Below, in pieces: positions 1 to 64,000 of a DNA stretch of 64,000 bases. Numbering within the stretch: position 1 is the stretch's first letter; each line of letters starts with the position of its first letter. The notes under the pieces are model-generated. The model was not told where the DNA came from. It did no database searches and was given only the letters and a program-made list of their open reading frames with translations. The DNA is taken from NCBI GenBank assembly GCA_008690995.1, contig VRMN01000001.1:3348001-3412000 (forward strand), in the 5' to 3' direction. The DNA is from Porphyridium purpureum (taxonomy: Eukaryota; Rhodophyta; Bangiophyceae; Porphyridiales; Porphyridiaceae). A program made the translations under genes and the position numbers.

Positions 1-3000
1 TCGTACGTGGCCCCACCGCCTTTGGGCGGTACAAACTCGACATCGCGGCCGATTGGATCTGCAGGCGGTCCCGCAAGTATAGGCGGACTGCCGCGTGCTG
101 TCGCCGGCACGTACGCGAGCCAGTCCAAGATCGCAATGACACCTTCCTGGTCGTTCTCGACGAGTTCGTGCGTCACGCCATTAGGCACCATGATTTGGGG
201 CCCTCCAAGCTGATCCAGTGAAGAGTATACGTCACGCCCTAGAAGCTTGTTCAGCGCCTGGAAGCCAGTGAGAATGATCGGTCCATTCGTTTGCTGGATG
301 GTGCGCTGGCCCAGTCTCACCAAATAAGCGCCGATGCCAACCGAACGCCCCGTCACGTAGCTCAGCGTGAAACTTTCGTCGTACGCACGACTAGTCTCTC
401 CAGCGATGAGACCGGAACCCCTCAGGTTCTCGACGCCGATGCCATGTGCAGTGCCAATGATATCTTTGAGAACGTAACGCACTTCCTCCCCCTTTTCCCC
501 AGAACCCGCGCACATGCGCCTTTCCGCGATGACTGTACCTTCAGGCAACTCATTGTAGTCCTTCTCTGACAAATACAAGTACTCGAAGCCAAGTGTTGGG
601 TTCGACTCGTCGCGAAACTGCACTTTGAACATCGGTTTCAGCGACTCGACGAGGCCAATACGTGCACCGCTGTTGCTCGACAGATAAATGCGCGGAATGC
701 TACGCACACGGGCATACTCGGACGCTTTGAAAAAGAACTCGTCCTCAGCGACGCCAAACGATCCGGCCTGGAAGGTTACATCATTGGCAATAACCACGAT
801 CTCGCGACCAGATGGATATTCTGGTGTCTTGAGCGTGATGAGCCATGCGACCATACCAATCTCATTCTGGCCCGGTGCGCGCTCCACAGGAGACAGCTCC
901 TGCGTTTCTTTATCAAGCACAAGTTCGCGCGTCCTCATGAGCGATCCAAATTGTGGTGTGACGGGCGGGTTAGTCGAGCGCGTGCGAGCTCGCGACCACT
1001 GCTTCACGAGTGCAATTTCAAACAAGGCCATGAAATCGTAAGCGTACGTCGATCCGACGCGACGTGCCGCGCGGCGCTTGAGCTGCTCCGGTCCACTCTT
1101 CGTGTAGTACGGCCGCGACGCTGAAGCATTTAGCTGCTGTCCTTGCGCTATTTGCTGCTCCTCGTACGGCACATACTGCTCTGTTACGCCAGTGATCGGG
1201 TTCTGAATCTCTGCAAAAGCATCGGTCTTAAAGAACGTCCGCTGTGATTGCGCACCCGCGTAACCGCCTGTCGGCGACGCCCAAAGACGCACTGCCTGCT
1301 GAACTTCATTTCCAGTGCTGTCCGCTTCGAATGGCACGCGTATCTTGAGCTCGATGTTTTCCACACGCAGTCGGATCAGCCGTTCTGCGTACTTGACCAT
1401 TAACGCTTCCATATCTGCTCGAAGGTGTCGAACCGTGTGCGCCGGAGGCAACTTTTTCGTGGGTCCGCCGGTCTGTTCAATGTACGCCGCCCCTTGGACA
1501 GGCTGCAATACGTTCAAAAACATGTTACAGGTCGCGGTGGGGTCTACACGCGGGTTCACGATGCCAGCGTCGAGTTGGTCCATGAGGATGAGCAGCACTT
1601 TTTCCATCACGCCAGGTACAGACATATCTGAGTGCGAAATACCTCGCAGAAAGAGGGACTGCGTGCGAGGCCGTGTGAGTGCCACTTCTTGGTCGCGCTT
1701 CTCGGTGCCCAGCCAAAGTTGAGCGTTTCGCAAGTAAATGGGTAGTCGTTGCAGTTCAAAGTTCTCACTCAGCCGGCTGAGCTCAAGCAAATAGGGGAAG
1801 GACGTGCGCATGTCACGTCGCAAGGCGTCTTCTGCATAGTTTTCGCAGAAGTTGAATGAGAACATGCGCGGTGCTTTTGGCGCCTGGTTCACCAGCAAAT
1901 TGACCGTGCGAACGCCGGCCTCGTTGCGAAGCTGGAGGTTACGCGCCTGCAACAAACCCTCCCAACGCGAAATGAAGCCGCGCTCCTCTTCTGAGCCCTG
2001 AGGTAACGCACCAACCGGCCCGTTAAAGCTGATGATTAGCGTACCGATCGGCTCCTGCTCCTCCTCCTTCTTTTCCTTCGTCCACTCTGCCGCAAAGTCA
2101 TCAATGATCGAAGGGAGCTTGTCTTGTGCGGTCGCCATCGAATCGCACGCCACCAGTCGCCCAAGCCGCATGGGCGAGCCCCGTACAATGTCTGCGTACG
2201 AAAACCGCCACGTTGCCACAATGCCGGAATCTGTGCGCTCGATGTTCAAAGCGTGGATAACATGCGCACGGTAAACGCGGCGAATGTACACTTCAAGTGC
2301 AGCGCGGGCGACTTGCGCGTCCATGTCCAGGAAGAGTGAGCAAAGGAGGTCGACCGACACACTCAGCGCACGCGACTTGGCAATCTCATCGAGTGCCGTA
2401 GAGTCGTTTCCCTTTGACATGATAAACTGGCGCACGTCTGCTAACCGCGAGTTGAAGTCTGGCGTGCGCAGTGCAGTCAGCAGCTGACCCGCTGCAACTA
2501 CCACATCTCCATAGTTCTGGCTCTTCAGCTTCGTAAGAGCGGTCAAAGCGGCGTCGAGCTCCGGAGACAAAAGTGTGTCGTTCGGAAAGCGGTCCGGAAG
2601 CGTTCCTAGCTGGCGCAGAAGCGAGAGAACAAGCTCCGCGCGCCGCGGCAGTGTCAGGTGCGCTGCGATCATTTGGATTGCTGCCGCGTCGCTACCGGCG
2701 CTCTTCTTGATTGCCAAAATCGAATCATTGAGCGCGCGTCCGTCAAAATGTTCTTCGACGCGAACAAATTCTTCGATGAGCGGCACGAGCCGAGAGATAA
2801 TGTCGCATGCCGTGACTGGGTCTTCGATTGACTCTTCTGCTGAGCCAGCGTTTGAGTCCACCAACTGCTGCAACGCCGGGCCAACGCTTCCTTGGAAACC
2901 GTCTAGGATCAGCCGGAGCTTGTACGCCGCGATATCCACCGCATAGCTGCCAGCGCCTGTGCCCGCCGCGCCCATGCCAAGAGCAAGGACGTCACGGCCT

Positions 3001-5477
3001 TCGGGTTTGCGAATGTTAAGGACACCATCAAAGTCAGACACAGGCGACGCCTTGGATGGGTCGTCGAGATCAAGCCGCGCAAGCAGGTCACCTGTCTTGA
3101 TGATGGAGCCGGCGGCAAGCTCGTGGCGCAGCATGCCGGTCTCGCCTGCTGAGAGCTGCATAATCATCTTCATGGCCTCGAGCTCCACGTAAGGCTCGCC
3201 CTTCTTCACCGCATCACCATCCTGTTTGAGAAAGCGCACCACCTTGCCCGTTACGTCGCTGCGCAATTCAGATGGGTCAAAGATCGTCGGAATCATTACG
3301 GTGCTCCCATTGATAATCATGCGCAATCCGAGGGGCTCCTCTACGCCAGAAACTGAATACACATTCTCACCCATGGTGCACAGTAGGCTCTGGTCCGGCT
3401 GCTCACGCACTTTGACGTCTAGCGACCACGTGCTCATCGAGCTTCCAGCTTTTGCCGCGGCCCCACTTGCAGAGCTTCCACTCGCGCTATCAAGCAAATT
3501 CAGGCGGAGCACGTCTGGCGCCAATCGGCCCACCTCAAAAGTGAAGCGGAGGCCCATGTAGGTGATTTCGACGCTAAACTTGTTCAGAGCGTTCAACTCG
3601 GACACGAACGTGCTCTGACCACGCGCAAGCTGCTCAAGGCATGCGAGTTTGCCGCGTTTGATGGTGTCATGGGCGCGATACACAGCTGCAGCAAGAACGG
3701 CAGTGTCGCGATCCAGCTCAAATTTGACCGACTTTTCGCGGATCAGACGATCAAGCCATGAGGTATCGATAGTATTCTGCTTGAATTCATCAGTCTCAAG
3801 CAGTTGCACCAAGTATTCGACCGGATTGCGAATCTCGCCGCGCGCTTCAAGCTCCTTGAGTGCCAGCACCAATGCCTTGCGCGCATCCTCACGGTTTGCG
3901 CCGCTGGCAAAAACATGCCCAAACTGCGAATCGGCAAACTCGTGAATCCCACCCTGCGCACCGACTGAAAAGTAGCCCCAGACGTCCGGACTGCTCTGAA
4001 ATCGCACGCGCTCCACACGACCGCTCGTTGGCTTGAATCCTTCGTCCGGGTTTTCGGCGGTGATGCGAGCTGCGATGACGTGGCTGCGAAGCGGCTGGTA
4101 CATTTCGGTCATAAAGTCGATCGGCGAGTCGCCGTATGCATCTGTGCCATCACGTCCGTACAGTCGTCGGATATCGGGCACGCGCGATAGTGCAATGCCC
4201 ATCGCTACCTGCAGCTGCGTGGCGGGCATGTTCACGCGTGTGAGGCCCTCCGTCACTGGATGCTCGACCTGAAGCCGCGGGTTGAGCTCGAGGAAGAAAA
4301 ACTTTTGCGTGTCCGCATTGTACAGGTACTCCACGGTTCCGGCTCCGCGGTAGCCGATCGATTGCGTTAAGCGCTGCGCTGCGCGCTCCATTTCCCGGAA
4401 GACCGAAGGCTCCACGATAACGGGCGGTCCCTCTTCGAATATTTTTTGAAAGCGGCGCTGCGTGGAGCAGTCGCGCCCGTTCAGCGCTACCGCGTTGCCG
4501 TACTCATCTCCTACGATCTGGACCTCAATGTGTCTCGCGTTCTTGCACAACTGCATCATGAAGATCGGACTCCCGGGTACTTCATTTACCACTTGTTCAT
4601 AATTCGAGCGCAGCTCTGTTTCGTTCGCAGACATGCGAATGCCCTTGCCACCGCCGCCTTCGGACGCCTTTGTCATGATCGGGTAGCCGATGCGCTCGGC
4701 CACTGCGATCGCCTCGTCAACGTTGTGCACCATCGCTTGCTCAAATATCTCACGCGGGATCGTGCCGTCCTCTGACAGCTCTGCCGTCAGTCCATCGCCC
4801 GACCACGGGATGCTGGGCACGTTGGCCGTTTGTGCCAAAATGTTCGCGCCAATCTTGTCGCCCAGCACGGCCATGACGGGACCCGTCGGCCCGATGAACT
4901 GGATGCCCAGCTTGGCGAGTGAATTAGGCAATCGAGGGTTCTCAGATGCGTGGCCCCAGCCCGGCCACACTGCGTCGACGCCCTCGCGCTTCGCCATCGC
5001 ACAGATCAACTCCACGTTGGCATAGTTGTTACGGTTTGGGCCGCCGGGTACCTCCACAAAAGAATCTGCGAGGCGCACAAACTCGGCGTTGGCGTTGAGA
5101 TCCTCTGGTGTGGCCATCGCAACAAATTCAATCGCTCGCTCCGAGCCTATTTCATAGTACGCCCACTTGCGCATGGACAGAATGGCCTTGGTGGCCGCCA
5201 TGCCGTTGTTCGCGATCAGCACTTTCCGAATGACGCGCTTGCCGCCGCGAGCGTCCACGTACTCCTGGAGCTGCTTCAGGTTTGTCTGATTCCGCGGCGA
5301 CGCCGGCGGCGACGCTGATGCCGGTTTTTCCTCCACGCTAGCGCTCATGCGCAACACCCCTGGCGCCGCGCCCCGCACGCCCGCCGGCTGATTGCCGCTG
5401 GTCCCTGCGCGCTTTCTCATCCGCCCACTGGTCGGCGCGGTGAACGACGCGGGCGCTCCGCCACGCCTTTCATCCAT
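1..5477 (-). CDS. ACC1: Acetyl-CoA carboxylase, multidomain (3' part beyond window)
   Basis: Carboxylates acetyl-CoA to malonyl-CoA, the committed step of fatty acid synthesis. The frame is open from 5477 to the window edge (about 1825 codons); eukaryotic homomeric ACC is about 2250 residues, so the end of the carboxyltransferase domain lies outside. Seen in order: biotin carboxylase starting at VLIANNGMAATK, with the glycine-rich ATP-grasp loop EGGGGKGIRM (about residue 272); biotin carrier motif VELEAMKM with the biotinyl lysine codon at 3168-3170 (about residue 770); the long ACC central domain; and the start of the carboxyltransferase domain (SNSGARIGL). Start choice is uncertain: 5477 is a simple ATG, 5348 (MSASVEEK) is possible, and the frame is open upstream to an ATG at 5570 giving MLAFQFQ, which resembles a plastid transit peptide. 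Known red-algal plastids encode their own multisubunit ACC, so a cytosolic enzyme is the default reading. A TATA-like TATAAAAG lies upstream at 5894-5901 (minus sense). Confidence 0.95.
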   Translation of the reverse strand, partial: MDERRGGAPASFTAPTSGRMRKRAGTSGNQPAGVRGAAPGVLRMSASVEEKPASASPPASPRNQTNLKQLQEYVDARGGKRVIRKVLIANNGMAATKAILSMRKWAYYEIGSERAIEFVAMATPEDLNANAEFVRLADSFVEVPGGPNRNNYANVELICAMAKREGVDAVWPGWGHASENPRLPNSLAKLGIQFIGPTGPVMAVLGDKIGANILAQTANVPSIPWSGDGLTAELSEDGTIPREIFEQAMVHNVDEAIAVAERIGYPIMTKASEGGGGKGIRMSANETELRSNYEQVVNEVPGSPIFMMQLCKNARHIEVQIVGDEYGNAVALNGRDCSTQRRFQKIFEEGPPVIVEPSVFREMERAAQRLTQSIGYRGAGTVEYLYNADTQKFFFLELNPRLQVEHPVTEGLTRVNMPATQLQVAMGIALSRVPDIRRLYGRDGTDAYGDSPIDFMTEMYQPLRSHVIAARITAENPDEGFKPTSGRVERVRFQSSPDVWGYFSVGAQGGIHEFADSQFGHVFASGANREDARKALVLALKELEARGEIRNPVEYLVQLLETDEFKQNTIDTSWLDRLIREKSVKFELDRDTAVLAAAVYRAHDTIKRGKLACLEQLARGQSTFVSELNALNKFSVEITYMGLRFTFEVGRLAPDVLRLNLLDSASGSSASGAAAKAGSSMSTWSLDVKVREQPDQSLLCTMGENVYSVSGVEEPLGLRMIINGSTVMIPTIFDPSELRSDVTGKVVRFLKQDGDAVKKGEPYVELEAMKMIMQLSAGETGMLRHELAAGSIIKTGDLLARLDLDDPSKASPVSDFDGVLNIRKPEGRDVLALGMGAAGTGAGSYAVDIAAYKLRLILDGFQGSVGPALQQLVDSNAGSAEESIEDPVTACDIISRLVPLIEEFVRVEEHFDGRALNDSILAIKKSAGSDAAAIQMIAAHLTLPRRAELVLSLLRQLGTLPDRFPNDTLLSPELDAALTALTKLKSQNYGDVVVAAGQLLTALRTPDFNSRLADVRQFIMSKGNDSTALDEIAKSRALSVSVDLLCSLFLDMDAQVARAALEVYIRRVYRAHVIHALNIERTDSGIVATWRFSYADIVRGSPMRLGRLVACDSMATAQDKLPSIIDDFAAEWTKEKKEEEQEPIGTLIISFNGPVGALPQGSEEERGFISRWEGLLQARNLQLRNEAGVRTVNLLVNQAPKAPRMFSFNFCENYAEDALRRDMRTSFPYLLELSRLSENFELQRLPIYLRNAQLWLGTEKRDQEVALTRPRTQSLFLRGISHSDMSVPGVMEKVLLILMDQLDAGIVNPRVDPTATCNMFLNVLQPVQGAAYIEQTGGPTKKLPPAHTVRHLRADMEALMVKYAERLIRLRVENIELKIRVPFEADSTGNEVQQAVRLWASPTGGYAGAQSQRTFFKTDAFAEIQNPITGVTEQYVPYEEQQIAQGQQLNASASRPYYTKSGPEQLKRRAARRVGSTYAYDFMALFEIALVKQWSRARTRSTNPPVTPQFGSLMRTRELVLDKETQELSPVERAPGQNEIGMVAWLITLKTPEYPSGREIVVIANDVTFQAGSFGVAEDEFFFKASEYARVRSIPRIYLSSNSGARIGLVESLKPMFKVQFRDESNPTLGFEYLYLSEKDYNELPEGTVIAERRMCAGSGEKGEEVRYVLKDIIGTAHGIGVENLRGSGLIAGETSRAYDESFTLSYVTGRSVGIGAYLVRLGQRTIQQTNGPIILTGFQALNKLLGRDVYSSLDQLGGPQIMVPNGVTHELVENDQEGVIAILDWLAYVPATARGSPPILAGPPADPIGRDVEFVPPKGGGATY

Positions 5478-5678
5478 CGCGCGCGCTGCCTGAGCGCCGC
5501 TGCCGCCGCCGCCGCCGCGGCGCGCGCGCACATGCGCTTGCAAGGGCGGCTGGAACTGAAACGCCAGCATCGCCGCCGCACCACCCTCCCTCCTCCTCAT
5601 CATCATCTTCTCTCCATCCCCCCCTGTCGGCGGCATCATGCACCGTGGCCCGCACCCCACCTCCCACCACACACACTC

Positions 5679-5724
5679 AGCAGCAGCAGCAGCAGCGTCT
5701 CTCTCTCTCTCTCTCTCTCCCGTG
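5679..5724. repeat. (CAG)n followed by (CT)n microsatellite
   Basis: A short CAG tract runs directly into about 12 CT dinucleotides in the presumed 5' leader of the ACC gene. On the ACC mRNA it reads as GA repeats followed by CTG repeats. It is low-complexity sequence and codes for nothing recognisable. Confidence 0.85.
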
Positions 5725-6564
5725 CTCTCTTGCCCTCTCGTCCCCATCTCTCACCCCACCCCCTTGCGTGAGACCCGCCTTATCACATCCACAAGCCGAA
5801 ATCTCCATGTGTTCTGTTTTTCCGTTCTGTTTTCGCGTCGCGCCTCGAGCTCGATCAAGTACACTTGCATTCAAACTGAACCTTCACATGGTACTTTTAT
5901 ACTCAAAACACCCTTTTTTCATAGACGTCATCGGTTCTCTGTCGCCCTCCTTTCGGATCGACTCCCCGCGGCGTTTGTTTCTTTCCGGTTTGGTTGGTTC
6001 TTATTCTTTCTCATCATAGTAAACGCACCCTGCGTCTTGACGCGGTTCGGAAGGAGCGCGTGCGTGAGTGATACGTGCGGCTACTAGCTTCCTCAACGAT
6101 AAGAGTACACTGTACACTACTGAAATGGAGAGGCACGAACTGTACACCTGTTGGGCGTGGAGGTTCTGCGGAACGCGGATGAGGTACTGCGCGATGGTTC
6201 TCAGCACGAGGAAGTGCTGGGCGTGACCCTGGAAGTAACTGGGCATGCGGGTTAGATTGAGGGTTGCCGGAAAGCGCGCGCGAAGTTGGAGTGGGGGAGG
6301 GGGAAGGAGCGGAAGACGCATAGGGAGAGAGCAAGGCGGCGAGAAAGGTCGAGGTGGCGTGCGGGCGGGAGCGCGTGCGGGGAAGGAGCTCAGCGTTGCG
6401 TCTTTCTGCGCGACTCATATAGTTCTTTGCTTATTGCGCTGGACGAGTGGCGCGTCGGTTCGTGGGGGAGGTTGCGTGGGTGGACGTGAAGAACGCAACA
6501 GAGCGGTGGTTGCGCGACGGTCGAGCTGGGTGTCTCGTGTGAGACGCTGCTGCGGACTTTTGCG
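5725..6564. promoter_or_regulatory. Divergent promoter region ACC / bromodomain gene
   Basis: No gene is seen here. On the minus strand TATAAAAG (5894-5901) is a candidate ACC TATA box, about 420 bases upstream of the ACC start. GTACACT occurs twice at 6105-6118, arranged head to tail, and TGTACACC follows at 6141-6147; these belong to the GTAC-type element that recurs between genes across this window. The short open frames in the interval are GC-driven and show no domain. Confidence 0.45.
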
Positions 6565-8637
6565 ATGGATCTCGAGCAGCAAGCAAGTGAGCTGGCCGAG
6601 CAGCGCGCCAAGATCATGCGGGAACTGCAAGAGCTGGAAACGCACGGAACAGGAGAGGATGGGGGGCTCTCAAGCATCGAACTTGCGGTCAAGACTGATG
6701 AAGAAACGGCGCAAACGTCGTCCGCCCCACAGCCCCATGCCGAGGAGGCCAAGTATCCTGCGGGTTTCGAAAGTTCGGTGCGGGACGCAAGCACGGCACG
6801 CCCGTCGCGAGGTACGGGCGGTTCCGCGGCTTTGGCTTCAACGCCGCAAACCGCCCAGCAAGAAAACTCAGCGGGACAAAGACAAACCTCGGCACAAGAA
6901 AGGGCGCCTATAAATAAGCATGGCGGTAAGAATTTCTACGAATTACTGCTCGATTGCGAGAAGGAAGTGCGGGATGCGAAGGGCTTCTCGGACCTCGAAG
7001 CGGCGGCACGCGGGGAGATCAAGGTTTTGCGCGTCCGCAAGGGCGAGTCGGCACCAAAGCACGCCAAGTTGCTGTGTAAAGTACCCAACACGGGAGTGGA
7101 TTTTACAGTACCCATCAACGTCGTCGGCTATTCGGACGTCGTGAAGACGCCGATCTGCCTGAATGAAATCCGGGACAAAATTCGGCAGGGCGAATACTGG
7201 AAGGCGGAGCAATACCTGCAGGATATGGAGCTTCTTGCGCGCAACACGCACGCGTTCAACCGAGGCCCGGATGTAGATTGGATCTGTCAGCATGCCGATA
7301 TTATGCTAGAGGTAGCGCACGACGCCGTGCTTGCCCGCGGAGAGGCGTTGGACGCTGCTGAGAAGGAGCTTGAAACCGGACTGGTTGTTCTTCCGGAGCG
7401 CGCCAAGCGCAACTCGAATCGTAACTCGCTCGATTCCGATAGGCCCAGAGGTTTTGGTGGCTCGCCCGCGGGGAAACAACAGCAGCAGGAGGAATTGCCA
7501 GAGGTTGACTCGATGATCCAGATTTATTCGAGCACGCACCGTAAGTGGCGCACAGCGCGGCTGATGTCTTACAACCGCGACAGAACGAGGGCGGTCGTAT
7601 ATTATGAGGAGCTTGGTGGTGAGGGGGAGGTCGACATGGTGCACGGTAAGTGGAAGCTGGCGCCCGTTGAACCGCAGACACTTGCCAAAACGAGCATCAC
7701 CTCGACACAGGCAACAGTTCAGCAGCAGGCTTCGCCGCAGCGTCGAGCGTCTGGTTCCAGCGGCGGTGAGCACAAGCGCAGGCGGACAACAGATGAACCA
7801 GCACAGCTTTCGCTTGCCGTGGATGAAGGCCTACTTGATAGGTTGGAAGAGATCAAGTCAACGGTTGGCGAGCAACTCACTGCGCAGGTGCGCGGGATTG
7901 ACGCCAAACTGGAGACGCTCAGCCAGCCGGTAGTGGAATTTGACGACGCCAAGCTTGGCGTGTTGCTTGATAAGCTTGAGTCGCGTTGCCGTGTACTCAT
8001 TGAGACAGCCAAAATTGAGATCGATACCAAGCTGACCTTGCTTTTAGCGCAGAAGGAGGCCCGAATGATAGAAGCCGTGGACCGAGTGGTAAACAGCCGG
8101 ATGGAAGAGTGGGTCGCGCGTATGGATGCAGATCGTAAGGCGCGCCACCACCACCACCATCATCACGGTAGCCGTGGTAGTATCCACAAGGACGCTAATC
8201 ACTCGAACTCGGTCGGCGATAGAAGCACGGCGGAGCAGCCTGGGACAGCAGGGGGGGCGTCTCGTGGATTCGAACTTTCAGACAGTTTGTCAAAAAGTCC
8301 GCCTGTCTATGAGCAACTACCGATCGGCTCGCGGCTTTCGCCTCGTGCGGCGGCCGTGTTGGGAGTGGATTCGGGCATTCTGATGAATGGCGGCGTCGAG
8401 CTCAGCGCGCACCATGACGAACCTACGTCTGAAGGTAATGGCGCTGCCGGAATGCGCTCCGCAGGAAATGCTGAAGCGGTGAAGCCTGGTCCTGCTTTGC
8501 AAAAGCAGTTCTACGGAGACGATGTCGTAGAGCTGGAGACGGCGGCCGTCGCAGAGGAGCCTGAGCCTGAGCCTGCGCTTACGATGGACACCGAGGGGCA
8601 TCCAAATCAACGTGTACATATGGACATAGAGCCTTAA
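6565..8637 (+). CDS. Bromodomain protein with Tudor-like domain and His tract
   Basis: Probable chromatin reader of 690 residues. An N-terminal coiled stretch (1-30) is followed by a bromodomain-like region at about 175-258: a ZA-loop equivalent around VVKTPICLN, a helix EIRDKIRQGEYWKAEQYLQD and the acetyl-lysine-binding Asn in HAFN (N232). A Tudor/SGF29-like beta barrel follows at about 316-369 (IQIYSSTHRKWRTARL, then VVYYEE). Residues 420-520 are helical and charged, with a run of seven histidines at about 527-533 and an acidic disordered C-terminus. Bromodomains bind acetyl-lysine and Tudor-like folds bind methylated residues; that this protein reads both marks is inference. The gene converges on DXR with 231 bases between stops. 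The ATG at 6565 is the first in frame. Confidence 0.8.
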   Translation: MDLEQQASELAEQRAKIMRELQELETHGTGEDGGLSSIELAVKTDEETAQTSSAPQPHAEEAKYPAGFESSVRDASTARPSRGTGGSAALASTPQTAQQENSAGQRQTSAQERAPINKHGGKNFYELLLDCEKEVRDAKGFSDLEAAARGEIKVLRVRKGESAPKHAKLLCKVPNTGVDFTVPINVVGYSDVVKTPICLNEIRDKIRQGEYWKAEQYLQDMELLARNTHAFNRGPDVDWICQHADIMLEVAHDAVLARGEALDAAEKELETGLVVLPERAKRNSNRNSLDSDRPRGFGGSPAGKQQQQEELPEVDSMIQIYSSTHRKWRTARLMSYNRDRTRAVVYYEELGGEGEVDMVHGKWKLAPVEPQTLAKTSITSTQATVQQQASPQRRASGSSGGEHKRRRTTDEPAQLSLAVDEGLLDRLEEIKSTVGEQLTAQVRGIDAKLETLSQPVVEFDDAKLGVLLDKLESRCRVLIETAKIEIDTKLTLLLAQKEARMIEAVDRVVNSRMEEWVARMDADRKARHHHHHHHGSRGSIHKDANHSNSVGDRSTAEQPGTAGGASRGFELSDSLSKSPPVYEQLPIGSRLSPRAAAVLGVDSGILMNGGVELSAHHDEPTSEGNGAAGMRSAGNAEAVKPGPALQKQFYGDDVVELETAAVAEEPEPEPALTMDTEGHPNQRVHMDIEP

Positions 8638-8868
8638 ATCCGGCGCGAGGTAGGCACAATGAGCAAGGGGGAGTGAAGCACCAATGATCACGGGATTCGT
8701 AGGTTTAATTCAGAAACAGTGTAAGTTTAAAAACGGACCAGCAACGGATCAACGTCGAGCTCCCGAGATGAACCGTGAACGGCAATGCGGTTCCCCTGAA
8801 GAAGTCTGGCAAAGGCCGATACATGGAAAAACATCCGGCATATGATGCAAAACCCGGCGGTATCAGGC

Positions 8869-10347
8869 TCACAGGAGAAGCTTTCCTACTTGACCACTGC
8901 TTACCACATCGCGAGCAACTATGCGGCTTTTTTCATCGAAGCTGACAATGTCGTCAAGCGTTGGGGTGGCCATCCACTCGTTCTTGTGCTTCTCCATCAC
9001 GGCTTCGATCACCTTGCTGATTTCCAAGTAGTGAATTTTCTCCTGGCGAAAGAGTTCGACGGCGGCCTCGTTCGCTGCGTTGAGCACAGCTGGCATGGTG
9101 CCGCCCTTGCGGCCTGCGGCATACGCGAGTTCCATGCAGGGATACTTTTCGTGGTCGGGTGCCCTGAAAGTTAGCGAACCTTGTTTGACCAAGTCGAGCC
9201 GCTCGTACGGCATTTCTACGCGGTTGGGCCACGACATGGCGTACAAAAGTGGCAAGCGCATGTCCGGCCACCCAAGCTGCGCAATCACCGACGTGTCCTT
9301 GAACTCCACCATGCTGTGAATAATCGACTGCGGATGTACCACGATCTCAATGTCGTCATAGCTGGCGCCAAATAAATAGTGCGCTTCGATGACCTCGAGG
9401 CCCTTGTTCATCAGCGTGGCCGAGTCGATCGTGATCTTGGCACCCATGCTCCAATTAGGGTGCTTCAGCGCGTCTGCCACTGTCACTTTCTTCAAGTCCT
9501 CAACTGGCCAGTCGCGGAACGCACCGCCGGACGCGGTCAAGATCACCTTGGACAGCGACTTGTTCGGCGCGCCCTGCAGGCACTGGAAAATCGCGGAATG
9601 CTCGGAATCGGCAGGCGTCATCATGACGCCGTGCTCGTGCACCAACGGCACGATGACGGGGCCGCCAGCAATTAGCGTCTCCTTGTTCGACAAAGCAATA
9701 TCCTTGCCGCTCTTAATGGCCGCCACCGTGGGGAGCAGACCTGCACAGCCAACAATGCCCGTCACGACGACGTCAGCATCCCCGTACGCAGCCACCTCGA
9801 CTACGCCGGCGTTGCCCGTCACAACCTTGGTACTGGGGAGCAGGCTCGCGAGCTTGCCTTTCAGCTCCGAGTAGAGGCTTTCGCGCTGGATGCACACAAT
9901 TTGCGGCTTGAATTCGAGGGCCTGCTCGACCAGGAGGTCAACATTCGAGCCTGCGGTGAGACCAACGATGGAGAACATATCTGGCCGCTCGCGCACAATA
10001 TCGAGCGTCTGGGTGCCGATGGAGCCCGAGCAGCCGAGCAGCGTTACCTTCTTATGCTGCGACGCGCTGCTTTGGACGCCGGGCGCGTGCTCGTACGCCA
10101 CGCTAGCCACCCTATCGCTTGCCAGCTTGGTGAAAATCGGCGCTGCGGCCACCGTGCTGCCTTCTTCGGTTTTCGGCACCGTCGCCGTCATCCGGGTCAT
10201 GTGCTTGGACGACGGCTCCACGCGTGTGCGCCGCTGACGCCGCCAGCATGTCCGCGGCTGTCGCGACGCAATCTCACATGTTCGCGCTCGATCACCCACA
10301 CGAGGACCCGCTCCTGCGCTCGCGCCACTCACCATAAATGCTGCCAT
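8869..10347 (-). CDS. DXR: 1-deoxy-D-xylulose 5-phosphate reductoisomerase, plastid
   Basis: Second enzyme of the MEP isoprenoid pathway: converts DXP to 2-C-methyl-D-erythritol 4-phosphate with NADPH and a divalent metal, in the plastid. The protein has 492 residues. The NADPH-binding GCSGSIGTQ motif starts the catalytic core at about residue 105; metal and substrate motifs [32 protein letters not shown] and the [10 protein letters not shown] helix are all present. Family length without a transit peptide is about 400. The ATG at 10347 was preferred because it yields [10 protein letters not shown] followed by an Arg-rich stretch, a typical red-algal transit peptide; the frame is open upstream but rises into a less likely acidic sequence. 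Four GTACA(G/C)T elements lie 170-235 bases upstream. It is the last of five same-strand genes. Confidence 0.95.
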
Positions 10348-10517
10348 ATCTCTGTATTTCATCCGCGGCGCCCGCGTCACCAACCAACACGCCACGGCCA
10401 CCACGTTTGTCTGGTCCCTCTTGGTTTCCTCTTCCGTCTCTGTCTCGCTCTCGACCGCAACACAACCGCGCATCGGAGATTAGAATTTCTGGCAGCCGTG
10501 AACGCCAAACCATCGAG

Positions 10518-10581
10518 GTACAGTTAGCCCTGGAGTACAGTGACGTTTGTGGAGGTACACTAGAGCACGCGTGTGTACACT
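10518..10581. promoter_or_regulatory. Four-copy GTACA(G/C)T cluster upstream of DXR
   Basis: GTACAGT at 10518 and 10535 and GTACACT at 10555 and 10575, all in the same orientation, spaced 17, 20 and 20 bases. The cluster lies in the 255-base gap between the amine oxidase stop and the DXR start. Its role as a promoter element is inferred from recurrence elsewhere in the window. Confidence 0.45.
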
Positions 10582-10602
10582 CCGGGCAAGAGCTGCGGCA
10601 AC

Positions 10603-12288
10603 TCACGGCTGTGGTGCCGAGTGTGCTGAGGGTTGAAGCCAGCTCAACAGGATGTCGGTGAGGATGCGGTCGCCGTTCCGCGTGATCGCGTCTTCCTCCA
10701 GCGAGTGCGACGCAGTGTCCGTGTGAGGATCAGAACTGGCACTGGCGCCCGCGCTCGCGCTGGGAGATGTGCCGCTAATGCTCTGGCCTCGTGCGTCTGC
10801 GCCAGCCACCGTCGGATACATGGCGTAGCACGTCTGCGCGGCGCTGCTGAGTGCGCCCAGCGCGGTGCCAAAGTGTGTCGTACTGTATGCGTCCCCGGCA
10901 AAGTAGATGGCGCCGTGTGCGGGATCGCGCAGATGTGCGAAATCCTCTTCGGTGCAGTCCAGAGCGGGGTACACGTGCGAGCCAAGCGTGTACGGATTGG
11001 CGGCCCAGCGGGAAACCAGCACTTGGCTCGATACCCGCTGAGGAGTCACAAATCGACCGATCATATTCGTCAGACTCTTCAGGACAAGGTCTCGGCATTC
11101 GTCGTCGTCCAGACCTTCCACCATCTTTGACAGCACATCGTTACAGTACGCGACGAAAAGCAATTTCCCGCATCGCAGCGTACGCGCGTGGAAATACAGC
11201 GGATTGTTCTCGAACTCTTCCGATTCGGCCAGTACATTCATGAAAGTTGAGTGCCGCTCATAGTCAAGCGGAGAGTCATCGAGCAAAAACGAAATCTTGT
11301 TCGCACAGCCCATTCGAAAATTTTCCAAGCTTGCTTGCTTTGAGCTAGGAAGTTCCGGTTCGAACGTGATTTGCTTGCTCTTCAGTACGCCGACCGAAAC
11401 CGTGCATAGGCATTTGGACGCGATGTACACTTCACCGGTCTGCGTTTCAATCCGAACCCGTGTGTTCGTATGCGCCTTGGTGCCGGACTCTGGTGTGGCC
11501 GATGTGAGAACGCTGATCTTAGAAACCGCGCAGCTATATTTCACGACGACTTGATTGTCCAAAAACTTTACAAGGCCGTCCAATTCGTACATACTGCGAT
11601 GATAATCAGGCAACGCTGAGCGAAAGAGACTATTTTTGGTAAGAACACGCTTGCTGACTTTGCGCAGGCTTGCACCACAGTACAGTGTCGAGCTGGCCTT
11701 ATACCAATTCACAAGGCTATCCTCCTCCGTCTTGATATATTCCTGCCTCCTGAAATGTTCCAAGATCGCGTATACCGACTTTTTGTTCGCAAGCGTTGCT
11801 CCCGCCGCCGACAATGCGGCTTGTGTTTGGTGATGAACTTCGACAGCCTGTCGCTTGACCGCTCGCTCCGTATGATCTGTGGAATCCTCAGCTTGAACGA
11901 ATTTCCATGCATTCTCCACAGCGTTACGCCACAAGATCAAAGCGCTCACCCCCAATTTTGCGCTTGCTTTCTTTTCGTTCAGGAACATACATGAGCCAGC
12001 GGCCTGGCACCGCTTGTCCTGTCCATTTTGACGCGCTGTGGTCCCTACCCGTTGAAGATCCCTTGCCGTAGACTCAGGGAGCTCATGCAAGCACGCCACG
12101 CCCATGGGCACTTCCACGCTCACGCTTGGGTGAGTGCTAGGAAAGGACGCCGACACGCATCGACCTCCCGACTTTTCCTGCGCCTCCAGCACGACCACGC
12201 GTTTGCCTTGGGATGACAGCCACGCCGCCGCCGCCAGCCCCGCCAGTCCGGCGCCAACAATCACCACGTCGTATGGCTCTGTCTGCAT
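10603..12288 (-). CDS. Flavin-containing amine (polyamine) oxidase family protein
   Basis: FAD-dependent amine oxidase of 562 residues, probably oxidising polyamines or related amines with release of H2O2. The N-terminus has the dinucleotide-binding motif VVIVGAGLAGLAAAAWL followed by VVVLEAQEKSGGRC. The C-terminus carries the second FAD motif, IYFAGDAYSTTHFGTALG, at about residue 461, preceded by the family block ANPYTLGSHVYPALD. The middle substrate domain is divergent, so spermine, spermidine or another substrate cannot be decided. ATG 12288 (MQTEPYDVV) is the only suitable start; codons further upstream in frame are not ATG. It begins only 33 bases after the PRP16 stop on the same strand. 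No clear signal peptide or peroxisomal SKL ending is seen. Confidence 0.85.
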   Translation of the reverse strand: MQTEPYDVVIVGAGLAGLAAAAWLSSQGKRVVVLEAQEKSGGRCVSASFPSTHPSVSVEVPMGVACLHELPESTARDLQRVGTTARQNGQDKRCQAAGSCMFLNEKKASAKLGVSALILWRNAVENAWKFVQAEDSTDHTERAVKRQAVEVHHQTQAALSAAGATLANKKSVYAILEHFRRQEYIKTEEDSLVNWYKASSTLYCGASLRKVSKRVLTKNSLFRSALPDYHRSMYELDGLVKFLDNQVVVKYSCAVSKISVLTSATPESGTKAHTNTRVRIETQTGEVYIASKCLCTVSVGVLKSKQITFEPELPSSKQASLENFRMGCANKISFLLDDSPLDYERHSTFMNVLAESEEFENNPLYFHARTLRCGKLLFVAYCNDVLSKMVEGLDDDECRDLVLKSLTNMIGRFVTPQRVSSQVLVSRWAANPYTLGSHVYPALDCTEEDFAHLRDPAHGAIYFAGDAYSTTHFGTALGALSSAAQTCYAMYPTVAGADARGQSISGTSPSASAGASASSDPHTDTASHSLEEDAITRNGDRILTDILLSWLQPSAHSAPQP

Positions 12289-12321
12289 GGTCGGTCGTGA
12301 AAGCACCAACGCCAGGCTCCT

Positions 12322-15300
12322 TTATTGATTCGCTGAGTAACTGGCCAAGAACGCGTCGAGTTTTGACGAACTGGTGATGTAGCGCGAGGCTTCTGCGCCA
12401 TCCTGTGCTACGAGGTCAACGCCTGATCTTGCGCCTGCATCGCTGGGACGCAGTGAACGTGTAGAGTCTCGAAAGGAGTAAAACCGAGCTCCGTATTCGA
12501 CAAGCCAAGCCGGATCAACTTGCGTGCACACGGACATGTACTCCTTCTGTGTCATGATGAGTTCGTGGTAGACAAGATAATCAGGCAAGTACCCAGAATT
12601 GGCTAGTGCACTCCCCGGATGAACGCAGCATGGAAAGTTGGAGCGAAGCGAAGTGTATTCGACCAGATTTCTGCGCCGCGCCGCCTGCCAAAAGTACGCT
12701 TCGCAGACGCTTCGGCGAACAAGCTCCCAATTTGCGCCGCACGAAGCGCACGCCAAGCCGAGCTGTGCCAAAATATCCTGGAGTTGGCGGCGCACCTCGG
12801 CTGCTCGCTGCATGCTCTTGGCATTGATGAAATGTTGTCGACACCATGCCGCCGAGTCGCAGGTGGACACACCTGCAGCGCTGGTGCGACTCATCGAGCG
12901 CCAGCGCTCGTACACGTGCAGAAAAGTGAGGTGGTCACTTTCAGCCACAAGAAATTTTTCACGAGCAGCGTCGCTCTGCTGCTCGGCACCGCGCGGGCGG
13001 AGAAAAATGGTCGGCACAGACAGCATGGCAACAATAGTCAGCATTTCCGACGCACAGCCTAGCTTCGCACCAGAAAGGAGCATTGCAGATAGGGGCGGAT
13101 CAAGAGGAAAGGCCACCATCATACGCCCTGTGTCCGTGATGCGGCCCTCGTCGTCCAATGCGCTCAGCGTCCACAGGTCCAGCATAGACTTGGCCACATT
13201 CTCCGATGGCGGCGAGTCCATGAAAGAAAAGCTCATCAGGTCCGAAATTCCAAGCGACTTGAGTAGAAGTACGATGTGCGAGAGGCTCGTCCGCTGAATT
13301 TCCGGTACCGACCCAACGTGAAGCTCCTCTGTGTACGCGAGCTCGGTGTACAGCCGATAACACTTACCCGGACCCGTTCTGCCGGCTCGACCAGCGCGTT
13401 GCTGTGCAGACGCTTGCGAAATCGGACACAGAAGCAACATGTCCATGCCTACCTTGGCATTGTACGTCTTCATTTTACAGTAGCCGGAGTCGATCACGTA
13501 CTGGATGCCGTCCACCGTGAGCGAGGTTTCAGCAATATTGGTGGCAACAATCACTTTCCGCGAACCTTCTGGTGGCGGCTCAAAGATTTTAGCTTGCAAG
13601 TCTGCTTGCAACTGCGAATAGATGGGCAAGATCAGCATGGGCGGAGGACTTTCCAAAAGCATCATCCGTTCAGCAAGCGTTCCGCATACTGCCTCTATGT
13701 CTTCTTGGCCAGTCATGAAGACCAAAATATCGCCTGGAACGGGAGCTTGTACATGAATCTGCATTACCTGTCTGACGGCTGCCTCGGCATAATCGTGCGG
13801 CAAAGTCCGTGAAAAGAAAGTGTCCACTGGGTGCGTGCGTCCTGGAATGTGGAAAATCGGACACATCCCGAAAAACGCGCTGAACTTGTGCGCGTCCAGT
13901 GTAGCTGAAGTGACTACTACACGAAGGTCCATGCGGCGCTTCACAATATCTCTCAACACCCCAAACAGAATGTCCGTGTTCAAGCTGCGTTCATGTGCTT
14001 CGTCCATGATTACATATGAATACTTGTCCAGCTCCGGGTCTGTCAGCGTTTCTCGGAGCAAAATCCCATCGGTCATGAATTTGATCCGCGTTTCGGCGGA
14101 TGTTTCGTCCTCAAACCGAATCGTGTACCCAACATTTCTGCCGAGTTTCACGCACATCTCATCGGCCACACGCTGTGCGACAGACACAGCGGCAACTCGG
14201 CGCGGTTGTGTACAACCAATCATACCTCTGGGCGAACCACGAGTCTCTTCGTAAATGTACTGCGCCAGCTGCGTGGTTTTCCCGCTGCCCGTTTCGCCGA
14301 CAATCACGACAACTGCGTTTTCACGGATCAAACGCATCAGATTATCCCGCACCGAAAAAATGGGCAGCTGCCTCCTCTTCTCTTGGATCTCGCCCAACGC
14401 GCTTGCTCGGTTGGAATTTTCATTATTCCGCAAATGCGCTGAAAAAGTTGCTGCTTTAAATGCATCCGTATCTGCGAGCAAGGTGTGTCTCTCGTGCGCC
14501 TCGCGCCTCGAAGTGCGCTCATGGTCTTCCTTTTCTTTTGCGCCAACCTGTGCACCTTCCAGCTTCCAGTATTTGACCTTTGCTGACCCTTGTGCACGCT
14601 CGCGCTTCTCTCGAAACGCTGCAATCAACTCACTACCTTTTCGCGCCAGTACAGCCATGTCGCTTGTTGGGTCTTTGATTGGACTTACGGCGCTCAATTG
14701 CGTCGTGTGATGAACGCGCCCGTTCAAGAATGGCGGCACGTTCTCTCTGACTATGATTCTTCTCTGCACATCCAGCGTATCATCAAGCTGCTCGCCCTCG
14801 CGGAATGAGCTCAAGGACACTGAAGCATCTATTCCGGAAATGCGCTGCATCTGCTGCTCTTCCCATCTGCAAGCATCATCCTGCGCCGCAGCCGCACGGG
14901 CACTGATTCTTACTCCTGAATCGCGCCTCAATGTGTGCTCACGCTGGTTAACCCCAGCAACGCTGCTCTTCCTCTCAAACGTGAGCAGCGCCGACGGCTC
15001 TCCGTCCTCGTGCGTGTACCAAGCACGGTCCGCGTCGACGTCATCTCGCGCATTTTCGTCCTCCGCTTCCGAAAGCGGTGCAAATCGCGATTGCTTTGTC
15101 CGTCTCTTTCTGTCAGTACCGCTGACGCCGCCGTCTACCTGTGTCATGCTACCAGTTGAGGCGCCAGCCGCAGGCGGATGTCTCAATACCGCCTGTTCAT
15201 GAATTTGCACGTCCGCCTCGGCATCATCCTGCTCGTCATCATGCAGTCCCAGCAACGACGAGGATGGCGTCCGCGCCTTGTGCGACGCACCCAGCCTGCG

Positions 15301-15330
15301 CTTGCGCTTTGCAAAGCCGTGCGTGTCCAT
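12322..15330 (-). CDS. PRP16: Pre-mRNA splicing DEAH-box helicase PRP16/DHX38
   Basis: ATP-dependent RNA helicase that remodels the spliceosome after the first catalytic step. The protein has 1002 residues. The N-terminal part carries the Prp16-specific segment (VPPFLNGRV, then VSPIKDPTSDMAVLARKGS, about 205-235). Helicase motifs: I GETGSGKTT (about 345), Ia TQPRRVAA, II DEAH (about 440), III SATLD, IV LVFMTGQEDIEAVC, V NIAETSLTVDG, VI QRAGRAGRTGPG. HA2 and OB-fold regions follow, closing with the family block YLPDYLVYHELIMTQKEYM. The similarity favours Prp16 over Prp2 or Prp22. It shows that an intron-poor genome keeps a full splicing helicase. The upstream neighbour (methyltransferase) ends 82 bases before the ATG; the amine oxidase starts 33 bases after the stop. 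Confidence 0.93.
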   Translation of the reverse strand: MDTHGFAKRKRRLGASHKARTPSSSLLGLHDDEQDDAEADVQIHEQAVLRHPPAAGASTGSMTQVDGGVSGTDRKRRTKQSRFAPLSEAEDENARDDVDADRAWYTHEDGEPSALLTFERKSSVAGVNQREHTLRRDSGVRISARAAAAQDDACRWEEQQMQRISGIDASVSLSSFREGEQLDDTLDVQRRIIVRENVPPFLNGRVHHTTQLSAVSPIKDPTSDMAVLARKGSELIAAFREKRERAQGSAKVKYWKLEGAQVGAKEKEDHERTSRREAHERHTLLADTDAFKAATFSAHLRNNENSNRASALGEIQEKRRQLPIFSVRDNLMRLIRENAVVVIVGETGSGKTTQLAQYIYEETRGSPRGMIGCTQPRRVAAVSVAQRVADEMCVKLGRNVGYTIRFEDETSAETRIKFMTDGILLRETLTDPELDKYSYVIMDEAHERSLNTDILFGVLRDIVKRRMDLRVVVTSATLDAHKFSAFFGMCPIFHIPGRTHPVDTFFSRTLPHDYAEAAVRQVMQIHVQAPVPGDILVFMTGQEDIEAVCGTLAERMMLLESPPPMLILPIYSQLQADLQAKIFEPPPEGSRKVIVATNIAETSLTVDGIQYVIDSGYCKMKTYNAKVGMDMLLLCPISQASAQQRAGRAGRTGPGKCYRLYTELAYTEELHVGSVPEIQRTSLSHIVLLLKSLGISDLMSFSFMDSPPSENVAKSMLDLWTLSALDDEGRITDTGRMMVAFPLDPPLSAMLLSGAKLGCASEMLTIVAMLSVPTIFLRPRGAEQQSDAAREKFLVAESDHLTFLHVYERWRSMSRTSAAGVSTCDSAAWCRQHFINAKSMQRAAEVRRQLQDILAQLGLACASCGANWELVRRSVCEAYFWQAARRRNLVEYTSLRSNFPCCVHPGSALANSGYLPDYLVYHELIMTQKEYMSVCTQVDPAWLVEYGARFYSFRDSTRSLRPSDAGARSGVDLVAQDGAEASRYITSSSKLDAFLASYSANQ

Positions 15331-15412
15331 TCATCCGCTCACCTCGACATTCTTGTACTCCCGTCACGTGTCGAAGCCAAACTTTTTATTTCTGCGCGCG
15401 CTCGAGAGCGCG

Positions 15413-16576
15413 TTATTTGTTCCGCATGGGGACGTCCACGGTACCAAAGACATCAACGTTGTGAGCGAGGTAGCTGAGTTCGGCAGCATCGACATGAGCG
15501 CGTCGCCGCTGAATGTAGCGCATGACAGTATCCTGGTCAATTTTGCTCGAACACATCTCGGAACCGCTGAGTGTGTCTTCAATAAAGGACAAAATACAGT
15601 GCAAGAAGTACGCCTCGTTCTCCTCGTAACGCGGACCCGCGGTCTGAAAACCCGTGCTTGGCATCACCACCCATGCTGAACTGCCTGCGCAAAGAATGTT
15701 GCCGCCGGCGCGCGGGATATATTCGAGCAGTTTGCGTCCTGCCCGGCTTTGTGAAACGGTAGCCCCAGATTCGTTCACCATGTCCATGTGCGCATGGAAT
15801 TCCTGCTCGATCTCCTCGTCTTCATGCAAGCTCGGACTGAAATGTGTCGTCCCATCAAAGTTGATGGGAAAGTAGAACATTCCTCTCGCTTTCAAGCATG
15901 AGAATAGGATCGGCAGGGATGCACGGATATCCACAAGGTCGAGAAACGCCGCCGCGATCAGCAGATCGAAAGGCGCATTTTCTTGCTCCTCATGTTCACT
16001 TGACTTGCTCCTCGTGCAATACTGCAAAGCGTCAGCGCACACAAACTCAATGCAAGCGGGTCCTATGGTGCTGGACTCTCCGACGCAAATCTGCATGTCC
16101 ATTGCCGCGTTGCGTTTCTCGAACGATGCTTTCGCATGCACCGAATGATCGCCGGCCACGGAGACTGACACTGATTCACGATCTTGAGAATCCGCGCGAC
16201 GTGATACGTGCGTTTTGCCCGGCGATCGAGCCAGCGCCTTGTCTCCTAGAAGTCTGAGCAGCCCTCGTCGCGCAGCTTCCAGGTTTTCCAGTTTGTTGTC
16301 GACCAGCACGTAGCGCAGCTTGCGCCTGCCGCGCCTCGCGCAGGTGAGGAACCTCACGCACATATCGCCGACGCCACATCCGACCTCGAGGACCCGGAAT
16401 TCATCATCACGCCCGGCGGGCGGCGTTACAGCAACCTTGTCGAGGAGCGCATCCCACACGCGCGCATTCAGCGCGCGCGCGTCCACGCTCCGTTTCGAGT
16501 GAAGGTATGCGACATAGTTGAACCCAACCTGTGCAAACGAAAAGTGCTGCGAAGGATCACACGCTGCAGACTCCAT
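15413..16576 (-). CDS. SAM-dependent methyltransferase, class I
   Basis: Putative methyltransferase of 387 residues with unknown substrate. Motif I is VLEVGCGVGDMCVRFL (about residues 62-77), followed by the acidic motif-II strand YVLVDNKLENLEAARRG. The post-fold region LLIAAAFLDLVD, a strand block MFYFPINFDGTTHFSP, and a C-terminal tail with GELSYLAHNxDxFG-like sequence (AELSYLAHNVDVFG) recall a class of methyltransferases mainly annotated from bacteria and cyanobacteria; that resemblance is from memory, not a search. The ATG at 16576 (MESAACDPSQHFSF) was chosen because the upstream open frame has no family-like sequence and overlaps the neighbouring gene. No targeting signal is visible. Confidence 0.75.
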   Translation of the reverse strand: MESAACDPSQHFSFAQVGFNYVAYLHSKRSVDARALNARVWDALLDKVAVTPPAGRDDEFRVLEVGCGVGDMCVRFLTCARRGRRKLRYVLVDNKLENLEAARRGLLRLLGDKALARSPGKTHVSRRADSQDRESVSVSVAGDHSVHAKASFEKRNAAMDMQICVGESSTIGPACIEFVCADALQYCTRSKSSEHEEQENAPFDLLIAAAFLDLVDIRASLPILFSCLKARGMFYFPINFDGTTHFSPSLHEDEEIEQEFHAHMDMVNESGATVSQSRAGRKLLEYIPRAGGNILCAGSSAWVVMPSTGFQTAGPRYEENEAYFLHCILSFIEDTLSGSEMCSSKIDQDTVMRYIQRRRAHVDAAELSYLAHNVDVFGTVDVPMRNK

Positions 16577-16724
16577 GAGTAAAACTTTGTTTATATGTTG
16601 AAGGCAACCCGCTTGAAAAGTCGCGTGGTGTAGTTCAAGGTAAGATGAGGTGTCCTCTTTCCGCCTGTGTCCGAGACCTGCGACTTGAAAAATGCAGCTC
16701 ACAGTAGGACAAAGTGCAGTTCGC

Positions 16725-17555
16725 TCACCTACTCTGGGTAGAGAACCACCAGTCCATGAGTACTGCTCGGCACTGCAGGCACTCGAGCTCTGATTGTAGC
16801 AGAGTTCGGATATCATTACCATCGTCATCCACACGGTAAGCCCGGTCATGCAGATATTCGGGTTTCAGCATGACAGAGTTTTTGATCACCGCGACACCGC
16901 CGATGAGTCTCTGGTTCGAAAGCGAGCTGTTGATGAGCCACCCAGAACCATGTCCTCGGTCATCACAATCGTTGTCGTCGTTCAGAAATTGCAGGCTGTC
17001 GACATCGCTCCTCGCAATACCAAGCTCACGCAAAAGCACGTCGTACGCTGTGTCGATCAGGCTTCGTTGGTCCACACGCCCGCCCGGGAAATCGAGCGTG
17101 GCTCGACCAATGCCCGGCCGGAACTGCATCTTCGGAAACACGAGGCGGTTGCGGTGAACCGTCAGTATCACAAGAGAGTCTGCGCGCTCGATGCGCCAGT
17201 AGTCCAACAAGGCGCTTTCGTGATTGCGCAGTCTCTCAAGGATGATCGTCATCCACGGCGATTGGATCGTGGCGAGCGTCGCGACCAGTTCCCAAGGAGA
17301 CACCTTGGTTTCCTCCCTCTGTCGCGAGTCCGCCCTCGAGACGTTGGATGGGTCCACAGTGAGTACACATCGCTGCCTTCCTCTCGCGTATCGAGTCTGC
17401 GGGTGTCTCAAACTCACGCGCTTCTCGCTTCTTAAACCATCCTCACCCCAGCCACCCCGCGCTCGTGACGTGGCCGCTCTTGCCAGGCAAGAATGGCCCA
17501 CGGCAAACGCTGCGCGGCGGACTTCTAGGCCCCGATCGTGCCGCTCTCTCTTCAT
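16725..17555 (-). CDS. Nudix-like protein with a degenerate Nudix box
   Basis: Protein of 276 residues. The segment from about 105 to 230 has the look of an ADP-ribose pyrophosphatase-like Nudix fold: VILTVHRNRLVFPKMQFRPGIG, then TLDFPGGRVDQ, then an amphipathic helix ending RELGI. The canonical box GX5EX7REUXEEXGU is not met: the first Glu is Ser (RVDQRS) and the REUxEE glutamates are reduced to RELG. It may be catalytically altered, a binding protein, or act on a substrate through other ligands. The first about 80 residues are Arg-rich and unconvincing, so the true start may be further in (ATG at MTIILERL) or an intron may be present near 17380. It diverges from the DUF2009 gene with 117 bases between starts. 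Confidence 0.6.
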   Translation of the reverse strand: MKRERHDRGLEVRRAAFAVGHSCLARAATSRARGGWGEDGLRSEKRVSLRHPQTRYARGRQRCVLTVDPSNVSRADSRQREETKVSPWELVATLATIQSPWMTIILERLRNHESALLDYWRIERADSLVILTVHRNRLVFPKMQFRPGIGRATLDFPGGRVDQRSLIDTAYDVLLRELGIARSDVDSLQFLNDDNDCDDRGHGSGWLINSSLSNQRLIGGVAVIKNSVMLKPEYLHDRAYRVDDDGNDIRTLLQSELECLQCRAVLMDWWFSTQSR

Positions 17556-17672
17556 TCATCTGCTGTTTCCATGGGACGGAACTGTCTCGGACACCCACAT
17601 TGACGAGCGCCTTGTGTGCACTGCGAGACACGGAAGGTTGAAGCGAGCCGGCGTCCGGGCAAGAGCGCAAAC

Positions 17673-19532
17673 ATGTCGAAACTTGCGCAGGCACTTGAGG
17701 AAGGCCAAGAGGATGTGGGCCGAGAAGGGATGTCCGAGAGCGGCCACGCGGGCATGGAAACGTGGGACGACGCGGCAATCCAGAAGCAGGCTCGCGAGGA
17801 GGAGGAGAAGCGTGCGTATCTCGATCAGGTGATTCAGCGCCCTGATTGGGATTCCGAGCAAGATGTAGCAAAGGTCAGGGGCGCGCTCGTGGCACTGCTC
17901 GATGAGCTGCGTGAATCCAACTCGTTCAGGCAGCAGGCTACGCAAGGCGAAGCCGCACGCCTGGGACAGGAAGACGCGGCAAGCAAAAATGGCGCGGTAC
18001 ACGCGCACGAGGTGACTGGAGCAGGAATCACAGAATCCCATGACGATGGGTCGAATAAGGCGGACGATTCTGACGATGAAGATGATGACAGCGATGATGA
18101 CATGGACGATGAGGATGCAGATATTGAGGAGCGGGCCAGGTACATTCCTTTGCGGCTCACCCATTCCGAGCGAAAGCTTTTGAGACTGGTCTCAGCGGCG
18201 CTGAACGTGTGCGAATACACGGACAATGTGGATGTGCTGATAACCAAGACTCAGCGTCGGCATCGAATGCACGCGCAGTTGCGTGAGATCTGCGCTGTTT
18301 TGAGTGGGCTACTTGTGGCGAGCGATTTTGAGGCCGGACAGAAAGTTGTCGAAGCACGCGAGTTTTCAGATATGCAAGATTTCTATCAGAATGCGTTCGA
18401 GGTGGCACGCCGCCATAAGGTGTCCAACCCGGAGCGTTTGCGCTCGGATTACGGGAAACTGATGTATCTACTACAGGACGCAGTAAGTGCAGAGGTAAAC
18501 GCGATGCTCGAGTTCAACCCTGTCACCCCATTGCGCACAGTTTATTCCGTGCTCCATGAAGCTGGCCTCGGGCAGATGCTCCGAGATCCGCGGATGCGTG
18601 TCGCGACGATGGAAATTTCGCCCATGGGCAAGACGCGTCCGCAAATCCAGGCTGAAATTAGGAACAAGGAGCGTGCCATCAAGTCCCTCGTTCGGTCGTT
18701 TGCCAGCTCAGCGACCGAGTCTGTGGCCAGCACAGTGGAGCAGTGTATTTACTCCATTGGGGACAACAGTTCGTTTCTGCTCGCGTCGCGACAACCTTGC
18801 GACGAGATGATTCATCTTCTCGAGCACTTGTTTCATCCAGAAAAAATGGCGTCCGCAGATCCTGCCATGATGCTTAGTATTGTACGCGGACGCGACGGCG
18901 CACGCCTGACGCATGACCACCGGCGACAGTACAATTATGTGCTGCAGTCATTGCGGTTGTGGCGAGAGATTTCACACCGCATGTTCAAATTGTGGTACCT
19001 TGCTGAGCAGGACTTGCTTGATCCCGATGTTCCTTATAGCTTGCGCAACACGGGGCAGGGCTTGCACAGGGTGCAAGGTGCGCATCGCGTGTACAGAGAA
19101 ATGAACTCAATCGTCACCAAAGTGCAGCGCGCCATGGGGGATGCATGGGTGGGCAGCAGTGTGATTCACCTGGGTGACCATAATGTGCCGAATGCGCTTA
19201 CCTTCATCGATAAGTACGCCCAGGTCCCGCGCATTTTGAACCCGGTCTTGAATGTGATCCGAACTCTGCCAGAGTTGTGCAAGCGTGACCACCAGGTCAA
19301 AGAGTACATCGAACGTTCGTTTTCTGGTGTCAGGCAGGTTCAGACCGCAATTCTGCGAGATTTTTTCCGCCACGCGTTTGACGGCTCTGGCGCCGATAAT
19401 TTTATGGACGCTGGAAGCTGCATAGATGGCCGGCTCACGAGTGCCTGGAATTGGTGCAGCAGCATCGAGAAGAAGTCGTATTTTCCGGTCTTTTTATTGA
19501 CGGGCTTCTCCGGTTTTGATGGACAGTTTTAG
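17673..19532 (+). CDS. DUF2009/UPF0652 family protein
   Basis: Eukaryotic protein of 619 residues from a widely conserved family of unknown function. An acidic N-terminal region ending in a long Asp/Glu run (about residues 125-155) precedes the conserved block: AREFSDMQDFYQNAFEVARR, YGKLMYLLQD, CIYSIGDNSSFLLASRQP, ARLTHDHRRQYNYVLQSL, TGQGLHRVQ, VGSSVIHLGDHNVPNALTF and the closing DGSGADNFMDAGSCIDGRLTSAWNW. The protein ends with LLTGFSGFDGQF, the typical end of the family, so it is complete. The ATG at 17673 is the first in frame. Its 3' end faces GET3 across a 323-base convergent gap in which nothing else is seen. Confidence 0.88.
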   Translation: MSKLAQALEEGQEDVGREGMSESGHAGMETWDDAAIQKQAREEEEKRAYLDQVIQRPDWDSEQDVAKVRGALVALLDELRESNSFRQQATQGEAARLGQEDAASKNGAVHAHEVTGAGITESHDDGSNKADDSDDEDDDSDDDMDDEDADIEERARYIPLRLTHSERKLLRLVSAALNVCEYTDNVDVLITKTQRRHRMHAQLREICAVLSGLLVASDFEAGQKVVEAREFSDMQDFYQNAFEVARRHKVSNPERLRSDYGKLMYLLQDAVSAEVNAMLEFNPVTPLRTVYSVLHEAGLGQMLRDPRMRVATMEISPMGKTRPQIQAEIRNKERAIKSLVRSFASSATESVASTVEQCIYSIGDNSSFLLASRQPCDEMIHLLEHLFHPEKMASADPAMMLSIVRGRDGARLTHDHRRQYNYVLQSLRLWREISHRMFKLWYLAEQDLLDPDVPYSLRNTGQGLHRVQGAHRVYREMNSIVTKVQRAMGDAWVGSSVIHLGDHNVPNALTFIDKYAQVPRILNPVLNVIRTLPELCKRDHQVKEYIERSFSGVRQVQTAILRDFFRHAFDGSGADNFMDAGSCIDGRLTSAWNWCSSIEKKSYFPVFLLTGFSGFDGQF

Positions 19533-19855
19533 GATACGCGTGGCTCGGGTCTGGAGGAGTAACCTGATTTTATATGCTCCTGAGGGGCAAACCGGTGTGA
19601 TTTCCTTCCAAACTGTGTCAGCGAGTGCCTGCAATGTCTTCAGAATCCCTGATTCGCGCACAACCAAAGACAGCAAATCATCGAGAACAATGGTCAGCCG
19701 CGCCAAAAGTAAAAGAGAAAACATTTTTGAGGATCACGCCGAGGAAAGTTGCGTGCTGGACTTTGAAGTGCCGGGCTTCTCCCTACTGGCTCGCCAATCA
19801 CTTGACTTATCGTCACGACAGATTATGCCTTATGCGAAAGAGTCAACTGTCCCAT

Positions 19856-21583
19856 TTAATTCGCACTCACGTCAACAGCAGCGTGAGGCTCTGAGTCTGA
19901 ATCAGAAGCGGGGCCAGGGGCATTAGCGGCTAGACTTCCGGCAGAAGATGAAGCTGACGACGTGGATGTCTCAACCGCTCCCGGCTGTCCCGATGCCAAT
20001 TTGGCCTTTTCTTCCGGCGGAAAGATTTGCTGGGCCATGACACGGAGTGCTGAGACGCCGCGGATCTCACGATCAAAAAATTGAATGGGTGAAACTGCTA
20101 AGCTTTGGAACTCTCGCGTAACGTACGCCATGTTAGCCTGCTGCTCCTTACGGCGAGTGGAGCAAAATTCGCAGTCTGTATTCTCTGGCTGCACTTGGTT
20201 CAGAAATACGTGTTCAACAGGAATCTGTTGAGCTCGAAGCTCTTCGATCAAACGCGCGCTCTCAGCGATAGCCATCATATTCGGAATTGTGGCCACTATG
20301 AACTCTGTTTGGGCCTCGTCGCGAAAGATTTCGCGCACACGACGCATAGAACGTTTCTGTTCCTCCAAATCTTGGCTATCCATGATGTCGTCAAGGCCTC
20401 CATCATCCCCGCCAAACACACTCTGAAATTGTTTCAACATGCCACCCATAGACGAGCGCATCCCCGAAAGCTTGCCCAGGAAGGAGTCCATGAAGTCAGG
20501 CAATGACAGCAGGCGCAAAGTGTGTCCCGTGGGGGCCGTATCAAAAACGATGCGGTCGTACTGTGCGTCCTGTGGGTCATTTTCCACAAACTTGACAATT
20601 TCCATGACGGCCATGGCCTCATCAAAGCCTGGCGGAAGTGTATCCAAAAGATCCTCCATCCCTGGCATCCCCATTCCACCCATTCCACCCAGACCGCCCG
20701 AATCCTTCAGGAAACTCATATCCGTCTTCACATCGTCCGGGTTGATTTCTTGGATAAAGAGGTTCGGCATGTCCGGCACGCCTACAACCTTCCCGTTTGA
20801 AAAATTCGCCGGCAGCCCAAAGATATCGCATACAGAGTGAGCTGGATCTGTGGACACCAAGAGGACTTTCTCACCCTGGTCAGCAAAACGCACCGCGACA
20901 GCCGACGACATGCTTGTCTTCCCCACGCCGCCCTTGCCCCCCATGAGAATGAACTTCTTCTTGCTCTTCAGGATGTCGTTCGCGTTTTCACACGTTTTGT
21001 GCACTTTCGGTCTGGCCTTTCGCTGCGCGGGCGCTGACGGCGGTGCAGCGTCTGCCCTGTTTTCTCTTACGTCTGAACCCACAACGCCGTTCCCACCGGC
21101 TCGGTACGCAGTCGATCCGGAACGCTGTCGCGCAGTCAGCAGACTCCACAATTTCGTCAGCACCAGCGCAACCGCGAACCCGAACCCGACCTTGACGACA
21201 GTGGACTGCCCATTGATACGCCTCCACCACGAGCGGTCCTCGCCGGTAGGAGACACTGACACGTATGTCTTTGTCGTGCTGCTACTACCTTGTGCGCTGT
21301 CGTCAGCATTGGTGGAAGATGGAGCGGGTGTTTGAGACGTCCCCGCCTGCATGCCTTCTGTCTGCACGGCGCCATCGGTCTCTGGCCCACCACTGGCCGG
21401 CTTTGACGGCACTGGTGCGGCATGAACCTGGTTACGCGGCACGCGGATCAGCACGCGGCGCCTTGCATTCGGCTCTGGCGCGGCGGCCATGCGAAGCTCG
21501 CACGCACGCAGGACACCAACCGAGCCGCGCGGCCCGCCGCGCAGGGCGGCCGACGAAACCGCAATGAAGCTTGCGCTTGTCAT
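19856..21583 (-). CDS. GET3: GET3/ArsA-type ATPase, plastid-like, with N-terminal membrane segment
   Basis: Tail-anchored-protein targeting ATPase family, 575 residues. The N-terminus MTSASFIAVSSAALRGG reads as a plastid transit peptide. A Ser/Thr/Pro-rich stretch follows, then a hydrophobic segment at 128-149 (VVKVGFGFAVALVLTKLW) that looks like a transmembrane helix. The ATPase core begins at about 200: P-loop GGKGGVGKTS (215-224), switch I DPAHSVCDIF, the GET3 client-groove region LDTLPPGFDEAMA, switch II DTAPTGHTLR, and a CEFC pair (471-474) matching the zinc-binding CxxC of fungal/animal Get3. The C-terminus is a disordered Ser/Asp tail. A membrane anchor is unexpected because Get3 is normally soluble. 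ATG 21583 was preferred over upstream frame because of the transit-like start. A GTACAGT element lies 113 bases upstream. Confidence 0.88.
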   Translation of the reverse strand: MTSASFIAVSSAALRGGPRGSVGVLRACELRMAAAPEPNARRRVLIRVPRNQVHAAPVPSKPASGGPETDGAVQTEGMQAGTSQTPAPSSTNADDSAQGSSSTTKTYVSVSPTGEDRSWWRRINGQSTVVKVGFGFAVALVLTKLWSLLTARQRSGSTAYRAGGNGVVGSDVRENRADAAPPSAPAQRKARPKVHKTCENANDILKSKKKFILMGGKGGVGKTSMSSAVAVRFADQGEKVLLVSTDPAHSVCDIFGLPANFSNGKVVGVPDMPNLFIQEINPDDVKTDMSFLKDSGGLGGMGGMGMPGMEDLLDTLPPGFDEAMAVMEIVKFVENDPQDAQYDRIVFDTAPTGHTLRLLSLPDFMDSFLGKLSGMRSSMGGMLKQFQSVFGGDDGGLDDIMDSQDLEEQKRSMRRVREIFRDEAQTEFIVATIPNMMAIAESARLIEELRAQQIPVEHVFLNQVQPENTDCEFCSTRRKEQQANMAYVTREFQSLAVSPIQFFDREIRGVSALRVMAQQIFPPEEKAKLASGQPGAVETSTSSASSSAGSLAANAPGPASDSDSEPHAAVDVSAN

Positions 21584-21695
21584 TCCGGCGCTGCTGAGAT
21601 AGGACGCACGTGCGCGAAGCGAATGTGGCTCCACCGCAGCGTCCGCGGGATCAAAGTTGAGCGCACGCAGCCGCGGGCGACACACATGAGGAGAG

Positions 21696-21702
21696 GTACA
21701 GT
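21696..21702. promoter_or_regulatory. GTACAGT element upstream of GET3
   Basis: Single GTACAGT copy in the 147-base gap between the zinc-finger gene stop and the GET3 start. Listed because it matches the element that recurs across the window; a single copy is weak evidence by itself. Confidence 0.3.
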
Positions 21703-21730
21703 GAGTGTTCAGTGTTAAGAAGGGGGAGCT

Positions 21731-24700
21731 TTAGTGGTCTGGCGTCGGAGTGTGCATGGTCTTCACGTGCTTGCGCAGGTTCGATCGCGTGCTGAAGGGC
21801 ATCTGGCACACGTCACACTGATGGTTGCGCGCGCGCAAGTGCACAATCTTCTCATGCGTCTGCGCGTGCTGCTTCAGTGAAAATACCTGGTCGCAGCCCT
21901 CGTAATGGCATCGGAAGCGCTTCACGGCGTGGTGCACTACGTCGATGTGCCGACGCAGGTTGGAGCGGCGGTTCGACGTCACCTCGCAGTACTTGCACGA
22001 AAACACGGACGAACCGTCCGGCAATCGTTTGGTCACCACCTCTTCCTTTGGAGCGGTCTGCGCCGATCCTGACAGGTCTCCCACGTCCAAATGCGGTTGC
22101 GCAAAAGATCCTACTTTAGGTTGTTGCAGCAGTGGCAGATGCAATGACGTTTGCGGCTGTGGCGACGAACGCCGATGCAGCAACTCTGTTTGCGGGTGCG
22201 GTCCCTGATGATGTTCATGCTGCCGGTGCCACTGATACTGCTGTTGCCAGTAGTCATTCTGGTGAAGTTGTTGCTGCTGCTGCTCTCGCTGGTGCGCAGA
22301 AAACTCAGCGGACGAAGTTCCAGTCCCCGCATCCTGATTGAAACGCTGCCCTAGCTGAGGAGCACCCACTTTCAGAGTCAAACCTGCGTGCGAAACCAAT
22401 GGGACATGATGACGATAACCAGACTGCGCCTGCGGTTGCATCTGTCGCTGCGTCTGTGGTTGCGTCTGTGGTTGCGCCTGTGGCTGCATCTCTGAATGGA
22501 TTGGGGAATGAGAGCGCGATCGTAAGGCTTCCCAGGCACCTTCACCTGAGGACGCGGCCATTTGATCCGAGCCCACCATCAAACCCGGCTGACCACCCGA
22601 CTGGTAAAGAGGCCGGACACCGCGCTCTGATGTGCCGCTCGCGTGCAGACCATGGCTTACATTAGCATTCCAAGAAGATGGCGCGCCATACTCGGAGGGC
22701 TGCTGCTGGTGCGGGGGTACTTGGGAGGAATGGCCGGAATGAGGTTGACTCAGAGGATGCACCCAATGCACGGGATGAGGCTGGAGCACCGGATCTACCA
22801 TCGAAGGATTAAAGCTTTGGTGCGAATCAAGCAGCGCTTGATTGGGCCAAGTGCACTGGCGGCCAGATTCATGGGATAGACTGCTCCCGTGCCTCGGCGC
22901 ATCAGAGCTTCCCAATCTTGCCAGACTCTCGAAAGGTGCCCCGATGTATCGTGCAGCTGGGTCCACAAATTCACCCGGCGACTGCATAGATTCACCTCGC
23001 ACCGGAGGACGGGAGCTCCCCCACGTATCAACAAAACCCTGCTTATAAACGCCCGCGTTCTCGCCAGCCCACGAAGCGGGCATCGGCTGATCGCCAGGAC
23101 CCATCCACTGAGTTTGACCAAAATAGCCGGGCGTTGCGTCTCTACATCCCTGCAGCCGTAGCGTATCTGACGTGCGTTCGGGAAATGACGGAAACGCAGG
23201 CGTGGGCCCTTGTGCGTACGGAGCACCTGATCGAGCGCGAATCGGGCTGACTCCTAAACCGCGCAGCAGGCTGCTCTGGGACCGAGCACGACCTCGTTCG
23301 CCATTCTGCGTCGAGGATGAAAACGAGAGGCGGTCGCTCGCTCCCAGACCCTGGAACAGCTCGGGTGACTGCCAGCGGGTTGGGCCTTCCATGGGTGGTT
23401 GACTTGTCTCACGGTCTTCGTCTCTCACTGGAACAACAGGAATTGGTTCCAGACCCATGTCATCACCCTCCCCTCTGCCCGGATGAGGCAACAAAGAAGG
23501 CAGTCCAGCACCCCGGAAGAATCCTGTTGCAACAGGATAGACTTGACTTGCTGAAACAATCTGCTCGCCGCTATCAGACACTTTCATCCTCTTTGATGAC
23601 CTCGCTACTATCTGGTCTTCCTCAGTTGCTGGAAAATTCCGGGTGGGAAAATCAGACACCGAACTTTGACCATTCTCGTGCACAGTGACATCAGAACTTT
23701 TCCGAAAAAGCTGCACATCACAGTCATCTACGGCTGACAGAGAGCTGAAATGACTCAGATGTTCCATGGCGCATGTTCTTTCTGCCTGTTCTGTCGATTC
23801 AGTCGCCGGCAAAATAGTCGGCTCGCCCTGTGAAGGTGACTTTACAAGGGTACGCTCGACACATACATCCATCTCTGCGTCACCGGCAAAAATCCTTGCC
23901 ACCGTGCTTTTTCGTTTCTTGGCCTGTTGCAATCCATCCAATGGCTGCCCTACATCCGTAGACCGTCCGGATTCTAGAGAGTTGCTGCCATTCGTCGAAT
24001 TCGGCGTACCCAGAACCCGAGTGTACTTGGTTTCGAATGCCGTGATGAAATACATGAAGCGACACTTTGAGCTGAAGGCTCGATCCTCCATTGTGCCTAG
24101 CTTGGCAGACAGCTTCGGCTCACACGGTACAGCCCAAGCAAGGCGCTGCGCAAAGGCGGCCTCGTACCAGTCGCTACCAATGACCGAATAGGAATTCTCC
24201 CTGAGAACGCAGCCCGTCTCGGAAATGAGCGACGACAGCGCCACTCTGCGGCCGCTTAGCGCCCTCGTGTACCTTTCGCGAAATTGAAGCCAATCAAACG
24301 TGGTGCCGACGGCGCCGAACTCGAGAGGTTCCCGATTCGACGCGGATCTCTTTAAGGGGATTGTGGAGGACGAGCCAGTGTCCACAGTTGCATTTGCGTC
24401 ATTGCTTACGTTGCCCATGTTGATAGACACCAAACCTTTGAATGCGCGTTGGCGCAACGCTGGGGGGCACGAGCACACCTCGGCTTCCACATAGTGGCAA
24501 AACGGGCACACGCGCGGCATAAAGTCTCGCGCACGCGCTACCACCTGCCACGATTTGACTGCCTCTACGCCGGCGTGGCGCCCCTCACGCCCTTCAGTGC
24601 AGGCGATCAGGGATGACCCGGAGCCACCGTCGCGAGCCTGCAGCATCAAACTTTCAGTGTGGACGGCGTCGTCGAAGCCTGCAAGCAAGGAGAAAATTCG

Positions 24701-25156
24701 GCGCTTGCCGTACGAGCTTTGACACGCGAGGAAAACGCCGTTGCTGGCGTTCATCTTGACCGCTCCACGAATACAATACGGCGCGGCATTTTTCTTGACG
24801 GACCGCACTTGTCGCGGCGGTTTCTCGCCGAACAGAAGACACAACATGATGCCGTCGTCCGGCAAGGCCAAAATCGGGATGATGATTCCATCGTTGATAT
24901 CATTTGTGACGGAGAGCTCACGCGCGGATGGCGCCACGATCTCGGAGACAAGCAACGCGTTGTGCAACGCAGTGGCGGAAACAACCTGCTCGTCGCGACT
25001 GCTTAGCCAGTCGGCGACGGCGGGCGTGCGCAGCCACCCAAAGTTTTCCAACAAGACGCTCATTTTGTTCTCGCCGTTGTGCACGCTTCCTATCTCGCTC
25101 ATCCCGGCAGGCCGATACGGCACGCGGCTCCTCGGGACGGGCTCGCAATCGGTCAT
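21731..25156 (-). CDS. Large Gln-rich protein with three C-terminal C2H2 zinc fingers
   Basis: Probable transcription factor of 1141 residues. The last 95 residues hold three tandem C2H2 fingers: CKYC...HIDVVH, CHYEGC...HEKIVH (C-x4-C spacing) and CDVC...HVKTMH. The middle (about 650-1030) is Ser/Pro/Gln-rich and disordered, with QPQAQPQTQ-type repeats. The N-terminal third contains a Cys-rich patch CPFCHYVEAEVCSC at about residues 225-240, and a possible folded region FDWLQFRERYTRALSGRRVALSSLI followed by WYEAAFAQRLAWAVPCEPKLSAKLG; I do not recognise this domain. The ATG at 25156 (MTDCEPVPRSR) is the first in frame; the next upstream open codons lack ATG. A 2.1 kb upstream space separates it from the divergent membrane-protein gene, large for this gene-dense window. 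Confidence 0.75.
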   Translation of the reverse strand: MTDCEPVPRSRVPYRPAGMSEIGSVHNGENKMSVLLENFGWLRTPAVADWLSSRDEQVVSATALHNALLVSEIVAPSARELSVTNDINDGIIIPILALPDDGIMLCLLFGEKPPRQVRSVKKNAAPYCIRGAVKMNASNGVFLACQSSYGKRRIFSLLAGFDDAVHTESLMLQARDGGSGSSLIACTEGREGRHAGVEAVKSWQVVARARDFMPRVCPFCHYVEAEVCSCPPALRQRAFKGLVSINMGNVSNDANATVDTGSSSTIPLKRSASNREPLEFGAVGTTFDWLQFRERYTRALSGRRVALSSLISETGCVLRENSYSVIGSDWYEAAFAQRLAWAVPCEPKLSAKLGTMEDRAFSSKCRFMYFITAFETKYTRVLGTPNSTNGSNSLESGRSTDVGQPLDGLQQAKKRKSTVARIFAGDAEMDVCVERTLVKSPSQGEPTILPATESTEQAERTCAMEHLSHFSSLSAVDDCDVQLFRKSSDVTVHENGQSSVSDFPTRNFPATEEDQIVARSSKRMKVSDSGEQIVSASQVYPVATGFFRGAGLPSLLPHPGRGEGDDMGLEPIPVVPVRDEDRETSQPPMEGPTRWQSPELFQGLGASDRLSFSSSTQNGERGRARSQSSLLRGLGVSPIRARSGAPYAQGPTPAFPSFPERTSDTLRLQGCRDATPGYFGQTQWMGPGDQPMPASWAGENAGVYKQGFVDTWGSSRPPVRGESMQSPGEFVDPAARYIGAPFESLARLGSSDAPRHGSSLSHESGRQCTWPNQALLDSHQSFNPSMVDPVLQPHPVHWVHPLSQPHSGHSSQVPPHQQQPSEYGAPSSWNANVSHGLHASGTSERGVRPLYQSGGQPGLMVGSDQMAASSGEGAWEALRSRSHSPIHSEMQPQAQPQTQPQTQRQMQPQAQSGYRHHVPLVSHAGLTLKVGAPQLGQRFNQDAGTGTSSAEFSAHQREQQQQQLHQNDYWQQQYQWHRQHEHHQGPHPQTELLHRRSSPQPQTSLHLPLLQQPKVGSFAQPHLDVGDLSGSAQTAPKEEVVTKRLPDGSSVFSCKYCEVTSNRRSNLRRHIDVVHHAVKRFRCHYEGCDQVFSLKQHAQTHEKIVHLRARNHQCDVCQMPFSTRSNLRKHVKTMHTPTPDH

Positions 25157-25556
25157 CGCATTGCCAGCTCGCTTGCCGTTCAACTCTGCGGCACCCACCG
25201 CACTTTCACCTACACGTCGCCCCTTATCAGTGTGCGGGCGAGACCTTGCGCCTGCTTATCCGCCGCACAGCCTCGCTCCGCCCTATTCTGCGCCCGTGAT
25301 TTCTCACACCTGTGGCGCGCGCGTGAGAACATCTTTCCGGGTGAGCTGAGCGTGCGTGTGTGTTAAGCTCTGCGGACGGTCCCTCCAACGCGCATGTGGG
25401 GTGTGAGCGTTTGTTGCCAGACTTCGAACTTTGCATCACAAAACCACGAAATCAACCCCCCCTTGAAAAAAAACACGGAAAATTACTTTTTCGCAGTACT
25501 TTTGGAATTTCCTTCTTCCCCCCTTCGTCTAGGACGTCCGCACGCCAAAGGTGAGT

Positions 25557-25585
25557 CGTGTGTGTGTGAGAGAGAGAGAGAGGGA
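25557..25585. repeat. (GT)n(GA)n microsatellite
   Basis: A run of GT dinucleotides passes directly into GA dinucleotides. Simple repeat in non-coding sequence. Confidence 0.8.
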
Positions 25586-26923
25586 GGTCATGACGATGCT
25601 GGTGCTGGTGATAAGATGATGAGCATAAGCGGTTCTGCGCGACGTCGCGGTTGCAAGTGTCGCCGCTCACCACAGCCCTCATTCCAATCCACCTATCCGC
25701 CGACAGCTGCTGAAACCAATGAGTAAAATGAGCGGAATGAGCGAATGACCACATGACCTACTGCGTGTGTGCCTGATAGGGCGTCGAAACTAGAGACAGG
25801 ATGGTGAGGACGCGCGTTCCATTTTGTGGTGCTACACACGTTCGTGCTCACTCGCTCACCCTCCTCCCCTCACTCCCTCCTCCGCATCGTCGCTCTTTTG
25901 CGGTAGCCTTGGGTGAGCAGAGCGGCACATAAACATTAAGGATCATGTGTGCGCATGGTGTCCCCCCCCCCTCCGTCGTTCCTCCCACGTTCGGGTGGGT
26001 GCGTGCACGTCAAATTGCCGATGAAATCAAAACGTCTTGTATTCTACGCCGACTCACACGGCCTGACGGAAGCTTGGTTGTTTGGTTTCAGCTCATGACG
26101 TGGAAACACACGCAAATGCGCCGGTCGCAGCGCGCACGCAAAGCACTCGTACAAGCGTGCCGCTTTTGGGGGTGTGAGCACTGAACACTATAGACGTGCA
26201 CTGTACTCTTCGCACGAGCTGGCGCGCGGCCACGTGTGAGCGCTCGCAGGCCGCGCAGAGAGGCGCGTTGCGCTCGGACTACACGGTGTGAGCGGTGGAT
26301 TGAAGCGCGAGTCGTGCACCGGCGTTCTGCTCACGCAAACAGATGGCCGCGTCAGACCGGACTCTGGCTTTGTATCTCGAAGCAAGCCTGCATCGCCGCG
26401 GCATTCGATGATGGTGTGCGCCGATTTGCGCGCAGCTCTCTGCACAAGGCTCTGCAGCGAGCGCACAGCACACGAGGGGCACTTGGCTTCGATTCGGCTG
26501 GTGATGTCGCACGTTCTGAGCGTTCTATGCAGTGGCGCGCACGCTACCACAACGCTGCACCCGCCGTGACCGCGCGTCCTGGTCGCACCCACGCGCCAAA
26601 GGCTTCAGCATGACTGCGTTGAAGACAATTCCTTCTTGGAAGATGATTTGTTCCACCAGACGTGCATCCAGGTCAAGAGCACCTTCGCTTGCGCAAGTTC
26701 TGAAATAACGGAACATGCGGGGGAGTGTGCGGACCGTGGGAAGGAATAGAGCTGCTCGAGGCCGCCACTGGCATGATACGATAAATCTGCATGCGGGGAC
26801 CGCCAGCGACGCGGGCAGGTGGCTGTGCACTTCTTGGCCCTGTCGCTCTGCGGGTCAAGATCACTCTCAAGTGCCTGCGATTGCGGGTCGATGGATTGGT
26901 GATCGACGTGGACACGCGCACCT

Positions 26924-26967
26924 AGATAAAAAGAGCGCGCGACATGCAGAGCGCGTTCTTTTTATCT
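26924..26967. repeat. 17-bp inverted repeat with 10-base loop
   Basis: The left arm 26924-26940 (AGATAAAAAGAGCGCGC) is complementary to the right arm 26951-26967 at 16 of 17 positions. The arms combine an A/T-rich outer half and a GC-rich inner half. It lies about 60 bases upstream of the TATA box of the membrane-protein gene, so it could be a dimer-binding site or a cruciform. Confidence 0.7.
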
Positions 26968-27025
26968 CTGTGAAAGCGGCGCGGTTCTACTTTGCAGAGG
27001 ACAGATGCTCCGCCGGATGGAGGAA

Positions 27026-27033
27026 TATAAAAG
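27026..27033 (+). promoter_or_regulatory. TATA box (TATAAAAG)
   Basis: TATAAAAG 283 bases upstream of the ATG of the type I membrane protein. It is a canonical eukaryotic TATA sequence in the right orientation; the distance implies a leader of about 250 bases or a 5' UTR intron. Confidence 0.5.
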
Positions 27034-27315
27034 CTCGCCGGCTACCCCGGCAACGACGGCGCGAGGCACGGCTTGCGACCGCCGTCGTGACAGAACATCT
27101 AGGCCCCCGTCATCGAGAAAGGAGTGGAGCAAGCCAGAGGTAAAGCAAGCAAACCAGCGAATCATTGAAGACGACGCTGTGAGTGACAAGCAAAGTCCTA
27201 CCTGGGAAACTGACAGGGTGCACCAGCAAGCTGGCGCTGGGTTTGGCGGTGTGGCAAGGGACTCGAAATTGTGGTGACAGTTGACTGCTGGCCGACCAGT
27301 CATACACCCGTGAGA

Positions 27316-28809
27316 ATGGTGCGAGCAGGCTTCATCGCCGTGCTTGCAGTAGCTTGGCTCGTTGTGTCGTGGAGTGTTGCTGCCTCACACGACGAGTACG
27401 CTGCACCGCGCAGTCAGTACGACCCTCGAGACGAGCACGGTTATTCCGACTACGGCCGTCCTGGATACGACTTCTACCCTGGACCAGAGGATGATCCGTA
27501 TCTCTCCGGCTGCTGTACGCAAGAAGAAGAGAAGTGCGGGTACAAGCTTGTGGAAAAGGACGTTTACTGCTATACCGCGCCGTTCAGATACCACCAGAGT
27601 GAGGGCGCGTATCATGACGAGTATCTGTCACATGCACATCATGCAGGAGACGGAGCCGTCGGCCGAGAGATTGATCTTTCATATGTTGACAGCATGCACA
27701 AGTCTCGCAAGGAAAATCGCGAGGAATATGCGCTCGTTCAAATCCTCTACAAGTGCGCAAAGCTTGGCTACAAGTTCGTGCCAGAAATCAAGTATGACGA
27801 ATACTGCGAGCGCACTGACTCGGTGTGGGGCCACGACGGCGAGTGGCACGACGTAAGCTACTTTGAGCCATGCGCAAAGGTGGTACCCAAGAGCGTCGCG
27901 TATGAATTTTTCGGCACGTGTTCGCGCGAGGAGTACCGCAAGATTGACGTAACATTTGTCAAGGCTAGCGACCCAGATTATGGCGTCTTTTGCAAACCGC
28001 ACTTTGTGTGGAAGTGGCTGTGCGAGTCGACCCCTGAACAAAAGTACTATGTTGCCGCCGATGATGCCGCTGGCCTCAAAGTTGATGGCGGTGTGCCCGT
28101 GAATAATACCCAGCAAGCGAACGACGAGCTCATCTTCAATGGAGGCATTCCTCCTGGCCAGGACGGGTCTGGAAGTCCCGGCAGCGGTGGTTCGGATGGA
28201 GGTGCTGGCCCAGGCTCTGGTGATGGTGACGGATCTGGATCTGGATCTGGTGGCGGATCTGGTGGCGGATCTGGTGACGAATCTGGCGGCTCAGATGGTG
28301 GGAATACAGACCCATTTGGCCCGGGGGGTGAAGATGGCGGCCTTGCAGGCCCAGATGATGGCAATGGCGAGTCGTCTGCGCCGGGCTCCCCAGAAGGAGC
28401 AACATCAAACGCAAGCGCGTCAGGGTTATCAGGTGGCGCAATTGCAGGAATCATTGTCGGAGCTCTGGTAGGCGCCGCGCTTCTTTTGGCTATTGTGTTG
28501 TTTGCGTACAAGAAGCGACATCCGGGCACTGACGATGGCACTGGACAAGACCCGGAAGCAGCAGCCACATCAGCCGATGGAACTCAGGAGCAGGCCTTTG
28601 TTGAGCGCGATGAAGCTGTCGTCATGGATGCGGGAGAGGCACAAGCACCCGCGGCGCCGCCTGGTTCTCCCGCCCTTCCGGAGCGCGACCCGCAGCCGCA
28701 GCCGCAGCCGCAGCCGCAGCCGCAGCCGCAGCCGCAGCCGCCAAGCGATCAGGATTTTGGAGTCGCTCATGGAGACGTTCGCACTGAGAATGATGCGATT
28801 GCTGCGTGA
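27316..28809 (+). CDS. Type I membrane protein: Cys/Tyr ectodomain, Gly-Ser stalk, PQ-repeat tail
   Basis: Protein of 497 residues, family not recognised. It starts with a clear signal peptide (MVRAGFIAVLAVAWLVVSWS, cleavage near ASH at about 23-25). The ectodomain (about 25-255) is rich in Tyr, Asp, Glu and His with around a dozen cysteines (CCTQEEEKC, YKCAK, YCERTD, FEPCAK, GTCSREEY, WLCEST), consistent with disulfide bonds. A Gly/Ser/Asp stalk (about 270-370) leads into one transmembrane helix (about 374-398, GGAIAGIIVGALVGAALLLAIVLFAY), followed by the basic stop-transfer YKKRH. The cytoplasmic tail is acidic and ends with about nine Pro-Gln repeats (458-476). The layout suggests a cell-surface receptor or matrix-anchoring protein; the function is not known. 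ATG 27316 is the first in frame. Confidence 0.78.
   Translation: MVRAGFIAVLAVAWLVVSWSVAASHDEYAAPRSQYDPRDEHGYSDYGRPGYDFYPGPEDDPYLSGCCTQEEEKCGYKLVEKDVYCYTAPFRYHQSEGAYHDEYLSHAHHAGDGAVGREIDLSYVDSMHKSRKENREEYALVQILYKCAKLGYKFVPEIKYDEYCERTDSVWGHDGEWHDVSYFEPCAKVVPKSVAYEFFGTCSREEYRKIDVTFVKASDPDYGVFCKPHFVWKWLCESTPEQKYYVAADDAAGLKVDGGVPVNNTQQANDELIFNGGIPPGQDGSGSPGSGGSDGGAGPGSGDGDGSGSGSGGGSGGGSGDESGGSDGGNTDPFGPGGEDGGLAGPDDGNGESSAPGSPEGATSNASASGLSGGAIAGIIVGALVGAALLLAIVLFAYKKRHPGTDDGTGQDPEAAATSADGTQEQAFVERDEAVVMDAGEAQAPAAPPGSPALPERDPQPQPQPQPQPQPQPQPPSDQDFGVAHGDVRTENDAIAA
28688..28742 (+). repeat. CCGCAG hexanucleotide repeat in coding sequence
   Basis: About nine units of CCGCAG encode a Pro-Gln tract in the cytoplasmic tail of the membrane protein. 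Such uniform codon use suggests recent slippage and possible length variation between strains. Confidence 0.85.
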
Positions 28810-29172
28810 TGCCTCCATCGCGGTCGATTGAACAGTGACTAAGACCGAGGCCGTGCATCGCGGGCCTGTTTCGAGTTTCGAGAAGCCAGAACAAGTAGCG
28901 ACCTGGCTGGGCAGCGGCGCGAAATGCGCACGCGAGCAAGTGAACCAATATTTGTAAGTGTCGGTGTGTCATTTGTGCACGCGCATTTGTTTGTAGCATA
29001 AAGACGCGTGTCTAATACCCCCTCACTCTTTCGGAGCGCTGGTTTCGGATTCCGCGAACTCGAGCCTCACGGATCTCGACTTCGCGTACTTAATTCAACT
29101 CGAAACAATTAAGAGTCGCCGAGTTCGCGGCAGGCCGTGAAGCTGAAACATCACGCGGGAGACTGGTGTGCG
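28810..29172. promoter_or_regulatory. Intergenic/leader region upstream of HYPK with nested inverted repeats
   Basis: No gene is seen. CCGCGAACTCG (29052-29062) is the exact reverse complement of 29120-29130, and inside it CTTAATT (29089-29095) pairs with AATTAAG (29107-29113). The structure ends 42 bases before the HYPK ATG, so it would probably lie in the mRNA leader. Confidence 0.5.
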
Positions 29173-29517
29173 ATGGGAGAGGACGGGGAAAAGAAGGGGG
29201 AGCGGCAGGCGGCGACAGCCGACCTGGACCGCGTGACGGATTATGTAGAGGACCGTGAACTAGACGCGGACAGGTTCGCATCGGTGCAGAAATCGATGGA
29301 CGCCATGTTCGGCAGCAGCGCCGCGGCCGCGGCGTCGCGCAAGAGTAAAGGTAGCAAGGCCCAGGAAGGGAAGGAGCTGCATGCGTTGAAGGTCGCGCCC
29401 GAGCACATAAAGCTAGTCATGGAACACCTCGAGCTCGATGAGCCGGCGGCCGAGCTGGCGCTTAAGCGCCATGGCGGCGACGTGCGCGCGACGCTGCACA
29501 GCTTACTTTCGATGTAG
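29173..29517 (+). CDS. HYPK: HYPK-like NatA-associated UBA protein
   Basis: Small protein of 114 residues resembling huntingtin-interacting protein K, a ribosome-associated regulator of the N-terminal acetyltransferase NatA. Visible features: the conserved ADLDRVTDYVEDREL segment (about 20-34), a charged helix with the KSMDAMF block, a Lys-rich linker, and a C-terminal UBA-like three-helix domain (about 72-114; VAPEHIKLVMEHLELDEPAAELALKRHGGDVRATL). Human HYPK is about 120-130 residues, so the length fits. The ATG at 29173 is the first in frame. The stop lies 64 bases from the convergent stop of the ARM-repeat gene. Confidence 0.87.
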   Translation: MGEDGEKKGERQAATADLDRVTDYVEDRELDADRFASVQKSMDAMFGSSAAAAASRKSKGSKAQEGKELHALKVAPEHIKLVMEHLELDEPAAELALKRHGGDVRATLHSLLSM

Positions 29518-29581
29518 GAGCGTGTAGACGACATAAAATCACGGCAAAAGCGCGAGTGCGTCTCCATTCTGTGTATTGATA

Positions 29582-31912
29582 CTAATATCTCTTGCTGCCG
29601 GAGCGCGAGCGTGAAGAAGCGTCACCCGATGCCGCGCCAGTGCCACTGTAGCTGCTTGATTGCTTCGAAAATGCACGAGTGATGAATGAAGACTTACTCT
29701 TCTGCATTTTGGCAAACTGCGCCTGGCTCATTCGCTCGATCAGAATTCGCGCTTGCTGTGCCAGTTCGGGATCGTCTTGGAAACGCCGCAAAATACCGTC
29801 AAGATGGTCTTCGAGCCGCTGCCCCAGCAAATCTTTCGCGTACGAGTCGGTCAAATTCACAAGCGCCGCGCAGCCGTGCATTTGAATGCCATGAATCTCT
29901 GGGAAACTGATAAGCGTTGAAATGAGGGTATCGGCCATGACCGAGCGAACTGCCGACTTTTTGGATTCACGCACCTGAAACGCGAGGTTTCGGAACACGC
30001 GGCAGCCCGTCTCCTGGACGCTTGAGTTCAGATGGTGTAGTTTCATCACTCCCGCCACAGTTTCTACGCATCCGCATTCGACCGCAAGTTTTTCATTTCT
30101 GGGGCTCAAATACAAACAGTTGCTGAGTGCAAGCAGCGCGTTCAGCGTTGGCAGCGGCTCAATTTGCAGTCGCACAATACACATCTTGATGACTTCAACG
30201 GCACGACAGCGCGCCATGCGGTCGCGGTTGTCCTTGGTAAACGCCAGGTAGCGCAACGTGATGCATCCTTCCGCGAGCAGCGTGATCTGCGAATCAAATT
30301 GGCGCATCGCTGCCGCAATGACTTCGATACCGCCCATCTCACCAATATGTTGCTGCATCGGCGCGCTATCGCACGACAGTACACAAAGCGTGCGAATCGC
30401 TTGCTCCATGAACTGCATGAGTAGCCGCAATTCAACCGCCTGGTCGGCAAAACCGCCCTTGACCGCGACCATCTCCATATTATGGATGATCGGTGCCACC
30501 CCTCCTGCCTGCACCACATCTGACTTGCAATCTGTGTTTTCTAGCGCGTGGTGCTCGATCACTGCCATGCAATTGTTTTGAAAACCGACAATCGACCGAA
30601 CGGAGGACGCTGACGCCGTGCTTGATTGCTCCAAACGCCACCGCTTCATTACATCCACCAGTAGGCCCATAACACCTTTTTCGGAGAACTGTGACTCGAT
30701 TTCGCGGGTCAGGGGATGATACGACGGATGGGGTCCGGGCTCGTCAGTGGCCCCATCTAGGGCGGACTCCGCAAATCCTTCGCTGTTATTTTCATCTCCC
30801 TTTGTGCCTTTCGTGATACCTCGTTCTTCGCTTGCGCGCAAAGAGCACATCACGAGCGACCCAATGAAAAAAACCACAGCCTCTGCCATGGAGTACGAAT
30901 CTGCGAAAGAGTGTGCTGCTGATACGGCCAATGCAATGGCCCCGTCTCGCACGATTTCTAGAATTCGTTCATTCTCGGCCCGTACCGAGTCAAACACGGT
31001 CCCGAGAAGCTTCAAGCCAGCGACTTGCGTTGTTTCGTCCAGCCGATGCGTTGACATGGCGAGAACTACGAGAGCCGGGCCGTCGCCACGAATAAATTGC
31101 GTTGCGCTGGCCACGCTATGCTCACAAATGGAGCGCAGGTTTGAAATGCAGCGCTGTTGAACGTGCAAGGTCTTTGCGCCTACATCACTCTGCATGGCAT
31201 CTACGGCAACTCCGACCAGTCCGTCCGAGGGCGTCGCGGACGGGCTCAATGTCGCGGGTGAGCTGCGAGACGTTGTTCGCTGCGCGGCCGGAGGACTGGT
31301 GCCAAACGCCTCATTTGCGTCTGCATCTGATCTTATGCGCTGAGCACTAGACTGCGTACGCCAAAGCGGGATTTGCGCCGGCCTCTGTTGCGGTTGGAGC
31401 GCGTCGCCCTTGTTCAGGAGACCACTGGAATAAGCTTCGGATGCCGCGGACTGGACGGAGCGTACGGAATCTGCATGCTGTGCTGCAAATCTGACGCCCT
31501 GTGGAGACTTATCCGCATTTTTGAGGGTCACATCGTTCAAATTGAGCAAGCTGTCCACAGAGTCGGTGACGCCAGGGTTGCGCGGGTTCGAAGATGCAGC
31601 TGCAGCTGCGGCGGCGGCGGCGGGAGCATGTTGCACCACCAGACTACTCAAAGACACGGGTCCTCGCGGTGGCGAGCGCACATGATTAGCGGCAGCATTT
31701 GCATGACTGCTTGTCCGTCCGGGAGGCGACGTCGGCCCGGACGACGTCTTTCTTGTCGACATGCCACTGGGCGGCTTGGCGCCGTGTCGGGAAGGCTGCT
31801 GCGGCGGCGACTGGACACCCGCTGTTGCATCATGCACCCTACGCCCGTTTATCGGGGCATGCAGCAGCTGTCCCGCAAAGTCGTCGTTGTCGTTGCCGTC
31901 TTGAATCTCCAT
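29582..31912 (-). CDS. Armadillo-repeat protein
   Basis: Protein of 776 residues. The first about 240 residues are Ser/Pro/Ala-rich and disordered, with an Ala run near 100 and Arg/Ser-rich motifs that may be phosphorylated. From about 245 to 740 there are armadillo-like helical repeats: GPALVVLAMSTHRLDETTQVAGLKLLG, GGVAPIIHNMEMV, GGIEVIAAAMRQFDSQITLLAEGCITLRYLA, CGCVETVAGVMKLHHLNSSVQETGCRVFRNLA and MHGCAALVNLT. Each follows the ARM pattern of a Gly-Ile/Val start and a conserved Asn/Leu helix end. ARM solenoids bind proteins; the partner here is unknown and I do not recognise an orthologue. The extreme C-terminus is Ser/Arg-rich. It diverges from the AlkB-like gene across 336 bases. Confidence 0.7.
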   Translation of the reverse strand: MEIQDGNDNDDFAGQLLHAPINGRRVHDATAGVQSPPQQPSRHGAKPPSGMSTRKTSSGPTSPPGRTSSHANAAANHVRSPPRGPVSLSSLVVQHAPAAAAAAAAASSNPRNPGVTDSVDSLLNLNDVTLKNADKSPQGVRFAAQHADSVRSVQSAASEAYSSGLLNKGDALQPQQRPAQIPLWRTQSSAQRIRSDADANEAFGTSPPAAQRTTSRSSPATLSPSATPSDGLVGVAVDAMQSDVGAKTLHVQQRCISNLRSICEHSVASATQFIRGDGPALVVLAMSTHRLDETTQVAGLKLLGTVFDSVRAENERILEIVRDGAIALAVSAAHSFADSYSMAEAVVFFIGSLVMCSLRASEERGITKGTKGDENNSEGFAESALDGATDEPGPHPSYHPLTREIESQFSEKGVMGLLVDVMKRWRLEQSSTASASSVRSIVGFQNNCMAVIEHHALENTDCKSDVVQAGGVAPIIHNMEMVAVKGGFADQAVELRLLMQFMEQAIRTLCVLSCDSAPMQQHIGEMGGIEVIAAAMRQFDSQITLLAEGCITLRYLAFTKDNRDRMARCRAVEVIKMCIVRLQIEPLPTLNALLALSNCLYLSPRNEKLAVECGCVETVAGVMKLHHLNSSVQETGCRVFRNLAFQVRESKKSAVRSVMADTLISTLISFPEIHGIQMHGCAALVNLTDSYAKDLLGQRLEDHLDGILRRFQDDPELAQQARILIERMSQAQFAKMQKSKSSFITRAFSKQSSSYSGTGAASGDASSRSRSGSKRY

Positions 31913-31985
31913 GCTTCGCGCTCGCAGCCATGTCCCTCACCGCACCCCGTGGCTCGCGCTCAGCAGCACTGCGCACTGACACAAG

Positions 31986-32053
31986 AATGCTGCATTCCAT
32001 ACCAATTATGCATTCCAAACCCAGGTTCGGTGATGGCATTTTAATGCAGCATT
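31986..32053. repeat. Two AATGC(T/A)GCATT palindromes
   Basis: AATGCTGCATT (31986-31996) and AATGCAGCATT (32043-32053) are each perfect odd-centred palindromes and reverse complements of each other. They sit in the divergent space between the ARM-repeat gene and the AlkB-like gene, just before a GTAC cluster. This would suit a dimeric DNA-binding protein. Confidence 0.45.
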
Positions 32054-32064
32054 TCAATGACCGC

Positions 32065-32095
32065 GTGTACACTTTAGGTGTACTTGGGTGTACAC
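32065..32095. promoter_or_regulatory. Triple GTGTAC cluster between ARM and AlkB-like genes
   Basis: GTGTACAC (32065), GGTGTAC (32077) and GTGTACAC (32088) with GTAC cores 13 and 10 bases apart. The first and third are palindromes. The cluster sits 154 bases upstream of the AlkB-like ATG and 153 bases upstream of the ARM gene ATG, almost exactly midway, which suits a shared promoter. Confidence 0.45.
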
Positions 32096-32248
32096 GGGTC
32101 AGTATGATGAAAAATGGCCAGTTTGGGTGGGTACAGCTTGATTATGTTTCCAGGCGGTTGAAAGTTGAAGCCGGACAACGTTTTTAGCGTTTGTCAAGGT
32201 TGATGGTGCGTAAAGGAGGCAGAAAGGAAAGAAGGGGATCCTCAACGC

Positions 32249-33370
32249 ATGCGAACGATGGGAACGATGGATGAGGGAACGGCCGCGAAGAATGAGACTG
32301 ACAGTGGTGCGGCTGATGGCGTTACCCCGCGAGGAGACGTGAGAGAAACTACGGCGAAGAAGGAACGGGCTCGACACCGGCAGAAGAACCGACGCCGCAG
32401 TAGCAACGCCACACCAAACGCGGGCCACAATGGTGAGCACGCGCACTCGCGTGCGCTAAATCAAGCTGCGGAGAAGGCCAGGGCTCATGAGAACCAGGGA
32501 ACGGAGCGTGGGAGGAAGAGTCAGGCAGCGGAAGTGGCCCCAGACGCGGCGCTGCCAGAAAAAGTGCCAGACGATCCGCGGAAGATCGCAGGCGCTCCGT
32601 TGGGCAAGGCGCAGCTCGCTGCCATGGGCAAAGGAGTGCAGTACGGGCGCAACACAGAGAACTTTGATCCCGCATCGACTCTTGTCCGCCCGTCGATGCG
32701 CATTTTGGTAGGCAGCCCCTCGGCTGAAAAATACGATCGCCCGATCAAGCACGACGATGTGGTCATTGTACCCGAGTTCTTTTGCGCAGAAAATGACTGG
32801 TCCCTATACTACACACTGATTGAAGAAATGACTGCCGTGCAGACTGGCGCAAGAGAGCAAAAGGGTAGTGAGTGGATCAGCTGGCACGAAGGAGCGCATT
32901 TAATCTGCAAGAACCCCACGGGCAGCAAGACGTTTGCCATGATTCAGGACAGAATGGGCGACTATTTCGGTATTTCAAGGAAGAGCGTGGGCACGCGCTT
33001 CAATTGGTATCGCGACGCATCAGACTGGAAGCCGTTTCACCATGATTCGGCAGCTTTTAATCCACATCGCGCGAAAAACCAGAACTGCACGGTCGGCGTG
33101 TCCTTTGGTGGCGAGCGCGAGCTGGCTTTTTTGCACGCTAAGGACCCCGACATGAAGATCTATTTTCCCCAGAAGAACGGTACTCTGTTTTTCTTTGGCC
33201 GTGACGTAAATATCAACTGGAAGCACGGCGTCAACGCGCTGTCTTACGACGAGCAGCTAGCACAGCTGGGGAAGGGCCGCATCTCCATCATCCTATGGGG
33301 ACTCGCAGCGAATTGCGTTGACGAAGCGGGCTCGCCGCCCATGCTTCCGTACTCAGGACCGCGGAAATGA
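32249..33370 (+). CDS. AlkB-like Fe(II)/2-oxoglutarate dioxygenase
   Basis: Protein of 373 residues. The N-terminal about 140 residues are basic and disordered, with an RHRQKNRRRR-type stretch that may be a nuclear signal. The catalytic double-stranded beta-helix domain covers about 165-365: VVIVPEFFCAEND, a substrate-lid region, the iron-binding H-x-D in FHHDSAAF, a distal His in WKHGVNAL, and the 2-oxoglutarate-binding Arg in GRISIILWG. This is the AlkB/2OG-Fe(II) oxygenase pattern, and the segment NWYRDASDWKPFHHDS is characteristic of a eukaryotic subgroup. The substrate (nucleic acid, RNA or protein) cannot be told. ATG 32249 (MRTMGTMDEG) was used. Confidence 0.82.
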   Translation: MRTMGTMDEGTAAKNETDSGAADGVTPRGDVRETTAKKERARHRQKNRRRSSNATPNAGHNGEHAHSRALNQAAEKARAHENQGTERGRKSQAAEVAPDAALPEKVPDDPRKIAGAPLGKAQLAAMGKGVQYGRNTENFDPASTLVRPSMRILVGSPSAEKYDRPIKHDDVVIVPEFFCAENDWSLYYTLIEEMTAVQTGAREQKGSEWISWHEGAHLICKNPTGSKTFAMIQDRMGDYFGISRKSVGTRFNWYRDASDWKPFHHDSAAFNPHRAKNQNCTVGVSFGGERELAFLHAKDPDMKIYFPQKNGTLFFFGRDVNINWKHGVNALSYDEQLAQLGKGRISIILWGLAANCVDEAGSPPMLPYSGPRK

Positions 33371-34096
33371 GCCGGTCACACGTTGAGTTTTACCACGTGT
33401 ATGGTCTTTCTGCCCGTATGCTCCCCATACATCGCCACCAAGCGCGATCTTTGCGTCGTTGATTCGGAGTCATGCAGCGAGCTTACGCTCTTGCGCAGGC
33501 TCGATCAAGCACCTGCACCCCGATGCGACGTCGCGCGTCCGCGTACGTGTGTCAAGAACTCGCGTCGCACTCTGTATGAAAATAGGCTAGTTTAATAGGA
33601 AGTGAGAGGTACACTCCGTGCGCACCCACGTGTACAGTTCCTTCTGCGCGCGATGACGTTGTGAGGTGGCTCCGAGTCAGACCATCCACGTCAAGGCACG
33701 GAGCGCGCTCCTGTCGTTGTTGCACAACGCGCGTGCGAAATTCATTCGGGCCATGTGAACACGAAGGTGTGCGTGACATGCCAGTGTGATGTCCGCGTCG
33801 ACCTTCTGACTGGGCTCGTTCCTGGCCCTGGTCTCGCCACGACATTGACCAGGTGCAGATGTGTTTCCCCGAACCTAGCATGTCTGCTCATCTCAGGGAC
33901 CGATCAAATATTGACACATGGCTCGACTGTGGAGACGCTAGCTACACGCTTGGACACGCAGGCATGGACATAACGACGCTGACCGTGTCCGACGGATTCT
34001 ATCTTTCTTCGTACCACCTGCTGCGTGTGCATGCGTTCGGATTGCAGGCAAGCATATAAATGGACCTGAGGAGCACGACGGCCCAGGAAGCATTGG
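33371..34096. promoter_or_regulatory. Intergenic region (0.7 kb) with paired GTAC elements
   Basis: No convincing gene is seen between the AlkB-like stop and the orphan gene. GTACACT (33609-33615) and GTACAGT (33632-33638) are 23 bases apart in the same orientation, about 460-490 bases upstream of the next start. Short open frames here lack domains. Confidence 0.4.
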
Positions 34097-35023
34097 ATGC
34101 TCGTCAGTAAAACGCACCAGGCAGCATTGAGATTTGGAAAGGAGCAGCGGAGACGAGAGCGAGCAGACCTTGTGGAAGTGGTACCCGGCACCATGCAGGC
34201 CATAATGTCGATGAACATGCAGCCCGGACCACATTTCCTCAGTACACCGGCGGAGGAATTGGCGGACGGCACGCAGACCCCCGACTTTGAGTCCGGCTTT
34301 CTCACAGTTCCAGCGTTAAAGGGAACTCTGCAAGGCATCAACAGCATTCACGCGGACCATGTGAATGCGGCGGAGGAGGACGACTACGCGCTCGAGACTT
34401 TTGAGGAGTTTCAAGTGACTGACCCCTCGCCCGACGACTCGCCGCTCAGTTTCGAGCATCTTGCAAACGACGCAAGGCGTGAACCGTGCTCTGTTGATGG
34501 AGGGACACTGTTTTCGCGTTTGCCCCGCACGTGGGATCAGACAGGCTTTGAGCAACAGCGCAACACTTTTGGTACCGCGCGAACGTTCCGTAAAACCAGT
34601 GGTCGACTCGCTGACATCGATGCTCTGCACGGTCACTGTCCTACCCGGGTACCGGTTTCGTGGTGCGAGGAGCCCGAACCGGTTGTGCTTGATCATGCTG
34701 AGGCGGAGGAGGAAGACATGGCTTTTGGGCAGCAAACGCAGACCGACTCCGTACCTGAGAGGAACACACTCGAGCACTGCTCTGGAGGAGCAAAGCTCAG
34801 ATCTCCGGAAGAGTTCGCGTACGAGTTGGTGCAGCCGCATCACACTGCGTCCCATCCGGTGGTGACGAAGAAGGCCCTCACAGAGCCTGTCACATCGGAC
34901 GACCTAGAGCTGAAGAAGGCGGAGAGCAACAGAAAGAAACTTGGCGAGAAGGTCAAGGATATACTCGCGCACAGCACACTTTCCCCACGTGGCCGCAAAA
35001 TGCGAGCCAGTTTGCTGGCCTGA
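34097..35023 (+). CDS. Hypothetical acidic protein
   Basis: Open frame of 308 codons with no recognised domain. It is acidic in its centre (ETFEEFQVTDPSPDDSP, then EEEDMAFG), has several Ser/Thr-Pro sites and ends with a Lys-rich helix (LKKAESNRKKLGEKVKDIL). No signal peptide or membrane segment is seen. The start could be 34097 or the ATG at 34193 (MQAIMSMNM). Open length, lack of internal stops, upstream GTAC elements and the coherent composition suggest it is real, but conservation could not be tested. Confidence 0.5.
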   Translation: MLVSKTHQAALRFGKEQRRRERADLVEVVPGTMQAIMSMNMQPGPHFLSTPAEELADGTQTPDFESGFLTVPALKGTLQGINSIHADHVNAAEEDDYALETFEEFQVTDPSPDDSPLSFEHLANDARREPCSVDGGTLFSRLPRTWDQTGFEQQRNTFGTARTFRKTSGRLADIDALHGHCPTRVPVSWCEEPEPVVLDHAEAEEEDMAFGQQTQTDSVPERNTLEHCSGGAKLRSPEEFAYELVQPHHTASHPVVTKKALTEPVTSDDLELKKAESNRKKLGEKVKDILAHSTLSPRGRKMRASLLA

Positions 35024-35465
35024 ATGTCGGAAACGATTTTGAAGACGCTGCCCGGATTGTGAACATAAAACCGTAGATACTGCTGACTAAAATTATGATT
35101 TTAACTGACTGAAGGCTTGACCACGCAAGCTCTGTGACTGCGACTGCCTTGATTTCTGTCGTGAGGGCAGTGAAATGCGGGCGACCGCAGCGGCAAATCC
35201 TTGAGCACTTGACGTCCCTAACGCGCATTCTCGTAAATAAAAAAGGCGTCACGACGTGGTACCAATCCTACACGATTAGCGGCACTTCATAGCTGCGCAT
35301 CTCGTTGTGTCACTCGTGGAATGAATATTTCCTTTTCTCGGTACGAGAAGACATGTGTAAGTGCGCTTCCAAACATCGTAGGGCTCGCGCGGAACCTATC
35401 AGAACACCCTTGGTGCATGCATGCCTTGCTCTTTACTTCCCGAGGACACACCTCCTCGCACTCTC
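35024..35465. other. Convergent intergenic region, nothing seen
   Basis: Lies between the stops of the orphan gene and SppA. It is relatively A/T-rich (for example AATAAAAAAGG near 35237) as expected for 3' ends. No gene, RNA or repeat could be supported. Confidence 0.4.
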
Positions 35466-37544
35466 TCATCGCAGAATGGAAGGCAGCAGCTGGCCGAGAA
35501 TGGAGCTCAGCTGAGAAGACACAGCAGAATGACCGCCGATCTCAGATAACAGGGCGTCCAGGCCGTACAACTCTACCGGGGATAGGCCCCAAGGCGAGTC
35601 AAAACCCACATCGCACATGGCCAGCGGCTCACCTCGCAAAATGCTTCGACTACTGCCAACGCTAAGAGGAGTTGATGCGCCCTTGAACAGACCAGACGGT
35701 GCGCGCAGTTCGACTATGCTCATGTCGCGGACGGATTCAAGGTCCAAACGTTGCCTGACAATATCTACCGCCTTCCAAATTCCGCCCAGATGGTCCACGA
35801 GACCACGTTCGAGCGCTTGCGCGCCCGACCACACGCGTCCCTGTGCATACTCATTAAGTTCCTCAAAACCTTTTCCGCGAGAAAGCGCCGCCTTACTTAT
35901 GAAGCTATTGTACGCCCGTTCCGCGCCAGCTCGAAAGTACTCCGCCTCTTCGCGTGTGAAGCTGCGATTGTCCACAAACAGTTCGGCGTACTTACCTCTG
36001 GAAAGATTTTCACGTACAAAGCCGATTTTCTTAAAAAGCTCCTCCAGCGAAAGCTTGGCTGTGACCACGCCAATCGAACCTGTCAATGTGCGCTCTTCTG
36101 CGACAATTTCGTCGCACGCCATTGACAGGTAGTACCCACCGGATGCGGCAACGTCACCCATGCTTGCGATTACCGGCTTTTTCTCACGTAGCTTGCGCAG
36201 CTCGCGCCACATCACGTCGCTTGCCAGGGCAGATCCTCCAGGTGAGTCAACCCGCAAAATGACAGCCTTGACTCTCTTGTCGTTGCGCGCTTGACGCAGG
36301 AGCTCGATCAAAGTCTCACTTCCGACAGAATCACCCTGCAGCGGGCTCGACCCGGATCTTCCGGAATTGATAGCGCCGTTCGCGCGGATCAGGGCCACCA
36401 CATTCTTCCTGCCTGAGCGGCGCACGAGGCCCAGCAATCGCGATGACGTGCGTAGATACTTACGCAGCGCGACGGAGCGAAGCGGGGCCTGAACTTTTGC
36501 TTCATCGTCTTTCCCGCGACCATACTTAAGCTTCAGCTCTTCGATCAGCTCGTCTTCGTACTTCACGTCTGAAACAAGTCCAGCTTCCTTGTAATGCTGC
36601 GAACCTTGTGGGGCGCGGTCGAGAAAATCTGCAACATCCTGTGGCGATAAGTGCGGTTTGGCTTTGCTCACCTCGGAGCAAAAGTGCTGGAACGTGGAGT
36701 CAAGCAGTGATTTGAGAACCATGCGCTGAGCGTCAGACATATCTTTCCTGCCGAGCTGGTCGCCGGCGCTCTTGAACTCGCCAATCCGCTCGACTTGCGG
36801 TTCAATGCCGGCCTTTTCAAGCACGCCTCGCACGAACGAGCCATTCACCGCGAATCCTTTCAGCGCAAAGAATGCTTCCGGAGGGATATAAAGCTTGCTG
36901 GATGAGAGAGACAGGTAGAATTCCTTTTCACCTCCCAATTCAAAGAAGGTGTAAATTTGCTTCCCGCTGGCGCGAAAGTAGTCCATGTGGCGTCGGATTT
37001 CTTGCAGCTTTGCGTAGCCACATCCCAGGGGCGTGATCTTCATGTAAATGGCAGCAATGCGAGGATCGTGCGCTGCGTTTCTGAGCGAGCCACAAACATT
37101 TGCCAGAGTGGTGGGCCGTTCCTGGTTGACAAGCATCTGAACAAACCCGCTGGGTGAGCTACTGTCTGGCAAAGCGCCCCCTACCTCCATGTACAGCACT
37201 GATCCCTTCTTCACCCTTCCGCGCACCTGCAAGAGCATGCGCAGCGCGCGCGAGAAGCGAAAAAATGGCGACGCGTCAATCACCTCGTACTCAAGGCCCG
37301 AACTCGGCGAAAACGGAGTCTTGGTCGATTTTGCGTTCTGTTCCTCAGACGATTCCCTTTGCGAAGCGCTGGTCAGCGTCACACTTTCGCTGTCGGCTGC
37401 CATGCGCGTGCTCACGGCCGTGCGAGGCCATCCTCCACGCGTCACGTCACGGCTCTGACGCCGCATGGTCCCCAATCGGAACGCACAGACCGCTCGCCGC
37501 CCAGCGGGCAGCATTGATCCGGGGTTCACACTTGGCACGAACAT
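35466..37544 (-). CDS. SPPA: Signal peptide peptidase SppA (protease IV), plastid
   Basis: Serine protease of family S49, 692 residues, in plants a light-regulated thylakoid protease. Two tandem S49-type domains are seen. The first (about 165-330) carries the general-base lysine in GEFKSAGDQLGRKDMSD, equivalent to the SYKSA/EYKSA block of E. coli SppA. The second (about 390-600) carries RVDSPGGSALASD and the nucleophile serine in DVAASGGYYLSMACDEI, then LTGSIGVV. Both members of the Ser/Lys dyad are therefore present. The N-terminus MFVPSVNPGSMLPAGRR followed by an Arg-rich stretch suits a plastid transit peptide. A TATA box lies about 82 bases upstream and a GTACAGT about 45 bases before that. 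Confidence 0.93.
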   Translation of the reverse strand: MFVPSVNPGSMLPAGRRAVCAFRLGTMRRQSRDVTRGGWPRTAVSTRMAADSESVTLTSASQRESSEEQNAKSTKTPFSPSSGLEYEVIDASPFFRFSRALRMLLQVRGRVKKGSVLYMEVGGALPDSSSPSGFVQMLVNQERPTTLANVCGSLRNAAHDPRIAAIYMKITPLGCGYAKLQEIRRHMDYFRASGKQIYTFFELGGEKEFYLSLSSSKLYIPPEAFFALKGFAVNGSFVRGVLEKAGIEPQVERIGEFKSAGDQLGRKDMSDAQRMVLKSLLDSTFQHFCSEVSKAKPHLSPQDVADFLDRAPQGSQHYKEAGLVSDVKYEDELIEELKLKYGRGKDDEAKVQAPLRSVALRKYLRTSSRLLGLVRRSGRKNVVALIRANGAINSGRSGSSPLQGDSVGSETLIELLRQARNDKRVKAVILRVDSPGGSALASDVMWRELRKLREKKPVIASMGDVAASGGYYLSMACDEIVAEERTLTGSIGVVTAKLSLEELFKKIGFVRENLSRGKYAELFVDNRSFTREEAEYFRAGAERAYNSFISKAALSRGKGFEELNEYAQGRVWSGAQALERGLVDHLGGIWKAVDIVRQRLDLESVRDMSIVELRAPSGLFKGASTPLSVGSSRSILRGEPLAMCDVGFDSPWGLSPVELYGLDALLSEIGGHSAVSSQLSSILGQLLPSILR

Positions 37545-37625
37545 TATTCCCCGCCTGTCACTCTATCCTTTCCTTCCCTTCTGCGTCACTTCTCTTCCTG
37601 CGGCATCTGCGTAGGCCTCCCCCCG

Positions 37626-37684
37626 CTTTTATATAACACCTTCAAACGTGGAAGCTGATTTTTCACCGCAGAGCACGGTACAGT
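37626..37684 (-). promoter_or_regulatory. SppA core promoter: GTACAGT plus TATATAAAAG
   Basis: Read in the gene direction (minus), a GTACAGT-type element at 37678-37684 is followed 42 bases later by TATATAAAAG (37626-37635), then the SppA ATG at 37544. This is the clearest case in the window of the GTAC element at a fixed place relative to a TATA box. Confidence 0.5.
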
Positions 37685-37766
37685 GCTACTGAACTTCACG
37701 CACGAACTCCGCGTGCTTTGGTTGGTGTTGCGGGGGTTGCACGTGCGGCTTGGGGCTCGACGTCCA

Positions 37767-39344
37767 TCAGACACTGTCTTCAAGTGAGTCTGCGAGGCAT
37801 TCGAGCGCTTCAGCCACCTCGAGGCAGACGTGATCTGGATAGGCGACCGGATCCACCCGCAGGGCCTGCTTTGTCACCGACGCCAGCTGCCGGCTGAGAA
37901 GAGACGCAAGGTGGACGTCGGTGTACGCACGCGCCACGCTGCTGGTGCGCGTGAGCACCTCAGAGTCCGGCTCGCTGTCGAGCGCTGCTTGCAGTTCTGA
38001 TGATAGCGCAGTTGCGTTCAGGGCCTGGGAGAAAATATGGCGCGGCATGAACAGCGCGCCGAGCGAGTCGCAGGATACTAGACCTTGGTACCGAGCGTGA
38101 GGATGCAGCTCGGTCAGCGCCTCGTCCAGTGATTCTGGGTCGTACCATGCGTGGTCTCGGCGCGAGCTCTGAAAGCAAGCGCCACGCAGCACAACGAGCT
38201 CGGCGTGTGGGCCACCTGCGAGCGCAACCTTTAGTCGCTTCGTGCCACTCATCACCTCGGGTGACAGACGACTCAATGCACCATTCAGGTCTGGTGAAAG
38301 ACTGAGCGTGCCCATGAGCTGCGCACGCCGGCGTCGGCTCTCTTCACGCTCATCCGCGGATGACGTCCAGTGGTCAAATGGGTAGGTCATACTGAGCGCA
38401 CTGACTCGCCAGCAAGGGTTCGCGCGGAGGCTACCCAAGTAGTGACTCAAAGGAGTTCGTAATTCCACTAGCGCTGCGGCAAATAAATTCTCTATACCAA
38501 GCGAGGCCAGAGCAGAAGTGCAGCCCGCCACGGGAAAGAAGTGCGCGTTGTGCTCGTTTGCAGCGGCCATCAGATGCGCTTGATTGGCTTGGTGTGCAAA
38601 TTTTGCTGCACTTCGTGGATGTACAGCCGTGGATGCCGATGCATCTACCCCAAGGTCAAAGCCAAACACAGTGATGCCCATCCGCGAGCCGTAGTCGTCC
38701 ACAAATTCAGACAGCAGACTTGACGCGATACCCGCGTACGCCGTACGTGTGTCTGCGAGAATAACAACGTCTGACAGATGATCACATGCCTCGGCAAAGA
38801 AGCGAACAGAGTCGTCCATCATCTGCTCGCCTCCGCACATCTCACCGATGCCGCCGAACCATTCCAGGCCTTGCGAGAATGCACAAAATGAGTCTCGGTC
38901 CACGTGGCCGCTATCGATGCTGACGACCGAGCGCGGATGCCACATGGCATTCCCAGGCACTGCGGCGCTCCAGACGCCATCCTGAACTGTGGAAGCGCGT
39001 ATGGCAGGGCGATTGTATGTCTTGACTCTGGACGCTTCCCAAAGTAGAGACGGCTCACCTTGGACATCCTGGCGCTGTATCAGGCCCGGCCGCTCGGGTG
39101 GCACGGCATATTCGCGATAAGACTCTGCATGATCTACAATCACCAGCCGTGGACGCTGCTCGTTTTCGCTTTCATGGAATAGACCCTTGTATCCGTCCAC
39201 AACGTTGCCTCGCGGTTCAGACGCGTACTCATTCGGCACGCCGCTCTGTTGGTGCCGCTGCGCGCGCACAAGCTGCCAAAGATGCGTGCCCACCCAGTTT
39301 GCCGCAGGCCCTGCTTGGATGGTCAGCGTATCTCCCGCGGGCAT
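37767..39344 (-). CDS. MSTO1: Misato/DML1 family protein
   Basis: Tubulin-like protein family (Misato in animals, Dml1 in yeast) linked to mitochondrial distribution and, in animals, to fusion and to tubulin folding. The protein has 525 residues. The N-terminal block TLTIQAGPAANWVGTHLWQL matches the FtsZ/tubulin-like start of Misato (GxxANFVGTHxW). The family signature LHPRSI equivalent MWHPRSVVSI, the FxQGLEWF block, and the tubulin-3 region RFFAEACDHLSDVVILADTRTAYAGIASSLL follow. The usual length is 450-570, so it looks complete. The C-terminal half is divergent. It is read in the same direction as SppA with 222 bases between them. Confidence 0.85.
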   Translation of the reverse strand: MPAGDTLTIQAGPAANWVGTHLWQLVRAQRHQQSGVPNEYASEPRGNVVDGYKGLFHESENEQRPRLVIVDHAESYREYAVPPERPGLIQRQDVQGEPSLLWEASRVKTYNRPAIRASTVQDGVWSAAVPGNAMWHPRSVVSIDSGHVDRDSFCAFSQGLEWFGGIGEMCGGEQMMDDSVRFFAEACDHLSDVVILADTRTAYAGIASSLLSEFVDDYGSRMGITVFGFDLGVDASASTAVHPRSAAKFAHQANQAHLMAAANEHNAHFFPVAGCTSALASLGIENLFAAALVELRTPLSHYLGSLRANPCWRVSALSMTYPFDHWTSSADEREESRRRRAQLMGTLSLSPDLNGALSRLSPEVMSGTKRLKVALAGGPHAELVVLRGACFQSSRRDHAWYDPESLDEALTELHPHARYQGLVSCDSLGALFMPRHIFSQALNATALSSELQAALDSEPDSEVLTRTSSVARAYTDVHLASLLSRQLASVTKQALRVDPVAYPDHVCLEVAEALECLADSLEDSV

Positions 39345-39778
39345 GATGCAAGTACGCTATCTGGACTTGGAAGGTGGGCGTTTCGGCGACATGCAGAGCG
39401 ACTCTTCTGTGGTGGATTCGTTGGGAACGACGTGGACAGATTCGAATAAAAAGGAATAGGCATAAACAAAGGCACAAGTTTAATCGTGCAGCACAGAGCT
39501 CACATGGCGTCCTTTTGGAAGACTACACGCTTCTCGAGGTGTTCGACCGGATGGGCAAAGGAGCTTGAGTAGCTATCTCACTGTGACTCATCTGGTTCCA
39601 TCCAAACCGCGCACCTCCGCAGCAGAATGGCTCCACTTGGAAATGCGCGATCCAACGACCAAAGTTTGAGGCACCGAGGCCCGAATTGCGGCGTCGACAC
39701 GTCGTCCACAAACGGATCGCCGCGACGAGAAACCGTCGCACAGACACGTGAGCTGTGTGCAAAGGAAAATGACCTCGT
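39345..39778. other. Intergenic region, no gene seen
   Basis: Lies between the eS24 stop and the Misato start (both minus strand). Small open frames on both strands have no domain. An untranslated RNA cannot be excluded, but no motif supports one. Confidence 0.4.
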
Positions 39779-40174
39779 CTAATTTGCCTTGGCAATCTTG
39801 GTCTTCTCCTTTCCACGGGCCTTCTTCAAACGCAGCTTCTTGATCTTTCTGGACTTTCGCGAGCCCGTGGGTGCGGGCAGCAAGCCTGCGCGCCTTTGTC
39901 TATACTTTGGCTCGATCTTCTTCATCACGTCTAGCGTATCGTAGATGAGGCCGAACCCGGTCGAGCGGCCGCCACCGAACTTTGTGTGGAAGCCGAACAG
40001 AGCGATTGTTCCAGCGTCGCTCACCTTGTACATTTTCGCGATCTTCTCGGCCAGCTCCTGCTTGGGCACGGTCGCGCGGCCGGGGTGCAGCACGTCCACG
40101 ACAAACTGCTTGCGCCCCAACAAACGGTTTGTGATGAACTTGCGTGTTCGCACGGTACACGCCTTGTCCGCCAT
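39779..40174 (-). CDS. RPS24: 40S ribosomal protein eS24
   Basis: Component of the small cytosolic ribosomal subunit, 131 residues, the usual length. The sequence is highly conserved: [32 protein letters not shown], then [21 protein letters not shown]-type block (here [22 protein letters not shown]) and a Lys/Arg-rich C-terminus ending [14 protein letters not shown]. No intron is present, whereas this gene is interrupted in many eukaryotes. Two GTAC elements at 40422-40436 lie about 250 bases upstream. Confidence 0.96.
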
Positions 40175-40421
40175 CTTGCCTGCTGTCCTCCCACTCCAAT
40201 CTTCTTCCCCGCCTCACCCTTTCCCTCAACCCCCTCACTTCACCTTCATCCCGGCCCCACTACGCCCTCCTCGTCAAATAGAATCGAAAAGGCTCCGAAA
40301 ACAGAGCCGGACGGGGTACATTCACTTCATATCAAAACAGACCTGTTTTACTATCCTTAGGCCTTCCCCCTCTTTTCTTCGTCTGGGGTCGCCGCAGCGC
40401 GTCGCCGTCGTGTGCCGAGCT

Positions 40422-40436
40422 GTACCTATACTGTAC
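40422..40436. promoter_or_regulatory. Two GTAC elements upstream of eS24
   Basis: TGTACC (GTAC at 40422) and CTGTACA (GTAC at 40433), 11 bases apart; the second reads GTACAG in the gene direction. They lie in the 300-base gap between the IF-3 stop and the eS24 start. Confidence 0.35.
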
Positions 40437-40476
40437 ATATTTCACGTTAAAAAAGGGGCGCCGTTTCGCGCTCGGC

Positions 40477-41731
40477 TTACTTCTCGGGTTTGCTCTTGGA
40501 CGGCTTCACAAACAGCTCCATGGGCACGGGCTTGCGCGGCACGCCCATGCGGTCACACTCTGCATCCTTCTTGCGCTGGTCCTCGATGGTCGTCATGCGC
40601 TCGATCACGCCGTGCGACTCGAGTAGAGTGCCTGCTTTCTGCAGATTGTTCAACGCAGACTCCTGCAAATTGCCCTGGCCCTTTCTGAACTGCACAAAAA
40701 CACGCACGCGCCGGCCTTCCTGGTCCACATATCGACAACATCAAATCCAAAGTACGCGAATACACGAGTCTCTCACGTCAACGTCTGTTCTTCTTTCGTG
40801 CGCTTACGCAAGGGAATCCTCGGTCCACCAAAACGGCTGACATAGACGCCCTCATTCTGACAGTCCACAACATTGGAAAAAAAAAGAAACAGGCTGGTGC
40901 ATGCAACGTACCTCGAGAAACTGGATCACCTTTTTCATCTTGATATCGAAATCATGTTGCTCCGTTGCGGGGCCGAGCCTGATTTCCTTTGGCGCGGCCT
41001 GAACGGTCCCACGGATAAAAGCAAAGCGAAAGCAAGTCAACCCCAAAGTTAGCGCGGCCCTCCCTGCATTGGAAAAGAGAAAAGAAAAAAAAAAAAAAAA
41101 AAAAGAAGCGCGAACTGGAAGGGGAAGCACAACCTCACCGTCGCAGCGATGTTCAATTAATTAGACACAAGATCATTCAGAGGGATGTCTCTGTCTGCGA
41201 ACATACCTGCTTCGACGCTGCGCGGGCTTTTTTCGCAACCTCTTTTGTCTTGCGCCGCTCGGCCGAGACAAACTCGTCATACTTCAAAAGCTTGCATACG
41301 GGTAGATCTGCCGAAGCAGCAATCTCAACTAAGTCCAAGCCCTCGCTCTTGGCCGCCTGCAATGCATTCTCAGCCTGCATGGTCTCCGTCGTGCCGTCCA
41401 ACTTGACCAAACGAACTGTCTGATGTGCCGGGATCTCCTCATTCACGCGGTAGCTTGGCGATCCTCCCGGGGTTTTGCCGCTACGCGCAAGCAAGGACGA
41501 CCCAAGAGCGCGCTTGGGCATCTTGATCCCGTCCAAAAGTACTGACATGCGAGTACCGCATGGTCGTGTCCACTCCCATGGCGCCTGGCACGCGATACCT
41601 GCGATCCCGCGATCCAATCTAGGCGCTACCGCGCCTGTTGGCCTGTGCGCAACAACATCAGCGATGCCATACGCTCGTATGCGCGCACGTAAGCGCCAGA
41701 GGAGCCAATGCGCTCGTTGGCCGCAGAACAT
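40477..41731 (-). CDS. infC: Organellar translation initiation factor IF-3 (three exons)
   Basis: Bacterial-type IF-3, which keeps ribosomal subunits apart and proofreads initiation. Coding is split: exon 1 41207-41731, exon 2 40912-40998, exon 3 40477-40719 (all minus), giving 284 residues. Junctions are canonical and both phase 0: CAG/GTATGT ... CAG/GCC, then GAG/GTACGT ... CAG/GAA. The introns are 208 and 192 bases; the first has a long T-rich tract in the sense strand (A-rich on the plus strand near 41077-41103). Exon 1 encodes the N-domain (RVNEEIPAHQTVRLV, GLDLVEIAASADLPVCKLLKYDEF); exons 2-3 encode the C-domain (PKEIRLGP, IKMKKVIQFLE, RVRVFVQFRKGQGN). The ATG at 41731 gives MFCGQRAHWLLWRLRARIRAY, an Arg-rich amphipathic start favouring mitochondria; red-algal plastids usually encode their own infC. 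Confidence 0.88.
40720..40911 (-). other. Intron 2 of IF-3 gene
   Basis: 192 bases with GTACGT donor and CAG acceptor on the minus strand, phase 0. Joining the exons continues the IF-3 C-domain without loss of conserved sequence. Confidence 0.85.
40999..41206 (-). other. Intron 1 of IF-3 gene
   Basis: 208 bases with GTATGT donor and CAG acceptor on the minus strand, phase 0. It holds an uninterrupted T tract of about 20 bases (sense strand), unusually long for a polypyrimidine tract. Confidence 0.85.
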
Positions 41732-41831
41732 GGCCAGGCACACGCTTTGCTCCAAACTACCCTTGTCCAGTCCTTCTCGTCGAGGTCGAAAACGGTTTCC
41801 TTTATTGAAGGCGTGTGTACACCAGATCAAG

Positions 41832-42731
41832 TCATTTGTGTCGTAGAATTTTCTTGATTGTCGAGGCGTCAATGCCGAGCTCGCTGGCATCAAACGCGCA
41901 GAATGCAGCCATGCGGACCAGCAACTTGGCGCCCTCCCAGTTTTCCCGGATCACGCAGTACTTTCCAATGGGCACTCCGTGAATGCGGGCCGCGAGTACG
42001 GGAGCAGGCTCGAGAAAGATGATTTGCAAAATGCGTCGATCTAGCGGACTCGTGTTGAGTATCACTTCGAGGACGTGCGGGTCCGAACGGAGCTCAGGCG
42101 CTCGCAGGAGCAGCGCGAGTAATCTTGACGATGCACTTGGAGTATCGCAAGTATGATGCACCATCATACTCTGCACGGCCGGCGCACGTATGCAGGCGCC
42201 CAGGTAGAACATGCCGTCCCGCAAAGAGTGCTCGGAAGTCGCGAGAGGGGTTTTCGCTCCACGTTCTAACACGGACAGAGGCATGATTGGGTATCCCGCG
42301 TTCAAGTATTGGATCCACTCGAGCAGCTCCGGGCCGCGCGGAGGAAGCTGAAGGAGCTCTAGTTCACTCAGCCACTGTGCACATTCGGATTCTTTGTCTG
42401 CAAACTGTTTCGGTTGCACGAAGGGGTCAACGGGCTCTGCGAAAAAGATGACGCGTAGTAGAGCACACTGCCCAAACGGAGTGTACTCGACTCGCAGCAC
42501 GCCGGTGAGGCGGACATCGACGCCTGCCTCCTCTGCAGTCTCGCGCACTGCTGCGGTGCGAAAATCCTCGCCCTTATCCACCCCACCGCCAGGCAACCAC
42601 CACGTGCTACCTTTGCGCGGGACCTCCTTCACCGCCAACCACTTACCTCGCTGTGCATTGTAGCACACCACCAGTGCAAACCCGTACGTCTCGGCTGCAA
42701 ACCGCGACCTGGCTTCCAGGCGCTCCCCCAT
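41832..42731 (-). CDS. Nudix hydrolase
   Basis: Protein of 299 residues. It cleaves a nucleoside diphosphate linked to some moiety X; the substrate is not deducible. The Nudix box is perfect: GGVDKGEDFRTAAVRETAEEAG, with G49, E55, R63, E64, E67 and E68, preceded by the typical WWLPGGG. The Nudix fold covers about 15-140; the remaining about 160 residues form a C-terminal extension (LERGAKTPLA, then helical IRAPAVQSMMVHH and IIFLEPAPVLAARI) that I do not recognise. ATG 42731 is the first in frame; codons above it are not ATG. IF-3 starts 101 bases downstream on the same strand. Confidence 0.85.
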   Translation of the reverse strand: MGERLEARSRFAAETYGFALVVCYNAQRGKWLAVKEVPRKGSTWWLPGGGVDKGEDFRTAAVRETAEEAGVDVRLTGVLRVEYTPFGQCALLRVIFFAEPVDPFVQPKQFADKESECAQWLSELELLQLPPRGPELLEWIQYLNAGYPIMPLSVLERGAKTPLATSEHSLRDGMFYLGACIRAPAVQSMMVHHTCDTPSASSRLLALLLRAPELRSDPHVLEVILNTSPLDRRILQIIFLEPAPVLAARIHGVPIGKYCVIRENWEGAKLLVRMAAFCAFDASELGIDASTIKKILRHK

Positions 42732-43410
42732 TAGCTCCACCACGCTCCCGTCGCGCTGCTCACGGCGCTTCGCACGCTTTCTGCCCTTCACTCAGCTCAC
42801 GTTCGCTCGTCCCAAGTGTCGCAGGTCCAGCAGTCCCTGCTGTCCTACAGATTAGAAACCTGGCTATGCCGATGCGCACCGAGAGCCCAGCAAGCAAGTG
42901 TAGCACGCCACGTGTCACGCATGTAAGTTTTCCAGCGCGCACTCGGAGCCCCAAGCAACTTGACCACGCGCTGCGCCGAGCTTCACGCGCGGTTTCATTT
43001 CCATCGGAAATGTTTTCCCGCACGCTCGCCACCCACCGACCTTCTGCAGCAGACAGTCAGACCTCCCAGCCCACAATCCGGATCCGGTCGAAACGCAATG
43101 GTTTACCAGTTACCGGCTAAATATCATCCGTGAACCGTTAACCGTTAGCCGCTGTCCACAATTTATTCATGACTTGATACCCACACATTGAAGGGTGTAC
43201 AGTGCAGTGGTACAGCGGTTCATTTTGTGGCCAAGATTTTTTTCCATCTTTTTTTAATTTTTTGGGTGGTGGATTGGGTGGCGCGGCAGCTGGTGGCAAG
43301 GAGACGAAGCTGGTTGTGGCATGGTGAGGGTCGCGAGCGGTAGAGTGACGGGTGCGTGTTGATTCAGGACGGGTGCGAGCCGCGTTGCAGAGACGGCAGA
43401 GATCACAGAT
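42732..43410. promoter_or_regulatory. Divergent promoter region Nudix / mitochondrial carrier
   Basis: No gene is seen. It contains GTACAGT (43197-43203) and GTACAGC (43210-43216), 13 bases apart and about 200 bases upstream of the carrier, and two adjoining Myb-type sites AACCGTTA/ACCGTTAG (43133-43148). The second overlaps TTAGCCG (43145-43151), which is the reverse complement of CGGCTAA at 43114-43120. Confidence 0.4.
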
Positions 43411-44142
43411 ATGGAGGAGAAGCGGGACGGGCTGACGTCCGTGGCCGTGGCCGGGCTGGTGTCCGGCATGTGCAAAACGCTCGTGAGCCATCCGCTCGAC
43501 ACACTCAAAGTGTACGCGCAGAACCAGCTCACGAAGCCCCGTATCTCGCAGTTGTACCGCGGCGTCTCCGTGCCGATTCTGCGGAACGGCGTGGAAAATA
43601 GCCTCCATTTTCTGTTTCGCTCGTTGGTGCTGGGTCTCATGGCGGCGGTCGGCGGGCCAACCAACCCGTTTGTCGTGGGCGGGCTCAGCGGAATCCCACA
43701 GTCTCTTTTCAATTGCCCCATGGACTACATGCGCATGCAGTTGCAGCTGGGTCGCCGCATCCAGCCCGCACACCTTTTCCGAGGGATTCCGTGGGTGGCA
43801 CTCAAGGAATCGTCATCGGGCATGGTCTTCTTCGGCGTGTACGAGACGCTAAAGCGAATGACACCATTGCCAGCGGGCGCAGCTGGCTCCCTGGCTGCCT
43901 TTTCAGCGCTCTTGTCTGTCTATCCCGTCGACACCTTGAAAACGCGCATCCAAGCTGGTGGATCGTTCAGTGCGGCGCGGAGCATGGGCGGATTTGGTAG
44001 CGGTATGCAGTACGCCGTAGCCAAATGCTTGCTCAGCAATTTTGTCGCGCTTTCCGTGTACGAGTTTTCAAAGCATAGGATGAATCAGAAGCTTGCGAGT
44101 GGCAGGAAGGGTCAAAGCACAGTCGCTGTGTTGCCAAGTTAA
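43411..44142 (+). CDS. Mitochondrial carrier family protein
   Basis: Inner-membrane solute carrier of 243 residues. Three repeats, each starting with a Px[DE]xx[KR] signature, are visible: HPLDTLKVY (about 27-35), CPMDYMRMQ (about 107-115) and YPVDTLKTRI (about 171-180). Hydrophobic helices flank each signature (VAGLVSGMCKTL, FVVGGLSGIPQSLF, AGSLAAFSALLSV). The protein is shorter than the usual about 300 residues; matrix loops are short and the third repeat is brief. The transported substrate is not clear. The start MEEKRDGL at 43411 fits the family, in which carriers begin shortly before the first helix. The 3' end converges on THF1. Confidence 0.85.
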   Translation: MEEKRDGLTSVAVAGLVSGMCKTLVSHPLDTLKVYAQNQLTKPRISQLYRGVSVPILRNGVENSLHFLFRSLVLGLMAAVGGPTNPFVVGGLSGIPQSLFNCPMDYMRMQLQLGRRIQPAHLFRGIPWVALKESSSGMVFFGVYETLKRMTPLPAGAAGSLAAFSALLSVYPVDTLKTRIQAGGSFSAARSMGGFGSGMQYAVAKCLLSNFVALSVYEFSKHRMNQKLASGRKGQSTVAVLPS

Positions 44143-44405
44143 TAGGTACGGGGATGGGCTACGCAAACTTATCAGAAAAGATTTAATAGTCTGCCTTTCT
44201 TTTACTTTCGTTTGTCACCGAATCGCTTCGAGCGCTCCAAACTCTGTCTCCTCGCAACCTATTCGGCGTGCACACAAGCACTTACATACTATATTATCTA
44301 AAGCACAAACGTCGGGTGCTGTGGCAGGTGTTCCATGCCCTACATGCTGCGTGCTTTCACCCCACATTCTCCTGGAATGATGAGACTGGCGCGTCCGACT
44401 TTGCC

Positions 44406-45329
44406 TTACACTTCTGGCTGCACTGGCTCAGGCTCATTCTCGGCCCGCAACGCTTCCTCCTCGGCTCGCTTGGCCTTCTCCGCCAGTCGCTCCGCCAGCC
44501 GTTTGCTGTCGCGAGCATTCACCTCGGCGTACAACTGCTCGGCGGCCTTGAGTCGCTCCATGCCCGCCCGGTACTGGTCCATAGCGTCCTTGATATAATA
44601 AGACGTCTTGCCAAGCTTCTCCGCAATCTTGTCTGCCTCTTCCTGCGTGGTCTTCCCACCCACGGCTTCGAGCAAGTACACTATGCCGAGCGAAAACATG
44701 CGCGAGAAGTGGTAGAACATGGGCTTCTTCTCTCGTGCAACCTTGAAAGCGGAAACAAGACCGGGGCACGAGGTATCCTCGCTGCTTCCGTCCGCAATGG
44801 CCATGAGGTCCGCAACGGTCTTTCCCTCTGTCCACGCCTTGACGGCACTGGCATCGGAGACGAGCTTCTTCTCGTCCAGCTCGAGCGCCTGCAGCATGCA
44901 CGTGAAGAGGCGCTTGCGCTGCTCCTCATCTGGGTAGAACGCGAAAAAGCGATCGAAGCTCTCCTTGAATCCGTACGCAAACATGGCGTCGTACGTGAAC
45001 ATGGCGTGGTACACCGACAAGTGAGTGGTTGTGAGCGTCTCGTTGACCAGGGAGGAATACACGGTCGGGATGGGCCGCGCGTACGAGTTGAAGAAAGCCT
45101 GTACTGTATTTGCGACGGGCTTCACATCCTTGGTGCGCTCCTTGGCAAACATCTTTGCAAACTCGGTATCGGCTGGGAAGAGGTCATCCCACCTGATCTC
45201 AAAATCCGGCGCGCCATCCTTGGCCATCCGCAGGCGCGCGGCCGGCGCCGCTTTTCTGCTGGTGCATCTCGCCGTCGCGGCCGCCGCGCGGCCCGCGCGC
45301 ACCCCACCCACGCTTCCCACAAACGCCAT
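44406..45329 (-). CDS. THF1: Thylakoid formation protein THF1/Psb29, plastid
   Basis: Plastid protein needed for thylakoid biogenesis, photosystem II maintenance and FtsH protease levels. The protein has 307 residues. The N-terminus MAFVGSVGGVRAGRAAAATARC is a model red-algal transit peptide with Phe at position 3. The mature part carries the family core: RPIPTVYSSLVNETLTTTHL, a helix YDAMFAYGFKESFDRFFAFYP, a variable middle and KPMFYHFSRMFSLGIVYLLE. The C-terminus is a long charged coiled coil (ARDSKRLAERLAEKAKRAEEEAL), as in plant THF1. A TATA-like sequence lies 162 bases upstream (45491-45498). Confidence 0.93.
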   Translation of the reverse strand: MAFVGSVGGVRAGRAAAATARCTSRKAAPAARLRMAKDGAPDFEIRWDDLFPADTEFAKMFAKERTKDVKPVANTVQAFFNSYARPIPTVYSSLVNETLTTTHLSVYHAMFTYDAMFAYGFKESFDRFFAFYPDEEQRKRLFTCMLQALELDEKKLVSDASAVKAWTEGKTVADLMAIADGSSEDTSCPGLVSAFKVAREKKPMFYHFSRMFSLGIVYLLEAVGGKTTQEEADKIAEKLGKTSYYIKDAMDQYRAGMERLKAAEQLYAEVNARDSKRLAERLAEKAKRAEEEALRAENEPEPVQPEV

Positions 45330-46046
45330 GCCACACGCTGTTACTCACGCCACCCGCACACAACCCCACACGTCCTTCGTCGTCCAACCCCCCACCGCTC
45401 CTCCTACACACCTTTCCAACTCACCCTTGTCTCCCCTTCCATTTCATCCTGTCCCTCATACCCATCGAACCCTCTCCGTCCTTCGTGTTTATTTTATATT
45501 CCTGTCCATTGACGTTCTCCTTCCCATTGTCATCTTCTCAGCCTTCCACCCAAAATGGATCATAAGAACCTTCATAACAACCTCATAACAACTTTTAACA
45601 ACTTCGTAAGAGAACAAGAACAATCACGCCGTGAGCGGCTAGCATCAAGCCGCGCCACAAACAAGGGAGAGACACAAAGGAAGTCCGTGACGGGAATGGC
45701 AAGGAATGGCGTGGGCGGTGGGAATACCTGATGGATGCCCCACGGAATGCTGTGGATTGGACAGGCATTGCAAAGGAATGGGACATGCGACGTCCTGGAG
45801 ATAGAGGTTCAGCTCGGGATGAAGGGTGTACAGTGGAGGCGCGGGGCGAGTACGGTGGTGGCGTACAGTGCGGGGATGGAGTCAGCGGTGCACGCGCGGG
45901 CGCGTTGGTGGAGGGAACGGAGGCGGGGAGTGAGGCTGCTGGATGGCGCGGCGGGCGCTGGGTGGGTGTGCGGATGTGCGGGGATGAGACGTGCGCTGTC
46001 GCCGGATGCGTCTGGCGGACAAGCGTCCAGCGCAAAGGATTCGCGG
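45330..46046. promoter_or_regulatory. Divergent promoter region THF1 / DUF547 gene
   Basis: On the minus strand TATAAAAT (45491-45498) is a candidate THF1 TATA box. On the plus strand GTACAGT (45828), GTACGGT (45850) and GTACAGT (45863) form a cluster with 22- and 13-base spacing, upstream of the DUF547 start preferred here. Confidence 0.45.
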
Positions 46047-47678
46047 ATGAGTCAGAACGGTGCTGTCAGCGGGAGGAAGCGGCTTCCGCCGTCGCCGGCA
46101 GTGGATGAGCGTGTGTCGATTAGCATGCTCGAGTCGATGCGCGCAAAGACGCGCAAGTTCTTCTATGGAGCAATTTACGGCTCAATGGTGACGGTGCTCA
46201 ATGCAGAGAGCGAGATGTTCAGCAGCGCTGCATCGGCTCGCGCACAGTCGGCGCTGCTTGCACAGTCCGTGGCCGCCGAAGACAAAGAACAGCAGCAAAG
46301 GCATGAGCAGACTCTCTTCCTGCAAAGTCATGGCCACGCTCAGGGCCTAATACAAATGCAAATACCTCCGCCAGCTGTGGGGCGTGACGGAGACACCGGG
46401 AACTGCAGTCCAACCTCCTCACAGTCGACTCTTCAAGTGGTGGCACCGCCAGAGCCCAAAACCCCTGTCGCTGCGGCAAGCTCGAGCGTCAGACGGGGCT
46501 CAGTGCCGGTGCATGTCGGCTCCTCATTGACCCTTCCTCCGCGTACGCCCACACTAGGTGTGGAAGGCTTCCCAGTGAGCCCGCAAATGTCAGTGGAAGA
46601 CGTCGTGCGACTCAGCTCGCCTAATTTGTTTGAGCCTAATTTCGGCGCAGCACGTCACCGGCAGGAGCGTATCCCTCTCATGCGCATGTCGTCGTCAGAG
46701 GAAATTGCCCTCTGGCAGAGCAGGTCCGTCGAGACCGCGCGCTCCGTCATGAATGAAGTGCGCAAGTTATTTATGTACTTGGTATCGGCAGATGGAAGCA
46801 AAGTAGCCTACCACTTGTTCTTACAAAGTGCGCAGGCGTCAGAGTTTACCCAGTCGATGCGCCGGCTCCGGGAGCTGGACCCGTCCATCTTGAGTGAGAA
46901 GCAAAGGCTTGCCTTTTTTCTCAACTGCTACAATGCCTTGATGATTCACGCGATTGCAACCCAAGGAAAGCCTTCGAACGGGCTTGAACGCGCGCGCCTG
47001 TACGCCTCGTCCGCGTACGACATCGGCGGACGTGTTTATACATTGAACGATATGGAACACGGCATTCTTCGATCGTACCGCGCACCGCCGAATCAGCTTG
47101 CCTGGATGACTATTTTGGATGATCAGGACGCTCGTCTGCTATGCAAGCTGAATCATTTGGACGCGCGCATCCACATGGCGCTGAATTGCGGAGCGGCCAG
47201 CTGTCCCCGCATCGAATTTTACGACGAGAATGAAATTGACTCGCAATTGGATCTCGCCGTGCGGAACTTTTTGAGCGACGGGAACCGCGGCCTCGCCATT
47301 GATCAAACAAGCCAAGTAATTTTGCTCTCCCAAATATTTAGCTGGTACCGCGACGATTTCTGCGACGCCATGGACCACATGGCTACTGATTCATGGGCCT
47401 CTGACGGAGCGGGTGTCGGAGGGACGCACGCGGATGAATCTACCACAAAGACAGGTGCCGAGCGTACGACATCAGCCGAGACTGCGCGAGCGGAAACAGA
47501 ACAGCAGAAGACCACGACGTACTCTTTGAATTCCAAAGATGCGAATCTGTTAAAATGGATTGAGCAGTATGTGGAGGGTGAGCGGAAAGAAATTCTCCAC
47601 TCAGTGCTTCACGGCGAAGTCACGTACCGCATTGAATACTTTGCATACGACTGGGCTTCAAATGCGACCCCCTTGTGA
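46047..47678 (+). CDS. DUF547 domain protein
   Basis: Protein of 543 residues from the chosen ATG (46047, MSQNGAVSG). The frame is open from an ATG at 45735, but that would place GTAC promoter-like elements inside the coding region; ATGs at 45876 and 45984 are also possible. The N-terminal half is low-complexity (Ala/Ser/Gln-rich). The DUF547 domain lies at about 290-430: KQRLAFFLNCYNALMIHAI, YDIGGRVYTLNDMEHGILR, LDARIHMALNCGAASCP and LSQIFSWYRDDF. A final block, DANLLKWIEQYVEG and VTYRIEYFAYDWASN, matches the usual C-terminal end. The ALNCGAxSCP motif resembles a papain-like catalytic region, but activity is unproven. A putative AATAAA poly(A) signal is at 47723. Confidence 0.82.
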   Translation: MSQNGAVSGRKRLPPSPAVDERVSISMLESMRAKTRKFFYGAIYGSMVTVLNAESEMFSSAASARAQSALLAQSVAAEDKEQQQRHEQTLFLQSHGHAQGLIQMQIPPPAVGRDGDTGNCSPTSSQSTLQVVAPPEPKTPVAAASSSVRRGSVPVHVGSSLTLPPRTPTLGVEGFPVSPQMSVEDVVRLSSPNLFEPNFGAARHRQERIPLMRMSSSEEIALWQSRSVETARSVMNEVRKLFMYLVSADGSKVAYHLFLQSAQASEFTQSMRRLRELDPSILSEKQRLAFFLNCYNALMIHAIATQGKPSNGLERARLYASSAYDIGGRVYTLNDMEHGILRSYRAPPNQLAWMTILDDQDARLLCKLNHLDARIHMALNCGAASCPRIEFYDENEIDSQLDLAVRNFLSDGNRGLAIDQTSQVILLSQIFSWYRDDFCDAMDHMATDSWASDGAGVGGTHADESTTKTGAERTTSAETARAETEQQKTTTYSLNSKDANLLKWIEQYVEGERKEILHSVLHGEVTYRIEYFAYDWASNATPL

Positions 47679-48041
47679 CACTCACTGCGTCTCGCTGTTT
47701 GGGACCATGTACGGAAAGTAGATAATAAATGACCGCAGAGAATGCCGGACAGGCCTTGTATTTACATCAAGAGGCTTGGTCACCCGTCCAAAGAGCACAT
47801 GGAGCAACGAGCGGGCTAGGAAGAACGTGAACATGTACGACCTGCGGCTGCTGCAGCTGTAGCAGCACGTTAGCTTCGGTACACCACCTTCGCGCGGGGA
47901 GTTTTCACTATCACTGCCAGTACCTTTTCAGGAACAGTCCGTTCCGACTCCAGACTTCACATTCGAATTGGGGGAGCTCTACCGCTCACAATCTGGCAGA
48001 TGCACACCAAATACAACGAGAAACAAAACCGACGCGCGCAG
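47679..48041. other. Convergent intergenic region
   Basis: Lies between the DUF547 and MFS stops. It has AATAAA at 47723 and a small palindrome GCTGCTGCAGC near 47848. No gene is seen. Confidence 0.4.
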
Positions 48042-49529
48042 CTACCTGAGCAGTCCTGCAGATTCTGAGTCCGAAGGGCACTCTCCTTCGAGGAAAAGAA
48101 CAAGGCACGCTCCGGCGTATAAAGCCAAACAACAAACTGCGAGGAACGAGTAAACGATCTCAAGTCGGTAGAGACTTGACGTGAAGGCGGGCAGCAATAT
48201 ACCCAGAGACGCACCCACGTGAAGTGAGGTCTGGAGTATCGCACCCATGGCACTTGGAACGGAGATGGGCAAATCGGAGGTCACGTCAAACGCGGTGACC
48301 ATGTTCGATTCATACATGCCCAGGCAACACGACGCGACGAGCACCCACACGAGCAAAGTCCACAGGCTCCGGGTCAGCACGTAGTTGCTCAGAAGTCGTG
48401 TACATAGAAATACGACCACCAGGCCGCCTGGAGTCATAAACTTGCTTCTCCAGCGCATTAACATCGCACATATTGGGGACAGGACAAGCGCCAGTGCTGC
48501 AAGCGCGATCAGCCACAGATGAACGGCACGGACGGAGCTTGTTGAATGGACGAGTACTCGCCATGCAATCAGCGGAAACCAGGTCAAAAGACTGTACATC
48601 AGACACCCATAAACAAGCGAAAGAGCGCTGCCGAGGAGCACACGAATAACCACAACTGGGCGCATACTAGACAATGCTCCTGGGCTGGACTGATTTTCGT
48701 ACAGCCGACTTTCCATGGTCCACGCTTGAATTTCTAGCTCCTCCCGACGGCATTCTATGTCTGACAGCTCGTCTCGAGAAAGGATCGTGTACTCGTTGCT
48801 CAACCAGAATCCGAGCACGCCCACGGAAACACATAGTAGCGACATTCCGATTGCGGTTCCCTGAGACGTGTACGCATTCTCCGACGACGCTGCGTGAGAA
48901 TCCCACAATGCAAGCACCAAGGTCCCTGGACCGAGCGTAAAGAGCACCAAGATGCTCAAGGAAGACGTCACCAGCTCACAAGAAATGCCTGCAAAGTAGC
49001 ACTGGCTGGTGATCATGTCAAGCGTGGCCGTAAGAAAAGCGGCCTGGCATGCTCCCATAAGCATACGCGTGACACAGAGCATAGGCCACAATGCGGCTGC
49101 CGCAGAAAGAACACTTACGGAGGACTCCATCAGCAGGAGAAGGCTGCTCGCCGCAAGTGTAAACATCGTGTAGGCGCGATAGCCCAGGCGCGTGGCCACC
49201 CAGGACACGGGCGGCATAAAGAAAAGCCCGACATGGAACGAGGCCACAGCGACAGCTAATCCGAGCGGAACGAGGCGCGTGGACTGGCTGTGTCGGTCAA
49301 CGACACCCTTGTCGAGCAAGAACGCAAAGCTGACAGGCAGCCACGCGCGCAACGCCATCAGAAGCACGCACGCCAAAGTCGCAAACGCGATCAGTGCGGC
49401 CAGCACCCGGCGCTCTGCGCGGATAGCCGTGTCGGCCAGCCCCGGGCCCGGCTTCGGTGATGACGACATGTTTCCCTTCAGACCACCCGAACCTCGGCTC
49501 GGCCTCTTCGATCTCGGGAGGTCCAACAT
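48042..49529 (-). CDS. Major facilitator superfamily transporter
   Basis: Membrane transporter of 495 residues with about 12 hydrophobic helices arranged as 6+6. The first bundle starts at about 40 (VLAALIAFATLACVLLMALRAW); helix pair 2-3 encloses SWVATRLGYRAY, a degenerate form of the MFS loop G-x-x-x-D-R-x-G-R/K. A charged cytosolic loop of about 70 residues (SNEYTILSRDELSDIECRREELE) separates the halves. The second bundle runs from VVVIRVLLGSALSLVYG to LAVCCLALYAGACLVLFLEGE. I cannot assign a substrate. The start is 49529 (MLDLPRSK) or the ATG at 49469 (MSSSPKPG). It follows the OPR gene on the same strand after 93 bases. Confidence 0.78.
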   Translation of the reverse strand: MLDLPRSKRPSRGSGGLKGNMSSSPKPGPGLADTAIRAERRVLAALIAFATLACVLLMALRAWLPVSFAFLLDKGVVDRHSQSTRLVPLGLAVAVASFHVGLFFMPPVSWVATRLGYRAYTMFTLAASSLLLLMESSVSVLSAAAALWPMLCVTRMLMGACQAAFLTATLDMITSQCYFAGISCELVTSSLSILVLFTLGPGTLVLALWDSHAASSENAYTSQGTAIGMSLLCVSVGVLGFWLSNEYTILSRDELSDIECRREELEIQAWTMESRLYENQSSPGALSSMRPVVVIRVLLGSALSLVYGCLMYSLLTWFPLIAWRVLVHSTSSVRAVHLWLIALAALALVLSPICAMLMRWRSKFMTPGGLVVVFLCTRLLSNYVLTRSLWTLLVWVLVASCCLGMYESNMVTAFDVTSDLPISVPSAMGAILQTSLHVGASLGILLPAFTSSLYRLEIVYSFLAVCCLALYAGACLVLFLEGECPSDSESAGLLR

Positions 49530-49622
49530 GTGCGGTGACGTTGCGTGATTGAAATATCTTTATGCACTGTACATGTTGTCAGCGTCCGACGCAGCGAAAC
49601 GACTTTGACAACGACACGCTAC

Positions 49623-52600
49623 CTACGCACGAAGTCGTGCTTCTGGCGGGACACCTAGCCTCTCGCAAGTTTGCAAGGCCGCGTGTCTCTGCCTGTCATT
49701 CAGGCCCTCGAGCTTCGCGTGCAGTGCCTTGGCCCACGGTTCCAGAATGTCAGGGTGCGTCGCCGGGGAGTCGACCAGTTGGCTCCAGCCCTTGTAAAAC
49801 GCCAGCAACGCTTCGAGGTCCACGCCGGCATTGCTCGGGCCGGAAGCTGCTCGACACTTGGATGCTGCGGCATTTGAAAGCGCACTGATTGCATGCGCGA
49901 TGTCAGCAGATCCAAGAACCTCCGGTTCGAACCCACTCAAGGAATAGAGCATCCCTCCGATCTGGCTCACCGTGAAGTGATCTGCTTGCTCCAATGCTAG
50001 AACGCTCCAGTGCGCCAAAACAGATCTCGTATTTTCTTCCGTCGTGCTTGCGCAAGCCCGCAACAGTCGCGGGAACGCCCACATCACTCCGCCCAGCGAC
50101 AGGGGGTCCATACTTTCACATACCATGAAGCGACGAGACCACAGGGACCAAAATGTGGCTGCTGGTGACTGCGGCGCTAAGCTTTGCTGCGCTACGGGGT
50201 GGTCAATATTCCCAGTGGAATTTATCTTTGCCACGGCCCAAAGCACGTTCGCGAGAGCTTGGGGACAAACATTTGCGTCTGGGCATGTTTCGAAGCGATC
50301 CAGCAAGTGAACGATGAAATCGTCATCGCACGGAATCGCGAGCTTCGCACACGACCACAAAACGTTTGACACGGTTTGCGCGTGCATTTCTGATTGTGTC
50401 TCGAGCACGCGCTTCTTCCAAAACTCCACAAAGTCGTCATTCGGACGGCGCCCGTATCGCGCGCACGCCCACATGCACAGTGACAGAGATTGTGCGGAAA
50501 TGTGGGCGCGGCCGTGCGCCATAAATGCACTCATCCACGCATTCCATTCCCGTTCGCTCAGTTCCATGTCCAGGGTAGCGCTCGCCCACAAACACGTGCT
50601 CAGAGACTGCGTACTCATGAGTGGCAACGCTTCGTCGTATACACGCGCACGCCACGCGGTGAGAACCTTCTGATCCATCTCGGCCGCTTCACTGGGGATA
50701 CCGCGTGCGCTCTGTACCGCTACCACGCTTGATATGTACTGAGACAAATCAATGCCGTTAAGACTCACGCGACGGTCAAGAATCATTCTCTTCGTGTTCT
50801 CCGCTAGCGACGCAGGCACTAATGCAGCGTATCCGTAAGACACTGCAGCGTGATGCAGGTTCAGGAGCACTGCGGGGGAGTAGCTGCAAAGGTCGACTCC
50901 GCCGCGCTCGAGGAGCTCAAACCATTCTTTCACCATATTGCTGGGCAAAATGCCCAACCGGATACCAGATGAGACCGCTATCAGGACTTCCGGGCTCGGT
51001 TGCCGAGCAAGTTTCACGCACACGCTGCGGTTGTACTCCAAGAGTGCGGTCCAAACCTTGATTACCCACGGGCGCGGGATCCGTCCAATTCGTCCGAACG
51101 CTCTCACCAATATGCTGAGGCCAACCGAATCCTCTGCAGAGGTGTCGATCAACACTGTCGACTTGGGAAAACAATCCTCGCACTCATCTTGCCACAAATC
51201 TAGCAAGTCCACTTCGCCTTTCTTCTCACTGCCATTCGCGGAAAAGTCACGCCAACTGGCAAAGCGGACGTAACCCCACAGCGCGTGACAGAGGCTCGCA
51301 AAGTCCCACATTCGTCTCATGGTCGATGCACGGAATGCATCCACCCACGCGCGCTCGAATGCTCGCGCAAGGGACACATCCAGATCATCGAAATGGCAAA
51401 TGGCCGAAATGGAATTTCGCAGCGACTGCGCGCTCACACTTGCGGGCTGCCGTTGCAAGAGTGAAATATATTGGTTCACGCACGACACAATGAATGACTT
51501 GACATGATTGGCACGAAACACTTCCAAGCGGTAAATTGCCCACATGATCGAACTCAGTTCGGACAAAATAAAGCCGTCCGCTTCAATCTCTGCCTGCGCG
51601 CGCTGTAACCACCATTCCAACCATAATTCTCCTGGATGAATGTCCATTTGTGCAAACGCCCACAACGAGTTCGCCAGTTCTTGGGGTCCAAAGTTCGAAG
51701 TGGGCACGGCCTGTGAGCGCTGTTGCCAGCTTTCAATCCACAATTCAGACGGACGCAAACGCAGCAGCGCACAGCCCATAATTGAGCTACCGAGCTCTTG
51801 GGCGGCGAAATGTCGCGCTTGCGCAATGAAGCAGGTGTACCATGCCTGGACAAAGTCGTCCGACAGCGTCACGTCTAGTCGACCGAGCGCCCAGATAGAG
51901 TTGGCCAGCTCTTGTGCGCGAAACTGATCCTTGACCTCGAGAAAGTCCTTGACCCACGTCGCAAGAAATACGCGAGTTTCGAACGCGGAAAAGAAGCGCG
52001 TGGATGGGAACGCAAGATTCAGCGATGCGAGTGCCCAGAGCGAATTAGCGCGCGCTTGCGCTGAGCAAGATTGGAGACGCACCACATTATACTGCTCTCG
52101 CCATGCGTCCAAAACAGCATCCGTGGGAAGAATGCCCAACTTGGCGAATGACCAAATGCAGTTTGTTAAAGCTTGTGCATTCATATTGCGTACGGTCTGC
52201 GTGAACATCCAGCAAAAGTTCATGATAAACTCGCGAGGCGGCTGTATTTCCAGCCGCGCAAAGCCATAAATCGTGTTCGAAAGCGCCTGTGCGTTGAATT
52301 TGTATAAATTTCCTGCCGATTTGAACCACGTATTCAGGAAATCGTTGCGTGCAAGCGTGTGCGCAGAAGAATCAGCCGTACGCGTGCTGCCCATGTACTC
52401 GCCGAGCCCCAGAACGCCCGCCGAGTAGATCATGATGGACAGGTCAATCACGGTATACGACTTTGTCTGCAACGCGGACACTGAGCGCTCTTTCCACTTC
52501 TTCAGCAGTCCGCTTGACACCATGAATTCGCGAATGTCGTTCGTAAGGCGCGGAAAGGTTCGGCAATACTTGACAATAATGTGCAACAGCCGCGCCCCTG

Positions 52601-53231
52601 TGCGAGGCGTAAAGGTGATCGCCTCATTCAGCTTGACGGCGGAAGACTTCAGTAGCTCCAGCGCATTGCGCTCTGTTGCAGCTACGTCCCCCGACTCGCC
52701 ATACTCCGTACAGTAATCGTCCAGCTCTTGGAACAACTCAATCACCTGAGCGCGGTCCAGCTGGCCTATTTTGCGATACGGCTCCTGCTCCTTGGCAATC
52801 ACCGCCATTTCAGGAATTGATTTGAATGGGTCTCGCCGTGTAAACAAGGGTTCTCGCTCTCTATCCACTACCGCCTTGATCCGCCGACGTGCTGCCTGGC
52901 GCATAGGCCTCCTTGTCGATGCGTTGTTGTCGCGTGACCATCTGGAGCCCTGGCCTGGTGCCGGAGGAGCCGTGTTTGCGCCTGGTTGGGTCCCCTGGAT
53001 CGGCTGTTGATGTGCGCGATTGGGACCTTGTTCATGTCTCGAATTCTGGTTGGGGGAAGCAGCACTACCGTTCTGCTGACTCTCTTGGCGAAGCCGAGCA
53101 TTCGTGTTCGACGGGGGCACCGCCATGACAATACCCACGCGGCGCGAGCGGGCGGGCCGCGCGTTAATCCTACGATTCCGCGCATTGTTTGGCGCGCGCG
53201 CCACACCAACAACAAACCCAGCCGTCCACAT
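49623..53231 (-). CDS. OPR-like helical-repeat protein, predicted organellar
   Basis: Protein of 1202 residues built of tandem about 38-residue repeats that resemble octotricopeptide (OPR) repeats. The marker, a helix with LANSLWAFA/ALxNCIWSFAKL/LxxCMWACA, occurs at least ten times (AQALSNTIYGFARL, AQALTNCIWSFAKL, AQELANSIWALGRL, PQELANSLWAFAQM, AQSLSLCMWACARY, AQTVSNVLWSCAKL, PQALANVLWAVAKI and others). OPR proteins bind organellar RNA and control stability, splicing or translation. The chosen start (ATG 53231, MWTAGFVVGVARAP followed by Arg-rich sequence) fits an organelle-targeting peptide; ATG 53279 is an alternative. No RAP or nuclease domain is recognised. Its promoter side faces the retrotransposon. 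Confidence 0.8.
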   Translation of the reverse strand: MWTAGFVVGVARAPNNARNRRINARPARSRRVGIVMAVPPSNTNARLRQESQQNGSAASPNQNSRHEQGPNRAHQQPIQGTQPGANTAPPAPGQGSRWSRDNNASTRRPMRQAARRRIKAVVDREREPLFTRRDPFKSIPEMAVIAKEQEPYRKIGQLDRAQVIELFQELDDYCTEYGESGDVAATERNALELLKSSAVKLNEAITFTPRTGARLLHIIVKYCRTFPRLTNDIREFMVSSGLLKKWKERSVSALQTKSYTVIDLSIMIYSAGVLGLGEYMGSTRTADSSAHTLARNDFLNTWFKSAGNLYKFNAQALSNTIYGFARLEIQPPREFIMNFCWMFTQTVRNMNAQALTNCIWSFAKLGILPTDAVLDAWREQYNVVRLQSCSAQARANSLWALASLNLAFPSTRFFSAFETRVFLATWVKDFLEVKDQFRAQELANSIWALGRLDVTLSDDFVQAWYTCFIAQARHFAAQELGSSIMGCALLRLRPSELWIESWQQRSQAVPTSNFGPQELANSLWAFAQMDIHPGELWLEWWLQRAQAEIEADGFILSELSSIMWAIYRLEVFRANHVKSFIVSCVNQYISLLQRQPASVSAQSLRNSISAICHFDDLDVSLARAFERAWVDAFRASTMRRMWDFASLCHALWGYVRFASWRDFSANGSEKKGEVDLLDLWQDECEDCFPKSTVLIDTSAEDSVGLSILVRAFGRIGRIPRPWVIKVWTALLEYNRSVCVKLARQPSPEVLIAVSSGIRLGILPSNMVKEWFELLERGGVDLCSYSPAVLLNLHHAAVSYGYAALVPASLAENTKRMILDRRVSLNGIDLSQYISSVVAVQSARGIPSEAAEMDQKVLTAWRARVYDEALPLMSTQSLSTCLWASATLDMELSEREWNAWMSAFMAHGRAHISAQSLSLCMWACARYGRRPNDDFVEFWKKRVLETQSEMHAQTVSNVLWSCAKLAIPCDDDFIVHLLDRFETCPDANVCPQALANVLWAVAKINSTGNIDHPVAQQSLAPQSPAATFWSLWSRRFMVCESMDPLSLGGVMWAFPRLLRACASTTEENTRSVLAHWSVLALEQADHFTVSQIGGMLYSLSGFEPEVLGSADIAHAISALSNAAASKCRAASGPSNAGVDLEALLAFYKGWSQLVDSPATHPDILEPWAKALHAKLEGLNDRQRHAALQTCERLGVPPEARLRA

Positions 53232-53422
53232 CCTTGTCTCTAAACGCAGCTGCACTTTCAATTCCGTCCGCTCCTGCATCTGCCAGCCTCTCCTCAACCC
53301 CAGTCCCCCCTGGCCTCGCCTTGCCGCGCGACGCAGACTACTTCATCCCTTCCAAATCATACATCGTACTCGTTTTGATAGACTCATGCAAACGGTTCAT
53401 ATCCTTGAACCGTTCTGTTGAA

Positions 53423-53464
53423 GTACAGTTAGAGCTGGTTTGTCAGTGTACATTGTGGTACAGT
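53423..53464. promoter_or_regulatory. GTAC cluster on the OPR side of the insertion
   Basis: GTACAGT (53423), GTACATT (53448) and GTACAGT (53458), 25 and 10 bases apart, about 190-230 bases upstream of the OPR gene start and 20 bases before the retrotransposon target site. Confidence 0.45.
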
Positions 53465-53483
53465 CCACGAAATCGGAAACGTG

Positions 53484-53488
53484 CGTTC
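53484..53488. repeat. Target-site duplication, left copy (CGTTC)
   Basis: CGTTC directly before the left LTR is repeated at 59052-59056 directly after the right LTR. Five bases is the usual size for copia elements. Confidence 0.85.
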
Positions 53489-53802
53489 GTGGGAACGATG
53501 AGGTCCCGCTGAACCGCGGACTCCCGTGTTCACTTGGCCGGCGGTGCGGCATAAGTACGTTCTGTGGAGCGGCCGGGTCCCGGCCGGATAACTAGCGAAG
53601 GTAAGAGACTCTTTAGCGTGGTGAGGTAAAGGTTCGTCGTTTATTCGGAGCGATAGGGAGCCGGCGCAGAATCGTCTGCGCGCCTCGAAGAGTCCGCCAT
53701 ATTAGTGGCCCACGTGTTGCACGTTTCGCCGTGCGCACCCGCACCCCTTTCGGGCGTAGCATCGATCTTTCTCGGCCGATCCCTTGGAGCACCTCTCCAA
53801 GG
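53489..53802 (+). repeat. Left LTR of the copia element
   Basis: 314 bases starting GTGGGAACGATGAGG and ending CTCTCCAAGG, nearly identical to 58738-59051. The ends were fixed from the target-site duplication; they do not show the common TG...CA form at the exact boundary, though TG starts one base in. Confidence 0.9.
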
Positions 53803-53816
53803 GTTATGAGCCCAGC
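53802..53816 (+). other. Primer-binding site matching half of initiator tRNA-Met
   Basis: GGTTATGAGCCCAGC at the left LTR boundary is the complement of GCUGGGCUCAUAACC, the anticodon stem-loop of an initiator tRNA-Met with its hallmark GGG/CCC pairs and CAU anticodon. Drosophila copia is known to prime from a cleaved 5' half of this tRNA, so the same mode is inferred here. Confidence 0.75.
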
Positions 53817-54098
53817 GGCGGAAGCCGTCTGCGCGTATATTGATCACATGCTTAACTTCGTGTTCGCTTGATCGGTCGTGGGTTTATTTGGTTTGTATCA
53901 TCTTTGCTTCGGGGAGTTGGCTCGTGTGGAACGTCGGGTGTCAACTTCGGACGCGGTCGTTGTGTCTCGCTTGACATCGACCCCAACCGCGATACGGAGC
54001 TCGTGAGTGATAGAATCAAGAAGCGAAACAGTCCATCGCCGGGACCATCACGAGATCGTCGCGCCAGGAGGCGGACCTCGTGATCACAACTGTCGGTC

Positions 54099-57000
54099 AT
54101 GGACGACCGTGAGCAGGAGCAGTCACGTCTGCGCGCAATTATGGCAGCGAGACAGCAATCGTTGGAACCACAACCTCTGCAGCAGGGTGGAGGTACGCAA
54201 GGCAATGCACAGGCTGGTCCATCGCCGACCGAGTTTGACATGTTGATGGCCAGGGTGAGAGCGGAATTATCCGCCGACTTACGCATGGCACAGCAGCGCA
54301 TTGAGGGTCTGGAGAGCGATTTGGCGCACGAAAGAGCAGCGCGATCGGCTTTGGCGTCCGCGGGCGCGGGGCAGGTGGTTCATCAGCGGGGAAAGTTGCT
54401 TGAACCTGCACGTATGCCGGCGTATGACGGGAAAAGAGACCTAGTAAAGATCCTGACGTGGATTTCGGCGGCTCGCGACCGAGTGGTTGAGCCGTACAAG
54501 GACGAAGTCGCGGCGGTTGGCGAATCTTGGGACGACGCAGCCGAAAAGAGGGTCGTTCGAAACCTCGCTGGGTTCCTGACGGATGACTTGCAGTTGTGGT
54601 GGATTCGCCTGAGGGAGCAGCCGTTCACGGTTGAAGCATTTCTAGCCGCGCTCGAGATGCGGTTTGCCCCGGTGAACCCAGGCGCTCGGACTAGAGATGA
54701 GCTGTTCGCGTTGGAGCAGAATGGCACGAGCGTGGAAGAGTATACAAATACTTTCTCCTCGCTCTGTCTGCGCATCGAAGACGCCACAGAGTCTGAATTG
54801 TTCGACAAGTACAAGCGAGGGCTTGACAAAGACATTAGGGTGCAAACCGAACTTAAGGGCACATCCAGCTTGGAAGAAGTTATCCGCGTAGCTTCGGAGA
54901 TCGATGCCATCATGCACCCGGAACGCGCCCGGACTGCCAAGAAAGGGCAGACGCCCTACGGGGACGGACCGGCTCCCATGGAGCTGGGCTCCGCTGAGCG
55001 CGGCGGGAAAAGCGTAGGTGCTGGCAGCGACGGTAAAAGAAAGAGTGGTCGAAAGAAGTGGAAGGCTCGGGACAGCGGGAGGAGAGATGGTCTGAAAAAG
55101 GATCAATGCGCCAACTGCAAACGCATAGGGCATTGGAAAAAGGATTGCCCGGAGCTCGCCGCACAGGCGGCTGAGCTGGAACTACTCACTGCGAGCACCA
55201 GACCAAAAGTCGAGAGGCTTGTGAAGAGAAAAATGTGGGTGAATGGTCACCAAGTCGACGCAGTGTTTGATACAGGCGCGACGAACACATATGCTTCGCT
55301 CGCTTTCTGTGAGAAAATTGGTGTGGCGGTGGACCGGCGCGCTGCCGTGGGAGGAGTTCGCTTGGCGGATGGTACCATGTGCAGGCCCGAAGGGACCGCG
55401 CGCCTGACGTTGAGAATGCATGGGGCTCGGGATGCAAAGTTGTCCGCGGTGGTACACAGAGCGCGTCACGAGCTCATAGTGGGCCTGGACTGGCTGAGGG
55501 CGCAGAAGGCGCATTTGTCCGTGGGAGGCATGGAACTACTCAGCACGGATGCGGAGAAAATCAATGAGAAGCCCAATGAGCCAATTAGAGCCACAGAGCC
55601 GGTGAGGGTTCTAGACCACGACCTTTTGCATATGCCTGCGAAGGAAGATTGTGGGATTTGTGCCCTGGGCAAAATACAGAGAGTGCGCGCGGTGCGTCGC
55701 AAAGAGAGTGACTCCAATGCAATCATCGGCTTTAATGAGGCCGTCTCCATTGATCTCGTGGACCCCTCCTCGGTTGGTGTGGATGGGACGAGATGGGTTC
55801 TGGTACACAAAGACGTCGGAACGGGCTGGGTCTCTGTGACGGGCCTGAGGAATAAACTCGCCGACACGGCCTCGTTCGCGTTTCGAGAGATACAGCGGGG
55901 CCGCGGTTGGCCTCGGCTGGTGAAAAGCGATGGCGGCGGAGAATTTGGAGGTGTTTTCGAAGACATGCTCCGAGACCACCTGGTTGCCCACGAAAAGGGC
56001 ATAGCGAGGCGTTCAAACACGCATGCCAGTCAAGAGAGGCTTCACAGGGACATGAATGCGACGGTGAGGGCGCTTCTGATCCAGTCCGGGTTGCCATCGT
56101 CATGGTTCTGCTTCGCGGCTCGGTATTGGGCGGATGCTCGAAATCTCGTTTGGGCTGGGCGCGGAGGCGGTGCCACCGCGTACGAGAAACGATTCAATAC
56201 TAAATGGAAATTGCAGCTGCCTGCGTTTGGCCGGGGCGTCGTAGTTTACGACGAGGCTTCCGACAAGAATGAACCGAAGGGCTCTGTCGCAATCGTGGTC
56301 GGTTTTCGGATACCAGAATCAGCAGTCATCAAACAACGACTGAATTGCCTGGTGATCCCTGTTTCAGATATGAGGCCGGCAGCGGCGCGATGGGTACAAG
56401 AATGGAAACTGCTCAAAGAAAAGTATCCCGTCGTAAGAAAACAGCTCAGGCCCGTTGAAGAAGAGTTCGCCCGCCCGCCGGACCCTAAACCAGTTGCTGA
56501 CGACGAGGGGCAGCAGTACCCTGGAAGCGGTAGGAATGATAAGAGCGACGAGACCGGCGAGACCTCGGAAACCGAGACGCCGGCCGACTCAAGAGAGAAA
56601 AGTAATGAGATTGAAACAGGTTTCAAAGAATGCGTACGTGCAAGCGGAACAGAAGCGCCTCCGACGGGGCCGCTTGCGACAGTAGACGGTCGATCGCGAA
56701 AGGGCTCGTGGAGCAGCGAGCAAATTGCGGCTATTTCGGGCGGCTTCACACGACTGGGTCCAAAGTGGTCGCAAATTATCAAAGAGAGTAAGGCCGCCTT
56801 GGCTGGTAAAACAGCGAAAGACGTGCGCTCGAAAGCGCAGGCGCTCGGATTGCTCGGCTCACAAGCCCAAGGTCTTGGCGAACACAGGCGCGGGAGGAGC
56901 GGGGCCTTGCGGCGCGCGAGGGTGAAGTTCGTAGAAGTTGCGGAAAAAGGGGTGTCGGCGCGGGCAGAGAAGGTCAGCGTGCCTCTTGCCGGAGCGACGG

Positions 57001-58691
57001 CCTTGGTTCAAGAGCTGCTGGTAACGCAGGTGATCGAATCCAAGAGTGCCATGGCCTCGAGTGCCGGTCGCGATGCTTTTGTCCGCGAGTTGACCGCGTT
57101 GAGAAGCGTCGGCGCGCTTCCGCTGGAGAAAGCGGTCGAGCGCAGAACGGCGACGCGAACGCCGCACGCACAGTTTGTGAAGCTGAAGGCCGTGTTCGGA
57201 ATCAAAAATGCCGAACTAGGGCCCAGCGCGTGGAAACACAAGTGCCGACTTGTGTGTCAAGGGTGCGTGGTTAGAGACGCAACCGGAACCCTGGTTGTGA
57301 ACCCATTTGATTGGGAGAAGCCGCCTGGTTTAGTAGCCATCAGGGCCGCATTAAGCGCAGCGCTGTTGGAGCACGGAGAACACGCTGACGCTGCGTTCTT
57401 CGACGTGGACAACGCATACGTACACGCGCCCCTCGGGGGTCCTCCGACATTCGTCGAATTAGCCGGTCTTACTCGCTGGTTGAGAGGTTGCATACCGTCC
57501 AGTCTGTCGTCAAAGCTCGAAGCCATGGAGAGGCCCGTCGTCAGGCTGCCCATGGCGCTGTATGGCTTGCCACGCAGCGGAAGCGACTTTGGAGCTCACG
57601 CACGGTCAAGACTTGAAGGTCTGGGTTGGAAAGAATCCGCCTCAGATAAGAACGTATACTGGAGAAAGCGTATGGGTAAGACGGAATGGACAGTCCTATA
57701 CGTTGATGATGGGGCGGTTTTCGGTGACAGTGGGGCAATACGGGAGGCGGTTGCGGAGATGAAAAAGGAGTTCTCCATCACCCGCGCGGTTGAATACATG
57801 CGCGAAGCGACAAAAGAAAACCCTGTGCGGTTCCTGGGCATCGGGTTCTATGTCGACAAAGACATGGAAGGTGCCTGGGTGATGAGTTCACGAGAGTATG
57901 CACGGCATGTGCTAGCAGACGGTCAAGAGAGGCAGGCGCGAAAGACTCCGATGTCTTGTAAGCCTGAGCCCGACAGAGATGGCGAGGTCTGTGACAAGAG
58001 CGTGAGACGCACCTTGGGGCGTATTTTGTGGCTGGTTCGGACAACCAGGCCAGATCTGGCATTCGCAGTTGGTACGGTAGCGCGCTGCACGGATCGCTGG
58101 GGTGAAGAAGCCGAAAAGGGCCTGAACGACATCATGCGGTACCTGCAGGGCAGTGCCGATGCGGTGTTGGTGTTTCGCGTGCCACCTCTTTCGGGTGCCG
58201 GCAGGGCCTTGCCTGTGTCTGTATCTTGTTATACTGACGCAGACTTCAGCGCAGAGAGGTCGACTAGCGGCGTGTGCACTTTTTTTGTTGGTAAGAATAC
58301 GAGACACCTTGTGGACTGGTCAAGTGGGCGGCAACGCCGGACCGCGACCTCAACCGCCGAGGCGGAACTGATCGCTGCACATACAGCAGTGCAGTATCGT
58401 GTCTTTCCGCTGGGCGTGTTTATCGAAGAATGGCACAATGCATGGCCAAAGGTGGCCATGTATGTCGACAATGAGACCGCGCTAAACGCGATCAACAAGG
58501 GATGGAGCGACAAGATGTTGCATCTTCACAAGATGCAGAAAATCAGCCTGAAATGGCTGAACGAAGTGTCCAAGGACGGCCTGGCAGACTTCGTGCACGT
58601 GAACAGCAAAGACAATCTTGCAGACGGTTTGACGAAGAATCTCGCAGTCGACTCGTTCCAAAAGCAACGCCATGGTTGGTGCGTCGTCTGA
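54099..58691 (+). CDS. Copia gag-pol polyprotein with a SANT/Myb-like insert
   Basis: One frame of 1530 codons. Parts in order: gag with coiled and capsid-like regions (about 1-300); a zinc knuckle of CCHC type (CANCKRIGHWKKDC, about 337-350); aspartic protease with DTGA; integrase with a Cys pair (CGICALGK) and a catalytic core around VKSDGGGEFGG; a linker holding a Trp-containing SANT/Myb-like segment (about 866-925, SWSSEQIAAISGGF ... KWSQIIKES ... DVRSKAQALG); reverse transcriptase with YVDDGAVF; and RNase H with CYTDADFSAE and STAEAELIAAH. Gag and pol share one frame, as in copia. It looks whole. Confidence 0.93.
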   Translation: MDDREQEQSRLRAIMAARQQSLEPQPLQQGGGTQGNAQAGPSPTEFDMLMARVRAELSADLRMAQQRIEGLESDLAHERAARSALASAGAGQVVHQRGKLLEPARMPAYDGKRDLVKILTWISAARDRVVEPYKDEVAAVGESWDDAAEKRVVRNLAGFLTDDLQLWWIRLREQPFTVEAFLAALEMRFAPVNPGARTRDELFALEQNGTSVEEYTNTFSSLCLRIEDATESELFDKYKRGLDKDIRVQTELKGTSSLEEVIRVASEIDAIMHPERARTAKKGQTPYGDGPAPMELGSAERGGKSVGAGSDGKRKSGRKKWKARDSGRRDGLKKDQCANCKRIGHWKKDCPELAAQAAELELLTASTRPKVERLVKRKMWVNGHQVDAVFDTGATNTYASLAFCEKIGVAVDRRAAVGGVRLADGTMCRPEGTARLTLRMHGARDAKLSAVVHRARHELIVGLDWLRAQKAHLSVGGMELLSTDAEKINEKPNEPIRATEPVRVLDHDLLHMPAKEDCGICALGKIQRVRAVRRKESDSNAIIGFNEAVSIDLVDPSSVGVDGTRWVLVHKDVGTGWVSVTGLRNKLADTASFAFREIQRGRGWPRLVKSDGGGEFGGVFEDMLRDHLVAHEKGIARRSNTHASQERLHRDMNATVRALLIQSGLPSSWFCFAARYWADARNLVWAGRGGGATAYEKRFNTKWKLQLPAFGRGVVVYDEASDKNEPKGSVAIVVGFRIPESAVIKQRLNCLVIPVSDMRPAAARWVQEWKLLKEKYPVVRKQLRPVEEEFARPPDPKPVADDEGQQYPGSGRNDKSDETGETSETETPADSREKSNEIETGFKECVRASGTEAPPTGPLATVDGRSRKGSWSSEQIAAISGGFTRLGPKWSQIIKESKAALAGKTAKDVRSKAQALGLLGSQAQGLGEHRRGRSGALRRARVKFVEVAEKGVSARAEKVSVPLAGATALVQELLVTQVIESKSAMASSAGRDAFVRELTALRSVGALPLEKAVERRTATRTPHAQFVKLKAVFGIKNAELGPSAWKHKCRLVCQGCVVRDATGTLVVNPFDWEKPPGLVAIRAALSAALLEHGEHADAAFFDVDNAYVHAPLGGPPTFVELAGLTRWLRGCIPSSLSSKLEAMERPVVRLPMALYGLPRSGSDFGAHARSRLEGLGWKESASDKNVYWRKRMGKTEWTVLYVDDGAVFGDSGAIREAVAEMKKEFSITRAVEYMREATKENPVRFLGIGFYVDKDMEGAWVMSSREYARHVLADGQERQARKTPMSCKPEPDRDGEVCDKSVRRTLGRILWLVRTTRPDLAFAVGTVARCTDRWGEEAEKGLNDIMRYLQGSADAVLVFRVPPLSGAGRALPVSVSCYTDADFSAERSTSGVCTFFVGKNTRHLVDWSSGRQRRTATSTAEAELIAAHTAVQYRVFPLGVFIEEWHNAWPKVAMYVDNETALNAINKGWSDKMLHLHKMQKISLKWLNEVSKDGLADFVHVNSKDNLADGLTKNLAVDSFQKQRHGWCVV

Positions 58692-58737
58692 ACCTCGAGA
58701 CAGATTGGAGTCCGGCGATTTGCGCGTGAGGAGGCGC

Positions 58738-59051
58738 GTGGGAACGATGAGGTCCCGCTGAACCGCGGACTCCCGTGTTCACTTGGCCGGCGGTGCGGCA
58801 TAAGTACGTTCTGTGGAGCGGCCGGGTCCCGGCCGGATAACTAGCGAAGGTAAGAGACTCTTTAGCGTGGTGAGGTAAAGGTTCGTCGTTTATTCGGAGC
58901 GATAGGGAGCCGGCGCAGAATCGTCTGCGCGCCTCGAAGAGTCCGCCATATTAGTGGCCCACGTGTAGCACGTTTCGCCGTGCGCACCCGCACCCCTTTC
59001 GGGCGTAGCATCGATCTTTCTCGGCCGATCCCTTGGAGCACCTCTCCAAGG
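58738..59051 (+). repeat. Right LTR of the copia element
   Basis: 314 bases, matching the left LTR with about one difference by eye. It ends 130 bases before the cyclin C start, so LTR promoter or terminator activity could affect that gene. Confidence 0.9.
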
Positions 59052-59056
59052 CGTTC
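59052..59056. repeat. Target-site duplication, right copy (CGTTC)
   Basis: Matches 53484-53488 exactly. Confidence 0.85.
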
Positions 59057-59059
59057 ACC

Positions 59060-59093
59060 GTACCTCTAGATAGGGTACAGTACAAAGTACAGT
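59060..59093. promoter_or_regulatory. GTAC cluster on the cyclin C side of the insertion
   Basis: GTAC cores at 59060, 59075, 59080 and 59087; the second and fourth are full GTACAGT. They lie 90-120 bases upstream of the cyclin C ATG and begin three bases after the retrotransposon target duplication. Confidence 0.45.
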
Positions 59094-59181
59094 GGCCGTC
59101 GATGCGAGTGGCGCGAGGCGGGATGTGAAAGGGTGGCATGCCGCGCGACTGGCAGACGGTTTTGCGCGTGCGCGCGCAACG

Positions 59182-61446
59182 ATGAGCGGGAATTTCTGGA
59201 CGAGTAGACAGTGGAAGGCGATCTGGGAGGAGCCTGCGTCTTCGCGAGACGCGGCATTGTCGCCGCGCCTCTTCTGCACGGCGTTTGACGAGCAGGTGCT
59301 GGGCGCCGACCTGGTGTGCGATGTCCACCACGTCGCCGTCGAGCTGCTGTATCGCATGCACGACGCGCTGCGTCTGCACTATGACACGCGCTGCACCGCG
59401 TGCGTCCTGCTGAAGAGGTTCTATGCCGTAAGGAGCATATGCAGCCCGTCGCCAGATCTCAGGAGTGTCATCGCGGCAAGCTTGTTTCTGGCGTCCAAGG
59501 TGGAGGAGCTGCCGCTCGCGTCAAAGCAGTTGCTTGTGGTCGCAAATCATGTGCTAGCGGCCAGCGAATCCTTCGCAGATCCCGAAAAGGATAACACCAC
59601 ATTCCGTCACCAGGACGCTCCTGGCGCTCGTGCAGCGGTCACGCCAGAAATGCTGTACTCCGCAGAGCGGGAAGTGCTTCGCGCGCTTGACTATAGCTTG
59701 ATCGTCTTCCACCCGTTGGAAGACCTTCATCGCCTTTGTCATGCAGCGTCCTTCTCCAATGCACAGTCGCATTGTTGCTTTACGGTGCTGAACGACTCTT
59801 ATCTCACTCATTTGCCTTTACAAGTGTCGCCTCACATGCTCGCTCGCGCTGTGATTGTGTTCGCTGTGCTCTATTACCCAGATGTCTTTGTGTCCGGAAG
59901 CTGGGGTTCGCTACAGCAACGGCGTCAGCAATTGGATGTGATGCACCGGCTCTCACGCGGTATCGAACAGGGTGTCATGAAACTTTGTGTGGAACAGCTA
60001 TGCAGAATACGCGCCGCGCGCCCGGCGGAACGGCGCGGCCTGGAATCCTTGTTGGCCTTGGCGAAGAAGCTCGCTGCAGCCAATGCTGCGTATTCTGTGA
60101 AACGACACGACGACCGACTCGATGAAGATGGTCATCCCACTGCTTGTCAAACCGGGCCTTCGCTCGTGCACAACGCGGATGAAAAGGCTCGGGTTGTGCT
60201 TGTACCAGGGTCTCAGCTTTTCTCTCAAGTACCGCTAGATATAGTCCTGGATCCATTCGATCAGTTAGAGCAGAGTCAGGCGCGATTCGAAGTTCACGCG
60301 TCCCCTCGGTCAGGTCACGTACAAAGTAACAGCGAACGCGGGCGGGAGCCAGAAGCGGGTGCGGCGCACGAGGCATGCCGTGTCGAGCATCAAGACTGTA
60401 GTGCCGATGAAATCGCGCCATCCGATGAACAAAGACACAAGGACAATGGCGCGGTCAATGCCGTTACTTTACTCCGCTCTGCGGACCACGAACACACAAT
60501 TCTCCCACAGGAGGCGCATGGAATTGAACTGCCCCAGAAGCCGAGCAGAATTGAAATAGGAGGTCAAGCGCAAGGACATGAAGCTCCTGTTGAGCAGGTC
60601 ATGGCATCTGGCAGCGCGGCTGACCTGGTCAAAAGTCGTGGGCGGGGACGAGCTTCCCGCGAGAGCGCTGCGAAAATTCTGGATTCAGGCGAGGAGGCGA
60701 CGACGTTGCGTGCGTCCAAGAAGCGCGAAGTGGTGGGGGTAGCGACCACAAAGGCGGATGATATGAGCGCTGGTGGCCGTGTCAAGAAGCGCGGTCGCCC
60801 GGCAAAACTCAAAGACGAAGGGGAGCGCGGTCCGGGTTCCGGTACTGCCGCCAGTCCGAAATCATCGCACTTTGCCGATCGCAAAGCATCATCGAGTGAC
60901 GCCAAGGAGCCTAGACCGGTCAGCAGGAAGAAAATGAAGCGGCTCCCACCAAGTGCTACACAACCCAGCTCCTTGAACAACTCCGCCTTGAAGCAGGAAG
61001 TAGGGATGGATACTGGCCAGCCTGCAGGAGAGCGCATACTCATGGAGGCAGAAGATCGCGCGCACGCGCGAGATACCTCACACGCCGCGAATAGGGCTTT
61101 GGCGTCGGCATGCTCGGGCTCTGATGAGAGCGAGAGTGCCGCGGATGCTCCACGCACGGCATCGCTTCAAGTGAGTAGCGTCCCAATTAGCTCCCCGGAC
61201 AAGATATCAGGGCGACACATTCAAACGAATGGCACGGTAGGGGCCCATGAAGACCCGTTACTGGTCTCTCAACTTCTCGATTCTGCAGAGAAACGCGCGC
61301 TGATTAGTTCAATGGATGCAGGCCCTTCTGCAATCAGCAACGATGTTCACGCAGCCGCTGTCGGAGAGCGGGGCAGGAGCTGGGGACGGGGTCGAGGCCG
61401 GGATCGAGGCCACGGTCGAGGCCGTCGGAAGGCAGGCGCGTCTTGA
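59182..61446 (+). CDS. CCNC: Cyclin C with long basic C-terminal extension
   Basis: Cyclin partner of CDK8 in the Mediator kinase module, regulating RNA polymerase II transcription. The protein has 754 residues. The N-terminus MSGNFWTSRQWKAIWE matches the cyclin C start (NFWxSxxYxxW). Cyclin boxes lie at about 35-270: LLKRFYAVRSI, IAASLFLASKVEELPL, LRALDYSLIVFHPLEDL, VLNDSYLTHLPLQVSPHMLARA. Cyclin C is normally about 280 residues; here about 450 further residues follow, disordered and charged, with an AT-hook-like KKRGRPAKLK (60784-60813) and an RGRG-rich end (RGRGRDRGHGRGRRK). Such a DNA- or RNA-binding tail is not known to me in cyclin C. ATG 59182 is the first in frame; a copia right LTR ends 130 bases upstream. 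Confidence 0.85.
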   Translation: MSGNFWTSRQWKAIWEEPASSRDAALSPRLFCTAFDEQVLGADLVCDVHHVAVELLYRMHDALRLHYDTRCTACVLLKRFYAVRSICSPSPDLRSVIAASLFLASKVEELPLASKQLLVVANHVLAASESFADPEKDNTTFRHQDAPGARAAVTPEMLYSAEREVLRALDYSLIVFHPLEDLHRLCHAASFSNAQSHCCFTVLNDSYLTHLPLQVSPHMLARAVIVFAVLYYPDVFVSGSWGSLQQRRQQLDVMHRLSRGIEQGVMKLCVEQLCRIRAARPAERRGLESLLALAKKLAAANAAYSVKRHDDRLDEDGHPTACQTGPSLVHNADEKARVVLVPGSQLFSQVPLDIVLDPFDQLEQSQARFEVHASPRSGHVQSNSERGREPEAGAAHEACRVEHQDCSADEIAPSDEQRHKDNGAVNAVTLLRSADHEHTILPQEAHGIELPQKPSRIEIGGQAQGHEAPVEQVMASGSAADLVKSRGRGRASRESAAKILDSGEEATTLRASKKREVVGVATTKADDMSAGGRVKKRGRPAKLKDEGERGPGSGTAASPKSSHFADRKASSSDAKEPRPVSRKKMKRLPPSATQPSSLNNSALKQEVGMDTGQPAGERILMEAEDRAHARDTSHAANRALASACSGSDESESAADAPRTASLQVSSVPISSPDKISGRHIQTNGTVGAHEDPLLVSQLLDSAEKRALISSMDAGPSAISNDVHAAAVGERGRSWGRGRGRDRGHGRGRRKAGAS

Positions 61447-62997
61447 TATTCTGATTGCAGCTACTTCTGCAACCTCGTACGCTAAGTCCACAAGACGACA
61501 TGGGCCTTGTCACGCGTGCCAGTTTGCTTCGCGGTCAAAGCTCGTGCGCAGCCGCATCGTCGCGTGATGCAGAGTGCTGACATGGACGCTGTCTGCCGAA
61601 CAAATTTCGTCGATGGCACATGCCACACGTGTTTGATCATGTGCTGCGATGTTCTGGAAAAGAAGCACGTGAAGCGCAAAATGGAGCACCAGGCGTGCAG
61701 GCCCAAGCTCACGTACTTCAAGATGCGCTGAAACGCGACGTCACAATTGGCTCAAACTGTTAGACAGTGGGTGAGCACGATGTCACGGTCTGCAAGCGCG
61801 CATTTGAGGAGCAGGTATCCGTATGTATCATACTTTCCTTGTGGCACACGGCGGCGACAGATCGTTCTGTGCGTGGCGTTAGCCATCCGGTTACGCCCGC
61901 GACAGATCTATCTCGTGTCCATTATTAAGCCAAAGCGGCCGCTCTTGGCCCTTGAGCAACGATCTGGACGGCATCAGGCGACGAGCAAGACCTCTTCGCA
62001 AAGCTGCGCCGATAAAGCGGAATTTTCAGCGTTTAACGAAGCGAATGCTATGGATGGCGGAGGCTTTTGCCTCATCCGCAATCGTGACATTTTGGCGACC
62101 ATCGGAGAGCATGTTTAACAAATGGCGAGAAAGATGGGATCATAGCAGCACTTCGACGGAATCCGGCCGATGCGCGGATAGCACAGGCACAAGATACATG
62201 CGCAGTGTTTACTTAGATAGAAGCAGGAACCGTCAAAGAAGAAGACGGAGAATGCTTTTGTCATGTTGTTCCATGCCGGGGTGGGGGTTTGATTTCCGTG
62301 AAGTAGAAGATCTACCTTCGTCAGTCAATTTCTTAGGTTCTTCGCTTTTGAAAGCCTACTTGGGTCGTGGGTCTAAACTTGTGTCCACACGATCATGCGG
62401 AGCCAGGCTTTCATGCGACATGATCTGCTATTGATTTCATGCGTTTCGATAGAGTGATCGGCTACAGGACTTGCGTTGGCAGAATGGCAAGGGGCGTCGT
62501 TGCACCGGACGCCCACTTTTTGGATGGCGTGTAATTACTGGAGGTAGACGAATCTTTTCGAAAGTACACGCTTTGAAAATAAGTTGGGGTTGATCGTTTC
62601 CACCACAGTCTTCCCTCATTCTGGAGTGGCGGAAGGGAGCGGTTCTGCAACGCTTCCGTACGTTTCAAAAGATACACGAGCTGCAACACTGCGGAATTGT
62701 AATGCAATATAATCGTGAGTTCTTTACAAACCAGAGCAAAGCGGAAACAGCGCCCGGTCAGCCATCCAAGTAAGTGAAGAAGGTTCATAGTTTAACGTCT
62801 GATCACAAAGAGAGGACACGCGTTCCGGACACCGAGCTTTCGAAAAATATGCAGCTCGGAATGAAATCCAATGTCGCCTGCACGCAATATCTTCAAAGTG
62901 CGCAGTCATTCTTCCGTGAATGTGGTGGAACGCAGAGCTAAGACCCCTTCAGAGCTATGCCACAAGCCAAGTCATGCGCTATCGCGCATTTCTAGTC
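61447..62997. other. Long intergenic region (1.55 kb), no gene seen
   Basis: Lies between the cyclin C stop and the UMP-CMP kinase stop, a convergent arrangement that needs little space. It looks more A/T-rich than the flanks. Open frames of 60-160 codons (for example 61952-62434 plus, 62462-62788 minus) overlap and show no domain. No tRNA, repeat or mobile-element trace could be supported. Confidence 0.45.
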
Positions 62998-64000
62998 TCA
63001 TGCAGGCATAGGCGTCGGTGATTGTGCAGAATCTTCCGGTAATTCTGGAGCTGCCTGCAACTGGTCACTACGCGGAGACAAAACGTCCGAGTCCGACGCC
63101 GGCGGTGGCGGTGGTGGCGGGGCGAGCGCTGGCTCTGGCTTTGGTTTTGGTTCTGGTTCTGGGTCAAGAGCTTGATCGTCGGCAGGCTCTGCGCTCAGCT
63201 CCGCAGGTGCTTCCAAGGAAGTCTCCGCAGGAGCCACCACAGGAGCGACATAGGGAGCAGCCGGCTCCGGTGCTACGGCAGCCTCAACCGGGAGGGTCTC
63301 AGAGCCTACTGGAACGGCCGCTGACGCAGGCATTTCCTGTCCTTCAGCAGACGGCTGCTCGGCCACTACGTTGGGCGCTAACGCGGTTGAGAACACGTGC
63401 CTCGTTAGCGCCGGTCCTGCCTCCCCTTCGCTCTTGTTGCTAGGCATCTTCGCCACTTCGGCAAGTTGGGCTTGCGGCTTTGGCTTGCTCCCCGCTCGCG
63501 CCGGCGGAGCTGCGGGCGCAGTGAGCGAGGCCGCCTTCTCGTTGCCCACTTGCATGGCCTCGGTAAAGATAGCATTAATGGTCCTGTAGACTTCATCAAC
63601 GGGCTTGGTGGCGTTGATGCGACGCACGCTGCCCTTTGCTTCGTAGTAGTCAATCACCGGCATGCTCTGCTCCACGAATGTCTTGAATCGTTTCTTGATC
63701 GACTTGATGTTATCGTCCGAGCGCCCAGAAGTCTTTCCGCGTTCCAGCAATCGCTCTTCCATCACCTTTTCTGGGCAGTCAAAGAACAGCGTGAACTCAG
63801 CTTTCGCCACCATCTTCTCAAACATACCAGCTTGGTCAACTTTGCGCGGGAATCCGTCCACCAGCACGCCCGGCGCCCCGGCGTCAGTAGCTTTTACAAT
63901 CGCCTTCTTCAGAAGGCCAATCGTGATATGACCAGGGACAATCTGGCCATTTTTGATCATGTCGCCGATCATTTTACCTTGCGTGCTCTTGCTCTGAACC
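62998..64000 (-). CDS. UMP-CMP kinase-like protein with long Pro/Ala/Glu tail (5' end beyond window)
   Basis: Nucleoside monophosphate kinase phosphorylating pyrimidine nucleotides with ATP. The frame runs to the window edge, so the P-loop end is missing. Visible parts: KSTQGKMIGDMIKNGQIVP and ITIGLLKKAI (NMP-binding region), VLVDGFPRKVDQA with the FPR motif, LFFDCPEKVMEERLLERG, and the short lid GKTSGRSDDN, where GRSDDN favours UMP-CMP kinase over adenylate kinase. The kinase ends at about EVYRTINAIFTEAM. About 185 residues follow with Pro, Ala, Glu and Lys, including EPEPKPKPEP and a run of seven prolines. This tail is not usual for the family and has no visible domain. Confidence 0.85.
   Translation of the reverse strand, partial: VQSKSTQGKMIGDMIKNGQIVPGHITIGLLKKAIVKATDAGAPGVLVDGFPRKVDQAGMFEKMVAKAEFTLFFDCPEKVMEERLLERGKTSGRSDDNIKSIKKRFKTFVEQSMPVIDYYEAKGSVRRINATKPVDEVYRTINAIFTEAMQVGNEKAASLTAPAAPPARAGSKPKPQAQLAEVAKMPSNKSEGEAGPALTRHVFSTALAPNVVAEQPSAEGQEMPASAAVPVGSETLPVEAAVAPEPAAPYVAPVVAPAETSLEAPAELSAEPADDQALDPEPEPKPKPEPALAPPPPPPPASDSDVLSPRSDQLQAAPELPEDSAQSPTPMPA

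Follow-up and report, generated by a model that had tools for sequence, protein, structure and literature searches.

The question raised by this stretch of DNA is what role may be played by the short word GTACA(G/C)T, copies of which stand upstream of many of its genes. All counts refer to one 64-kb window (the whole stretch of 64,000 nucleotides analysed) of a single genome, with inferred gene starts; a strict site is GTACA[GC]T on either strand, and variants were tallied separately. Upstream of genes in the window the element recurs well above chance; since it is frequent there and missing between gene ends, it probably serves as the docking point of a protein that helps to switch on many unrelated genes.

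Distribution of the element in the window

An unbiased ranking of all 7-mers places GTACAGT first among the over-represented words of start-bearing intergenic DNA (15 copies observed, 0.6 expected; score 10^-16.1, as against 10^-5.2 for the best among 60 shuffled sets), and the word is missing from the 12 leading 7-mers of convergent DNA and likewise from those of coding DNA; start-bearing blocks had to exceed 40 bp to enter this ranking, which also took in the non-coding parts of an LTR element. The window contains 36 strict sites, versus a mean of 6.05 (sd 2.14, largest 11) in 100 dinucleotide shuffles. With refined gene models, 25 of these lie in 8,279 bp of upstream DNA (an excess of about 12-fold), none in the 3,945 bp of convergent intergenic DNA (7 blocks), none in the LTR element (5,564 bp, tallied apart from the upstream, convergent and coding compartments), and 11 in 46,212 bp of coding DNA. 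Codon usage accounts for a coding count of this size: 500 synonymous shuffles of the coding DNA gave a mean of 8.36 sites, and 11 were reached in 22% of them. The recurrent element of the preliminary description is borne out by the ranking, the shuffles and the compartment counts, with an effect larger than first claimed; they include comparisons with composition-matched background and between intergenic and coding DNA, both run within the window.

Strict sites occupy 13 of the 19 start-bearing blocks in the refined gene models, and in the first gene models 23 sites occupied 12 of 18; in both, the flanks of the LTR element are separate start-bearing blocks. Shuffling these blocks 1000 times yielded on average 1.25 sites (refined; largest 6) and 1.23 sites (first; largest 7), and never more than 5 occupied blocks. 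The six start-bearing blocks that lack a strict site are 28, 33, 82, 117, 283 and 434 bp long. The Fisher p of 3.6e-13 for upstream enrichment is too strong, since clustered sites are not independent, and the block-level count is safer. The starts of the DUF547 and IF3 genes were shifted on coding signal after the sites were seen, which transferred 2 strict sites from the coding to the upstream class; the signal of DUF547 is mixed (slightly positive score over the first 90 bases), and its two copies sit within the longest ORF, which starts at 45735. Without these shifts there are 23 upstream and 13 coding sites, and the enrichment still holds. The initial statement that the element occurs in most intergenic regions stands for start-bearing blocks and fails for convergent blocks (0 of 7), and is therefore better worded as most regions 5' of a start codon.

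The sites and associated features are listed in Table 1. All 11 loci cited in the preliminary description have at least one strict site, and the spacing that it gave at SppA is exact. Some of the additional copies that it gave are variants, namely GTACAGC (eS24 and carrier), GTGTACACG (AlkB/ARM) and GTACC (cyclin). Three start-bearing intergenic sites (5859, 26200 and 49566) and GTGTACAC at 41815 had been missed. The genes adjoining the sites serve fatty-acid synthesis, isoprenoids, the ribosome and tail-anchored protein insertion, and include a cyclin, a protease and a transporter. Among solved structures, the top matches of eS24 include chains with plant-like names (eS24z), which do not establish the species.

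Table 1. GTACA[GC]T sites and associated features, with positions in the window
Feature	Position	Strand	Context
GTACACT	5859..5865	+	112 bp 5' of the ACC start codon used here
Four-site GTACA[GC]T cluster	6105..6145	6105+, 6109-, 6112+, 6139-	Between divergent ACC and bromodomain genes
Four direct copies (10518, 10535, 10555, 10575)	10518..10581	+	129-bp gap 5' of DXR
GTACAGT	21696..21702	+	113 bp 5' of GET3 start codon; 28 bp from zinc-finger gene stop codon
GTACAGT	26200..26206	-	2.2-kb gap between zinc-finger gene and an unassigned gene; >1 kb from both starts
GTGTACACT and GTGTACACG	32065..32095		Between divergent ARM-repeat and AlkB-like genes; single strict site, 32067
Two direct copies	33609..33638	+	5' of orphan gene, 458 and 481 bp from start codon
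TATA-like box of SppA, TATATAAAAG	37626-37635	-	42 bases from site 37678
GTACAGT	37678..37684	+	134 bp 5' of SppA
GTACAGT	40430..40436	-	256 bp 5' of eS24; 6-of-7 copy GTACAGC 11 bp off, start to start
GTGTACAC palindrome	41815..41822		5' of probable IF3 start; non-strict, excluded from counts
GTACAGT	43197..43203	+	Between divergent NUDIX and mitochondrial-carrier genes
Two direct copies	45828..45869	+	5' of probable DUF547 start, ATG 45984
GTACAGT	49566..49572	-	93-bp gap 5' of MFS gene
Three sites (53423+, 53445-, 53458+)	53423..53464		5' of OPR/FAST-like gene; 5' side of LTR insertion
LTR retroelement	53488..59051	+	LTRs of 315 bp (99.7% identity); CGTT at each outer end
Two copies	59075..59093	+	5' of cyclin gene; 3' side of LTR insertion

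Sequence specificity and clustering

GTACAGT itself occurs 17 times in upstream DNA, and single substitutions lower the count to 0-4, except in the G-to-C partner (8); at the last three positions the range is 0-3, apart from this sixth-position change. GTACACC is enriched about equally with GTACACT (6 upstream and 5 coding copies versus 8 and 6), and each of the four upstream copies of the variant GTTCAGT has a strict site no more than 30 bp away. The flanks of the strict sites have a purine at -2 in 22 of 25 and C at -1 in 1 of 25. The full palindrome A[GC]TGTACA[GC]T is found at 2 of the 25 and is thus not the usual form of the site. EM seeded with GTACAGT, TGTACAC or GAGGTAC gave motifs centred on GTAC that are less stringent than the strict word (70-74 expected sites); other seeds led to a looser, near-symmetric A-N-T-GTAC-A-N-T, in part because palindromic cores score on both strands, and from GCGCAGA the search ended in a pattern rich in purines.

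Several other words were rejected as candidates. Poly-A/T comprises 16 overlapping 8-mers, 13 of them from one tract at 41085-41104; TTCTGCG and TCTGCGC, with 8 and 6 upstream copies versus 21 and 24 in coding DNA, have a weak per-base upstream excess and occur in the LTRs too; and a strong upstream excess is absent from TGACAG, CACGTG, CCAAT and eight further words. Scanning the window for Rfam families and tRNAs gave no hits.

The sites are clustered, 17 of the 25 having a neighbour no more than 50 bp away, as against a mean of 6.1 under random placement (p = 0.0004), with 1 to 5 copies per occupied block. Same-strand pairs 3-30 bases apart give 8 matches versus 0.01 in shuffled sequence, three of them overlapping at DXR, where 21 bp separate the last copy from the amine-oxidase stop codon; in the ACC/bromodomain cluster, the site at 6109 overlaps both 6105 and 6112. 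The helical phasing of 10 or 20 bases first ascribed to the clusters does not emerge from 18 pair distances of 80 bp or less (R = 0.19 at period 10.5, Rayleigh p about 0.52), none being found at 10, 10.5 or 11 bp, nor do the clusters share an orientation, as just 6 of 11 neighbouring pairs agree.

Candidate roles of the site

Enrichment only in DNA 5' of start codons is combined in this element with sharp specificity, clustering and indifference to orientation. The best reading is that of a proximal, orientation-independent site for a broadly acting transcription factor, by analogy with the general regulatory factors of yeast, and it is likely that GTACA[GC]T, often following a purine and a base other than C, constitutes the double-stranded DNA binding site of a sequence-specific nuclear factor serving many unrelated genes. 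One protein or family would read about 7-10 bp around the GTAC core, would sit mostly 5' of a core promoter that is directional and, if present, TATAAA-like, and may open chromatin or recruit the transcription machinery, as Reb1, Abf1 and Rap1 do in yeast. As a weak first guess, taken from family abundance alone and assuming a Porphyridium-like organism, the protein might be a C2H2 zinc finger. The general activator element suggested initially fits these observations: the sites adjoin genes without a common function, form clusters, occur in either orientation and, among intergenic regions, keep to those with a start.

The LTR element is inserted mid-cluster, with OPR/cyclin sites on both sides; in the empty site, those at 53423-53464 and 59075-59093 form one divergent-promoter cluster. 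Comparison of the DUF2009 protein and of a pol fragment of the LTR element with viral and genome contigs found no relative. Tentatively, a single undescribed factor might mark most promoters of this lineage via GTACA[GC]T clusters and act as the main (pioneer) factor that defines them, TATA boxes being mostly lacking there, and the landing of the young LTR element in a cluster might reflect integration steered to chromatin opened by that factor.

It is unlikely that the site belongs to a narrower regulator (e.g., of the cell cycle, light or nutrients) in whose targets the window is rich by chance. The 6 of 19 blocks without a strict site and the variation in copy number across occupied blocks would suit such a regulator, but occupancy of the other 13 is wide for a narrow regulon, and the adjoining genes are functionally diverse, from fatty-acid synthesis to transporters.

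A core promoter element, also suggested in the preliminary description, would be recognized directly by the basal machinery, with a fixed spacing to the point where transcription begins. Sites are present in most start-bearing regions and in no convergent region, and the SppA site is 42 bases 5' of a TATA-like box, in favour of this reading; it nevertheless fits poorly and is improbable, because distances to the start codon are broad and orientation mixed, TATAAA being sense-only. The distance from site to nearest start codon, a proxy for the transcription start, ranges from 37 to >1000 bp; site density peaks at 100-200 bp (7.7 and 5.4 per kb) and is 4.65 per kb at 300-500 bp, a loose positional preference. 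Single-start blocks contain 7 sense and 8 antisense sites, and a region may have up to five copies, whereas TATAAA is found 5 times in sense and 0 times in antisense orientation in the 300 bp upstream of 24 genes (ADK, unk7 and the retroelement excluded).

PUF sites have the form UGUA-N-A, which TGTACA resembles, but an RNA element (a PUF-type UGUA site or UTR signal) in place of a DNA element is very improbable: convergent regions, which have two 3' ends each, contain 0 sites in 3,945 bp, the near-equal sense and antisense counts differ from the sense-strand, 3'-end location of such signals, and upstream copies of [AT]TGTACA[AT] number zero.

The SBP (CRR1-type) proteins of plants and green algae recognize GTAC elements, with CGTAC as the best core. 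The GTAC core is common to both, but the idea of an SBP-type (copper-response-like) element, raised at the outset, is contradicted by the sequence, largely refuted, and scarcely credible: specificity here resides in the A[GC]T extension, non-strict GTAC is not enriched (2.66/kb upstream versus 3.64/kb coding), CGTAC is rarer upstream, at 1.33/kb versus 2.64/kb coding, and a single strict site follows a C. In a survey of P. purpureum, SBP, AP2 and ERF proteins each number 0 (PMC4827209), counts that bear on the window if its genome is of that species. That the element stems from chance, from base composition or from a dispersed repeat is just as implausible, for although it was first chosen by eye, GTACAGT leads the unbiased ranking, the excess holds against shuffled and codon-preserving controls and with either gene model, site flanks are unrelated between copies, and in seven site-bearing regions searched for repeats the sites are not part of any longer one.

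Significance and comparison with known systems

If the organism is a red alga, it represents a major photosynthetic lineage, in which a dominant, sharply specified promoter word would be a handle on gene switching; the element, if the preferred reading of a broadly acting factor is true, would offer a pull-down route to its protein and a part for expression engineering. Searches of the literature on red-algal promoter motifs, and for the words GTACAGT, ACTGTAC, TGTACAGT and ACTGTACA, found neither a description of the element nor a genome-wide promoter motif for red algae; logo or ambiguity-letter forms, preprints and subscription journals would escape such searches. The portion used here of a Porphyridium expression study mentions no promoter motif (PMC10866757).

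The GTAC motif of Plasmodium PfAP2-G resembles the element in its core and its intergenic sites, and sequence context was inferred to be of low importance to it, according to the section of that study consulted (PMC11417369). An AP2-G-like reading was rejected, as the A[GC]T context is essential to enrichment here, substitutions outside GTAC reducing 17 upstream copies to 0-3 (8 for G to C). Reb1, Abf1 and Rap1 of yeast are general regulatory factors with short specific sites in many promoters of a compact genome. The likeness lies in short specific words 5' of unrelated genes, likewise in a compact genome: GTACA[GC]T is present in 13 of 19 start-bearing blocks of unrelated genes and in none of the 7 convergent, gene-end blocks. 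The element differs from the yeast sites in its sequence, in its clusters of up to five sites and in belonging to an unrelated lineage.

Location of the element in the window

The element GTACA[GC]T, counted on either strand (a strict site), occurs 36 times in the whole window, where dinucleotide shuffles give an average of 6.05 (maximum 11 in 100 shuffles). It is present at all 11 loci named in the preliminary description. With the first gene models, 23 sites fell in 7,747 bp of start-bearing DNA (intergenic blocks upstream of at least one start codon; 12 of 18 occupied), none in 3,945 bp of convergent DNA (between two gene ends) and 13 in 46,744 bp of coding DNA. The starts of the DUF547 and IF3 genes were set at ATG 45984 and ATG 41548, both picked after the sites had been seen; much of the sequence before each carries weak or negative coding signal, the first 90 bases of the DUF547 stretch being slightly positive. 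The ACC and SppA gene starts, where the coding signal is also weak at first, were kept unchanged. With the changed starts, 25 sites lie in 8,279 bp of start-bearing DNA (13 of 19 blocks, or 12 of 18 if both sides of an LTR retroelement are taken as one region), none in convergent DNA and 11 in 46,212 bp of coding DNA. Across 1000 shuffles of the start-bearing blocks the site count averaged 1.25, and no trial had more than five blocks occupied. The suspected enrichment, counted within the window in intergenic, coding and shuffled sequence, is thus borne out as an excess in start-bearing DNA. For 25 sites all to miss the convergent share by chance has a probability of 6e-5; one of the seven convergent blocks, 1.6 kb in length, is long enough that it might contain a gene, and without it the same arithmetic yields about 2e-3. 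Codon usage accounts for the coding copies (synonymous shuffles, n = 500: 8.36 sites, sd 2.76, 22% reaching the observed 11), but they outnumber those in plain dinucleotide shuffles (3.28, maximum 8 in 100 shuffles).

Because a word picked by eye should not be what is tested, every word of 5 to 8 bases was ranked separately in start-bearing, convergent and coding DNA. The top 7-mer of start-bearing DNA was GTACAGT (15 seen, 0.6 expected, 10^-16.1; best value over 60 shuffled control sets, 10^-5.2), which is absent from the lists of the top 12 7-mers of convergent and of coding DNA. Among 8-mers, poly-A ranks above the extensions of GTACAGT, with counts that come mostly from one tract. As a statistical feature of this one window, the element is firmly established.

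Sequence specificity and arrangement

GTACAGT has 17 upstream copies, and each of its single-base variants has 0-4, except for the G-to-C partner (8). The C form is less strict at the last base (GTACACC, 6 upstream and 5 coding, versus GTACACT, 8 and 6). The variant GTTCAGT (4 upstream, 1 coding) may be a weaker version of the element, as all four upstream copies lie within 30 bp of strict sites (5859, 21696, 26200, 37678). With strict sites set aside, bare GTAC is not enriched upstream, and the upstream frequency of CGTAC is half its frequency in coding DNA. On the left flank, 22 of 25 strict sites have a purine at -2, and C at -1 is avoided (1/25). The full palindrome is present at only 2 of the 25; expectation maximization (EM) from two other seeds converged on a looser, nearly symmetric A-N-T-GTAC-A-N-T (about 74 expected sites), which counts against a purely asymmetric reading, its symmetry being partly built in by counting palindromic cores on both strands.

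The sites are clustered, 17 of 25 having another within 50 bp (p = 0.0004, 10,000 placements), and same-strand copy pairs 3-30 bases apart number 8 versus 0.01 expected (whole window, dinucleotide shuffles). The helical spacing and shared orientation proposed for these clusters did not hold: inter-site distances have no helical period, and 6 of 11 neighbouring pairs are alike, which looks random. In single-start blocks, 7 sites follow the gene's direction and 8 oppose it. Within 300 bp upstream of 24 genes, TATAAA occurs 5 times, each time in the direction of the gene; it serves as an internal positive control for a core element with direction, and seems to be the TATA box of a minority of promoters. 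The ACC, orphan, SppA and THF1 promoters each have at least one strict site upstream of TATAAA, 42 bases away at SppA and at least 200 bp at the others, with an additional site between TATAAA and the start codon at ACC. Before the unassigned gene at 27316, the sole strict site is 826 bp further upstream of TATAAA.

Genes and a retroelement insertion

Of 27 genes modelled, with inferred start codons, 24 have Pfam matches with E of 0.001 or less, the exceptions being the orphan gene and two unassigned ORFs. In five of the 24 the best match is under the curated cut-off (methyltransferase-like, ARM, AlkB-like, MFS, FAST/OPR-like). Accordingly, the earlier names are clear for ACC, bromodomain, DXR, GET3, SppA, eS24, mitochondrial carrier, THF1, DUF547 and cyclin (type C is not resolved), and AlkB, ARM and OPR have weak Pfam matches only.

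The OPR and cyclin clusters were evidently one cluster, split by the recent insertion of a young LTR retroelement: the reconstructed empty site forms a divergent promoter of 334 bp holding all five strict sites within 103 bp. The retroelement has matches to gag and protease, and one to reverse transcriptase under cut-off. It contains no strict sites itself, and one insertion inside a motif cluster cannot show targeting.

Coordinates and assignments of features in the window
Feature	Position	Remarks
TATAAA, start-bearing intergenic	5896, 27026, 34055, 37628, 45493	sense of nearest gene (5/5)
GTTCAGT next to strict site, upstream	5872-5883, 21705-21716, 26177-26188, 37685-37696	
LTR retroelement	53488-59051	between OPR and cyclin genes; 315-bp LTRs 99.7% identical; CGTT on both sides
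Poly-A/T tract	41085-41104	long; eS24/IF3 gap
Gap	25157-27315	2.2 kb, long where genes are otherwise closely packed; possible hidden genes; no Pfam match for ORFs scanned
Gap	61447-62997	1.6 kb, long where genes are otherwise closely packed; possible hidden genes; no Pfam match for ORFs scanned
ORF, minus strand	16725-17555	abuts next ORF; no Pfam match
ORF, minus strand	17556-18164	overlaps start of DUF2009 gene; no Pfam match
GET3		ArsA ATPase family
SppA		peptidase S49

Possible function

The element lies in start-bearing DNA, is sharply specific, forms clusters and occurs in either orientation; together these features point to a putative transcription-factor site on double-stranded DNA, common to many unrelated genes. 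The main rival is a narrower regulon in place of a broadly used factor. A core promoter element, an SBP site, an AP2-G-like site and an RNA element are each disfavoured by the tests in this window. A P. purpureum transcription-factor survey gives 60 C2H2 proteins versus no SBP, AP2 or ERF among 199 factors (PMC4827209), which would favour a zinc finger as the candidate binding protein. The mechanism behind the element is something we only infer. As the site of a broadly used factor, it would find its nearest functional analogy in the yeast general regulatory factors.
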